Of a stretch of 64,000 nt of DNA, positions 1 through 64,000 are shown piece by piece (within the stretch, counting starts at the first letter, position 1; the number at the start of each line of letters is the position of its first letter). This stretch comes from Cucumis sativus (taxonomy: Eukaryota; Streptophyta; Magnoliopsida; Cucurbitales; Cucurbitaceae): assembly GCF_000004075.3 (NCBI RefSeq), contig NC_026656.2:4340001-4404000 (forward strand). Direction: 5' to 3'. Under the pieces are notes generated by a model that ran no database searches, was not told the origin of the DNA, and saw only the letters and a program-made list of their open reading frames with translations. Position numbers and translations under genes: made by a program.

Positions 1-1090
1 CTGCTAAAGCTGCTAACTCGTGAGGTGGGAGTGCTACAAATGTACCAAAGCATATGTATGCTATGGAGTTGCGCTTCTCCTTGTCTAACCATTCGAGACA
101 TCCATACTCGTCGTTAATAATTGATTTCGGTGGTGTTACTAGGTTAATTGGTGCAATGGTGAGAAGTTCTTGAAGCTTTGGTTTAAGTATATCGAACATC
201 ACGGGCTCAGTTTCTTTGAAGCTGTTTACGACAACGACCGAAGCTTTGGGGAGATGTAATTCCATTTTATGTAACATGGTTGTAATTGGTGATTCCAAGT
301 CTCCACGAAACCCTTCATGGGGCAAGTCAATATTACGGATTTTTGAAAAGCCAGGGAGGAAGTTGATGACTTTCTCTTCGTCATCTCCTGCAAAAATCTA
401 ATCATATCTAAATCCTCAAGAAAAAAAAAATGTTATTTCCTTCTTAAAACAGTGAAGAGATATGTTTGGTTGATTGAGAATTTAATAAATTATTATTATG
501 GAAATAGTTCTTATTTTTAAAAGTTATTTTTCTATTTAAGAAAAAGGACTTGAAAAGTTAAAGTTGATCATGAGAATTGACCAACACATGCCTGAATCCA
601 CCAGATTTTGACGGAACAAATCGGTGTGAAGATGAACAACGAGGCTCCGTAGCCCAGCAATCCATACCGGAACCCAAGCCACCTCCATTTCCGCCGAAAT
701 CTCACCGGCAAACCACAAAAATGCGTCACTCACCACCCCTCCAACCTCCACAGCCGCCACCTCCCCCGCAATGGCCTCCTTAAAACTCCCACATGCCGCC
801 TTCAAGAAAAGCTCAACCGGCTCCTCCGGCACTCCCCATCTCCAGACGTATCCCTTCGGCAGACCGTCGCAAACGCTGTAAGGGAAAACGTTGTCGTTTG
901 GTTGGCCATCGTTGAAAAGGGCGGCATTGGAAGTTGCTGTGTTGAAGAAGGAGAATTTCACGTCGGGAGCGTCGCTGGCCAGTCGGCGGACGAGGCCGAG
1001 AAGACTACGAGGGTGGCTGCCAAAGGGGAAGGCTAAAACCAGCACTTGGTGCCTCCATTCATGACTTCTTGCTACTTCTTCCATGGACAT
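1..1090 (-). CDS. UDP-glycosyltransferase, UGT78-like flavonoid 3-O-glucosyltransferase (partial, 5' part)
   Basis: This family transfers glucose from UDP-glucose to the 3-hydroxyl of flavonols or anthocyanidins in the cytosol. Two exons are visible: 1090-592 and 387 to beyond position 1. The start is the MSMEEV methionine at 1090; an upstream in-frame ATG at 1171 gives an extension that does not look like the family. The N-terminus (HQVLVLAFPFGSHP) has the acceptor-side residues including the conserved His region, followed by a segment ending in DGLPKGYVW and then HLHTDLFRQNLVDSG. Exon 2 has FLPGFSKIRNIDLPHEG, then a conserved stretch containing GCLEWLDK and AYICFGTF. The donor-sugar PSPG box lies outside the window. 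The only in-frame junction uses a GC donor at 591-590 with an AG acceptor at 389-388, joining SG to DDEEK. The family call is strong; the exact acceptor flavonoid is inferred. Confidence 0.85.
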
Positions 1091-1199
1091 GGAGAAAAAG
1101 TGAAGCTTTTTTTTAGATATATTTGTAAAATGTAACTGATTAAGCCAAGTACTATACGCTTCAAAATTCACAGCTTAACTTTTTCTCCAAATTTCAATT

Positions 1200-4070
1200 A
1201 AGATAGTTTTGAATTTAATATAAAAAAAAGGTAACATATAAACTACAATTAGAACTCAAAGACTACACTAATCCAATAACTGATGGGAGACCCTCTCAAA
1301 CATCTCTAGGAGATGGAAGCTAGCTATCTACAAAACGGGAGAGTAGCAAACATTCTTAGCTTTAAGCCCTTCTTTTACCAACTCTTGTGTGATGTAGAAA
1401 ACAAAATATCATCATCAGTTACCAACTTTCCAACAAAAGGAAAAAAATCACACATTTCAAAGAGTAATTCTGACCTCATCAAAGATTTTCTACATCAACC
1501 ACCTTGATCCCACGCTAAGAAGGGATCATACTTTTTACAAACAATATATGAGTCTTCAAACTTTTGTGAGTAGAATATATCACACAGTACACACTTTACT
1601 TTATAATAAATATAATAATTTATGTCTTTTTCATTTTTCTAATAATTTAATCTACAAACTTTATTGTATAACCATCCATCAATTAACTATATCTATATTT
1701 TAAATTTGAAGTTGCAAAAAAAATATTAAGTTTCAATAGAAATTCTTATATAAATTGATTATTAGTCCTCAGTCTGTCAACTACAAAATCTAAATCACTA
1801 TAAGATACAAATTTACGTAATGATTTTTCTTGTGATACGGATTCAATTTAAAAAATGTGATGACATGAGTCCTATTATTATAAAAATATATTTTTACAAA
1901 CGTCCCATAATTAACACACCTAATTAAATAAATATAAATTAAAAACTAAACTTTTTTCTTTCCATCAAAATTGAATCTCTCACATGTTGTCTAGACTCTT
2001 CGTCCTTTATTTATTTTTTAGTTAAAAAAATATAACTGACATATTGATGTATAAACTACAAAAATAAAATAAATACAACACTTATGTTTTAAAATAAACA
2101 CTATGAAATTGTAAACAAATATTTCCACAATAATCATAAACCTCAAAAAAAAAAAAAAAAGAAAGAAAATAATAATTGGGAGATAGAGAAAAATAACATG
2201 TCAATTAACCATAAAATATACCAAACTTGAGGCACTAAAAAATTTATATGTTGATGAATTTTATTAAGCATATGAGTTGGAAAGTGAAAAAGAATGACAA
2301 TGTGCCAAAATGGCAACGATCAAAATTTAGTTGATAGTGATTTTTGAGTTCTCTCATAAAAGTTCAATTTAACATCTAGCGTTCAAATAAAAATTACAAC
2401 CTTAGATTATTAAAAGTGATTATCTTATTTTGACATCCTAATAATCCAAATATATGAGTCACCTCATCATTCTGCTAGAGAGTTAAAGAGAATTATCTCA
2501 AGAACGAATGTTCCTCTAAGGTGTGATCACTCCTAAGTTATCTAATCTCGTGAAAGTATATAGTAAAAGCGGAAGATTCGTCCTTGAAAAAAGAGTATCA
2601 ACCTACGAGAAGACAATAAAATTGAGGATTTGCCTTATTTTGAGTTGTATTTTCAATATTATTTAATTTATTTCTCTGTAATTTCTTCTTTGTTTCTTTA
2701 CCCATTGAACATTCTCTTGTAGCTATGATTTCCAATTTAATGAACTTTATCATTTTATATCTAGGCATGAGCTAAATTCTCTATGGAGTTCAATTATGTG
2801 GACACCCTTGGTTTAATTTTATGCCTCCAGCTTCGTACCTCTTTAACTTATGTGTTTCATTTGTTGTTTAGGAAGAAATATTGTTAAGTTAAACTAATCA
2901 TTTAATTTAGCAATCTAGCATATAAAATTAGGATGTAACATAGTCCATAAAGGAATATGGGACTAGAAGCCTAGAAATAGGAGTTTCATGTTGTCTTAGA
3001 AATAAGAAACACCCTAAGTTATCTAGCTAACCATGAAAATAATAGGCATTAGATGCTTGAAACTTTTAAAAGGAACTTGATGTACACGATCGAATAGAAT
3101 AATTTTTTTTTATTTATGACTATACCACAATTCCAATATGATGCAACCGCGTTAACTAAGGCACATTGCCCATTGGTTGAAACATAATTATATCAATATA
3201 TTCAACACTTTTGTTTTCAACAATTATACTTCAAAACAACTTATTTTATGGATTAAGTTTTAGTTTGTATCAAACAATTCTTTCTTAAAAGAATTGAATT
3301 GAATTAATTGGACGAATAGTCTCATTCAATTCATCCTCACATTCAAAACTTTGTCACTAAAATTGATGTAAAACAAATAAAATTATCCCAATATTTCAAA
3401 ATATCATAAGATAATTAATCCTAGAAAACAATGTTAAACCAAGATGTATATATATAATATTTCTTTCTTCAAACACAAAACCAGTGTATGCAATTTAATA
3501 GTACGACATGTCGACAAGAAAATTAAATTTCCCATTAATTAAATTTCTTCTTCTTATTAAAAAAATCCGCATTTACAAATTTCCCAAATTGCCCTTCGCA
3601 GTGCGTAAATCTGAGTCAGTGTGTGCTTATCCAATTTTAAATGAATAAACCAATTTGCCACGTCAACTTTTTTGCTAATTTTAACAATTTCAGTGGTTAC
3701 CTAACAATACATCACTGCCCAATAATAACACAACTTGTCACCTGCTTTTTTATCCAACAATCGGTGAAGTTATCATATCCATCTAGATAAGTCATTTTGG
3801 TTTACGCTTTTTATTTATGAAATTAATTATCTTTAAAATAATGAAAGAGAACTAATTGGTCAAAGACAAAAAAGCCCCTGAAATTTGTTCACTATTATGC
3901 GTTTTAGGAGATACGAGAGACTCTCTTTAATTGAGTAATGATTTGAAATAATCGATTTGATTTCATCCGAGTTTTGCGAATTTTGATTCAATTTATGCAT
4001 TATTATATTCATTATCTAAAAAAATGGATTTCAAAATTTATCCGTTTCCTATTCTTCCTTGGATTGCCCC
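1200..4070. other. intergenic, no gene seen
   Basis: AT-rich spacer between the divergently transcribed glycosyltransferase and xylose isomerase. No coding frame with family features is visible. The stretch around 2460-2850 has the look of old non-coding retroelement sequence, but I could not identify a family. Confidence 0.5.
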
Positions 4071-4073
4071 CAC

Positions 4074-4080
4074 TATATAT
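4074..4080 (+). promoter_or_regulatory. possible TATA box of xylose isomerase
   Basis: TATATAT about 350 bp before the ATG. That distance is sensible if the 5' UTR carries an intron: a GTGAG donor at 4198 and a TTGCAG acceptor ending at 4410 fit. Positional inference only. Confidence 0.35.
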
Positions 4081-4426
4081 TTCACCCTTCGATGTCCACT
4101 GATGAGATGTGGATTGATATTTCGTACTCCTTTGAGGATCACTTCAATTCCTAATCGTGACTCTCTTTCTTTCTTCGCTTTTTTCTCATCTGGGTCGGTG
4201 AGTTTTTCACATTTTTCACTGTGCCCCTTCTCATTTTTGCACTTTTTCTCATCTGGGTCTGCAGTTTCTCTTCTTGATTCTGTTGCGATCGCTGTAAAAT
4301 TGGCTGATTCTTTGTTTTTGGGTACCCAGGATTTTTGGTTCCATTGTTGATGATTTGTTTGTTTGCATGTTTGTTGTTTCTGATTGAGGTTTATGCGGTG
4401 AATGTTGCAGAAATAGGAAAAAGAAG

Positions 4427-7400
4427 ATGAAGTCTCGGGAAATATCGGTTCTGCTTCTGTGTTTGCTTGGGTTTGTTCTCGGAGCGGTGAGCAATTTCTT
4501 CTTCTTCTTTTTTCATCGTCTTTGTTTATTTTGATCGAGTGTGGTTCTACTTTTTTTCGGTATCTGTGATTTTTGTTTCTGTGTCGTTTTGAATGAATGT
4601 GCTTTGGGATTCTTGCAGATTGCTAATTCTCACACATGTCCTGCTGATCTAAGTAGTGAATGCAGTCATTCTGGGGATTGGGAAGGGGAATTTTTCCCTG
4701 GTATTCCCAAGATTAAGTATGAGGTATGCTGGTGTGATGAATCAAAAAATCGTTTGTCTTTGTATACTGTAATGAATTCTGCCTAGAATGTTATATAAAT
4801 TCAATTCGATTATAGTTTCTGCAAGTTTTACTTTTTTTTGGATAAGTTTGCATTATTTTAAGGGCCTGTTTGGATTGGAAAAAGTATTTTTTAAGTAGCT
4901 TTTTTTTTTGAACTCTTTTGATAACAACAATATTCTTTGGAAGTGTTTCAAAAGATTTTTTGAGTAATGGAATGCACCCTAAATTTTCATGGTGTGACAA
5001 GTTCGAAGTGATTTTGAAAACTACACTTATACATTGCTTGCTTGTCCGAAGATGATAATCTACGCATACCATACCATAAGTAACAAAGAACTCTTTTTTT
5101 TTTCTTTCGGTTCTTTCCTTATGTATCAGGGTCCCACTAGCAAAAATCCACTGGCATATAAATGGTATAATGCTGATGAGGAGATTCTTGGGAAGAAAAT
5201 GAAGGTTTTGTTTCTTTATTCACTGTATTGTTTGGGATTCAAAGCGTATGTTAATTGTCTCTGAGAGGACATATTGTGCCCACAGGACTGGATGAGATTC
5301 AGTGTTGCATATTGGCATACATTCCGTGGGACTGGAGCAGACCCATTTGGTGCTGCCACCAAGCATTGGCCATGGGAAGATGGTACCAATTCAGTGGCTA
5401 TGGCAAAGAGGAGGAGTAAGTGATGAATCCACAAACTCGACCCTATTTGGTAAATGCGGCCGGTCAATCTAACTGACATGAGTTTATTTTTTGATCCGCA
5501 GTGAGAGCTAACTTCGAGTTCATAAACAAACTTGGGGTTGAGTGGTGGTGCTTCCATGACAGAGATATAGCCCCAGATGCGCCTACTTTGGAGGTATTAT
5601 TAAGTTTCTTGTATCCTCTCCTTTTGCATGTTTGGGATTCTATAGCATCTGTGTCCTCTACTTTGGAGGTATTCCTAGATGCACAAACTAAGTTTCTCGT
5701 TAATTTTGCAAACTAAGCTTCTATTCTGTTTGTATGATTTTCATAGGAAACTAATGCAAACTTTGATGAAGTGGTGGCTGTTGCTAAAGAGCTTCAGGTA
5801 ATTTTATTTCTTATATATTTGGGTTTCTTTTTTATTAATGTATTTAGATATTAGCTTACTGAATATGAAAGTGGTTTTATTTTTACTGCTTAATGTGGGG
5901 CATGGGGTTTGTGATTCATATCCTTATGTCACTTTGTTGGTGATTCTATAGCATTATTAACCTTTGAGTTTGATGACCTCACTGATATTGAGTTTGCATT
6001 ACCGTATCTTGCAGGGAACCAAAATTAAACCTCTGTGGGTTACGGCACAACTCTTCATGCACCCTCGATACATGCACGGTGGTGCTACTAGGTAATACAT
6101 TTGACCTTTGTTATGTGTAGCTGTTCCTGATATCATTATTTGAGCTTCTTTTTTTTTTTTCCTGCAGCTCTGAAGTTGGTGTTTATGCTTATGCTGCTGC
6201 TCAAGTCAAGAAAGCAATGGAGGTGAGTGTGAAGACACTTATAAGTCATTCCATGCTTAGTTTAGTTTAAAATTTAATATTGAATAATAATCTATGCTAA
6301 TCTTTCATTGTCTTCAGGTCGCTCATTATTTGGGGGCAGAAAACTATGTATTCTGGGGTGGCCGTGAGGGTTATCAGACTCTACTGAACACTGACATGGG
6401 GAGAGAGCTTGATCATATGGTGAGTTATTATAAAATTTTCAGTTAGTAAGAAAAGATATATGGAAATAGCTTTCTTGTGTTTTGTTATTAGATTAACTGT
6501 TATTTATTGTTTCTCCCATTCGGAACCTAGCTATAAAGATTTTTTATCTAATTTGGTTGCAGGCTAGGTTTTTTCAAGCTGCCGTTGCCTACAAGAAGAA
6601 GATTGGATTCAATGGTATGTTGCATTTCCAAATATTCCAAAGAGCTGAGAAATTCACAATGGAACTTATGAATTCCTTGGGACTTTTAATGGTAGTTTGT
6701 CAGTGTTAAATTATTTTCTTGAACTTTGTAGGAACATTGTTAATTGAACCCAAGCCCCAAGAGCCTACAAAACACCAGTGCGTTATTTACTTTCTTTCTT
6801 ACTTCCTTTCTCTTTTTTCATTGGTTTGCCCATCAAATACACACACCTCCTGTATCGGGCTTGTGACTTGTTAGCTTCTATACTTATGAATTTATGAATT
6901 TATTTTTTATTTTATCAGATATGATTGGGATGCTGCAACATCTGCTAATTTCCTGCGGAAGTATGGTCTTATTGGTAATTGTTTTGTCTTCTCTCTTAAT
7001 TCGTGAATATCTTGATGTTTTACTTTTATACAAAAAGTTTGACCCTTCTTTCCTCTTACAATGCTCTTAATGCTTTTACATTATTGAACCTGGTTTTTAT
7101 TCCCCTCATTTCTTTCTTTCTCTATAGATGAATTTCAGCTCAACATTGAATGCAATCATGTCACCCTATCGGGTCACAGGTAAGCAATCCATAAGAAATG
7201 ATTGATTTTGATTACTTGTCTTTTAACTTCGGTTACAGTTCATAATTTAGTAACTTTTAACATTTCTGAGAACTTCTTCTGTTTGTACATTTCAGTTGCC
7301 ACCATGATCTTGAAACTGCGAGGCTCAATGGGATTCTTGGAAGCATCGATGCAAACACTGGCGATCCTCAAGTTGGTATGAACCAAACCTTTTAAGAATT

Positions 7401-8869
7401 AGAACTATTACGGACGTTATCACATCAGACATGACATTAAAAAGGCATAGCATGGTGGAATACTAATTTTAGCTATTTAATGTCACAGGTTGGGATACTG
7501 ATCAATTTATGACCGACATCGCAGAGGCGACTATGGTTATGCTAAGTGTTGTGAGAAATGTATGTAATGTATCTTGGTTCAGTTTGCCAAGAGTCATCTG
7601 TTCAAAGCTTTACAACATGAAAGAATATCCAATCACAGAACTTATTGATTTTTTTTTTTGTGGGCAGGGCGGATTGGCACCTGGTGGATTCAACTTTGAT
7701 GCGAAATTGTTAGTTCTCTCATTTATTTTATATTTCCATCTTTCTCAGACTATGTATGGTGTTATTGTTATTCATTGCTGACCTTGGCTGCTGCATCAAC
7801 TACAGGCGAAGAGAGAGCACAGATGTTGAAGATTTGTTTATTGCTCACATTGGTGGAATGGACACCCTTGCCCGTGGTCTTCGAAATGTTGCTAAGCTAC
7901 TTGAGGTAGTCTCTTCATTCCTAACCTTCTCTTGTCATTTCAAATTTAGTATAATAGGTTCTACCTCCTGCTGGAATCTATTAATAATGTCTAATGGTGA
8001 TGTCTTGAAAAAGGATGGTTCTCTAACTGAGCTTGTTCGCAAGAGATACGAGAGTTTTGACACTGAGATTGGTGCACAAATAGAGGTAAGCTATTCTAAT
8101 TACTTCACTATCTATTTGATTTTTTTTTTTTTTTACAGTGATTTAATGTAAATTTACATTTGGTGCAGGCTGGTAAGGCTGATTTTGAGTTTCTTGAGAA
8201 GAAGGCCTTGGAATGGGGAGAGCCAAAGGTTCCTTCTGCCAAGCAGGTACATACATAACATACTCCCATATTCTTATGAAATGATACTCATAATTCATAT
8301 AAGACCTGAGAACTCAATTTAACCAACCGAACTGTACTGTTGATCAAATAAACTAGAATTTTTTGGTTTGAGTTAGAAACATTTAAAATTTTCCAAAAAT
8401 ATTAGAAAATCCTTTTTATCTACCATAGAGTGACATTCATATATCCAGAACCAGTTTGATTGTATTTGATTCAACAATTCTTTTTAGAATGTTTTACTCC
8501 CAACAACATTTAGGATCATTTAGAAAATAATTTAGATTTCTCAAGTATGTACCTGAGAGAAAACCCACTTGGAATAACACCCACTATTTCCAAAAGATTT
8601 TTTTACTTTAATAAATAAACTTTGAAGTGTTTCCCAGACTGTTTTGAGTGGTTGATTAAATTTCAAAGCCATCAGTAACAACTCAACCGAAAATTTATAT
8701 GATTGGATTGGGTTGAACCTATGAAGTTAGGATCAAGTTGAGCAAGTTTGTAACCCAAGTTGAACCGAATATATTATTGTTGTATTTTTGTTGGCTTTAT
8801 ATGTGAATGGGTGATGTATGTGCAATGTTTCAGGAACTTGCTGAGATGATTTTCCAGTCAGCACTGTGA
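4427..8869 (+). CDS. xylose isomerase (D-xylose to D-xylulose), secretory-pathway type
   Basis: Converts D-xylose to D-xylulose using two divalent metals. Twenty coding exons: 4427-4486, 4619-4723, 5130-5204, 5286-5415, 5502-5593, 5747-5797, 6015-6091, 6168-6222, 6318-6419, 6563-6614, 6732-6777, 6919-6974, 7128-7179, 7296-7375, 7489-7559, 7668-7708, 7806-7905, 8014-8085, 8169-8246, 8834-8869. They sum to 1431 nt, 476 aa, almost the length of the Arabidopsis protein, and all phases close. Residues 1 to about 22 form a hydrophobic signal peptide. The active-site His is in FHDRDIAP (about residue 142), a metal Glu is in [10 protein letters not shown] (about 272), and [10 protein letters not shown] and GWDTDQF are further metal and substrate motifs. 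Odd points: Val at about residue 180 in LWVTAQLF, where homologs have Gly, and a weak AAAAAG acceptor before exon 18. A 5' UTR intron (4198-4410) is likely. Confidence 0.95.
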
Positions 8870-10070
8870 AGAAACAAGAGCAGTTCCTAGTTCTCTTAGT
8901 TTTTGTTCTTTTTTTATTCCCTTATGGTTTAAAATAATGAAGGTCCATTATTCATGGGTTCAGACTTGTTCTGATTATGGCAGAAAAGTACATATAGAAC
9001 AGATAGTCTTAGGTTCAAGTCTAGCATGTAACTTTACCTTTGTTGGGTATCATTAATTTAACTTATGACAAAGGGTGACAAAGGGAAGTGGTATGTGAAT
9101 TTTATTGGGATTTATAAATATGACTTTTTTTTATTAAGTCTTTTTTATTCTATAGTCCTCTTTATGATTTTCTTGCAAATAATAGAGAAACTTTGGATAT
9201 GAATAATAAAAGGAAGGTATGGTTTGATAAGTGTTAGTTTAGTGGTGCGATTTCAAAATATTTTGTATCTTATATACCTAGTTTTAGTCACATTAGCAAC
9301 CAATATAAGTTTACAACACCAATTATACATACTTGAAGAAGAAAAACAGGCTAAATCACAAAATATATCATTCAATTGTTTTGAAATTAGTATCATTCTT
9401 TTAAAAAGTTTCAAAATAACTCTTGGATTTTCAAAATAGGAATTCAATCAAAATTGGTGGTGTTGATCTAAAATGACATGATAGTGTTTCAATTCTAATT
9501 TCCTCCCACAGATATCAAATACTTTCCTAGTTAAATCGATTCAAACCAAGTTAAAAAAATTATAGTTCTGTTTGTTGAGTAACTCTTTAACTTTTTTCTT
9601 TAGCCTCTACTTGAGATTCTTAACTCTTTGTTCTATTTTTAACTCCTTGTTCTCTTTGTCCGTCACAACTTTAATTTAGTTTTTTGAATTTATTTTCGTT
9701 CATGACCTTCCTTTATCTTTGACCTCTTGTTTCTTTCTCGTGTTCGAAGAAAAACATGAGTGTAAAAGAAGAAAACATAAGAAAATGGAAGAAGAAATGA
9801 AAAAAGAAAGAAAGAAAAAAGAGATATGGTTGTAAAATACTTGGAGCAACACAGTTAGAATGGTCTTGGAAAAAAGAGAAATGAAAATTAAGAAGGAATT
9901 TGGATGATATTAATATTATTAAGCAAAAAAGAAAGAATATATAAATATAAATAAATATACCTCGGAAGTGACGTGGATTGAACGCACCGTAGCGGGAGCA
10001 ACACCGCCATCTAACAATTTACTTTTCTGTTACCCAAAATTTCCAACTCCATTTCTCTGAATTGGCGATA
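8870..10070. other. 3' flank and intergenic, no gene seen
   Basis: Xylose isomerase 3' UTR and AT-rich spacer before ARL1. The open frames at 9224-9447 on both strands are low-complexity and show no family features. Confidence 0.5.
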
Positions 10071-10188
10071 CCAATTGGAGCACATCGCCACCCACTTCTT
10101 CTTCTTCTTCTTCACTCTGACTCTTCTTTACAACCCCACTTCTTTCCCTAGATTCCTCATTCAATTCATAATCCTCACAACAACGCAG

Positions 10189-10274
10189 GTTTCTATCATC
10201 TTCAATTCCCCATTTTTTTTCATTTTTTACTTCTCTTTTCAATTTTCAGTCTCTGCTTGCTTCTTCTTTTTCAG
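10189..10274 (+). other. probable 5' UTR intron of ARL1
   Basis: A CAG|GT donor at 10189 and a pyrimidine-rich TTTTTCAG acceptor ending at 10274 bracket 86 bp of T-rich DNA just upstream of the start codon. Inferred from splice signals only. Confidence 0.4.
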
Positions 10275-10355
10275 GGATGTATTGAGCCTCTGCGTTTGAG
10301 ATCTGATCATTTAATCTATCTATAACTATAACCCATCATTTCCTTTCTTCACATC

Positions 10356-13300
10356 ATGGGGATTTTGTTTACTCGAATGTTTTCTTCGCTTTTTGGAAAT
10401 AAGGAAGCTCGGATCCTTGTTCTTGGTCTCGATAATGCTGGCAAAACTACAATTCTCTGTACGTTTTTCTTCATTTCTTTTTGTTTGACTTCCTTATGTG
10501 TTGTTGGGTTTCTCTCCTTTTTTTTTTTTTTTTTTGATGGACACTTGCGCGCCATTTTCTGATGGATTCTTTCCTTAATGTTGTGCAGATCGGCTTCAGA
10601 TGGGGGAGGTTGTCTCCACTATTCCAAGTTTGTATTCTCTCCAAATGTGATCTTCTGGTTTTCCTGTAATTAGAGCATTTCGTTGTTCATGAGAATTAGA
10701 ATTAGAATTTTCGGCATTCGGGTTTAATAGGGGTTGTGTCAAATTACCATAGTAGTTGCTGCATTAGTTTTGTAGATCACATAATACTAGTGTTTAACCT
10801 TTAAAACTATGGTTGCCTCATTCATTTCTCTTTCAAGACTTCTAGTGTTTGAACCTTTTGTATCTTCTCTTACTTTTTCTGTGGGCTTCCTATTCTATTT
10901 AGAGAAGGGGAAGAGATTGGAAGTTACATCTTGAATTTTAAAATTTAACTACAAAAAGCTTTGGTATCAATTTTATTTTTCAATTGTTTAATTGTAGATA
11001 GTGAAAAGTGCATTGAAAACAACCATTAGTGGTTAACCTAGAGTCGCAGGCTATAGATCTAGTTTCACTAAAGATGACGAATTCAAACTATGGTAGAATG
11101 TTGTGAATTTTACATGAGAATTTTCTATGACTTGGTTTTTTTCTGCGGAAATATCAAACTAGGTTGTGCGTAATGCTACACCTTGGATTTGTCAGTATGT
11201 CTTTTTTTCCTTCTTCTATTGCTATTTTATGAGGTTTTACTTGTGTAAATTTGGTGGGGTATTTTTGTTCTGTATCCATTTGGTTCTTTGATGCTTCCTA
11301 ATGACTTCTTGTTACAGTATCTTCAATATTTCTTAATGGAAGATTCATTAGTGAAAAGTTGAATTGAAAATAATTGTTTATTGTATTGGCATTCCTTCAG
11401 CTACTGTTCAAATGCCTAATAAACTTTATCCTTTTTTTAATGCAGCAATTGGGTTTAATGTTGAAACTGTTCAGTACAATAATATCAAATTCCAGGTCTG
11501 GGATCTTGGTAAGCCAATCTAGGTCCTTGTATCTTTAAGTGAAGATACGTGATCTCATGTTGTATCATTTTTTCCACCACTAATTTGATGGGATCACAAA
11601 ACACTTTAGAGAACAAAAGCAGAGAAAGAGAAAGGAGCATGCTTTGTTCTGCTAGAAGTAGATTATGACGATTAATGTTCCTTATAGAAAAATGAAAGAT
11701 TGTGCAGATTTGTATTGATTTTATTCTAAGTAATACTTACATGTAATCCGGCATGAAAATTAGTTTCATATTATTTAGCATTAATATTGCTAAGTTGATA
11801 TAATACTACCATTGTTGTTGTTGTTATTACTATTTTATTTTACTTTTTGCTGTACGAACCAATTCCAACGAGGGGCAAATATTTTAGTCGTGTTTGGTTG
11901 CATGTCCATGCTTTCTTCTTACTATGACAAGCTTACCAACTTGGAGCAAATATTAACTTTGATTATTTTTTAAAATCCATCAGAGCATCTTGGTTATGTC
12001 GTTAATTGTTTTTCGTTGTCTGTAATGCAGGAGGACAGACTAGTATCAGGTTAGTTTTTTCCATTTGCCAGTCCTTAGATATTTCCCAAGAAAGTTGAAA
12101 GTTCATGTGTTTTTTATTTTTTTATCTGATGCTTAGTTAAAATCTCTAGCTTGTTGAAATTATATCTGCTAAATGTTATGTAAGACTGAATTGAATACGA
12201 TCTATTTAACCAAAAAAGAAAAAGAAAAAGATCGTTTGAAGGTTGGGGGGGGGGGGGGGGTCTTTTTCGTTCTTCTCCTGGATCAGCTTACAGTTCAATG
12301 CATTTACAATTTCTTTGGTGTATATTTTAATTTAAAAAAAGATAAAGAAAACAAAGAAACTCTATAGTTTATTAGAATTGTAAAGACACTCTTGAACGGA
12401 GATACCTAGTTTTGCTTGTGTCTGTAAATTTCTTCGTCAAAATTTGAATATCATTTCTATCAAGAAGATGGTTTTGTGCAACCTAGCACCCCTAAGTGAG
12501 GTAGGATGCTTTTCATTTTCTTTTCTGCCTGAAATATTCAACTAGGTGCCTCCCTTTGGCTTTTACCTCCAATTCCTAGATCAATGATTTCTTCAGCTGG
12601 AAGGAGAGTACAATATAGTTTTTTTAATCAAAAGAAAAGATAAGAGGCGTTTTCCCTCTTTTCTCTTCTTTATTTTTCCCTTTAAATTGAAGACTTGTAC
12701 TATGTTTCTTCTGATAATTATGATAATGTAATTCGTCTTCACTACTGCTAATTCTTCCTTTTCTAAGAAGCTATTTGATTGCACACTTGCAATTATACCA
12801 AATTCTGAAGTAAAGGGAATTGGTCTGGACTTTATTAGGTTCTTAGAGGGATTGAATGGTTTATGGTAAACTTCATGATTATTGTTGTATAGTTATCATA
12901 AAATCCTACATACATGATTAATATTATAATTATGATTTAATTAATATTATAATTATCCTTTCGTGTTCAGTTATTCTCTTTCCCCTTCCTCCTCCTCCCT
13001 CCCTTTTCTCTCACCTTTAAATGCGTTGATCACTAGTATTTGTAATTATAGCCTTCATATAATTCTATTCGATTGTACGTTGTCCTTTTTTATTGTATGA
13101 ATTGATCAGACTCCTTTGTTGAGGTTGGGGATTGTTTGTATTCTTGTAAGCCCATGTTTAGTTTTTATTTCTCTCAATGAATGCGTGTAAGTAGAAATCT
13201 TGGGTTATTCTAGAGAGAAGTGGAAGGGGATTCATAACCTTGTTCATTTGAGCCAGTATCAGTCTATCAGACGTCACTTCATGAATAGTTTCTCATGTCA

Positions 13301-15472
13301 AGTGTTAAGAAGATATTGTTTCTGAAGTTGACTAATTGGTGAATTTGTTACTTGAAAGTTGATACATACTTCGGCCCATCTATGTTCTCCCAGTATAATA
13401 ATTATAATTGATTCTGTACATGAACTTTTCTTTCTCCTGTCATTTTTCTTCTCTTCTAAAATGGATCTAGCTAACAAGGTGCTTGCCTCGTGTCATAGAC
13501 CATACTGGAGATGCTATTTTCCAAATACGCAAGCTATAATCTATGTGGTTGATTCAAGTGATACTGATAGGTTGGTGGTAGCAAGAGAGGAGTTTCATGC
13601 AATACTTGAGGTAAAATATGGTTGGTACTTACCTCATAGTTGATAAACAAAGTGTAGAAATTTGTCAAATGCCGAGGCTTTGTTTCTGAAATTTTGATAT
13701 GATGTCCAATGATTAGTTATAGTAAAGTTATGCATTGTAGTACGCTATTTGATGTCGACTGACATCTCAATTTTTTGTGGTAATGAAATACGTCATCTAG
13801 TGCATGGACTTGTATATGATCCATAGATGTCAGTAGTAGTATGCTTGCATTGCTTTTTGAAAAAGCAAGTATGCTTGCGTTGCTTTTCAAAAAGTAAGTA
13901 TGTTTGCCTCATTATTCTTTTCCTTCAGTTTCCAGTATTTTACTTTTGCATAAGAATTAGAAAGCACTCAGAACTGTCAACAGTTTCTTTTGGATAAAGT
14001 ATTGAGTTTGGTAATACGAGTTTAATTTTGTTTGTCAGACAAGTTTGTTAGCTAGTTTCAAAAGTTTTTCTTGTGTTTGTTCAGGAAGAAGAGTTGCGGG
14101 GTGCAGTTGCCTTAGTTTTTGCAAATAAGCAGGTTAGTGATGTTGCCTATTCTTTATATATTTTGCATGTTTTGTCAGAAAATAGAATCCTAGACTTTGA
14201 ATTATGAGATTCTGATAAATTCTGCAATTGGAGTAAAAAAGTGGCTTTAAGGATTTATTTGTATGTTTTGAAAGGAACATAAAAATGTCATTTCTTATTA
14301 TTTGTGTTAAAATAACTGTTTAGAATTTTTTTTTTCCGTGTTTTATATACCTTCCATTTTACTTGTTCAAGCACAATATTAAGTTTATAATTACAACTCC
14401 GAAGTCCGAACTGTGTGAAGTGAACCGTAAGTGGACGGTTATTTCATTTCACTGTTTCAAACAAAATAAATTCTAGAAACAGTAATTCTTATTTCCTTCA
14501 GAAGCAGTCATACTTGAAAACAGTAAAACCTTGCTTCTCTTTTACCAATTCCCCCTGGAAATTTCTCAACTCAAGTTTTGGAATTTGAAAACTGTTTCTC
14601 TAAATTACAACACAAGTTCCAAGACCCAACATTTGTGATTGTGTATCTCAGACTTTTGAAGGCTTTGTACAGAATGTTTAATAAATATGGTTAATGCACT
14701 TTAATATTTTCTATATTTTCTACATATTATCTTCCCATTGGTATAGGATCTTCCAGGTGCACTTGATGATGCTGCAGTCACAGAGGCTTTAGAGTTGCAC
14801 AAGATTAAGAACCGCCAATGGGCTATATTTAAAGCCTCCGCTATAAAAGGAGAGGGTCTTTTTGAGGGATTGGATTGGTAAGTTGCAAGCTTATAGTTTG
14901 CATCTGCTTTTGTTTTTGTTTTTTCAATGACCGCAGAAACTATAATAATTAGGCACTCCTTTAGTAGCTGTGGAGGGGAGGGAGATGGTCGATAGTAATG
15001 AACAAAAGCATGGAAGAGTTTCTTTTTCTCTTAAATTTTGTTTCGTTAAAGAACACATAATCTTTGATATGAAATTTGTAATTAACAATTTTCAAAGTGA
15101 AAGACCATAACTATTTAACAGAAGTCTTTTTAAACTAACGATTGCTATCAGCCAGACTGATGATCTGTATTGGATGTATAATCCCCGACAATCTTGTTTA
15201 TTTTTGTACCTTGGGAATGGGGGTATATTTATCTGTTGTGAAAGCATCATTATGCTTATACTCTATGTAGATACCGATCATCATTCACATGCCATTTCTG
15301 TTTTAACTCTTCCATCTGTCGTTCACTTCTCTTTTTCTCTTAAAATAGTTCGATGTCAAATAACTACGTTGTTGAAGTATTTTACTTGTTTTTACGGCTT
15401 GCTTTTATATAGTTAACTGGTGTAACTTGTTAATTCAGGTTAAGTAACACCCTGAAGTCTGGAGGTGGCTAA
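10356..15472 (+). CDS. ARL1: ARF-like small GTPase ARL1 (Arabidopsis ARF3/ARL1 type)
   Basis: Small GTPase of the trans-Golgi that recruits GRIP-domain golgins in its GTP form. Eight coding exons: 10356-10458, 10589-10627, 11446-11508, 12031-12049, 13499-13610, 14085-14132, 14747-14877, 15439-15472; 549 nt, 182 aa, the family length. Gly2 is a myristoylation site. The P-loop GLDNAGKT is at residues 24-31. Switch I contains [13 protein letters not shown], the Walker-B/switch II motif is WDLGGQ (Gln71), and the base-specificity motif NKQD is at 126-129. The C-terminus is [10 protein letters not shown]. Exon 4 is only 19 nt and sits before a 1.4-kb intron that carries a run of 16 G. I chose ARL1 over canonical ARF because of the [12 protein letters not shown]-terminus and the switch sequence. 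Confidence 0.96.
12245..12260 (+). repeat. G16 homopolymer in ARL1 intron 4
   Basis: Sixteen consecutive G residues in otherwise AT-rich intron sequence. It may be a real unstable run or a length miscalled in assembly. Confidence 0.9.
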
Positions 15473-16864
15473 TTCTTAGCAGCCAAAAAAGAATATTTGA
15501 GGCACCCAGTTGGAGAATACAGTGTTTAAGCGTTATAACTTGCAGAAGAGAACTCATTTGCCGATTGATTTCGCCAGTTTTACTTTGTTTTCTTAGTCAC
15601 AATTTTTCTTAAAGGGAACGAACTATTGGTATACATGTAAAATTACTTTCATTAAAGATGGTGACCACTGAGTTTTCACCGACTTTTTTTTTTTGTTTCC
15701 CATCTTTAATTGCTGTGGTTTGAAGCATATTTGTTAGCGTTACATCATTTCTGTATCAGGGATTGTCTAAAGATTGAACTTTAATCACTATTCCCTTGAA
15801 GAGGATATTCTACTCTGAAGCGTTGAATGACCCACTGTCTTTACCTTGTTGATGAAAGGATGTTTGCTCTACTTTTGAAGAACTTTTTGGAGCCGTTTGG
15901 GAGTAATTTGGTTTGGATTTAGTTAAATCATGGGGTTGATCGATTGAAATTGGAAGTTTTGGGATTCTTGAAACTTGTGTTCGAGTTTGGTTAACTTGTT
16001 CTTTTAGGTAATTTTTATTCTTAAGTTTTCTGATCTCTGATAATTTATTTTTGAATTGCATATTCATATTTTGATCGAGTTTGTGTGAAGCAATTTTTTC
16101 AATCATATTCGAATTGATATTATATTATACTATGTGCATGCAGTTTGCAAAAGGTAAAGTATTCCAATCATGCAGTTAGCGTAGGAATTTTGCAAATAGT
16201 ATGACAAAAAGTTGAATTGAACTAAGCCTTTGTTTTTCAAAATTTTGATAAAAGTTTTGAGAATAAATTTTACAATGTTTGACAAAAAGTTTATACCTTA
16301 CGAATAAACAACAAAGTATTATTTTGCGAAGATTTTGAAGGTACACTCAAATCTAAGTTTAGTTTCGGTATGAACACATTAGTGAAAAAAGGTTGGTTTA
16401 TTATCATATTTGAAATGAAGAATCAATGTTCTTTCCAAAGTATATGAAATTGAAGACAAAATCAACCTTTGACATCTCATTACTGCAAGTTTTCTTTATA
16501 ACGGAGTCCCCTCCTAAGAAGTAGAAGAAAAGTAATATAATTTTTATCTCATGACCTTGACATTGCTTGCTTTGAAGAATTTGAGGACATGAACCCAAGA
16601 AGAAGATGATGATATGAATTATTGTGCAATTTTGATATAATTTTATTATTTTCTCACCTTTCTTGTTTTTTTTATTATGACATTTAATCCAAAAATCATC
16701 TATAAAAAATAGATAATAAATGGAAATAAGAAGATGAACACTTTTTTCATCTCCCCAATAATGTGTTAGACACATAGATTAGTATAGGATAGAGGTATAA
16801 GTGTAATTAGATTTGTTAGTAGTTAGATGCTTATAATTAGATTTACCATTTTTTTAAAAAAATT

Positions 16865-17420
16865 TCAAGTTTGCTCTTTCTTATCATTATCTTTCTCTTA
16901 GTGAGCAATCTTTTTTTCTTTTCCTCTTTTGCTATATTTTTCCTTTCCATCGTCTTTTTCTGTAAATTTTTTTTAAATATTTCAATTTGTCATTCTTTTC
17001 ATATTCTGCAATTTTTTTCTTTCCATTGTCCTTTTCTTTTCTTCTATAAGCTTTTTTTTCTTTTCCTTTTTTTTCTTTGTTCGATATTTTTTTATATTTT
17101 TTTCAAACTTTTATTTGGTTCAAGATCGTGGTATATTTTTTTCAAATTATTATTTGAATTTTTAAGTTCGTGTGCCAAAAATAAAAGATTGTGAAAAAAA
17201 ATCATTAAGATTTGGCTACCCTAATTTAAATGATGTGTGACAAACGTAAACGATAGCGTACCAATTTATTTTTTGAAAAAACAGTTTACCTATCAAATAT
17301 AAACGATCGTATAAAAAAGAATAGTAAAATCTGAACAATGATTTTTCCAAATATATTAGGTGCACTGAATGTCAATATAAACATTTTTGGTATTTTTCAT
17401 TGTAGGTCTGTGAATTTTTT
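16865..17420 (+). repeat. T-rich dispersed repeat, copy 1
   Basis: Begins GTTTGCTCTTTCTTATCAT, continues with C/T-rich DNA, then motifs of the AAACGATCGT type, and ends near ACATTTTTGG..TTTTCATTGTAGG. A second, longer copy with the same order of parts lies at 34441-35245 inside intron 2 of GMC copy B. Class unknown. Confidence 0.6.
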
Positions 17421-17793
17421 TTTTTGAAATTATTTTATACTTGTAAATTTTTGACAAAGTCTAAATATTTTACCGCTTTGTTATATTTTTAAAAGTATCC
17501 AATTATCCATCCTCAACGAGGAAAAAAGAGAGGTATTTCAGGCGGTATTTTTATGAATGTAACTATTAGAGATTTCATTAGTTCAACAATATAATATATA
17601 AATGTGGAGTTTTAAACATTTGACACTATAAAAATTATTTTAACAAATTTAAAATAATAAAACGAATTATACCTTTTCAAATCCTCACTAGTTTTCATCA
17701 CTTTTAAAATTTTAATAAATAATTACTATATTTATAAAAGATTGAGACTAAAAATGTAAAATCAAGTGAACAATTTGAAATAGAATACAAACT

Positions 17794-17879
17794 ATTAAAA
17801 TAAAGTTGTAATATTTTAATAGTTAGGAACGAAACCATTAAAATAAAGTTGTAATATTTTAATAGTTAGGAACGAAACT
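17794..17879 (+). repeat. 43-bp tandem duplication
   Basis: Two adjacent, virtually identical 43-bp units (17794-17836 and 17837-17879), each containing AAAGTTGTAATATTTTAATA. Their near-identity suggests a recent event. Confidence 0.9.
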
Positions 17880-17988
17880 GGAACAAAAATTAAACTTGAA
17901 GAACTAGACGTGTAACATTTTAAAATCTAATAAGAAGAAGGTAGAAACCAAATATAAAATTTAGAACTAAAAGTGTATTTTTTAATTA

Positions 17989-18009
17989 ATATATATATAT
18001 ATATATATA
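17989..18009 (+). repeat. (AT)n microsatellite
   Basis: About ten uninterrupted AT units downstream of GMC copy A. Confidence 0.9.
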
Positions 18010-18168
18010 AAAAGATAAGGAAAAGTAAATAATTATAATTTTATATTTTAAATAGGAATGTAAATTATTATTTAAGAGAGATACAATAAGTTGAGCATGT
18101 AGTAATTAAGATATTTTTGAAGTAGAAACAAATGGCTACTCTTTTGTGCTATTAATTAGCCATTTTTG

Positions 18169-21100
18169 TTACACCCCTCTTCGTTGCATAATCTGAAGGC
18201 CAACATATCTGCAATCATTTTCATTTTTTAGTTTATTAATATATGAAAATGTTGTATACAAACCAAACCACAAATAATTGCATTTCTTATTATTTTTTCC
18301 TTCATAAAACATCATACTAATCCTATTTTATATTAGTTTTAAGATTCCATCCATTGATACACATTTATAAACTTCTATTTGTGTTTATCAAGAACATGGA
18401 TAGAAATTGATAATTTTCGATAGATACGAATTGATAGAAACTGAAACTTTGTTATATTTTGTAAATGTTTTTACAGTTTCATCGTTTACAATAATTTTCG
18501 TTCATTATATTTTTTCTAAAGTTTTCCAACATTCCTAGGAATGATAATTTAAAATGGTTTATATTGTCTTGATTATTTTAGACTATTCTTCAAAAAGGAA
18601 TTTAATATATAGTCCAAAGTTTCCTACTAAAACGGTAATGATAACTATTTTGTTTTTAGTTTTCTAAATGTAAAAATTTTCTTTGATTTCTCACCGTAAA
18701 TTTTAAAAACTACTTATTTTAGAAAAAGAGGTATTGACAAAAATAGTAAAAGAATTTATGATAAATACAACTAAGATTTTAAATTGTAAAAGTAGCAAAT
18801 TTAAAAGCGCTAATTTTCTGATATTCGCCTGATAGTCATATTTGTCATATTTGCTATATTTGTAATATGAAAAAAAAAAGTATCATAAGCAATTTTTTTT
18901 AATTTTTTTCTCATCTCATGCAATTAAAAAAAAGTTTTATTTTCATTTTTTAAAAAGAAAAACAATATTCCTCCTAAAAAGAAGAAAGAAAAAAGAAAAA
19001 AAGAAAAAAAAATCCAAATAGGGTAGATTTTTTAAAAGACAAAAATTATCCTATTTGTCTTTACGGTGATGCTGTTTGATTGAATTATGGTAGTAAACGA
19101 TTTGAGTGTGTGATAGACGATGATCACGGATAGATAGTGATATTATGCTACTTTTGAAAATATTTTGATTCGTTTTTGTTTAAAATGTATTTCACCATCA
19201 TTTCCAAACAATTCAACAATAATTTTAAGAAAATATTTTGATTTAAACTTTCGAGATGAAAAGTATTTTTTTACTCACCGAGCAAGCATCATGAGAGTGG
19301 CAGTAGGATTAGATCCCGGCGAGACTGCAAAAGTGGAGCCATCAAGTACACGCAAATTTTTAACTCCGATAACACTATAATTACCATCGACAACTTTTCC
19401 AACTAAACAACCTCCATGGTAATGCCAATACAACGTCACCGTCTTCTTACAAAACTCCCCAACTGCACTATCATCCGACAAATTTCCCGGCAACGGAAGC
19501 CCCACAAATTGAATCGTCTTATTACCCTCCAAATCCCTCGTCTTAATATTCTCTACAGTTTGAGTTTTAAGAAAACCTCCCACTTTTCTCACTCCCTTAA
19601 CACACATAGCAACATCGGCAGGATGAGAATAATAATTGAATCGAACAATGGGATTGCTTGCTGCATCGGCAGAGGAGTTTAAACGAAGCGAGCCCGTGGA
19701 GGCAACTTTAGAAAATTTGCCACCAATGGTAGCCAGGCTAGTAGTTGTTAAAGAAGTGGAATTAGGAGGGAAAATGCTAAATAATGGGGGAATTGAGAGC
19801 GGTGTTGTACTAGCAATGGATTGGAAGTAGAAGGTTTTGTTTTGTGAAATTCCTATGACTTTTGAAGAGGTGAAACTCAATGGAAATGGCCAAGCTAAGA
19901 CGTAACCAAAACGAGGATAGTCCATCATGGATTGGCCGACATGTGGTTGGTGAAGAACAACAGGTAGTTGTAAAGAAGAAAGATAAGATTTTGGGCCAAT
20001 CCCACTTAGAAGGAGAAGTTGAGGACTTCCAATGGCTCCTGCACTTACAATGATTTCTCCTTCTTTGCGAATGTATGCTGTGTGTAGCTTTCCTTTTGAG
20101 TCTGAATACAAAACCCCATTCGCTGATAAACCTACACCAAAATATATAGATATATAGTTTGAAAAAGTATGAAAATTCAACATTTAGTGGAACAATAAAC
20201 TTATTTTGTTATCATTATTACACATTTGTGTGTATGTATATAATGCAAAATCGCAAACTTGACTCTCAACTTTACAGTATCATAGAAATTGGACCAATGA
20301 TAAAAAATTTAATTCTCAAAATTATATAATAAATACAATTTATATGATTTATATATAATAAATATAATTTATATAATTTAAATATTAGTGTGAGAATCTA
20401 ATTTCTTATTTTGAAAGTTAACGAGTATAATGCAAATACCATTGTATGGGGATAATTTTTTACTCCTTCTCTACACACCTAGCCTCTTTGTCTACTAGAT
20501 GGAGTTTCATAGACACTAATTTCTAATTATAAACCTAAATTCTAACTTTTTTTTCGAATAACAATTTTAAAAATTAATAATTAAATATATAACAATGATA
20601 GACTCTTATATAGTCATCAATGATATACCAATATTTGTAAGATAATCGATAATGATAGACTTTGACAGATTTTGAAATATTTGTAATTTATTTAAAAATG
20701 TTATTCAATATGTTAATATTTTGAACGAAATTAATTGCTATATTCAGTGCTATTTATTTTTTAAACGAAAGGTTAGAATTAATTAACCTTTTTATTTTCT
20801 TTTTCTTTCTATATTAAGTTTTGGAGCTTTTAAAGGTAAAAAGCTAAGATTATTAAGCCAATATGCACTAACCAGAGAAGAGAATTCTTTGAACAATAGC
20901 CTGAACAGCAACTTTGAGATTTGTAGGTTGAGCCTTATTTAAAAGCTCCACAGCTCCATGTCTAGTCCCATTCTCATCAAAGATAGAACCTGAAATTTTA
21001 GTTCCCACATCATCTCTTAAATCAAACCCATTATCAGGCTCAACTCCACCTTCAACAAGAAACCTTCTAAAAGCACCTTGCCAAAGATTCAAACTAGGTT

Positions 21101-22090
21101 TAAACACTATAGCCTCTTCAACCCATTCATATGCCTTCTCCACCATTTCCATGTCCAATTCTTGCATCCCCAATTGTGTTCTGAAAAACTCTGGATCAGC
21201 TCTCGAGTACACACCGCCGTTGATCATGCTACTCCCACCGAGGACTCGCCCTCGTATGTTCTCAACACCGTCCTCGGAAATGAATCGATTGAAGGGATTC
21301 TTGCCGTCGTCTTCGACCGTGAAAACGTTTAGTAACTGTTGTTCGTTTAATACAGAGGGATATTTGCTTGGTTCACTGCCTCTTTCAATAAGGAGGACAG
21401 AGAATTTTTTTGATAATGTTGCAGCTAATGGACACCCTGTTGTTCCTCCCCCTACTATTATGTAGTCATATTCTTCTTTTATTGGGAATTCACTTGCATC
21501 TTGTACAAATTTCATGTAGCTAACATCTAAACAAAACAAATTTGAGGTTAGATGTTTATATAAATACATAATAAAAAATGGGTATACTTCAATGTTAATA
21601 AACTAACGACTATGGATTAATTTTTTTAAAATAAGAAAGAAAGAGGAATTTTTCGTAGAAGTTTATTGTTATATAAAATATAAACATAAGAACCAAAGGG
21701 ATAGAAACTAAAATTTATGGATTAAACCATCACCTCAAATTGAAAGTAAAAATATCTTTTCAATCCTGTTTGTTTAATAGAACAAATTGTGTAACAATGT
21801 ATAAGAAGACAGAGAGTAAAACTAATTTGAAACTAATTTTAACAACGTGTAAGAATATTTTTTCCTTTTTTTATTTTTGAGAAAAAAATGGAACTAAGTT
21901 AACTTTCATAAAACTAATTAATAAGAATTAATTTACTAAAATAAGACCTTGAACAAGCTGAACTAGCCGAGAGATTAAAGAAAACAATAAAGACAAAAGG
22001 GTTTTTACCTTGATTGAGTCCTAATTGGGAGTGAGAGAGAAAGACAAGGATGAGAAGGAGAAATGCAACCATGGTTGAATAATTCTCCAT
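18169..22090 (-). CDS. GMC oxidoreductase, mandelonitrile lyase/HOTHEAD-like, copy A
   Basis: FAD-dependent GMC-family enzyme, probably secreted; substrate unknown. Exons on the minus strand: 22090-22009, 21526-20873, 20131-19279, 18208-18169; 1629 nt, 542 aa, with all phases closing. Exon 1 encodes a signal peptide (MENYSTMVAFLLLILVFL..). The FAD dinucleotide motif GGGTTG is at residues 53-58. GMC signature 1 is GRVLGGSSMINGGVYSR and signature 2 is GAIGSPQLLLLSGIGP. The active-site motif YWHYHGG (His about 482) is followed by SPGSNP with Asn about 520. The final exon encodes YVGLQIMQRRGV. Oddity: MMLAR replaces the MMLGR of the other four copies. It is the most diverged member by sequence and lies about 10 kb from copy B. 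The cyanogenic name is by homology only. Confidence 0.93.
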
Positions 22091-22143
22091 GTTTTTATCA
22101 AAAGCACTTTTTTCTTGTTTAATTGCCTTTGCAACCAGGCAGG

Positions 22144-22151
22144 TTTATATA
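22144..22151 (-). promoter_or_regulatory. TATA box of GMC copy A
   Basis: TATATAAA on the minus strand, about 55-60 bp before the ATG at 22090. Short leaders with a TATA at this distance recur in copies C, D and E. Confidence 0.6.
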
Positions 22152-23280
22152 GACATAGGATAATTGAGTCTAAAATAGAATACAAGTTATGCAAGTAATT
22201 CTAGAAGTCCATTCATGCAAGTTATTCAATTATTATCACGAATGATCTACATTTGTTTTTCAAACTTTTATTAAAGATATAAAATAAAATACAATTATTT
22301 TGGAGCCTATTGAAATAAATTTGAATTTCCCCCTCAATTATATGACATTTTCACCCTTCTAAACTTCTATTCTTTTAATAAATATATATAGCTATCACCA
22401 ATAATTAGATGCAACCAAATTTACCATGTATTTGAAATACATTTTCAAATATTTATTTTAGAGAAAAATTAGTGTGTTTAATTATAACCACTTTAAAATA
22501 ACTTTTGAATAAAGTGTATAAAAACAAAAGAGTTTAAAGAAAAATGAGTTTTTTAATAAACATCCTTTTCTTAACCCAATGAAATGGATGATACAATATT
22601 ATTGAAAAATATTCAAAGGTAAGAAACTAATTATTGAACTCACAATTGCGTTTCCCCCTGTTATGTTGGTGGGTCTGTTATGGTCTACATTGCTTCCAGG
22701 AAAATGTAAGATCTTCTTTTACAGTTTGTTACATAATAACATAAATGTAACCATGAAGATCCAGAATTTGAACATGATGTTCTTGGAATTCCTTGCATTT
22801 CCTAACTATGCGGTCCTTGATTTTAAGTGAAAAGTTGTTTCGGAAAAAGAACGTACATGTTGATATCGGTTCATTCATTTTTTTTCTTTCTAAAATTTGG
22901 TTGACATTACGTGTCCAATAGTTTTTGCTTCATTCATCCCAAAACCACATTTTATTGGGACGGTTTCGCTTTAGTACCTATGAATGACTTATGCCTAGGA
23001 TTTAGAATCCGGATTTGGCACTTGATGGCCCCCATATTTCTATGCATTATGTTGAGAATCGCGTCGTACATTGGAAAAAGATAGATGGACTACTGGATTA
23101 ATTGCTAATTGATTTTGAGATGGAGTTACTATAAAATATGATACTCATGATACTCAGTCCAATAGATATCATCTTGAGGGGGATATGCATGGTGAGAATA
23201 CCACACAGGAAAAATAAAATGAGACTCACACTCTTATTGTAAATAATAGTTTTCCATTATATTAATAAAGACATTTGCTC
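22152..23280. other. intergenic, no gene seen
   Basis: AT-rich sequence upstream of GMC copy A up to the tRNA-Met gene. I see no coding potential beyond chance frames. Confidence 0.5.
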
Positions 23281-23352
23281 TATCAGAGCCAGGTTTCGAT
23301 CCTGGGACCTGTGGGTTATGGGCCCACCACGCTTCCGCTGCGCCACTCTGAT
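23281..23352 (-). tRNA. initiator tRNA-Met (CAT)
   Basis: 72 nt on the minus strand, beginning ATCAGAGTGGCGCAGCGGAA, with anticodon CAT at 23320-23318 in the loop GCCCATAAC. It has the GGATCGAAACC T-arm of plant initiator tRNA and an acceptor stem ATCAGAG/CTCTGAT. No CCA is encoded, as expected for a nuclear gene. No strong T-run terminator follows directly. Confidence 0.93.
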
Positions 23353-24520
23353 TTGTTGATATTTAATTAAAGTCTTTCTTAATCATATTTTCAGATTTTC
23401 ATGATCTATTTCATTTGAATGTGATATCAGTTCATTTCTTAATTATACTTTCATATATTTATGATCTCTCTCATTTAGATGTGATATCAATTCCTTTATA
23501 TCTCCTTCTAAACTTGAGGCCTTACAATAAATACGAGGACTATTGGCATACGTATTTCGTTGTCCAAATTCACGTGCCAATTACTGAAATACACACTATA
23601 AACACTAGTCTTTAGTGGTAAGTCCATGTCAAACTTATACCGGGAGCACATTAATTTCCCTGACAAATTAATATTCTGCTGAGGTAACCGAGTTGGAGGG
23701 GTTGAGCTTGATATTGATTGTAAGAGAGCTAAATTGCATGAAACGAAAGTGAATTGTAAAGATTCAATAAAGAAAAGCCTAGCTTAGGTTATACCGATCT
23801 CTCCCGATCCAAAGAATTAGCTCATTGATTAATTATCATTACTTATCTCTCTGTAATGTTTTGATCACCAAACCAATAATTTAATTACTTAAGATAACTA
23901 GATAGTCCTAAGATTATAATTTTTCTAATTCAACACGATGAAGCATGCATAATTGAATTATCCAATAATAGCATTAAGTTCAAGAGAATGTTAGGTTGAA
24001 TGGTCAATTTTCAGGCTTCTAATTGAACAAAACATTTGGTATAATTAATCCTAAGTTGGTTAGAACAATGTTCATCCTGATAAAATAACAAGCTAACCTA
24101 ACCTATTGCTTCTAACTTAAATCTTATATATCAAAATTATCACCGGTCAAAGATTTAATTTGAAAACAAAAATTTTGAAAACAAGGGAGCCAAAGAAAAC
24201 AGAGTCATGTTTCTAGATATGTGTTTAGTAGCGGAATCATAAATTAAATTCCAAGTTAATGCCACTAATAGAATGATGTTGGTGTCTATCAATGTCTAAT
24301 ATTATTGATAGAATTTAAAAATTTTGTTATAGGTCGTAAATATTTTGTCTAATTTGCTATTTTTGACAATTCCCTATATTATTGCATGCTATGTATATTT
24401 TAACTTAACAAAAATAATTGAGTTTATATCATGAAATATTATTTTTGTTATTGTTTGTCCCTTTTAAAATAATTATGCATTTTGGATTCTATCAACGACG
24501 AAAATTGATACCGGTGCATA
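23353..24520. other. intergenic with diverged repeat
   Basis: No gene. The stretch 23570-23850 resembles 27440-27700 in order of words (a block containing TTAGTGGTAAGTC, then GGGAGCAC, TTAATTT and GAGGTA). It looks like two old copies of one dispersed element, one near each tRNA gene. Confidence 0.45.
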
Positions 24521-24524
24521 TCGG

Positions 24525-25070
24525 GTAAAAAAAGAAATGAGACAATAGACCACATCTTCCTCCACTGCTCTTTCATTAAATCCTTCTACAGCAAAGGAAA
24601 GGATCTCACTGGTTGAATCACTAGTAATGTTTGACAGCCTAAAAGCCCTTTGCAAACACATTTGTTCTATAAATATCAATTCTCAAAGGGTTTGATTCTC
24701 TTCCATCTTTTGATTGCCATCACTTGGACAACTTGGTTGGAAAGGAACGACATAATATTCAACAATAGCTACACTTCCTCGATCAATCTATAGGCAAACA
24801 TCTGCAAACTGACTGCCCAAATAGCCTATCAAATATAAGCTTTTCAAAAATTATTCCGCTTCTACTATTGCTTTAAATATCAGTGCTTTTTATTAATATG
24901 TCGAGCTGTATTTTTAGGCTTTCTCTTTATATTTTGGCTTATATCGAGCCTATATGTAATAGATATTTTGTATCTCCGAAGCTTTATTGAATATAATATT
25001 GGAGATGATGAGGGTGCCCACCTAGTGGGGATGCTCGGTGTGCCTACTAATACTTCCAGTTTCATTTTCT
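24525..25070 (+). mobile_element. LINE (non-LTR retrotransposon) 3' remnant
   Basis: The plus-strand reading gives the zinc-binding end of a plant LINE reverse transcriptase: IDHIFLHCSF, then after several stops TTWLERNDIIFNN. This matches the zf-RVT pattern (D-H-[IL]-F-x-H-C ... W-x-x-W-x-x-R-N-x-x-x-F). The following T-rich tail ends in GGGTGCCCACCTAGTGGGGATG and an A-run at about 25071-25078. Stops and frameshifts make it dead. Confidence 0.65.
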
Positions 25071-25227
25071 AGAAAAAAATTCTTTAAATTTAAAATACAT
25101 AATCTAAAACCAGTTTTCAAAAATAGAATTCATACCACCAACCAAATGCCTTCATGAATTTAAAACATAAAACAAAATCTAAGTTACTTACTAAACCGAA
25201 AAATTTTGAACTTCATCTCTTGATTGA

Positions 25228-25385
25228 CAATATACCAAGTTAAACTGTACTCGTGTTTGGTTGGAGTTTTAATTTATTTTAACCTTATGACTTTTAACTT
25301 ATCGTATTTAAATGCTTAATTAATTGCCATAATCACTCATTTGAACTTTTGCAAACAACCTATCTAGTGAAAGTTGGTTTAAAAT
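25228..25385 (+). repeat. diverged repeat shared with 51056-51240
   Basis: Shares TGTTTGGTTGGAGTTTTAAT and AAATGCTTAATTAAT..GCC..CTCATTT in the same order and spacing as 51120-51215. It is one of the dispersed fragments upstream of the GMC copies. Confidence 0.65.
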
Positions 25386-25879
25386 TCAACTAATAAAATC
25401 CTTAAAACTGGTTATAATGTTGAATATTTAATTTTTCTCTCTCCTTTTTTTTTGGTTAAAAGAAGTTAACATTTTCAAATAATATTTATACAGCTATAAG
25501 TGATTTTGGACCAAATGATATAATTGAAATTTAAAAATGACAAAAAAAAAATGCATATGATATATGTTTTGAAAGTAACAATTAAAGACCAAGTAGCTGG
25601 CGGATACCCACTCTTGTCAAACACTCAATTGTGAGGCTAACTCTAGCCAAACATAAATTAACACAATTGAACTCAACCAATGAAATGTCATTTTATTTTG
25701 GAAAAGCTGCAAATGTAGTAATTAGATTCAAAATAATTAAGTATATATCAAGATTTTAAAACATTTGCAAATATAGCAAAAACTGTCAAAATCTATCACT
25801 AATCGTCTATGTTGCAAATAGTGTAATTGTAATGGATGACCATTTGAGAAATAATAATTAAGAATATAGCAACATTTTA

Positions 25880-26190
25880 AAAAAATTGTAAATATAGCAA
25901 AACTATCACTGATAGACTTGTATCATTGATAGGTTTGTATGATCTATCAGTGATAGACCAATTTTTATAACATGGTCTATCAGTGATACTATATCATTGA
26001 TAGAATTTGACAAATTTTGCTATATTTGCAATTTTTTAAAAATGTTTCTATATATTTAATTATTTTGAATTTAATTACTAAATTTGCAACTATCTCTTGC
26101 AAATATTGGTCTATCATTAATAGACGTCTATCAGCGATAAAAGTCTATCAGCGATAAAAGTCTAGCACCGATAGATTTTGCTATATTAGT
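25880..26190. repeat. CTATCACTGATAG-type palindromic array
   Basis: Repeated near-palindromes such as CTATCAGTGATAGAC interspersed with runs like TTTTGCTATATTTGCAA. Similar arrays occur at 35690-35800, 54350-54490, 58830-59240 and 59880-60310, so this is a dispersed family. Confidence 0.7.
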
Positions 26191-26270
26191 TCTTTTATGC
26201 ATGCACTATATCATCAGGGTGACCCCTAGCCAAACAAAATCCAAGCACGCCCATTTAAGGATTTGTTAGA

Positions 26271-26302
26271 GAGCACAACATGACATCTATGATGTTGTGC
26301 TC
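26271..26302. repeat. perfect 11-bp inverted repeat (hairpin)
   Basis: GAGCACAACAT at 26271-26281 and its exact reverse complement at 26292-26302, with a 10-base spacer. No known function; it could be a MITE end or chance. Confidence 0.7.
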
Positions 26303-27782
26303 AAATCTTCTAATATGCAGTAACATCCTAAAATTAAGGTAATTTCTAATTTTGTTTTTGATTAAGTTATTATTGGATTTTATTTTAATTGAATTTGATG
26401 GAATTGAAATTAATTAAGTATATATATGAGCATGTATATTTAATTAATTTTTTGGATTTTTGGTGAAGTATGTTATTAATTAATTATTTGGTTTTGTGTA
26501 ATTATTTGATGAAATAGAAAAATTGACAAACAATACATTTACATAATGGATAATTATAAGATGTATAATTAAGTGGATATATGAGTATGCGTACTTAATT
26601 AATTATTTGAATTTTTTTAAAAAATATAAAACTTTATAAAGTATCTACACTTCATACAACAAAACCTCTGAAAGACAAATAATTCATTACACTTGATTTT
26701 TCTATGAAGTATAAATATTTTGTCGAACATCCGCAAAGTGTAAATATTTTGTCAAATGTTCAATTCATGATAGATAATTTTATGATAATGAACTATTTAT
26801 TTCGTTTTGATATTAGTAAACGATTGTTTAGGTTTGGTGAAAAAGGAAGAAGAAACGAGAAGAAGAAAGACACAATATCTGATAATGATAAAAATAAAAG
26901 AGATGATGATAAAGAAATCGCTAACAAGCATAATGTGAAATTCAAAACCATTTGAAAATATGGCTTAGTAGGTTTTTATTTTGTTATAAATGCTTACAGT
27001 TCCCAGTGAACTGAAAAGAAAAGGGAAAATAAAAGAGAAAAGAAAATAAATTTGGACCCTTCTTCTCTCCACGTTTGAACCCAGCCATTGCCCATTGTGC
27101 ATCTTTGTTCGTCCGGCCATACCACTCCCAGCCACTTTGTCCAACCAACCGGAGCCCGACCCGAAGCTTTTGACCGTGTCGCACATGAAGCCCAGCAGTG
27201 TCCATTCGTGAGCCGCGAGTCACCTCCTCCATTCAAGCCATGTTGTGTGCCATTCCCTAACCAAATTAATGTCGAGTGGGGGATCTGAGCCTTGTCCTCA
27301 CTGATGAGTCATGTTCGCCATCGCTATGCTCTCCATTGGTGTTTTGGGTGAGTTTTTGGGCTTTATTGAAGTTGTGTTGTGGGTTTTCAATATCCATTAT
27401 TAGTCACCAATGGATTGCATCGTCACTCAAATTTGTGTAAAATATATTACCAAATTACACACCAAACACTAGCATTAGTGGTAAGTCTGAGCCAAACTTA
27501 GGGAGCACGTTAATTTTCCAATCAAAATAAGTTTTCAACCGAGGTAGTTGGGGGTTTTGATGGTTTTTCTTAATTGCAACTAAATAAATTGCAATGAGAA
27601 AATAAACTATAAAAATTATATAGAAAAAAAATCTAGCTTGGGTCTAACGAATTTTCTATTTGATGTATTCAATCATGCTTTTATCATTACTAATCTTACT
27701 ATTTTTTTGATTGATTATACCTAACCAATTTAATTGAGTTGTCGTGAGCAACTAATTAATTGTTACCAATTGAATTAACAAG

Positions 27783-27854
27783 GGATCCGTGGCGCAATGG
27801 TAGTGCGTCTGACTCCAGATCAGAAGGTTGCGTGTTCGATTCACGTCGGGTTCA
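27783..27854 (+). tRNA. tRNA-Trp (CCA)
   Basis: 72 nt, GGATCCGTGGCGCAATGG start, anticodon CCA at 27815-27817 in the loop CTCCAGA, and T-arm GTTCGATTC. The acceptor stem closes with the usual wobbles of plant tRNA-Trp. One D-stem pair (27792-27804 region) is GTGC where GCGC is usual, giving a G-U pair; folding is preserved. A CAA motif lies upstream and a short T-run follows, so the gene may be active. Confidence 0.9.
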
Positions 27855-28059
27855 TATTTTAAATTATATCATTCTGACAGCACAAAGTTGTTATAGGCCT
27901 AAAGACAAGTGTGTTTTTTTTAAGCTTCTTTCGAATTTAAGCAAAATAAGATAACTTATTTTCAACACTATTAATCAATCAATCAGCATAAGTATGCACT
28001 AGAAGTTCATAGTCCAATTGTTTCTGGTCTAAAGCTTGTGAAGGATGAAGAAGGTTGTT

Positions 28060-28530
28060 AAAGTGGATAAGACTTTTTATAAATAAGCTGTAGGGAGTTT
28101 TATGCACTTACATGTTGCTAAACGTGCATTAAGGTACTTGAAGGGTAAATCTGAATTTGGAATTTTCTACAAGAGAGGAGGAGATGAAAGACTTGTGCCT
28201 ACACAGACAATGACTATGTCGAAGGACTTGGATGACAGGAAAAACACTTCATAATGTGTTTCTTCTATGTTCAAGAGTAGTAGCCTGACATTTTCTAAGA
28301 AGCAGCCAGTGGTGAGTTTATCCACTACAGAAGTCGAATTCATTGCTGCTACATTATGTGCATGTCAAGCAATATGGTTGAAAAGGGTTTTGGCAAAGTT
28401 GAGTTGGAAGTAATAAGAAGTTGCAACTATTTTTTGCGACAACTTAGTGATTAAACTTTCAAGAAATCCAACAATGCATAATTGCATGAAGCATATAGAT
28501 TTTTTCTTTCTGGCCATTCTGCTGAGGTGA
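28060..28530 (+). mobile_element. copia RNase H remnant (plus strand)
   Basis: Plus-strand translation shows the copia RNase H order: VAKRALRYLKGKSEFGIFYK, then FSKKQPVVSLSTTEVEFIAA, then a C-A-C-Q-A-I-W-L-K-R segment, with stops between. It is oriented opposite to the gag-integrase block that follows, with no reverse-transcriptase part between them. Confidence 0.75.
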
Positions 28531-28599
28531 ATGTGTGGCAGGAAAAAATCTTTTGATACCTTATTCCTCACAATAATTTGTAAAAGTGATTCACATGTA

Positions 28600-30460
28600 T
28601 TCTTCACCACTATCTGATCATAAGGCCTTGATGTAAAGATTGGTTGTCTTTTCTAACCATCACCTTGAATTTCTTGAATACTTCAAATGCTTCTAACTTT
28701 GCCTTGATGTAAAAATTAGTCGTCTTTTCTACCATCACCTTGAATTTCTTGAATACTTCGCATGCTTCTATCTTTTCTTTTAGAAAATAAACCTTAGTCT
28801 TTCTTGTATAGTAATCAATAAAGGTAATAAAATACCTTTTCTCACTGAAAGACATTAAGGTGGCAGGACCACATTTGTTTGTGTGTATAAGCTCGAGAGT
28901 TCTCTTTGCACAATATTCGGCCTTCTTTTGGAACATTGTCCTTGCTTACTTTCCATGTACACAGCCTTCACAAAACTTCTTGGTGTAGACCATTTTTGGT
29001 AGTCCATGGACCATGTCCTTTGCTAACTCTTTTAGCCCGCTGTAGTGTAAGTGTCCAAACCATAAGTGCCATAAGAGTGCTTTGCCCTCCATGTTGACTT
29101 GTAAACACTTTTCTTGTAATATTCTTTAAGTTGAGATTAAACATCCATTTTTTTGCCATCTCAACATGTGTGAGTAACCGATCATTTCTGTCATTCAAAT
29201 ATAGCATTCGATCTTTCATGATGACTGAACATCCTTTCTCCAATAACTGTCTCATGCTTAGAATATTATTCTTCAAGTCAAGTACAAAGTAGACATCCTC
29301 CATAGTACCTTATTTTCTATCTTTTTTTAAAAAACATAATTTTCCTCGACCTTTGACTTGAACCTTTGATGCATCTCCAAAAGACACATATCCATCTTCC
29401 ATCTCCTACACATCAACAAAAAAATGTTCATGCCCACACATATGATTGCTTGCACCAGTGTCAAGATACCACACCATTTCGCAATCCGGAGTGGTGCCTT
29501 CATGGGTCATCATGAGAATGCCGTCATCTTTGATCTCTTCTTTTGCCACTAATTTTGCGTTTTCTTCCATCTTCTTCTTGGCATAGCAATCCTTTGCGTA
29601 GTGTCTATATTTTTCACAATTGTAACACTCAACATTTGGACGAGCGACCACTTCTTCCACGACCTCGATCTCATCCACGACATTTTTGTTGACTCCTTTG
29701 TTCTCTCTTCATTGTTATTTCCACGACCACGACCTTTGCTGCGAATGAAACTGCGACCACCCCTCGACCACGCCCACTTTCTTGATTGTGTTGTGCATAC
29801 ATTGCTTTTTCTTCTTTGATAATGACCATCTTTGTTTGTAAGGCCTCTTCTAGAACCTCTTGTTTTTTTTTTCCTTTCTTTGTTCATGTGCTTCAATGGA
29901 ATCTGCAAGATCATCAATAGTCATTTCTTCAAAATTCTATGACTCCTAGATTGCTCAGATGACATTTTCAAAGTCATTTGTCAATGATCGAAGGATTTTC
30001 TCCACAACCCTGGCATCTTTGAGAGTTTCTCCATTGCGTTTAAGTTGGTTCACCATCGTTTGAACTTGGGTGATGTAGTCAGATACTCCTTCTGACTCCT
30101 TCATTTTCATGGTTTCCAATTCACCTCGAAGAGTATGGAGCCGCACTTAACTCAATCAACACCCTTGAAAACCTTCTCCAATGTGTCCTATGCTTCATTC
30201 GATGTTTTTGCACCTGCAATTTTCTTGAAGTCAGACTCATCCACAACTTCGAACATGTGATAGAGAGCAGTTTTGTGTTTCATTCACATTTCGTCTTTTA
30301 TTGGCTTCAATTAATTTGTTGTTGGATTTGCAATTGGAGCGAGCCTCCACTTCAAGACCTTCTTGGACTACTTTCCATGCGTCTTGAGTGTCTAGCATCG
30401 CATGCATTTGAATATTCAAGTTGTCATAGTTTGTCTTGGTGTGTCGTGATAATGACATGA
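28600..30460 (-). mobile_element. Ty1/copia gag-protease-integrase remnant (minus strand)
   Basis: Read from 30460 leftward: gag (NIQMHAMLDTQDAWKVVQEG; then VSDYITQVQTMVNQLKRNGE), a CCHC zinc knuckle (CYNCEKYRHYAKDC), the protease motif WYLDTGASNHMCG, then the GAG pre-integrase region. The integrase catalytic start follows (LIHTNKCGPATLMSF and YFITFIDYYTRKTKVYFLK). Frameshifts and in-frame stops break it into at least six frames. A 76-bp tandem duplication (28625-28775) lies in the integrase end. The reverse transcriptase is missing. Confidence 0.85.
28625..28775 (-). repeat. 76-bp tandem duplication in copia integrase remnant
   Basis: Units 28625-28700 and 28701-28775 share GCCTTGATGTAAA, ACCATCACCTTGAATTTCTT and GAATACTTC in order. 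The duplicated phrase appears twice in the translation (EAFEVFKKFKVMV / EACEVFKKFKVMV). Confidence 0.85.
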
Positions 30461-30479
30461 TCTGTCTTTTTTTTTAAAA

Positions 30480-31330
30480 AAAATATACTATGCTCCCATG
30501 ATTCAACTTTTTTCATTAAAGGTTATCAATGTATATAGTCTCACAAGGTGTTTCTCTAAATTCCTTCGATAAAATCACTAATAAAAGCAAAATTAAAGAG
30601 ATTGCAATAATCAAGATAGAATTTCAAAGGTTGCAATAATTCTTGACCTTTCATTATACAAACTGCCGTAACTTTTATTCTAGATAACTCCAAAAGACTT
30701 GAAAACTTGAACCATTAGAAAGTACACAGCCGGGGCATCAAACTCCATAAGTAATATACTTATTCAAAATGTCGTTTGATCTCTCAAATACATGTCGAAA
30801 AACTAACATTTTGAGTTTAATGCTCAACAGTTTCATAAATACTTTTTTTTTTCAAGAAGAATCTCAATTACAAGTAAACAATTTCTAACTCTCACTTGTT
30901 GAACATACTTATTCAATATTCTCTTAGCCGATAAATTTTATCATGATTTTAGGGTATTTATAGAAGTAGATTTCTTAACCAACTGCTTTAGTGAAAGTTT
31001 AACAGGAGTAATTCTTGCTTGCATAGTAGAATAAAGCAAAAAGAAAAAAAAATTAAGATAAAATAATATGGTATAAATTAATAATAAAAGATGAGATGAG
31101 ATTGTATATCCTAGCTTGCCAATAGGATTAGAAAATTCATATCCTAGATAGCGTCAGCAAGCAAACAAGATATAATTATCATGATTTGTCATATCAATCA
31201 AAAAGTGTTCCATCCGTAAGGAGATAAATAAGCATAGATTGACATTTATGGAAAAATCACAACCTATATAAAGTCCTATCCCAAAGGTTGAAATATTACA
31301 TACCTTTCAAGACAATATGCACTTACAAAT
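30480..31330 (-). mobile_element. probable 5' leader/LTR of the copia remnant
   Basis: Non-coding block directly upstream of the minus-strand gag. A minus-strand TATAAATA at about 30955-30962 would suit an LTR promoter. LTR ends and the primer-binding site are not recognisable, so the boundaries are guesses. Confidence 0.3.
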
Positions 31331-32475
31331 AAAACAACTAGAACACAAAGATATATAGAATGAGGTGAGGGAGAGTGCAATCAACAAAGAGAAGGGTTTG
31401 GAGTGACTTGGGATCCTTAGAATGGCAAAATGAGAGGTTAAATTTATAGTTGTTGGGCATGGGTAGTGTTGCAAACACTATAGGCTGCGTTACGAGTCTA
31501 TGAAGGATCTCATCCGTCGCATCAAGTTCGTCTGTTGCACTCACCTTACCTTGTTTACTGCTCAGCATCCCGACTTTGTCTTCTTTTCGTGCCACCTACT
31601 GCATGCATGGGAGACAACTGTCCGCTTTGAGAATCTTGGGTGATGTCACAATGCTATAGTGCAGCATAGTGACGCTGCCCTCTTCATTTTTGTAATGTTG
31701 TGTTCTTTCTTCATTTTTGCTCAAAATTGGTCTGATTTGTATCGTTTGCTCCCCAACTGAGAAATTAAACTTTGTTTGGTAAGCTTCTGAACTAAGTGGG
31801 AATGATGATGATAGTACAGAAGTTCTCATTTAGGAAAGATGTTTCAATGCACCTGCAGACCAAATTGAACCTTTAAAAAAAAAATCATTGTTTGATAAGA
31901 ACACTAGCAAACACATTAAAGCTAATCTTAAGTAAGAAGAACAAATAAACACATTTTAAGTGTTTATCAGTCTCTCCCTCATATTACAAATATTTCAACT
32001 GTTGGTGTCACATGCATTTAAGGTTTAGGGTTTCTTAGCCAAAATGTTGAGTGTTACGATCACATGCGTTTTTTCTTAGCCAAAATTTAGCATCAACGAT
32101 TCCCTTTATTTACCATATGAATAGTCCTATGTTACCAATCATTAATTATTGCATTAATTTAGTATTTAATTTGAATGGAAAAAGTGAAACACAAAGCATA
32201 ACAATATATGTGTGTTTATTTTGCCAAAGGGAACAATAACTCAATTGACAGAATTAAGTATATACGAATGACTGAGATCTATGATATCAATCCAAACAAG
32301 AAGGAGGCATGGATGCATAGTTTATCTCATGTGTCCTCATAACCACTAAAAAGAACACCTTTCTATTGGTCTTATCTAAAATATTGCTATTCATAAATAT
32401 GAATTTTTTTGTCAATTGAGATGCACATGCCCTTCCTTGCCCCACTTGGATATGCTCTTTCTCCTCCCCTGTAGT
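31331..32475. other. intergenic, no gene seen
   Basis: The minus-strand open frames at 31338-31595 and 31596-31829 are unsupported by any motif. The sequence is probably old retroelement or spacer DNA. Confidence 0.4.
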
Positions 32476-35400
32476 TTACGCTAAACTCAATCTTTCTTGA
32501 AGCATTTTCATGCCAACATATCTGCAAAATCATTTCGATATCATTATTTTATAGAAATAAATATACTAAAATACTTTCATAGTAACAACGTACGAAGTTT
32601 TGATTTTTTTAATATACAGATTGAATCTCTCACCTCACGATTATCTGCAGGGTTGGATTGATCATGGTTTTTAAATTGTAAAGTTTGTAAATCACTTGAA
32701 GTTGTAAAGATGTTTTTGATGTTTGAAGATTAAGTTAAAAAACTTTAGTTCTACTAGATAAATTTCAATGTTAATATATACATGTGTGTATACATACGTA
32801 TGTATATATACAATTGAATTAATATATAACAATAATATCAGTAGCTAGTGATCTAGTAATAAAAACTGTCTTTAAACTTACTCTAAATTTAGGTTTAAAC
32901 TCACTCCTTACATTTTACATTTTGAAAACCAAATCAAAAATAAAAAACTAAGAGAAATAATTTTTGTTTTTAAAGTTTGTCTTCTCTATAAATTTCTATT
33001 ACAAACAAAACGGGTGAAAACAGGTAGTTGAAAGATATATATAAAAAAAGACTTACCGTCCGAGCATCATGATAGTGGCCATAGGATTAGTTCCTGGCGA
33101 CTCGGAGAAAGTGGAGCCATCAACTACACGAAGATTTTCGATTCCCATTACTCTATAAGTACCATCAACAACTTTTCCGACCACGCATCCTCCATGGAAA
33201 TGCCAGAACGTCGTCACCGTTCTCTTACAAAACTCTCCAACCAAAGTATCATCTGCCATATTTTCCGGCAATGGAATCCCTAGAAACTGAAGTGTTTTCT
33301 TGCCCTCCAAATCTTTTGTCTTAATATTTTCTATCGTTTGTGTGTTCAACAAATCTTGGATCTTTCTTAATCCTCCAATACATTGTGCAAGGTCACGGGG
33401 ATGCGAAAAATAGTTGAATCGAACCATTGGACTCTTTCGCACATCAGTAGAAGAATTCAACCAAAGAGACCCCAAAGAATCAACTTTGGAGAATTTTCCA
33501 CTGATGAGAACTAAGCTCATGTTCAGTGAAGTTGATTGAGGAGGAAGAAGACTAAAAGAAGGTGGAATTGAGAATGGTATAAAGCTTGACAAAGACTCAA
33601 AATATGTATTCTTTTCTAAAATTCCGACGACTTCCACCGTCGTCGTTGGTAGAGGAAATGGAAGCACAATATTGACGCCAAATCGAGGGTTGTCCGACAT
33701 GAATTGTCCGACATGGGGTTGGTGAAGGAAGAGAGGAAGGTTTAAAGAAGAAAGATGAGATGTTGAGCCAACCCCACTTAGAAGGAGAAGTTGAGGGCTA
33801 CCAATGGCTCCAGCACTTAGAATTATCTCTCCTTTCTCATGGATGAATGCTGTGTGTGACTTTCCTTTCGAATCTGAATACAAAACCCCATTTGCAGATA
33901 AACCTACAAAATTCATGTAAATAGTATGGAGAGAGTTGAGTAGATTCACACAAACATCTCAACCAAATAAACATATATATGCGTGGTATACTCATCAACT
34001 TATTTTATATCACAACAATCCAAATTTGTTGAACAATATTTTGAACAATTATTAAAAAATGTACCAACAATCCAAACCGAGCTACAAGTTAGACATATAT
34101 GCATGATACATATCATCAAATTTCAATAATTATAAAATTATTGATTTTTTATTCCAATTTTTTAAAAAAGTTTTATGGTATATAATTAGCTAGCCAAACA
34201 TAGATTCAAACCAACCACTATGTTTATAAACTTTGTTAGGTATAGCAAGCCTTCGAATTATGAGAGCACAAATGATAAGTCAAAGCATATTCAAATTCAA
34301 TTTAAAAATCGTTTTATGTTGACATTTTCCCCTATCAAATATCTTACTTTCATGAATACAACAAACGGAAAAAAATGTATTTACGGCCCGTGCCACAAAT
34401 TGAAAAAGCTCATGAAGTTTATCATTTTTTAAAAAATATCTAGGTTTGCTCTTTCTTATCATCGTCTTTCTTCTCCTCTCTTCTGCGATTTTTTTTCTTT
34501 TCCTTTTCGGCGATATTTTTTCTTTCCATTGTCTTTTTCTTTTTTCCTCCAATTTTTTAAAAATATTTTCCTTTTCATATTCTTTCTTCTGTAATTTTTC
34601 TTTTCCTTCCTATCATCTTTTCCTCTTCTTCTGTAATTTTTTTTCTTTTCCTTTTCATCGTCTTTTTCTTTCTTCAATAATTCTTTTATATTTTTTCAAT
34701 CTGTTATTTGGTTCAAGATCATGTGTCAAATATAAAATATCGTGAAAAAAATCGTTAGGATATTGGATTGTCATGCAAACGATAATGTACAAAAGTAGCC
34801 AAATCTAAATAATGATGTACTAAATATAAACAATAGTGTACCAAAAAATCTTGAAAAAGAAAAGTTGAGATTTGGCTACCCTAATTTAAATGATCAAATT
34901 GCCAAATTTAAATGTTCATGTGTCAAATCTAAACGATCATATGCTAATTCTAAACTATTGAAGTACAAAAATATCTAAAAAAATCGTTTTAATTTTGCTA
35001 CCAAAATTTAAACGATTAAATTAAACGATCGTGTACCAAATCTAAATGATTGCAGACCAAAAAATCTTGAAAAAATTCGCCAAACTCAAATCTAAACTAT
35101 CAAATCTAAATGATTACATGAGAGAATAACCAAATTTAAACGATCGTTTCCCAAATATATTACGTGTTCTAGATAACAATTAATCATGAGACATTTTTGG
35201 AATTTTACATTGTGGGGTTGTGAGTATTTTTCGATTTTCAAATTGTTCTATATATGTAAATATTTAGCTCATTTATTCTATTTTGAAAAATTCCCTTTTC
35301 TTTTCATAATTTTTTGGGTTTTGTTTTAAATAATATTTCGATCACCCATTTTCAAACCTAGGTAATACAACACATGATCAAAAGTAAAGCATATATTAAT

Positions 35401-37025
35401 TATTTGATGTCATATATTATATACTTCTTTACATATCTTGGTTTAGTTTAATAGGTTGGACCTTTTTTCCCTTAGATATCACTTCTTCATAACAAGTTTG
35501 AAAATGTTTGGGTATAATTTTAATTTTAACAATTGATATGTGTTTTTGAAAATGGGCGTATGTAACAAAATTGGTGAAAATATTTTAAAACAGATAAAAT
35601 TTCATAGCTATTAGTTATAGATATTGATAAATAAATTTTTAGAAAATAATACTGTAGGTGGGCACCTTCATTGTACCCACATCATTCTCAATTTTTAGAC
35701 ATTGATAAATATTAATAAACATTTATTAGTGTCTATTAATATATATCAATGATAAGTGACGATAATAGTCGTCTATCAGTATCTATCAATACTTATCATT
35801 AATATTTTTTTATATTCATAAATACTTTAGTTAATTTTGTTATATTTGAAAACTAACATTTTTTTTAATAAGATATACACATATGGGAGAGACTAGGAGG
35901 TGTGTCTAGACGCTTCAACAAAGGTTGACACATTGCACACCCTCATCAAACTTTGTATCTAGATCGATGAACAGGAGCTTGAAGGGAGCTCACAGACAAA
36001 ATATGCTATTGAGAAGCAACTTAATTAAAAGAGTAACAAAATCAGTTAGTACTAACCAGAGAAGAGAATTCTTTTGACTGTAGCCTGAACTGCAACTTTA
36101 AGATTTTCAGATTCTCCCTTATTAAGAAGCTCTACAGCTCCATGTCTATTGCCTTGGTTATCAAAGATAGAACCTCCAATTTTAGTCCCTACAAGATGTC
36201 TCAACTCAAACCCATTATCATGGTCAACCCCAACTTCCAACAATGCCTTTCTAAAAGCAAATTGCCAAGAACTCAAATTTGGTTCAGAAACCAAAGTCTC
36301 TTCAACCCATTCATAAGCTTCTCTCACCATTTCCATGTCCCATTCAATTATTTCTTGTGTTTCAAAAAACTCTTTATGAGCCCTTGAATAGAATCCAGCA
36401 TTGATCATGCTACTACCACCCAAAATCCGCCCTCTTAGATTCTCTACGCCATCCTCGGAAACGAACCGTTGGAAGGGATTTTCACCATCGTCTTTGTCAG
36501 TGAAAGCATTCATCAATCCTTGTTTGTTCAATACAGAAGGAAACTTGTTGGGAATATTGCCTCTTTCTAAGAGGAGGACGGAGAATTTTGATGATAATGT
36601 TGCAGCTAATGGACAGCCTGCAGTTCCTCCTCCTATTATTATGTAGTCATATTCTTCTTTTTCTGGGAACTTATTTGCATTGTGCACAAACTTCATGTAG
36701 CTGACATCTGAAGAAAAGTTTAGAACCAATTTTTTTTCTTGTTTTGAAAATATTCACAATAAAAAAAAAAAAGAGAAGGTGAACTGATACATGTCAACTA
36801 GGTTATTTGATACTTCTCGACAACTTTCATTACCAAAGTTTAGAACTAATAAAAGAGAGAGAGAGAAAGAAGTGGATTACATATATATATGAAGAGAGTG
36901 CTATTAGTTTTACCTTGATCACTATTACCGAGTTTAGTGTAACTGGTGGAGAAGACTCCTAAATGAGATTGACAGCAGAAAATAAGGATGTGAAGAAGAA
37001 AGGCAGACATGGTTGAGTGCTCCAT
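32476..37025 (-). CDS. GMC oxidoreductase, mandelonitrile lyase/HOTHEAD-like, copy B
   Basis: Exons on the minus strand: 37025-36914, 36707-36057, 33903-33057, 32521-32476; 1656 nt, 551 aa, phases close. Exon 1 is the longest of the five (37 aa) with hydrophobic core AFLLHILIFCC. The FAD motif GGGTAG follows EEYDYIIIG. GMC signature 1 is GRILGGSSMINAGFYSR; signature 2 reads GAIGSPQLLLLSGVG followed by Ser-Thr instead of Pro-Lys. The active-site motif is FWHFHGG (His about 489), both Tyr replaced by Phe, followed by SPGTNP (Asn about 527). The C-terminal exon encodes YVGMKMLQERLSLA. Intron 2 is 2.15 kb, swollen by the T-rich dispersed repeat. The Phe substitutions beside the active-site His are unique in the array and may alter chemistry. 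Confidence 0.93.
34441..35245 (+). repeat. T-rich dispersed repeat, copy 2 (inside intron 2 of copy B)
   Basis: Same start (GTTTGCTCTTTCTTATCAT), C/T-rich body, repeated AAACGATCGT/AAATCTAAAC words and similar right end as 16865-17420. It accounts for much of the extra length of this intron compared with 335-741 bp in the other copies. Confidence 0.6.
35685..35810. repeat. CTATCA-type palindromic array
   Basis: Short run of GTCTATCAGTATCTATCAAT-like words within intron 2 of copy B, related to the array at 25880-26190. Confidence 0.55.
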
Positions 37026-37059
37026 GATTTCAAAAGCTATACAAGCGTTTGCCTAAATA

Positions 37060-37070
37060 TGCATATAGGC
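37060..37070 (-). promoter_or_regulatory. weak TATA-like element of copy B
   Basis: CCTATATGC on the minus strand about 35-45 bp upstream of the ATG. It is poorer than the TATA boxes of the other copies and could be fortuitous. Confidence 0.25.
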
Positions 37071-39400
37071 AACCCATGCATGAGAGATTTTAGTTATGTA
37101 TAGGGCATAAGTTGGAATCTAAAATAGGGAAGAATTAATTTTTTTTCAGCGGATATTTGAATCGCACTTGATTCTTGGCACAAAAAATGCTAGTTGAACT
37201 AAAATAATTGATGTTATATGCAAATATGCAATATTTTATCTACTACTTGGATTGCACATTTTAGTCCACCTAATCACACACAATAGGAAAAAAAAAAAAA
37301 AAAAACAAAGACTAGTATATATATGGAAAATTGACAAAATGACTCCTCCCACTTTTTTTTTTTTTTTAAATAGACACTTTCCCAAAAACTTGTTTTTTTT
37401 TTACCTGTTTGATGATGAAAATAAGGTAAGCACACAAAGTTCTGATGGTTAATACATTTTTACTCTTTTTAATCAATTAAATGCAACAAACTTTTTATAT
37501 TTAATCAACCACTACAAAAATTGTGATATTACACCTCGAATTACTAACAAATTAATAAAAGAGACATTTTTAAAAATAGCAAAATAAATTAAAATATTTA
37601 CCAGCTATAACTTTTTTTTTGGATTCCGTCAATAAACTTGTATCACTTTTTGTTAATGACATTGATAGGGCATATCGATATTTATTAATATCTATTATTA
37701 ATAAATTTAAAAATTTTGTTACATGTTTGTAAATATTTTATCAAATTTGTTATTTTTGACAATTTTCCTAAGTAATAATAATAATAATATTCAATCAATC
37801 AAATATTTAATATGTGAATAGGTTTACAAAGTTCAGTGTAAAAATTCTAATAAATTAAATAACAACGAACAAATAGTAGCGATTGAATTTAAGATTTCAT
37901 GGAGTATACCTATATAGATTAAAGTTGGACATTTGAAATTATTAGAGACTAAAATGATATTTGAACTTTATTAGTGTTATTAAGTTCATCAATTCTTGGT
38001 GCTAAAAATTCAAATCCCTAACTAGTTAGAAGAAAGGTATGTTCCCTAGATGAAGGGACATTATATTATACAATACTATGATCTTCCCATGCATTTTGTT
38101 TTTTTTGAAGTTAGAAATTAAAATAAAAAGTGAAAAAAATATTTTCATAGTAAAAAATAAAATTTAATCTCCAAGTAGACTAAAAAGAGAAAAATGGGAA
38201 AGGGTTAGAGTTCTCAACAACTTTCAAGGACTTGAAACCTCATTTTAGGTGAGATAAAGTAGAAGACGAGGATTGAGTGTATGTGAAGAATGTTTTTTCA
38301 TATCCTACATTTTGATGACAAAGGTTTTTGAATTTTGAAATGGATTTTAGGAATGATTTTATATTTGTCATCTTCTAGTATAATACGCTTATTTAGCAAA
38401 GAAGAAACTACGAAATAGTTTAAAACTAATGAGTTTAGAATAGCTAGAATGTTTGTTAAAACTACTATTGATTTTTGTGGGAAGTTGGTGATCAGATTCT
38501 AATTTCTTTACTTAGATACCAACTTTTTGTTTCTTTTGGTAAGTTTTGGTTGAGTATCCTTTCCTAATTATATAGGTTTTTTTTAATGTTCATTCACACC
38601 CTATCTAATAAGCATTTGATTGAATCTTAGAAGAACACTTTTTTTTTTTTTTTTTTAAATTTTAGAAGAGTAGTCATCTTTTTCTTGGATTGATATATAT
38701 CCATATACCTTTCACAAGAGGAATTTAAAAATTTGGGACATGTCAAAATATTCTCTTTTATTTGTAGTCTATTAAAAGTGACGGTGACGTAAAAGTATTT
38801 TTACATATTTCTTTTGTAGTAAATAACATGTGGTTATATCTAACTATCCATTTGATAATTAGAGAAGAAACTCATCTAATCATCTTATAAACGTTACGAG
38901 GTTCATTGATTTTTTTTGACATGGAGTCCTCAATATCTCATTTGAATTCACCTTTATAGAACCAAATCCTACCTTTTCCTAACCAAATCTACATTGAGTC
39001 TTCATGGCCATATTTTTTCATACCATATATTATAATATGTGTGGCATAATATATTATTTATTGTGTCTCGAGTAATCTACTATACATACATGTGGTGTGG
39101 TTTTGATACAAAAATGCTTATATTAGTTGGTTTAATATATGCATAGTGCAATGTAAGAAAGTTTAAATGACAATTTTCATTGATTAAATCAAAGATGAAA
39201 TACTCAGCATATCGTTGAAACGACAAAGTTTTCTTAAAATCAATGGAAGGCAATCAATATATCTTAGGTAGTCTCGATAAGGACCAAGGTATCATATAAA
39301 ATTTTCTTTCAACAAAAGTCAAAATAATTGAGATTTAGCCTCTAGTTAATTCATCACGGCCTCAAGATTCTTTTGGGTAAAATACCCATTCTTATCGCCA
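37071..39400. other. intergenic, no gene seen
   Basis: AT-rich spacer upstream of copy B. At 37511 the word CACTACAAAAATTGTGATATT looks like a CACTA terminus, but I found no convincing partner end. Confidence 0.4.
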
Positions 39401-40490
39401 TAAGGAAATTGAAAGAAATGATCGGGGTAGCAAAAATATCAGGTGTCATGAATGCGATGGATTTGGACACCTTCAGACTGAATCTGCTACGTTCCTAAAA
39501 TGAAAAAGAAAGGACTGACAGCAAATTTATCAGATGATGAAGCTTCTTCGACAGGTGAAGTCGAGGATTTTGGTTATGCCTTCATCAACATAGCTACAAA
39601 AGAAATACTTCAGAAAAAATAGGAAAACTCATGATGTAAGCAACAATAAGAAAGATGGTGAACATATGGTTCAAATCAGTAAGGACTGGGTAAAGAGTCG
39701 AGAGGAAGATAAGCTACTGATGACTCAACTGCAAGAAAGAGTTCAGAGACTGGTGGATGAGAATCATTTATATCTGGCGTATATTGCAAAGTTGAAAAAT
39801 GAGTTGTAAGAAGCCCGTTTGAATTTGAGTCTCTGTCTAAAAATGTCAAAATGCTCACATGTGGCACTCAAAGTCTTGATCAACTGCTGAATGAGGGTAA
39901 ACCAAAAAGTGATTAAATGGGTATGGGTTATTCTGGTGGAAGTTTCGCAAGCACCTCCAAGACTGTTTTTGTTAGAGCATCGAATAAAATGAATCACCAA
40001 ACACATAATACAAGTACCAAGAAGAGCATCAAGAAAAGATGTTTTTGTCATATCCGACCTTTTTGTTTTCAACTACATGGTTTTCCCTCAAATAAAAGGT
40101 TTGCTCATAGCTCATCTAGAAAGTGTATTACATCTCAAATCTTAGAACTTCTACATATGGATCTAATGGGACCTATGCACAATGAGAGGCTTGGTGGAAA
40201 ACGATGTCTTTGTATGTGTAGATGACTTCTCTCGATACTCATGGGTTAGATTTCTTCGAAAAAAGTCCGAAACCTTTAAGGTGTGTCAAACATTATGTCT
40301 TCAACTGCAGCGTTAGCAGAACAAGGGAATTATTCGTATACGTAATGACCATGGACGGGAATTTGAAAACAGTGCTTTTGATGAATTCTGTTCAATTTAA
40401 GGTATTTTTCACGAGTTCTCTACTCCCCTGACTCCAACAAAATAAAGTTGTTGAAAGAAAGAATCAGACGCTACATTTAACTAGTCTTAT
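39400..40490 (+). mobile_element. Ty1/copia gag-integrase remnant (plus strand)
   Basis: Degenerate plus-strand copia. It has a zinc-knuckle remnant (CHECDGFGHLQTES, last Cys lost), then SDDEASSTGE, the pre-integrase segment and the integrase start (LELLHMDLMGPMHNERLGGK). The end of the integrase core is around 40360-40470. Multiple frameshifts and stops. No LTRs recognised. Confidence 0.8.
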
Positions 40491-40528
40491 ATTCCTCCTC
40501 TCAAATGTTAAACTTACTCCATGAATAA

Positions 40529-40616
40529 GTTCCAAAGAAAATTCACAAGACTGAGAAGGAGAAGTTGAAGCGAGAGCATTTAAACGATCTCTTCCTTGAC
40601 CTTGCAAATGCCCTTG
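40529..40616 (+). pseudogene. orphan bHLH exon, bHLH47/POPEYE-like fragment
   Basis: An 88-nt plus-strand stretch reads VPKKIHKTEKEKLKREHLND followed by LFLDLANALG and then a canonical G|GTAATT donor. This is the basic/helix-1 part of bHLH47 (POPEYE) type iron-response factors, which have the same K-R-E-H-L-N-x-L-F-x-x-L core at an exon end. No helix 2 or leucine-zipper exon follows in the next 1.5 kb, so it is an isolated gene fragment. It lies about 40 bp after the copia integrase remnant, suggesting capture or insertion-site debris. Confidence 0.7.
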
Positions 40617-42157
40617 GTAATTCCTGCTTCTGCCAATCTATGACTATATTGCTTTATTGATTCACAACTATATCCCTTCTCCCTTTTGAGTGTTCTGTTT
40701 TCTGCCATTAATTGTCACAACGATTGATTATAAGGGTTTTTAATAATTTAATAATGGATGGTTTTTATTTTTTTGTTCTGCCATTATTTTTTTATGCTTC
40801 TTTTCGTTTTGGTTGAAGCTTAAATTGGTTTAATTAGGATGCTTTTTTTATGGAAAATGGGCCAAAATTAGTCAATGTTTGAGATGTTGTTCATACCATT
40901 GAACACATATTGTCTTTTTTATGGAAAATGGGTAAATATATGTCCTCTTCAAATAGATCAACTTGGTATATTGCCTATTCTGAGGAGCTACTTTAACGTC
41001 TCATCCAGACAATTTGGGTTTTATTACATCTTCCTTTCTATCTCATGTAGCAACTCAAAAATCTTTGTTGTCTTATTGTTTCTTCGAGTATTTGAAAAGT
41101 TAACACTGATTTGGTTTGGTTTGAATTGAAATGTAAAGTAACGTATAGAATATGCAGGTGACAGCCACTTTAACCCTTGTTGCTGCAAGTCCGTCGGCTG
41201 GATTATTTTTCTTTATGCCAAGATTTGGACGTCTGCAAGTCTCATAAAGAGCTTTCTTGTAGCATGTTTCAGATCTCCATATAGTTCTAGCTTTTGCTAT
41301 GTCTTTAACCATACATTTGTTAAAGATTTTATATAATTATTTAATTAATAACCACTATTATCAGTGTCTACATAATCAAACATTGATGTATGTTTTTATA
41401 TATTTATGTAGGTGAATGAAATGATGTCTTAGCCAGAGGACTAAAGAACCAACAATGGCAGTTAGCTCTTACCCACAATATAACTGTGAACACTTATATT
41501 GAATTTTGTTTGTATTTTGAAGGTTAATTTGTGTTGTTGGTACATTTACAAAATACTTTATTTACCCCCTAATGTATCATTTTAGACTGCAACTTTAATT
41601 AAGTAAATTATTAAATACTTTATTTTGTAATTTTAATACTTTATGAATGTAAGTATTAGTATTCATTGTCGTGCGAAATATTTATGTGTGTAGATTAAAC
41701 TAAATTTGAGTTAAATTATCTTTCTCGTAGCCATAAGTTCAAGTTATAGAAAGATTTATATAGCTAAAAACAAAATGCTATCAAAAGGTTATTATAATTA
41801 TTAAAATAGTTGGAAACGATTAAATAGCATTATTATGCTTAATATTACAATTACAAATACTATATTATAGCTTAATATTACAGCTATAAATACTATATTA
41901 TAGCGTCGAAACAATGCTATTATATGTTAAGCTATATAAACTTATTATAGCTCTAATGAAAAACGCTATCAAATATTTTTATAGCAACGTATAGAAGCTA
42001 TATCTTCATACTCTACGATAGCATTCGTTATAGCTTTGAAAAAACGCAGGCTGTCAGGACTTTTGAAAAAGGCTATAAGAAGTCTATTACAACCTTTTTC
42101 GTTAACTATCATATGTGTTGTTAGCTCTGGTGGTGCAAGTTTAATTATTACACTCTT
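40617..42157. other. intergenic with exon-like patch and GCTAT-rich array
   Basis: At 41157 an AG acceptor precedes a plus-strand reading VTATLTLVAASPSAGLFF that looks like one hydrophobic exon; not identified. From 41750 to 42060 GCTAT/ATAGC words recur in both orientations, similar to subterminal arrays of DNA transposons. Confidence 0.4.
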
Positions 42158-45100
42158 TTAACTTGATCTTTGTTGCAAAATCTTAAGGCCAACATACCTG
42201 CGTGGCCATTTGGAACTTGTTATTTCATGGAAATAGAAGATCAACAAAAAAAAATTTAAACTTTTCAAATAATACATAACAATATTTTAAGAAAATTATT
42301 TTAAATGACAAAACTATTTAAAATATTTATAATATATAACATAATTTTAGACTCTATTAATAGTAAATACGGATATAGAAAATAAAACACTCATAGATAA
42401 TGATCTATGATAGATTTATATCTTTGTCTAAAATTTTGCTATATGTTTCATAAATATTTTCCTGTTAAAGACCACTTTGATCTACTATCCCTAATATACA
42501 TTTAATTCTTTTAATTCTATTCTCTAAATGTCCCTTGAAAGGTTCATATTAAGAAATTTAGAGGAAAAAAAAACAATTTCAATTTTAGACTCTAAACCTT
42601 CGTTGACTACGAGATATCTTATTTAGTTTTATATTTTTTTTTTCCATATTTTTTAATTTTAATTTTTATATATCTTAATAAAACAGTTGAATTCTTAAAA
42701 CAAAAATTATTGGTTTTTACTTGATTTGATATTATATTCAAATTCTTAAGTTTAAAAGTGTCTTGTTGTCTTTAAAACTACCATTTCAGATCTCTTCAAT
42801 TCTTTTGTTAAAGACATTAACTTAATAATTTTATATCTAATTGACTTCGTAAAAGTTTTTAAATATTAAATGGGTGAATGAACAAAACTTAGTAGACACC
42901 AATCCATACATGGAAAATAAAACAATTGAAGTTTTAGAAAATGATTAAAAAAATTTTAATTACAAATTTTTTCTCTAAGGTTGAAATTATCAAGAGGGCC
43001 ACATTTAAAATTAAGCCTTATATATCGTTAATAAAATCTTATAAATATATAGTTCCTTTATGAATTAATGATGTATCCATTCCTTCAAGTTAGGACTAAA
43101 TTTTAATTATTAGTTATAAGTACTAAATTTAATTTAATTTCTAATTATTAGTTATATGTGAATAAATGTAAAGTAGTACTCACCGGCCAAGCATCATGAG
43201 GGTGGCCATAGGATTAGTTCCTGGCGAGACAGAGAAAGTGGAGCCATCAACTACACGTAAATTTTCAGTTTCGATCACTTTATAATTACCGTCCACAACT
43301 TTTCCGACCAAACATCCTCCATGATAATGCCAATAAGTAGCCACCGTTTTCTTACAATATTCTTCAACAGCGCTATCATTCCACAAATTTCCCGGCAATG
43401 GAAGCCCCAAAAACATAAATCCTTTATTACCCTTCAAATTCTGGGTCTTAATCTTTTCCAACGTTGGAGTTTTAAACACATCTCCCAATTTTCTTACACC
43501 TTTAACACATCGAGCAAGATCATCAGGATGGGAATAATAATTGAACCGAACAATGGGATTCTTCTTCACATCAATAGAGGAATTTAGTTTAAGTGAGCCT
43601 TTAGAATGAACTTCGGAGAATTTCCCAAAAAAAATGGCTAAGGTTGGATTAATTGAAGTGGGATGAGGAGGAAGAAGACTGAAAGTTGGTGGAACTAAAA
43701 ATGGTGAAGGGCTAGCAATAGATTGGAAATAGATATTGTCTTGTAAAATTCCAACAACTTTTCCTGATGTAGGAACCACTTGGAATGGAAGGATAATGTT
43801 TGTCCCAAAACGGGGATTGTCGGTCATGGATTGTCCGACATGTGGTTGGTGAAGAACGACAGGTAGCTTTAGGGATGAAAGATGAGATTTTGGACCAATT
43901 CCACTTAGAAGGAGAAGTTGAGGACTTCCAATGGCTCCTGCACTTAAAAAGATTTCTCCTTTTTCATGAATGAATGCCGTGTGTAACTTTCCTTTGGAAT
44001 CTAAATATGAAACTCCATTTGCTGACAAATCTGCATGTTTATAATATAATACATGTGAAAAAGTGTGGAGTTGATAAATTATTTAGACCCTTTAATTTGA
44101 AACTGATTTAAACTTGTTTCACTTGGTAGTAGATTTTTGTTTATAATTGATATGAAAGGAAAAAGAATCCTAACCTTTTTATTTATGACTGATATGGATA
44201 TAGATTATAAGTATGAATAATTATTCTAGAAACAAAAGGGGATAAAAGGGAAAAAAAAATAACAAACTTCTGTTATTATAGATATCTATATGAATATATA
44301 TTATTGATTATTAATACTAAACATCCATACTGATGGTGTTATCAAAATAAAACTTTGTTAATAGAAGAATGGTTTAAATCGTGAAACATGATTAGATTGT
44401 TTTTAATTAGGTTTACTTTAGAATTATTGAATCTAATACATTTATATTTAATTAGGACTAACCAGAGAAGAGGATTCTTCGGACTGTGGCTTCAATTGCA
44501 ACTTTTAGATTCTTGGGATCAGCCTTATTTAGAAGCTCCACAGCTCCATGCCTATTTCCTTTATCATCAATGATAGAGCCTCCAGTTTTAGTACCTACAA
44601 GATGCCTCAAATCAAACCCATTATCGGGAACAATACCCCCTTCCAACAAAGCACTTCTAAAAGCAGATTGCCAATCTTTCAAAATCGGTTGTGATACCAC
44701 ACTCTCTTCAACCCATTCATAAGCTTTCTCCACCAATTCCATGTCCCAATCAACACCTGCACTTTCAAAAAACTCTTTATGTGCCCTTGAATAGAACCCG
44801 GCATTGACCATGCTTCCACCGCCGAGGACTCGCCCTCGAATGTTCTCTACGCCGTCCTCCGAGACGAAATGTTGGAAGGGAGTTTTGCCATCATCTTCTG
44901 TATCAAAAGCCTTCAATAGACCTTGTTCATTCAACACAGAAGGATATTTGTTGGGGTCACTGCCTCTTTCAAGAAGGAGAACTGAGAACTTTGATGATAA
45001 TGTTGTAGCTAATGGACACCCTGCAGTTCCACCTCCTATAATTATGTAGTCAAATTCTTCTTTTCTTGGTAAATCGGTAGCATTATGTACAAACTTCATG

Positions 45101-45348
45101 TAGCTAACATCTGAAAAAGGAAAGTTCATACCAAAATAAGTATCAATGAAGGTAAATGTGATAAAAAAAAAAGGTGACATGTTACAAACGTTGAAAAACT
45201 GTGAGCCTCATTCTGACGATAACTTTCTGTAACAATTTGTAATCGTAGTACCTTGATTGGGGATAGCATGCGAGGAGTGAACTTGTAATTGAAAGATAGA
45301 GATTATAAGGTTGAGTATGAGAATGTTAGCCTTAGAATAATTCTCCAT
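42158..45348 (-). CDS. GMC oxidoreductase, mandelonitrile lyase/HOTHEAD-like, copy C
   Basis: Exons on the minus strand: 45348-45252, 45110-44463, 44030-43184, 42197-42158; 1632 nt, 543 aa, phases close. The signal peptide (MENYSKANILILNLIISIFQ) ends near HSSHAIPNQ, shared almost exactly with copy E. The FAD motif is GGGTAGCPLATTL. Signature 1 is GRVLGGGSMVNAGFYSR, with a triple Gly seen only in C and E; signature 2 is GAIGSPQLLLLSGIGP. The active-site motif is YWHYHGG (His about 483) with SPGTNP (Asn about 521). The exon 2/3 junction codon is GAT (Asp) where the other copies have GGT (Gly). The C-terminus is YVGLKILQQRSS. Closest relative in the window: copy E. Confidence 0.94.
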
Positions 45349-45412
45349 TATTTCCAAAAGCTAAATTTGGGGATACAAGCTTCTTTTGTTTCCTGAAGTT
45401 TACAGCCGTTGG

Positions 45413-45420
45413 TATATATA
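45413..45420 (-). promoter_or_regulatory. TATA box of GMC copy C
   Basis: TATATATA about 65-72 bp before the ATG. The flanking sequence resembles that upstream of copy E, so promoters of the pair appear homologous. Confidence 0.55.
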
Positions 45421-47228
45421 CATACAAGGTTTGACTTTTGATTTAAATGAATATACTTCCATTTTTTACTTTTTACAAAATACATTTTTACTTTTAACTC
45501 TTTCAATGACAAATGTTTAAATTTCAAGAATAACTATTAAACACTTATGTATGTTTGATTATTCAACTTCAATGTCTAAGGGGCAATTTGAAAAACAAAA
45601 ATTGAAAATAAGGGATCAAAAGAAAATAGAGTTATGTTTTTGGTACCAGATTTATAAATTAAAATTCAATTTAAACAATTGGTCCAAAGACCACTAGGTT
45701 GAACTCTTCTTTTTTAAAAAATTTATTATTTCATGTATTTTATTCGTTTTTCATCTTTTAAATATTTTATCTAAACTATTTTTTATAAATTTAAGTTAAA
45801 TAAATTTTTAAAAAATGAGTTTTATTAAATTTATAAAAAATCAAAACAAAATCAAATCAAACGATTTAATATTAAATTAAATAACTTTTCAATCTTTAAA
45901 TAACATAAAAAAAATGTATAACAAAAAAAAAATATATATATATATATTAAAGCATTTAAACTTTAAATTATATAAGAATTTTCTTTTTAAAAAATCAATT
46001 TAATGACAAGATTTGATTTAACATTTTTTAAATTAAATTTTGAATTTAACTTTTTTACCAAATGCTCGTACTTTCTAAAATGTACTTTTTTTTCTCTCCT
46101 TATTTTTATATCTTTCATTGATTCATTATAAATTTTTTTATCATTCTTGTTACTCCATGGAATGACAATTCTCTAATTGAAAAAGAGAAAAAAAACATAA
46201 TGTTTAGGTAAGAAGAAAACTGAGATTGTTTTATCTTTAATAGGAAAAACCAATAATTTATTCAACCGTAACGATTACTTAAAAAATAAAGTTAAAAATT
46301 TCATGTGGTATTTAAAGAAATTAAGGCAAATTGTTTTGAGAAAACTAGGAAGATTCGATAATTAACTATACAAAATTTGTGTAATAAGGTTAGAATATGA
46401 AAAAACTAATAATTTTATTTGCACGTAATAATTACATCAAAAAGTAAAAATTTGACATCGTATTTAAAAAAATAATGAAAAATGTTTTACGAAAATAGGA
46501 CATTTTGAGAAATTAATTATACGAAATCTGTGTATTGGATTTAGAATACATATTTCTTTAAAAATCAATAAATTGTTCGCACGTAACAATTATGTAAAAA
46601 ATTGTTGAAAATAGACGTTAGATTTAAAGAAACTACTAAAAAATATTTTACGAAAATAGTATAATTTAATAAATTAAATATACGAATTTGTGTTGGATTT
46701 AGAATACGAATTTTTTGAAAGAAATGTATATGAAAATAAATTTCATAACACTACCTACATAACACTTACCCCAAACACATCTTATCATAATACTAGATTT
46801 ATCATAACACTAACCTTTCATATCTCAATCTTTCCCCCAAACACACCATATCAGTTATTACCAACCAAACATTCTTTAATTAGATTGACAATATACCAGT
46901 TTGATTAGTGTAAGTATCACTTGGCTGTCACAGTACTATGACAGATTTATATATATTTTTTATGACAGATTTAATTGGGGATGGCATGAGATCTCTTTAA
47001 TCCTATTATTAATAATTTTGGTTTGAATTTTTATTTAGATGCTAACTATGGCTAGTAGTAATTAAGATATACATTCATTAGCTTTGTTTGTTAAGTAGGA
47101 AAAGAAATTAAAGATAAAAAAAAACCATTATCAACCACATTTATTCATTAGAATTTAAACATAGGATACAAGACCACATAAACAAGAATGTGTTATGAAA
47201 TGGCCTAATTAGAATAGTTTAATCACTT
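45421..47228. other. intergenic between copies C and D
   Basis: Contains copy 1 of a 765-bp direct repeat (46136-46903). The rest is AT-rich with no gene. The open frame at 46690-46908 lies in the repeat, recurs in its second copy, and has no known domain. Confidence 0.5.
46136..46903 (+). repeat. 765-bp direct repeat, copy 1 (upstream of GMC copy C)
   Basis: Matches 50291-51052 nearly base for base, with only scattered substitutions and single-base indels, at an offset of about 4155 bp. It starts at ATCATTCTTGTTACTCCATG and ends at GATTGACAATATACCA. No TIRs, LTRs or coding region seen. Its position about 0.8 kb upstream of C and 0.2 kb upstream of D points to duplication of a gene-plus-promoter block. 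Confidence 0.92.
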
Positions 47229-50068
47229 TTAACTTGATCTTTCTCGCAATATATTAAGCCCAACATATCTGCAAAACAATTAAAAAATTGCCAGAATTAG
47301 ATAGAGTAAAGGGCAATAAAATAATCTAAACCATAATTTAACTTTTTAAAAATCTATATCGTCTTTGAGTACAAAGTACCAAATTAAAGAATCAAATTTC
47401 AACTCCATATATTGTTAAACTAAAAGCTGCACTAACTTCTTTTTGAAGAAAAAAATATCAAAGTGTAGTTTATTTAAACATTTTGCTCAATAACATATTT
47501 TTCTTTTTTTTGTATTTGAAAATTAAATCTATTTTTTTTCGTGATCTACATTTGTAAGTACACTAGTTAATTTTTAATTAAATTCAAAATAAATAAAAAA
47601 AGTGTCTAGAAACCCTTTTTCTTAGTTTTCAAAATTTGCTTTGGTTTTTAAATCATGGGAAAAAAAAAGATAACAAAATACTAAATTTAGAAGTCTACGA
47701 ATTTAATATTTAAAAAAACAAAAATTCAAAATCAAATTGTTATCAACAAAGCTTAAATAATTAAAATATTGTTTGATAAACATGTGATTTGTTCAAAATT
47801 ATGTTATAAACAATATTTCGATCCACTTTGTTTATTTGGACAAATATATACAACAAATTGAAAACATATATAGTCAAACAAACATACATATAAATATAAA
47901 ACTCACCGGCCAAGCATCATGAGAGTAGCCATAGGATTGGTTCCAGGTGAATCAGAAAACGTGGAGCCATCTACTACACGCAAATTTTTAATTCCCATGA
48001 CTCTATAATTGCCGTCGACAACTTTTCCTACCAAGCATCCTCCATGGTAATGCCAATAAGTCGTCACTGTTTCCTTACAAAACTTTTCAACCACACCATC
48101 ATCCGATAAATTTTCCGGTATCGGAGGTTCCAAAAACGCAAAACTTCTCTTACCCTCAAAATCTTGTATCTTAATCTTTTCAATTGTTGGAGTTTTAAGA
48201 AAATCTCCAAATTTTCTTACTCCTCTAACACATTTAGCAAGATCGTCAGGATGAGAATAGTAATTAAATCTAACAATGGGATTTTTCTTCACATCAGTTG
48301 AAGAATTCAATTTCAAGGACCCTTCGGAAAAAACCTCAGAGAATTTTCCAACGATGGTGGCTAAGCTCAAATTGACGGAATTAAATCTATGAGGAAGAAG
48401 GCTAAATGATGGAGGTAGTGAAAACGGTAAAAATCCTGTGATAGATTGAAGATGGATATTGTCATCTAAGGTTCCAACAACTTTTACGGCTGTGATAACC
48501 AATGGATATGGAAGCACTATATTGGCAGTGAAACGAGGATTGTCAGACATGGATTGGCCGACATGTGGTTGGTGAAGAACGACAGGTAGTTTTAAGGATG
48601 AAAGATGAGATTTTGGGCCAACCCCACTTAGAAGGAGAAGTTGAGGACTTCCAATGGCTCCTGCACTTAGAATAATTTCTCCTTTTTTGCGGATGGATGC
48701 TGTGTGTAACCTTCCTTTGGAGTCTGAATATAAAACTCCACTTGCTGATAAACCTACACAAGTCCAAGAAAAGAAATCAATGTGATACAAAGTTGGAGGA
48801 AGCCATTTATGGAACTAGTAGGGGTGTAAGTGGTTCCGTCCGACTAGGTTTTTACAGAAAACCAAAACCGAACCGTTCATTCGGCAGAAGAATTGGTGTG
48901 AACCAAAGCCGAACCATATATAATCCCAAACCGGATGTAATAGTGTGTTAAATATAAGGACTAAACTGTCAACATTAAGATTTCGAGTTTTACGTATCAA
49001 TATTAATGGATTTATCAACAACCAAATAGTTATAGTTATATCAATGAATTAAAATAATGTGAGATTCACTATTCCATTTAGCACTAACCAGAAAAGATGA
49101 TTTTCTCTACTGTGGCTCGGACGACAACTTTAAGATTATTGGGTTGAGCCTTATTCAAAAGCTCCACAGATCCATGTCTATTTCCTTCCTTATCAAAGAT
49201 TGACCCTCCAATCTTAGTCCCCAAACGATGGTTCAACTCAAATCCATTATAAGGACCAACGCCAGCTTCCAACAAACCATTTCTGAAAGCATATTGCCAA
49301 CCATTATTCAAACTTGCTTCAAACACCACACTCTCTTCAACCCATTCATAAGCCTTTTTCACCAATTCCATGTCCCACTTAACTCCAGCAGTTTCAAAAA
49401 ACTCTTGATGTCCCCTTGAGTAGAACCCACCATTGAGCATACTAGTACCACCAAGGACTCGTCCTCTTAGATTCTCCACGCCATCCTCGGAAACAAATCG
49501 TTGGAAAGGATTTTCTCCATCGTCTTCAACCGTGTAGACGTTTAAGAAACTTTGTTCCTTCAATACAGAGGGATACTTGGTTGGTTCACTACCTCTTTCA
49601 AGAAGTAGAACTGAGAAATTTGATGTTAATGTTGCAGCTAATGGACACCCTGCTGTTCCTCCCCCTATTATTATGTAGTCGTATTTTTCTTTTGTTGGTA
49701 AATCACTAGCATCATGTACAAACTTCATGTATCTAAAATCTGGAAAAAAGAAAAGAAAAGGAATAATATATTTATGATGAGAATATTAAAGGCAATTAAA
49801 AAAATATTCACTCGATGAGAGAAATCAATAGATATGCTGAGACATCCCAATTAGGTTGACATGGAAGCATATTCATTAGGCTCCAAGCCCAAAGATAAAG
49901 CGAGCAATGCAAGGAGGCAACCATAATTAAATGATGTTGGAAGAAAAATGGGGTTTTATTACCTTCATTAGGTTTAGTGTTTGAGGAGAGGGAGACTCCC
50001 AATTGAAACTGAAGCATAGATATGAGAATGAATAGAAGAAAGGAAGCCATAATAAGACTATGCTCCAT
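47229..50068 (-). CDS. GMC oxidoreductase, mandelonitrile lyase/HOTHEAD-like, copy D
   Basis: Exons on the minus strand: 50068-49963, 49739-49089, 48753-47907, 47268-47229; 1644 nt, 547 aa, phases close. Signal peptide MEHSLIMASFLLFILISMLQ. Exon 2 starts DFRYMKFVHDAS where the others have DVSYMKF. The FAD motif is GGGTAGCPLAATL. Signature 1 is GRVLGGTSMLNGGFYSR; signature 2 is GAIGSPQLLLLSGVGP. The active-site motif is YWHYHGG (His about 487) with SPGTNP (Asn about 525). The C-terminus is YVGLNILRERSS. Intron 2 (335 bp) carries a short MITE-like insertion. It lies between the closely related copies C and E but is more diverged from both. Confidence 0.94.
48815..48945 (+). mobile_element. hAT-like MITE fragment in intron 2 of copy D
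   Basis: Starts TAGGGGTGTAAGTGG and has AAAACCGAACCG and AAAGCCGAACC words. This is the common signature of small plant hAT-type elements rich in CCGAACCG/CGGTTCGG. The right end is unclear. Confidence 0.45.
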
Positions 50069-50118
50069 TATTGTGTTTTTTCAAATTTCTTTATGTGGAG
50101 AGGGCATGTCTGAATGTG

Positions 50119-50126
50119 TATATATA
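50119..50126 (-). promoter_or_regulatory. TATA box of GMC copy D
   Basis: TATATATA about 51-58 bp before the ATG at 50068. Confidence 0.55.
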
Positions 50127-50290
50127 GAAAGAGATAGGAGTTTGAATTTAAAATAATTTGACATTCTCGTGATAGCTAGCTGTGATGTATACAGTTGGTC
50201 AAATTTAAACAACACAAAGAAAATGAACTTTTACTCTAAATCGTTTTTAGAGAAAAATAACATGATTAGAGAAATACCATGTCCTTTCAT

Positions 50291-51052
50291 TTTTATCATT
50301 CTTGTTACTCCATGGAATGACAATTCTCTGATTGAAAAAGAGAAAAAAAAACATAATGTTTAGGTAAGAAGAAAACTGAGATTGTTTTATCTTTAATAGG
50401 AAAAACCAATAATTTATTCAACCGTAACGATTACTTAAAAAATAAAGTTAAAAATTTCATGTGGTATTTAAAGAAATTAAGGCAAATTGTTTTGAGAAAA
50501 CTAGGAAGATTCGATAATTAACTATACAAAATTTGTGTAATAAGGTTAGAATATGAAAAAACTAATAATTTATTTGCACGTAATAATTACATCAAAAAGT
50601 AAAAATTTGACATCGTATTTAAAAAAATAACTGAAAAATGTTTTACGAAAATAGGACATTTTGAGAAATTAATTATACGAAATCTGTGTATTGAATTTAG
50701 AATACATATTTCTTTAAAAATCAATAAATTGTTCGCACGTAACGATTATATAAAAAATTGTTGAAAATAGACGTTAGATTTAAAGAAACTACTAAAAAAT
50801 ATTTTACGAAAATAGTATAATTTAATAAATTAAATATACAAATTTGTGTTGGATTTAGAATACGAATTTTTTGAAAGAAATATATATGAAAATAAATTTC
50901 ATAACACTACCTACATAACACTTACCCCAAACACATCTTATCATAATACTAGATTTATCATAACACTAACCTTTCATATCTCAATCTTTCCCCCAAACAC
51001 ACCATATCAGTTATTACCAACCAAACATTTTTAATTAGATTGACAATATACC
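50291..51052 (+). repeat. 765-bp direct repeat, copy 2 (upstream of GMC copy D)
   Basis: Second copy of the repeat at 46136-46903. Here it continues into sequence (51056-51240) shared with 25228-25385 upstream of copy A, so the ancestral spacer was probably longer. Confidence 0.92.
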
Positions 51053-51459
51053 AATTTTACAAGTTAAACTCTACATACTTTAACATGCCAAAATATTGAA
51101 TACCCATTTAACTTGTTTGGTTGGAGTTTTAATTTATTTTAACATTATGACTTTTAACTAATTAATTATAGTATTTAAATGCTTAATTAATGGCCACGAC
51201 AACTCATTTTTACTTTTGCACACAACCATCCAATTCAAAATACTACCTAAACATACAATAAAATTTAACTCAACTAATAAAATATCATTTTATTTTCTAT
51301 AAAATCTCTTTTATTTTCTATAAAATCTCTTTTATTTATTGTATTGTTGAATATTTAATTTTTTTTTGTTAAAACAAGTTAGTTTCTTAAATTTGGATAA
51401 ATAATGTAGTTTTCAAAAATAATTATTAAAATATTGTAGATGGAAATACTATGTTTGAG

Positions 51460-51501
51460 GTTAGAGAAGTGTTTTAGTTGGTTAGAGAAGTGTTTTAGTT
51501 G
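51460..51501 (+). repeat. 21-bp perfect tandem duplication
   Basis: GTTAGAGAAGTGTTTTAGTT plus G occurs twice head to tail (51460-51480, 51481-51501), just before the copia remnant. Confidence 0.95.
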
Positions 51502-51509
51502 CTTCTGAA

Positions 51510-52199
51510 TGTCATTCTTGAAGAGAGTATATATCTTTATGTCTCAACCCAAAGGTTATAATCCGACGTCAGGAGCAAAAAGTTTGCAAGCTGAATCGAT
51601 CCATTTATGGGTTGAAACAAACATCTAGATCTTGGAACATTAGATTTGATATTGCGATCAAATTAATCTTACGGTTTTAACCAAATCGTTGATGAACCTT
51701 ATGTATACAAGAAAATCAACAAAAGTAAATGGCTTTCTTAGTACTTTATGTGGATGACATCCTTCCCACTGGGAATGATGTAGGATGCCTAACTGACATT
51801 AAAACTTTGGTAGTAGCCCAATTCCAAATGAAAGATTTGATAGAGGCACAATATGTTCCAGAGATCTAAATCATTAAGGATTGTAAGAACAAAACGCTAG
51901 TACCGTCTCAAGCAATCTATATCGACAAATTGTTGGTTCGATATTTGATGCAGAACTCTAAGAAGGGTTTGTTACCTTTCTGGCATATGGTTCACTTGTC
52001 TAAGCAGTAGTGTCCTAAGGCACCTTAAGAAGTTAAGGTTATGAGACGTATTTCCTATGTCTCAGTTGTGAGTAGGTTAATGTATGTTATGCTCTGCACT
52101 AGATCAGACATTTGTTATATAGTGGGAGTGGTCAGTAGATATCACTTCAACCCAGGGTTAGACCACTGGACAACAGTTAAAATTATTCTCAAGTATCTG
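51510..52199 (+). mobile_element. Ty1/copia reverse transcriptase remnant (plus strand)
   Basis: The plus-strand reading has KLNRSIYGLKQTSRSWNIRF, then the YVDD active-site box in VLYVDDILPTGND, then a connection segment with VSRLMYVMLCTRSDICYIVG. The order is that of copia RT. Several stops (after YVPEI, after LSKQ, after CPKAP) show it is dead. It breaks off at the left end of the CACTA-like element. Confidence 0.85.
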
Positions 52200-53563
52200 C
52201 TACAAGAAAAATGGTCTACGATGACAGTTATTTTCTGTCGCGAATAAAATTCGTGACAGTCATTTACAGTCATAGAAGCGGGAGTCATGGAAAGTCCTTC
52301 CATGATAGTTTTCGAAAACTGTCGTAATAAGATTTTTCATGACAGAAAATAAATGTCGTTAATTACTATTTTATGACAACAAATAACTGTCATATTTTAT
52401 ATTATGACAATAAAGAACTGTCATCATTTGCGTATTAACGACAATTTAAAAATGTCACAAATTCGTTTATTATGACATTTTTTAAATGTCAAGAATATGT
52501 CAATCGTGACAGTTTTTTTAAAAATTAAATGTCAATGTTTTGCTATTTATGACACTTTTTTCTGTTAAATATAGGGCAATCCTGATAGTTTTTCTTATAA
52601 AATAATGTTATTGTTTCAATATTGACGACAGTTATGAAGTGTAACGAATTCATATATTATGACATTTATTTCCTGTTGCAACTTCTTCAATTACTATCGT
52701 TTTTTCCTGCTCTCCTTGTCGCTCCACCATTACACGAACCATTTGAACGACAATAATATTATAATACATAAGACCCATATAAAAACAAATAGTCGACACT
52801 TTAATATATATACACCATAATACACTTTGTAATATTCGTACATTTTCAATCAAGTTTTGAATAATTTACAAGTATGAAATTACAGTCTTTAATCAAAACT
52901 AGTGTAAATATCATCATAATGCATATAACATGATTTTCTGTACAAGCATAAACAACCAAAATATAGAATACAATCTACATACCAATCTTCCATCTTCATC
53001 TCTAAACAAACCAAAAAGTGTTCTATCCATCAATTGCTCCAAGTTAGATTCATTGCTTCAATAGATTCTTCCAAACCTAGTAAGAAAACAAAATCTCATT
53101 TTAAAGTATGACTAAATAACATCTCAACCCTTCATTCCAGCCACCCTCCCAACATAATCAAGAATAGTGAAAATGGCACACACATAACATATGTCTAAAC
53201 CCTTTATTCCAACCCCCCAAGTGAAAATGGCACACATAAAATAAAAATTAAGAAAAAGACTACCATAACTGCAGGATAGTCATAACACTTCAACATGTAT
53301 TTAGGTTCAAGAACTACCAAACCACCCTCAAAAAGGTAAACTCACACCCACGTTGTCATAAAATAAAATATGCCAGTTATTTGAAGTCGTTGAATGTTGA
53401 TTAACGACATTTATTTCATGTCATAAAATAACCTATTGCGACAGTTTTTGAAAACTGTCGTCAAAGGACTTTCCATGACTCCCGTTTCTATGACTAAAAA
53501 TAACTGTCGTGAAATTCGTTTACAACAGTAAATAACTGTCATCATAGACCACTTTTGTACTAA
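52198..53563. mobile_element. non-autonomous CACTA-like element with long TIRs
   Basis: Left end CTACAAGAAAAATGGTCTAC... and right end (reverse complement) GTACAAAAGTGGTCTATG... are followed inward by matching blocks over about 210-230 bp. These include ATGACAGTTATTT, GGGAGTCATGGAAAGTCC, ACAGTTTTCRAAAACTGTCG and AAATAAATGTCGTTAAT. Repeated TGACAG/CTGTCA words form the subterminal array typical of CACTA elements. No transposase frame is present in the 1.37 kb. The terminal CACTA itself is degenerate (CTGCTACAAG and TTAGTACAA). Confidence 0.75.
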
Positions 53564-55017
53564 TGCACACACATAAAGTGGTTCTCTACTTTAGCCAAGA
53601 GTTGGAGCTTTGCTCCCCTATAACTGAGGGCACTCAAACCCCAGATAGGAAAGACAACATGGGTTTTTGGCCTAAAGCTCACTTAAATGTTCAAATTAGA
53701 GACCTCTAAGCTGGTATGACAAGAGAGTACCACAAGTCATTGTTAACTTTGAATATAGACAGTTTAGGTGAGCTCTTTGTACCATTGATTGTAACTCCAA
53801 CATTTCAAGGAAAAGTAATGTTTCTTTCTGCAGAAATAATAATCAACTGTTGCACTTACGAAAAACATTACGCCCCTTAAACCAAAAATTTGGGTATTTT
53901 CCACCATACCATCTAAAATAATTAAGATATATATGTTGCATACAGCCAGTAATTATATTACATAGTAACTATATTTATCATAGTTCACAACACACCTAAA
54001 GAAGGTTGCTCCTGAAATCGTATAATTCAGCAGCTGCCAAGACCACATTACAAAGATGGTTGCTACAATAAACCTGAAAACAATAATGGAATCAAAAGCT
54101 TAAAGAATAGCTGATTATTATAAGAACCACATCCCAGAACTGAAACACAAACAACATCACAAGAATTATTCCAGCATCTCTATCTTCAACTTTATCCGGA
54201 CTCTCAATTATCTATTTCATTATCAAGATACATAGATGGGAGAAATAAAACAATAGTTGAATGACTTGCATAATTGAAAATTTTGAGCTCTTTGGATATT
54301 ATTGAATTCTTCAATTAATCCGTGGTCAAATTCTAGAATGTCGTAACATATATGAGTCTATCACTAATAATAGGTGTTCATCAATAATATACTTTTATCA
54401 CTTGTAATAAATCTATCAGTGATAGAAATTTATTATTGTTAATAATTTTATCATAATTGATAAGCTTCTATCAAACGGTAGAAGATTAGTGACAAGATAG
54501 TTTTTACAATATTTTAGTTAATTTTCCCATAAATGCAAAAGATTAATGTCTTTAAAATTTGTAAAAAATTGTATTGAATGATAAATTAATTAAGTTATTT
54601 TGCAAAAATGTCTTTAAAGTTTGTGATTTTATAAATATAGCAAAAAAAAATAATAAGTCCAAACTTTTTTATATGCATGGATTGGATTTTGTTTTTTTCA
54701 TTTTCATAAATAATAAAGTATATAATTTAATTATAATAACTTGTTTTTCCCTTTTTGGGCAGGGAACAACATTAGCTGGTAATGAGTTCAATTATGTTTG
54801 AAGTCAACTCTATTTTATGAGTAAAAGAGAAGACAAAACAATAAGTTTATTGTGGGAATAAGAAGAAAAAAATAATACAATATTTAGAAACCCATTAAAA
54901 ATATGAACAAACAACTATCATAATAAAATACACATTAATTATATTAAAGGAAAAAACAAGATAGATGCAGCCGACGAACAACTAACAAGAACATTGACCA
55001 AAAATTGGCCTCGTAAT
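53564..55017. other. intergenic, no gene seen
   Basis: The segment after the CACTA-like element does not resume the copia RNase H that would be expected if the element had inserted cleanly. A CTATCA palindromic array lies at 54350-54490. The open frame at 54574-54801 has no family features. Confidence 0.45.
54350..54490. repeat. CTATCA-type palindromic array
   Basis: Words such as CTATCAGTGATAGAA and TCTATCACTAATAATAG in both orientations, related to 25880-26190. Confidence 0.6.
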
Positions 55018-57356
55018 TTATTTGAGATTCGATCTTTGATGGAGTAACTTAAGGCCAACATATCTGCAAAATTATTTTGAAATGATTAGTTCATTCAAAT
55101 AAAAGAGAATATTGAAATTAAATCACAAGTTACATCCTATTTCTTTATATGAACATATTATATGGTGTTACTTTTTTTTTTTTTTTGAAAGAAAACTTCA
55201 AAGTTTTGATAATCCTATAGTTGCAAACATAGAGAGAAAAAAAAAGGAATTACTCACCGGCCAAGCATCATGAGAGTGGCCATGGGATTAGTTCCCGGCG
55301 ACTCAGAGAAAGTGGAGCCATCGACAACACGCAGATTTTTAATTCCAATCACTTTATAATTACCGTCAACCACTTTTCCCACCAAACATCCTCCATGGTA
55401 ATGCCAATAAGTAGTCACTGTCTTTTTACAATATTCTTCAACAGAGCTATCATTCCACAAATTTTCCGGTAGTGGAACACCCAAGAACTCAAACCCTTTA
55501 TTACCCTCCAAATTTTTTGTCTTAATCTTTTCCATAGTTCGAGTTTTAAGCAAATCTCCCATTTTTCTTACACCTTTAACACATCGACCAAGATCATCAG
55601 GATGTGAATAATAGTTGAATCCAACAATGGGACTCTTTTTCACATTAGTAGAGGAATTTAATCGAAGTGAGCCTTCAGAATGAACTTCGGAGAATTTTCC
55701 AACAAACATGGCTAAGGTTGGGATGATGGAAGTGGCTTGAGGAGGAAGAAGACTGAAAATTTGGGGAATTAAAATTGGGAAAGGGCTGGCAATAGATTGT
55801 ATATAGATATTGTCTTGTAAAATTCCAACAACTTTTACAGAAGAAGGAAGAACTGGAAATGGAATGATGATGTTGGTGCCAAAACGGGGATTGTCGGACA
55901 TGGATTGGCCGACATATGGTTGGTGAAGAACGACAGGTAGTTTTAAGGATGAAAGATGAGATTTTGGGCCAATCCCACTTAGAAGGAGAAGTTGAGGACT
56001 TCCAATGGCTCCTGCACTTACAATGATTTCTCCCTTTTTGCGAATGATTGCTCTGTGTAGCTTTCCTTTTGAATCTGAATACAACACCCCATTTGCTGAT
56101 AAACCTACGAGTCAAAATAATACATGATAAAAAACTGTGGAAATTATCGGTTGGAATAAATGATATGAACTCGAAATATGACTTTCTTCAAAATTAATGC
56201 ATTTTAGAATAACTTTTCACGAGTTAAATTGAACTTGAAATAAGCTTTTTTCAAGTTCAATTTATTTTCAAAAAAATCTTGTGAAAGAGTGTTGCTTCAA
56301 CAAGAAATGTACTTTGTTAAATCCTAGAAAACAATTTCTCGGAGTTGGTAAAATTATCTCAATGGAACAATACATAAAGTCATTGGCTCAGGTTTCCTCA
56401 TGAGATTACGTTAAAGTATAAATTAAAACTCCAGTCATTTAAAACAAATATAATTTAAATGGAATATTTGCAAGCACTAACCAGAGAAGAGGATTCTTTG
56501 AACTGTGGCTTCAATAGCAACTTTAATATTTGTGGGATTAGCCTTATTAAGAAGCTCCACAGCTCCATGTCTATTTCCTTTATTATCAAAGATTGAACCT
56601 CCAGTTTTAGTTCCCACAAGATGCCTTAAATCAAACCCATTATCAGGGACAACACCACCTTCCAATAAAGAACTTCTAAAAGCAGATTGCCAAGCATTCA
56701 AAATTGGTTGAGATACAACAGTTTCTTCAACCCATTCATAAGCCTTCTCAACCAATTCCATGTCCCAATCAACACCTGCACTTGCGAAAAACTCTCGATG
56801 TCCCCTCGAATAGAACCCGGCATTGACCATGCTTCCTCCGCCAAGGACTCGTCCTCGTATGTTCTCTACGCCATCCTCCGAGACGAAACGTTGAAAGGGA
56901 TTTCTTCCATCATCTCCAGCAGCAAAAACGTTCAATAGACCTTGTTCATCCAACACAGAAGGATATTTGTTGGGGTCACTGCCTCTTTCTAAAAGGAGGA
57001 CTGAGAATTTTGATGATAATGTTGTAGCTAATGGACACCCTGCAGTTCCACCTCCTATAATTATGTAGTCATATTCTTCTTTTGGTGGTAAATCAGTGGC
57101 ATTATGAACAAACTTCATGTAGCTAACATCTGAAAATTTAAGCTCATTCCAAAATAAGTATCAATGAAGGAAATTTTTTAACAAAAAAAAGGCGACATGT
57201 AACGAACGTTGTAAAACTGTCATCCGATTTGTGAAGAAAACTTATTCTGTAATAATTTGTACCTTGATTGGGGATAGCATGTGAGGAGTGAAGTTGTAAT
57301 TGAAAGATAGAGATCATAAGGCTGAGTATGAGGATGGTAACCCTAGAATGTTCCAT
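55018..57356 (-). CDS. GMC oxidoreductase, mandelonitrile lyase/HOTHEAD-like, copy E
   Basis: Exons on the minus strand: 57356-57263, 57129-56482, 56104-55258, 55063-55018; 1635 nt, 544 aa, phases close. It is the most compact copy (introns 133, 377 and 194 bp). Signal peptide MEHSRVTILILSLMISIFQ, ending in HSSHAIPNQ as in copy C. The FAD motif is GGGTAGCPLATTL; signature 1 GRVLGGGSMVNAGFYSR; signature 2 GAIGSPQLLLLSGIGP. The active-site motif is YWHYHGG (His about 482) with SPGTNP (Asn about 520). The C-terminus is YVGLKLLHQRSNLK, two residues longer than A, C and D. By eye exon 2 differs from copy C at about 25 of 213 residues. It is the first gene of the array in transcription order. Confidence 0.94.
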
Positions 57357-57430
57357 GGCCTTTCGAAAGCTAAATGTTATTGGGATACAAAGTTTGTCTC
57401 CTCCAGTTTATGAAACTGTTGGGTATATAC

Positions 57431-57439
57431 ATTTATATA
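57431..57439 (-). promoter_or_regulatory. TATA box of GMC copy E
   Basis: TATATAAAT on the minus strand, about 75-83 bp before the ATG, in sequence resembling the copy C promoter. Confidence 0.55.
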
Positions 57440-58345
57440 CGCACAAAGTATGACTGTTAATTTGAATGCATATGGTTGGTCAAATTTAACCATCATTTTT
57501 AATTCTACTAGCCTTGTATTGTGTGCTGCCAATTTCTCAAATGTGAATGTATATTTTATTTGAAAATGTTTAATTTTGAATTAATTATTCCTTATGATTT
57601 TGTTAGCTCGCCAAGGCCTACTTGGTACTTTACATGTATAGGCTTAACAGCTTTTCTAACTATGCTTAACTTAAATCCAACACGACATTAGTTATCTAAT
57701 CAAAATTAAGAATCCTAACTTTCTTCGCATGCCTTCTTCTTGCATTACAATATCAAAACATACTTATATGTTGCTGACTTCATTGTATACTATTGTTATC
57801 GCGTAACTTCAATGTAAATTCTCAAATCGCCTACTTTCCAAAATTCTTTTTTCTTCAAAATACCTCGATTTCAAACACATGTCTTATATTACGTCGTCAT
57901 GTTAGATTTCTAATTTTATATTATTCCAAAAATATATTTCAACTTATCAAAATCTTCGCGCGATTACTCTGTTCTCAGCATCTTGTTCATATTTTTTTGG
58001 CAAGTTGATCATAACTAATTTGTGTTTTAATCTTTGTTGATCGTCGAAATTTTGATCACAGTGAATGGTGTTTTCGCATCCATCACATGCGGAAAATGTT
58101 TTCACCATCGATGTTTGCACATCCCATCACGGGAAGTTTCCCATCTAGATATTAATTTCTTTTTTCTTCTTCTCGTTCTTATTTCTTCTTGTTGTTTTGT
58201 GCTGCATCTTCTTTTTTAAAGTTGTTTGGAGAATTAATTTAAATTTTGAGGATTATTTTTTTTGTAAATTATTTAGATTTTAGTGAGATGCTCATTTTTA
58301 TTTGTTTTTGTGAAGTTGTACATATAATTAGTTCATCCTTGACTT

Positions 58346-59180
58346 TAATTTGTTTGTGTATTTTAATGGAATGATGTACATATAATTTAAATTTAAATTT
58401 TATTATTATTATTAATTTATGTGAAGATGTGGGCATTCAAAATCTATCCATCCGTTATATATTTGTAAAAATGTATTTAATGAGTTAAAAATAGTTTGCA
58501 ATACAACTCTATCACTCATTTAAAAATAAATAAATAAAATTAGTTTACATTAGGACTTTATCACTTTCTATCCATATTTCTATATTGTGTAAAAATGTAG
58601 TGGGTTAAAAGTAGTTTGCAATATGACTCTATCACTCATATTCGTTCATTTTTTGTTTTAATTTGTTTGTGTTCTGTAATGTAATGATCCATGATATACA
58701 TATAATTTGAAATTTTATTTTCTTTTATTTTTTATGTGAAGATATAGACATTGAAAATGTAATGGGTTAAAAGTAGTTTGAAACACTCTATCATTCATTT
58801 AAAAATAAAATTAGTTTGCAATAGAGGTTTATCACTTTTATCACCGATAGGACTCTATCACTTCCCATCAATTTTATATTATGTGAAAATGTAGTGAGTT
58901 AAAAGTAGTGTACCGTAATAGGACTTTATCATTTTTCTATCCGTGGTAGAAAGTGATTAAAGATGGTGAAAAAACTTAATCACTTTCAATAAATGATAGA
59001 CAGTGATAGAACTCTATCGATAGGTCTATATGATCACATTTCATTAGTGATAGATAGTAATAGAACTTTATCATTTTCTATCACTGATAGACAATGACGA
59101 GACTCTATACTTAATATTTGTTGTTTACTAATGTGTGCAAATGTAGTGAGTTAAAATTAGTTTGCAATAAAAATCTATCA
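58346..59180 (+). repeat. imperfect tandem repeat, about 315-bp period
   Basis: TTAATTTGTTTGTGT..AATG..ACATATAATTT..TTTATGTGAAGAT occurs at 58346 and again at about 58661. The phrase GGGTTAAAAGTAGTTTG(C)AA with CTCTATCACTCAT recurs several times. The right part merges into CTATCA palindromes. Confidence 0.65.
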
Positions 59181-59240
59181 CTTGCTATCATAAATCATCT
59201 CTATTACTTTCATCCGTGATTGATATAGGCTACAACTATA
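58830..59240. repeat. CTATCA-type palindromic array
   Basis: Dense TATCACTGATAGA-like words in both orientations, the strongest such cluster in the window. Confidence 0.65.
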
Positions 59241-60005
59241 TTCATATATTTTCCAGTTAGCTGCTTATAGAATGTGGTTTTTTTTTTTTTTTTTTGTATA
59301 TTCGTAAATGTTGATTTCTTTTTTCATTTTTCATTTATTATTAGGTCATTCATTGTAATAGCGCTTGTGGTAAACAATTCATAGTGAAACCCGAACTTCG
59401 AATTTACCCCTATCAAGTTTGGTATTTACATGAAATTCCTTATTCTTATGGGCTTGTTGTACTTCGATTACTTATTCTTATGTTTTTCATTAATATTATT
59501 CAAGCACGTTTTTGTTAATAGATGGAATGTGTTCGACCTACTGGAATTCGTTCAAATTGAAGAGTTGTAGATGATGGCATTTTAGCATAATCTCCTATCT
59601 TACACGTTTAGCAAGAAAACCTAGAAAGCTAAAGATCCCATTGATTGGTGAACATTCAGCAAGATATTGTTGTTGCCATGGCAAGGTTACAATTCTAGGA
59701 CTTGAAAACTTTGACAAATTAATCAACCATGAATCATTATGTAGTTACATTTAGACTTTATGAAGGGTATTTTCTTTTTTCCATTGGTTCTGTTATTGAG
59801 CTTTTAAATGAATAGAGCAATATCGATATATCAAATTTATGAAGGGTATTTTCCTTTTTTGATTGTCGATGGAAAGAAATAAATGTCTATCAATATTTAT
59901 CATTCTAAAATCACAATTTCTTGTGATTACAAATTATAACATTCATAAAAGTTCATTGTCATTATTATCTTTGATATATACTGATACTTTTCTATCAATG
60001 TCTAT

Positions 60006-60430
60006 CACTAATATACATTGATATGTTTTTTTCTAGTTTCTATCATTTATAGAAAGATATCAGTGTCTATTAATGTTACACACTGATAGAAAAATATCTA
60101 CACTGCTATATATTCAATGTACTTAATAGAGTTATCTACACTGCTATATGTTCAATGTACTTAAAAGAGTTTGATTCAACATTATATACACCAACCCTTA
60201 TAAAATCACAACATATGCACTAATATACATTTATATGTTTTTATCAGTTCCTATCATTGATAGAAAGATATCGGTGTCTATTAGTGTTACACACTGATAG
60301 AAAAATGGCTAATGCTTTATTTTGCATGTACCTAGTAGAATTTGATTGAATATATATAGTAGCTATTAGTGATAACAACCGATAACAACTACCAGTACTA
60401 TTCACTAATTGTAGCTACTAGTAATTGCTT
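60006..60430 (+). repeat. 212-bp imperfect tandem duplication with inner 39-bp repeat
   Basis: CACTAATATACATT..ATATGTTTTT..ATAGAAAGATATC..GTGTCTATTA at 60006 recurs at 60218. Within the first unit ATCTACACTGCTATAT..TTCAATGTACTTAA is itself repeated with a 39-bp shift (about 60096-60172). Confidence 0.75.
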
Positions 60431-63400
60431 TCAATGCAAAAAATTGAGAAGAAGTGTCAGAAATAAACATTTGTCAAATTAAAAGCTATTAGTGATAGCA
60501 AATATCACTAATAGCAATTATCGGTTGTAGTTTTCAATTTGAGAAATTAGACAAAAGAATGACCAAAATGGTAGTTTGACGTGGATATTTTAGTGTTTTA
60601 CTATTTTTATGCTATATATACAATTATTTTATCATTGTGTTATATATGCTATTATTTTAGGCTTGTTTGTGATTTATGCAACTAACCCTTATTATTATTA
60701 TTAAGATTTTATTTTATTTGTTTATTTATTTATTTATTACAAAAATAATATTAAGTATTACTATATTATTGTAAAGTCAATAGCCCAAGCAGCAACCAGC
60801 TGGTTCATTTAATTTAATTTAATAGTTATTTTGCAAAATATTAATACAAATATCTATTTATTGAGTGATCAATCACAAACCCCATTACATAAATGAAAAA
60901 TTATATATTAATTAAAAATTAAACAAATTATATTCTTCTTAATCCAGTTTTTAATAGTTGATGTAATTTTATATTATTCCTTACGATAACGACAACGATG
61001 ATGATAGTAATAATATTATATAAAAACCCACACGTGATAGTTATTTATTTATTTTTTAGGAATTCCAACTAAAAATGTACATTTGGTTCTATCGAAAAGA
61101 AAGACTTTATATTATCCCGTTGCAATATATATTCACATACACCTACACATCTAATCTTTTAATAATGTTGCTTAGTCTACTATTTAGAAAAGCTTAATTA
61201 AAATGTAATCAAAGGGAAATGGAGATTAGCTTTGTATTATTAGTTAATGGCCCTTGTTACACTCAAACACGTTTCTTCTTAATGATTTTCGTAGTAAGAT
61301 CTCTATTCTCTATTCAAAGTTGTGTTTAAATATAATAAAATAAATCAAAATATTTATAGATACAATCAAAATTTATTTTAAATCGTGATAAAACAATTTT
61401 TTTGATATGCTGATCTTGATTAGATTTTATATTTAGAAAGTAATGCAGTGAAGAATTAAAACAGACAATTCTATAAAAGTTGAAAAACCAATGGTTACAT
61501 TCGTAGAATTTTCAATTTTTATTAGGTTTATGGTGATGATATAAATATAATGATGGATTATATATAGCTAAGAAAGTATTTAAATGACGTGTAGATTAGC
61601 TAGCATCATCATACTAGATATTGATTATTTTAATTCTTTTGTTATTTGAAAATATAACAAAAAGATATTGAAAATGATCAGTTTAGAAAACTTCAACGAC
61701 AATTTCTCTCTTTCTTTTTTTTTTGTTTCACACTCATTTTTCTAAATTAATCATTTCTGGCAACGGTGTTAACAATGTGTAAATCTAATTGCAATATCGA
61801 TACACTTACTCATTCCATCATTATGGAATATATTATTAGAAAACTTACAGTAATTAAGAAAATTAGACTTTGTATGTATGTGCCAGTTACTCCTATGTTG
61901 GATCATTTCAAGATATTTGATACATTCACTGCCAACCAAAAATACAGAAACCAAAATAAGAAACCAAAACATTCAAACTTTAAATCAATTAAAGACAGAC
62001 TTGGACGTTGGTCACAAGTTGAAAACTTAGTCCCTTTGGAGAAAGTTAGGATGGATTCGGTTCCTAAAGTTTTGTCTCTAATATAATGGTTTGATAGATC
62101 TCTTGAAATAATTTCTATTGTAGTGACTATTATTTAGTGATGTCAAACTTTATCAAACTATATGAGCTATTTATAAGATGTATTATTAAACTATAGGACT
62201 AAATACTAACATTTTGGACATATATATGGAATGAACCTACTCGTGACCAAATTTTTTCATGCATTGTAGAGGTAATTTGACCGGTTTGATCTTGCACTGA
62301 TCTTGTACTGTAATACAAGGCTTTATCAGTATGAAAACAATTGAATGAGTCAACTGAATCATTTTATAATTCTGTCATTGCATTGCGTGAACTCAATCAT
62401 CATGAATATTATATTAATTAAAAACTTTTCAGGTTGCTTTCTTAAATCACCCCTTATCCAAAATGCTTAAGTTGATTGGTAAAAATAAATTTAATCACAT
62501 ATCATTTACCATCATAATTGTAGGAGGTTTTTAAACAAATAATCTCTGGATTATATATATACTCTTATAATAAACATATTAATTCAGATTGATATATTCA
62601 AAAGTTTAAAGAAATGGATGAAAGTACATTTAACATTACATGATTTATTTTAAGCTAAGTTGATCAATACTATTAAATATATATTTTTTAAAAGTTAATT
62701 AGATCTTATTTGATACGATGAATGACGTTCCTCAATTAATAGTGTAATTCATCATTTAACAATCTTACTTTTTGATTAATGGAGCATGCCTATTTTGATA
62801 ATATATGTATATATGTACATACACATATATATTTATATATAAATTCATCAAATTTTCCTTTGAAAAAAGATATATTAAATTTGATGTGTAATTGATATAA
62901 GCTAATCGTGATACGACTAACAATTGGAAATATAAAAATATATACATGCATCGAACTGTGATCATAATGGATCGCAGGTCTTAATTCATTTTAGAATAAT
63001 GGATAAATCTCAATAAATTTAGACACGTGATGAATATTATATTTTATGTCATCTGTTAGCTAATATTTATGTTCAATTATTGATTGAGAAAGTTTTCGTG
63101 GGGCCGGAAAAAGATATAGGACTAAAATTTATTAATAAGAACAATAAAACATTACCTTTGGTTTGGAACTCCTCAAAATGTTTAGGTCTAAATTGATATG
63201 TTGAACAAATTTGAGAAAATAAAGACTATCAACTTGATTTTTTTTGTTGAATTTTATGTCCTAAAACTCATAGATAGTAAATGTAATTCATCAATTGTTA
63301 TTTTTTAAAAGAAGATACGAATTAGATCATAGGCAGTATAATTGACCGTTAATAAAAAAAAAAAAATTGATAAAAGATACGGTTGGGTCAGCAGGTGCAC

Positions 63401-63579
63401 CAGTACAGGTCCACTAGGTGGACACCCCCTTAGCATACTCATCATTCCCGCTTCACTTCATTACTATAGGAAGAGAGGTACATGAAGCAAAAAAGAGTAC
63501 AAAAAGGGCTAGAGGAAAGCCCATGGACCGTACCCAACAAAAAGCAAATGAGAGAAAGATTAATCGAATGCATTTAAAT

Positions 63580-63800
63580 TTAGAGCAATAGAGCTAGCTG
63601 AATAATTTGAAAAAAGTTTGGATCTGCGCCATCCTTTGTTGAGGGAGGTTCCCATCTAGAGATCACTACTTTCCAACACTTACTATCCTTAGATTTCATA
63701 AATGAAACCATTCTCACTTTCGAGTATGCATAGTTAGCCCCATCTAGAAACTGAGGTCTTAAAGTTGAAGTTCCTTCATGCACAAAATTCATTAAAGACA
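63580..63800 (-). mobile_element. copia gag remnant
   Basis: Minus-strand reading TSTLRPQFLDGANYAYSKVR then a segment with SFMKSKDSKCWKVV and PPSTKDG. This is the N-terminus of copia gag (the L-D-G-x-N-Y-x-x-W-K-x-R-M pattern, here with Ser for Trp). It lies directly downstream of the primer-binding site and LTR. Confidence 0.8.
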
Positions 63801-63809
63801 AAAAACTTT

Positions 63810-63822
63810 GCTTTGATACCAA
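63810..63822 (-). other. primer-binding site, initiator tRNA-Met type
   Basis: TTGGTATCAAAGC on the minus strand, one base off the usual TGGTATCAGAGC site complementary to the 3' end of initiator tRNA-Met. It sits immediately inside the LTR end. Confidence 0.75.
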
Positions 63823-63823
63823 T

Positions 63824-64000
63824 TGATAAAATAGTGAAAGAATCAATAGTGGTGATTTAGATGAACCCACATTTAACAGCTGAGGATACAATAATCAAAA
63901 CAATAAGTAGAGATTGTAGAAACACAAGACATTGTTAACGTAGTTCGATTACACAACATCTACATCTAGAGGGTCCTTGACTCGAGATTAGAGATTTTAT
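63824..64000 (-). mobile_element. copia LTR, partial (5' LTR of a minus-strand element)
   Basis: The plus-strand sequence begins TGATAAAATAGTGAAAGAAT next to the primer-binding site, so the minus-strand LTR ends in CA as expected. It contains GTTAACGTAGTTCGATTACA and TCTAGAGGGTCC, wording common in copia LTRs. It continues beyond the window. Confidence 0.65.

Follow-up and report, generated by a model that had tools for sequence, protein, structure and literature searches.

What kind of enzyme was multiplied in a tandem run of GMC oxidoreductase genes on chromosome 2 of cucumber (Cucumis sativus) is the question raised by this locus: a cyanide-releasing lyase, as the label attached to cucumber chromosome 2 genes implies, or a flavoprotein of other chemistry. 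The preliminary description, made from a window of 64,000 nucleotides (NC_026656.2, herein C2, positions 4,340,001 to 4,404,000), counted five genes. The five lie where it placed them, with 18169-57356 running from the last base of the g1 stop codon to the first base of the g5 ATG, but they are only the window's share of an array of 11 (g1-g11), all on one strand and spanning 133 kb (C2:4358169-4491013), of which six copies (g6-g11) lie past the right edge of the window. Among the matches listed in the open-access literature, no description of the 11-gene array was found; in the available text of one source, a cucumber chromosome 2 gene is named as heat-induced in male flowers, under an identifier not mapped to an array copy. 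The window genes, given in window positions and based on splice models, intact frames and Pfam (for g1, on exons 2 and 3), are as follows:

18169..22090, minus strand: g1, GMC oxidoreductase, 542 aa; exons 22009-22090, 20873-21526, 19279-20131, 18169-18208
32476..37025, minus strand: g2, GMC oxidoreductase, 551 aa; exons 36914-37025, 36057-36707, 33057-33903, 32476-32521
42158..45348, minus strand: g3, GMC oxidoreductase, 543 aa, nearest to g6 (94% aa identity); exons 45252-45348, 44463-45110, 43184-44030, 42158-42197
47229..50068, minus strand: g4, GMC oxidoreductase, 547 aa, with a near-copy, g9, outside the window (duplication); exons 49963-50068, 49089-49739, 47907-48753, 47229-47268
55018..57356, minus strand: g5, GMC oxidoreductase, 544 aa; exons 57263-57356, 56482-57129, 55258-56104, 55018-55063

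These models confirm that the five are intact four-exon paralogs with no pseudogene among them, as had been proposed. The spliced products of g1-g5 (542-551 aa) derive from four exons with GT-AG introns and contain no internal stops, and GMC_oxred_N and GMC_oxred_C exceed the Pfam cut-off in the second and third exons, respectively, of all five; across the array, both domains score above the curated cut-off in 11/11 genes. Full frames were obtained for all 11 copies, with intron phases 1/1/2 common to every model and an upstream in-frame ATG taken as the start in g1, g2, g4, g8, g9, and g10. At the usual donor site, intron 1 of g7 (outside the window) lacks GT, and taking GC as the donor recovers the phase shared with the other models; g7 was rejected as a fused or intronless copy (open frame 797), as its intron 2 has many stops and ordinary splice sites. 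Searches with the exon pairs of two copies recovered 11 copies each of exon 2 and exon 3 within 184 kb, and over the same span no relic exons or extra fragments at E 1e-4. Distant, diverged copies were sought throughout the genome with two Pfam profiles, and 11 of the 19 matches listed for GMC_oxred_C fall inside the array.

The surroundings had been described as littered with dead transposons, a picture that holds in part: a copia-type Pol_BBD match below the cut-off (28971-29309, in one of two shorter window ORFs, the other giving no match) and a dispersed repeat at g4 agree with it, whereas 10 of the 13 non-GMC window ORFs of at least 120 aa were tried against Pfam and none matched. A MuDR-type match lies to the right of the array (C2:4495990-4496568). 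ORFs for a UDP-glycosyltransferase and a MATE transporter lie to the left of g1; nothing ties them to the array, and a gene cluster that includes them was rejected.

Codon models support the proposed selection on the genes for every branch tested, though weakly for g3. Omega is 0.254 across the array and 0.176-0.435 on nine single-gene branches and the stem of g4 and g9 (which entered the branch tests jointly), and each of these ten branches fits better than omega = 1 (p from 1e-25 to 0.026, uncorrected); the weakest is g3, whose p of 0.026 is not significant once corrected for ten tests. Nowhere did the models return the dN/dS near 1 on all branches against which the preliminary description had set its claim. 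Purifying selection has kept the lineages tested, with g3 only weakly supported, and the 11 full frames together with this constraint rule out chance or pseudogenes. Each of the 11 chains also carries an N-terminal hydrophobic 12-mer (mean hydropathy 2.4-3.4, a measure of hydropathy only) that exceeds any 12-mer from residue 41 onward in the same chain, and these segments fit signal peptides. The locus is a large family expansion of the ordinary kind, comprising putatively secreted flavoenzymes under selection.

The copies form a diversified set, as first described, insofar as 53 of the 55 array pairs share 62-84% protein identity, with pairwise dS around 1 among old copies; the remaining two pairs, g4/g9 (99.8%) and g3/g6 (94%), are near-copies to which that term does not extend. 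The g4/g9 pair lies in a duplicated block that ends where two direct repeats flank g4:

46135..46902, plus strand: R1, left direct repeat next to the g4 block, with 98.6% identity to R2 (alignment)
46900..50295, no strand assigned: 3396-bp block holding g4, with a 99.7% identical, sharp-edged copy holding g9 at C2:4447133-4450526 (alignment and flanks)
50290..51057, plus strand: R2, right direct repeat next to the g4 block and member of a dispersed repeat family

The two copies are 60 kb apart, and in a genome search the first 321 bp of the block matched only at g4 and g9. An identity of 99.7% over a single gene-sized block might suggest that g9 is an assembly artefact, a misplaced second reading of g4, which we consider quite improbable. 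The blocks differ at 11 sites, 10 of them within 393 of the 3396 bp (4e-9 under an even spread, for a stretch picked after seeing the data), and the flanks of g9 differ from those of g4 on both sides and have no R repeats, with no R1 match within 4 kb of g9; apart from g3/g6 (94%), the other pairs share at most 84% protein identity and cannot be artefacts of this sort. The LTR-like arrangement of R1 and R2 invites a model of LTR capture, which was rejected on the absence of R repeats at g9. No other full-length, same-strand R pair at most 10 kb apart was found among the 40 candidates scored out of 323, and because of these two results we claim no transposon model.

Among the sequences compared, the nearest relatives of the array by sequence are the Prunus FAD hydroxynitrile lyases (HNLs), in keeping with the kinship to Prunus mandelonitrile lyases noted at the outset. 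The ten best matches of g4 among solved structures are all HNLs, and the array shares about 50% identity with the three Prunus HNLs aligned. In a tree whose plants are Prunus and cucumber only, the array forms one clade (SH-aLRT/UFBoot 100/100), and a split with support of 98.4/99 groups the array with Prunus, apart from four further GMC genes in the genome (C7:21.36, C5:2.10, C3:35.75, and C7:22.0 Mb; three match in four separate pieces and one in a single uninterrupted piece), which we take to be of HOTHEAD type. The array stays together in separate trees of exon 2 and exon 3 (support 94 and 93).

Kinship and predicted chemistry part company at the active site. We take His459 and His497 (numbering of 1ju2) to be the catalytic pair of PaHNL1. 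His459 is kept in 11/11 copies, Ser occupies position 328 in all of them, and Tyr457 is present in nine (Phe in g2 and g11). The N-terminal GxGxxG dinucleotide motif, as GGGT[AT]GCPLA, and WH[YF]HGG with the conserved catalytic His are present in 11/11 copies; what the preliminary description missed is the second catalytic residue, which is Asn in 11/11 copies where Prunus has His497, so that the His-His active site of FAD HNLs is absent. The same Asn occurs in all four of the more distant GMC genes, and because of this it looks ancestral, with His the Prunus change. His523 of the 562-aa PsMDL2 is a model-predicted active-site residue in the available text of PMC11191352, and is probably the same residue as His497, because both lie 39 residues from the C terminus (the 1ju2 chain having 536 residues). 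A His + Asn catalytic pair is described for the GMC superfamily in the available text of PMC8171062.

Judged by these residues, the predicted active site, with its His-Asn pair, is that of a GMC alcohol oxidase and not that of a cyanide-releasing enzyme; the proteins are more likely secreted FAD alcohol oxidases or dehydrogenases, and the kept His459 with Asn at 497 suggests that the '(R)-mandelonitrile lyase' label is probably wrong. Asn alone is no proof of oxidase activity, and Tyr457 (shared with HNLs, and Ile in the four other cucumber relatives) with YWHYHGG, used as an MDL hallmark in the available text of PMC11191352, could be read as HNL-like. True (R)-mandelonitrile or hydroxynitrile lyases with Asn in place of His497 would account for the structural matches of g4, for the Tyr457, Trp458, and His459 found in 9/11 copies as in HNLs, and for the names (R)-mandelonitrile lyase or MDL3 given to cucumber chromosome 2 genes, not mapped to a copy, in the available text of two papers. 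Against this stand the apparently ancestral Asn, the replacement in 11/11 copies of both His497 and Cys328 (Ser328 being weak evidence because PcHNL5 itself has Val in that column), and the fact that cyanogenesis is not known from cucumber; we regard lyase activity as highly improbable.

For alcohol-oxidizing proteins, a further reading is that the copies were retained chiefly because they serve the dosage, or the regulation under stress, of a single shared oxidase activity, rather than because their substrates differ. The identity of His459 and Asn497 in all copies and the near-identical pairs favor it, but 16-38% of residues differ in 53/55 pairs, and conservation is lowest over g6 aa 337-384 (6 of 48 gap-free columns invariant among 10 copies, g9 excluded), a stretch that includes the column of Prunus position 328, fitting different substrates. 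We hold this reading to be rather unlikely.

We consider it likely that the locus is an 11-gene tandem array of selected, secreted FAD-dependent GMC flavoproteins, the cucumber counterpart of the Prunus mandelonitrile lyase clade, which oxidize alcohols rather than act as HNLs. The array would have grown by repeated local duplication after its lineage split from that of Prunus, at ages from the old copies down to g4/g9, with purifying selection retaining the lineages tested. The proteins would carry FAD and be routed into the secretory pathway, and their most likely reaction is the oxidation of alcohol groups, with His459 as the base, Asn at 497 holding the substrate hydroxyl and the hydride passing to the flavin, to yield an aldehyde and, should oxygen accept the electrons, hydrogen peroxide. 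More tentatively, and at somewhat less than even chances, the array may preserve a pre-HNL state, with Tyr457 and His459 in place and Asn497 not yet His, in 11 secreted oxidases with their own substrates. If so, the 11 constrained paralogs are a natural series, sister to the cyanogenic enzymes, in which the change from oxidase to lyase can be traced residue by residue. The functional label used for chromosome 2 genes in cucumber transcriptome papers is called into question. The array supplies relatives of the cyanogenic Prunus enzymes that have the catalytic pair apparently lost from those enzymes, which makes it possible to test by ordinary enzyme assays how FAD hydroxynitrile lyases arose.

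Three known systems frame this reading. GMC alcohol oxidases such as choline oxidase (2jbv), whose pair includes an Asn, have a His + Asn catalytic pair like that of the array, although choline oxidase is distant in sequence (E 1e-19 for the third exon of g4). The four HOTHEAD-type cucumber genes share the GMC domains, His459, and Asn at 497 (GTNP motif), and differ in their 42-51% identity to the array and in having Ile, not Tyr, at 457. The Prunus mandelonitrile lyases (PaHNL1, 1ju2/3gdn; 3red; PcHNL5, 6lr8) have in common with the array the GMC domains, a mature chain of about 520 aa, His459, the YWHYHGG motif (YWHYHGG or FWH[YF]HGG in the array), and the C-terminal GRYVG tail (ARYVG in g1); they differ in having Val at 113, where 10/11 array copies have Phe, Cys at 328 in two of three rows, where the array has Ser, and His at 497 (SHPQG), where the array has Asn (TNPMA; SNPTA in g1).

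The tandem array of GMC oxidoreductase genes is real and bigger than first noted, comprising 11 genes rather than five. Pfam searches and splice models confirm the five intact tandem genes (g1–g5) in the window, which spans C2:4340001-4404000, at exactly the interval given in the preliminary description (18169..57356), with GMC_oxred_N in exon 2 and GMC_oxred_C in exon 3 scoring above the Pfam cut-off in all five. Using the exon pairs of g1 and g4 as tblastn queries against 184 kb (the window and 120 kb of neighbouring sequence), we recovered 11 copies of either large exon and, at E 1e-4, no further GMC exon copies; six genes (g6–g11) lie to the right of the window, the array ending at C2:4491013 (C2, C4 and C7 are contigs of this genome). 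Exons 1 and 4 were placed via reading frame and splice sites before predicted spliced models were built. All 11 genes occupy the minus strand, and every predicted model has four exons, intron phases 1, 1 and 2 and no internal stops, encoding proteins of 539–557 aa. The least certain model is that of g7, whose intron 1 (C2:4423960-4424060) seems to be GC-AG rather than GT-AG, the model requiring a GC donor. Other features within and beside the array are as follows.

Window 27783-27854, + strand: tRNA match (Rfam), between g1 and g2
Window 23281-23352, - strand: tRNA match (Rfam), between g1 and g2
C2:4437306-4439168 (window-scale 97306-99168): tandem units of ~178 bp, ~99% alike, between g8 and g9; possibly a satellite
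C2:4339525-4340397 (window 1-397 and leftward), - strand: ORF with a Pfam UDPGT match (6.6e-29)
Window 539-1174: ORF with no Pfam match; by eye, it could be the first exon of the UDPGT-matching gene
C2:4333263-4333865, further left: ORF matching MatE (4.1e-28)

Across the genome (226.6 Mb, 88 contigs), Pfam searches returned at least 32 GMC_oxred_N and at least 19 GMC_oxred_C matches, lower bounds in that exons were counted singly and the best candidates alone were scored; the array accounts for 11 of the latter. At the C7:21356333 region, a GMC gene matches PaHNL1 query residues 5–515 in a single uninterrupted frame, in contrast to the four exons of the array genes. On C4, two copies of a ~2.56-kb stretch, 98.9% identical, lie 6.8 kb apart (10400622-10403179 and 10407453-10409999, the second copy clipped at the end of the locus examined); both copies carry an equal-scoring GMC_oxred_N match, with one GMC_oxred_C among the matches listed there, and a further, distant GMC gene may have been partly duplicated here.

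Among solved structures, ten chains of hydroxynitrile or mandelonitrile lyases match best (E 3e-173 to 2e-168), and the GMC protein 8s2y comes next (E 2e-122). A maximum-likelihood tree over 513 columns combined the 11 array proteins with three Prunus hydroxynitrile lyases and four further GMC proteins encoded in this genome, three of these last four being incomplete and assembled from tblastn pieces. In it the array forms a single clade (support 100/100), and array and Prunus together split from the other four (98.4/99). The array also holds together in exon 2-only and exon 3-only trees with three outgroups omitted (94 and 93). The order within it is partly unresolved (UFBoot as low as 42), and a tree of Prunus and this genome dates the expansion no finer than after the split from Prunus.

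Pairwise dN/dS, where defined, is 0.11–0.31 (Biopython experimental module), and pairwise dS runs from 0 (g4/g9) and 0.09 (g3/g6) up to 2.2. A purpose-written codon model, on a codon tree with internal supports as low as 44, yielded 0.254 when one ratio was fitted throughout. Under two-ratio models, the nine branches leading to single genes ranged from 0.176 (g2) to 0.435 (g10) and the g4/g9 stem stood at 0.221, with none of these ten exceeding 1. A ratio of 1 fits worse on all ten, most weakly for g3 (p = 0.026 uncorrected, not significant when corrected for ten tests) and then g10 (6e-4). Since the ratio lies below 1 on the branches tested, the near-1 values on all branches that would speak against the selection first suggested for the five genes were not seen. 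Departures from the common ratio occur for g10, g1, g2 and g11 (2dL 7.0, 4.0, 4.4 and 4.2, uncorrected). Over gap-free columns of ten copies (g9 excluded), conservation is highest at g6 aa 119–143 (16 of 25 columns invariant) and the C-terminal catalytic stretch, aa 484–533 (33/50), and lowest, apart from the signal region and C-terminal end, at aa 337–384 (6/48), a variable stretch suggestive of substrate divergence among the copies.

One pair is nearly identical: window 46900-50295, containing g4, and C2:4447133-4450526, containing g9, share 99.7% identity up to sharp edges, beyond which the flanks are unrelated in alignment. Ten of the 11 differences fall within 393 bp (4e-9 if evenly spread, for a stretch picked after the fact), and a single difference, located in exon 2, is nonsynonymous. 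Two direct repeats adjoin the g4 block.

Window 46135-46902: direct repeat R1
Window 50290-51057: direct repeat R2

R1 and R2 are identical at 759 of 770 columns (98.6%) and belong to a dispersed family, R; after these two, the closest copies reach 88% identity (40 of 323 candidates scored). With R at both sides of g4, the boundaries of the copied block therefore coincide with those of R to within a few bases; no R match was found within 4 kb of g9. Conversion could have left this trace, as could an R-linked duplication at g4.

Judging from their sequences, the array proteins are likeliest to be secreted FAD enzymes oxidising alcohols, secretion being predicted because all 11 have hydrophobic N-terminal segments and each carries 2–8 N-glycosylation sequons. 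Published expression evidence is sparse: two studies mention CsaV3_2G008160, annotated '(R)-mandelonitrile lyase', as up in heat-stressed male flowers (PMC8570340), and CsaV4_2G000612, MDL3, as an entry in a nitrogen-use network table (PMC11675882); the names place both on chr2.

In 1ju2 (PaHNL1) chain numbering, Tyr457-Trp458-His459 lie within YWHYHGG and His497 within SHPQG. His459 is present in all 18 aligned proteins. Position 497 is His in the three Prunus enzymes and Asn in all 11 array and all four other proteins; we take His497 to be a catalytic residue of PaHNL1, a role for which a search of an open library of papers found nothing. A model-predicted active-site residue of the 562-aa PsMDL2, His523 (PMC11191352), lies 39 residues from the C terminus, as does His497 in the 536-residue 1ju2 chain, and this shared distance indirectly supports the catalytic role. 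Position 328 is Ser throughout the array and Cys, Cys and Val in the Prunus enzymes; Cys328 is not decisive, because one Prunus row has Val. For the GMC superfamily, PMC8171062 describes a His-Asn catalytic pair and also names His-Pro, His-Arg and His-Ser as exceptions.

Tandem expansion is common in plant enzyme families; what is distinctive here is that 11 genes under constraint share an oxidase-type active site and stand beside the cyanogenic Prunus clade, and that such genes bear the name mandelonitrile lyase, which is probably misleading. The three Prunus enzymes and nine of the 11 array proteins have Tyr at position 457, whereas g2 and g11 have Phe and all four other proteins Ile. YWHYHGG, treated as the conserved mandelonitrile lyase sequence in PMC11191352, is common to the Prunus enzymes and nine of the array proteins, and the most economical history would have Tyr457 gained before, and His497 after, the split between Prunus and the array.
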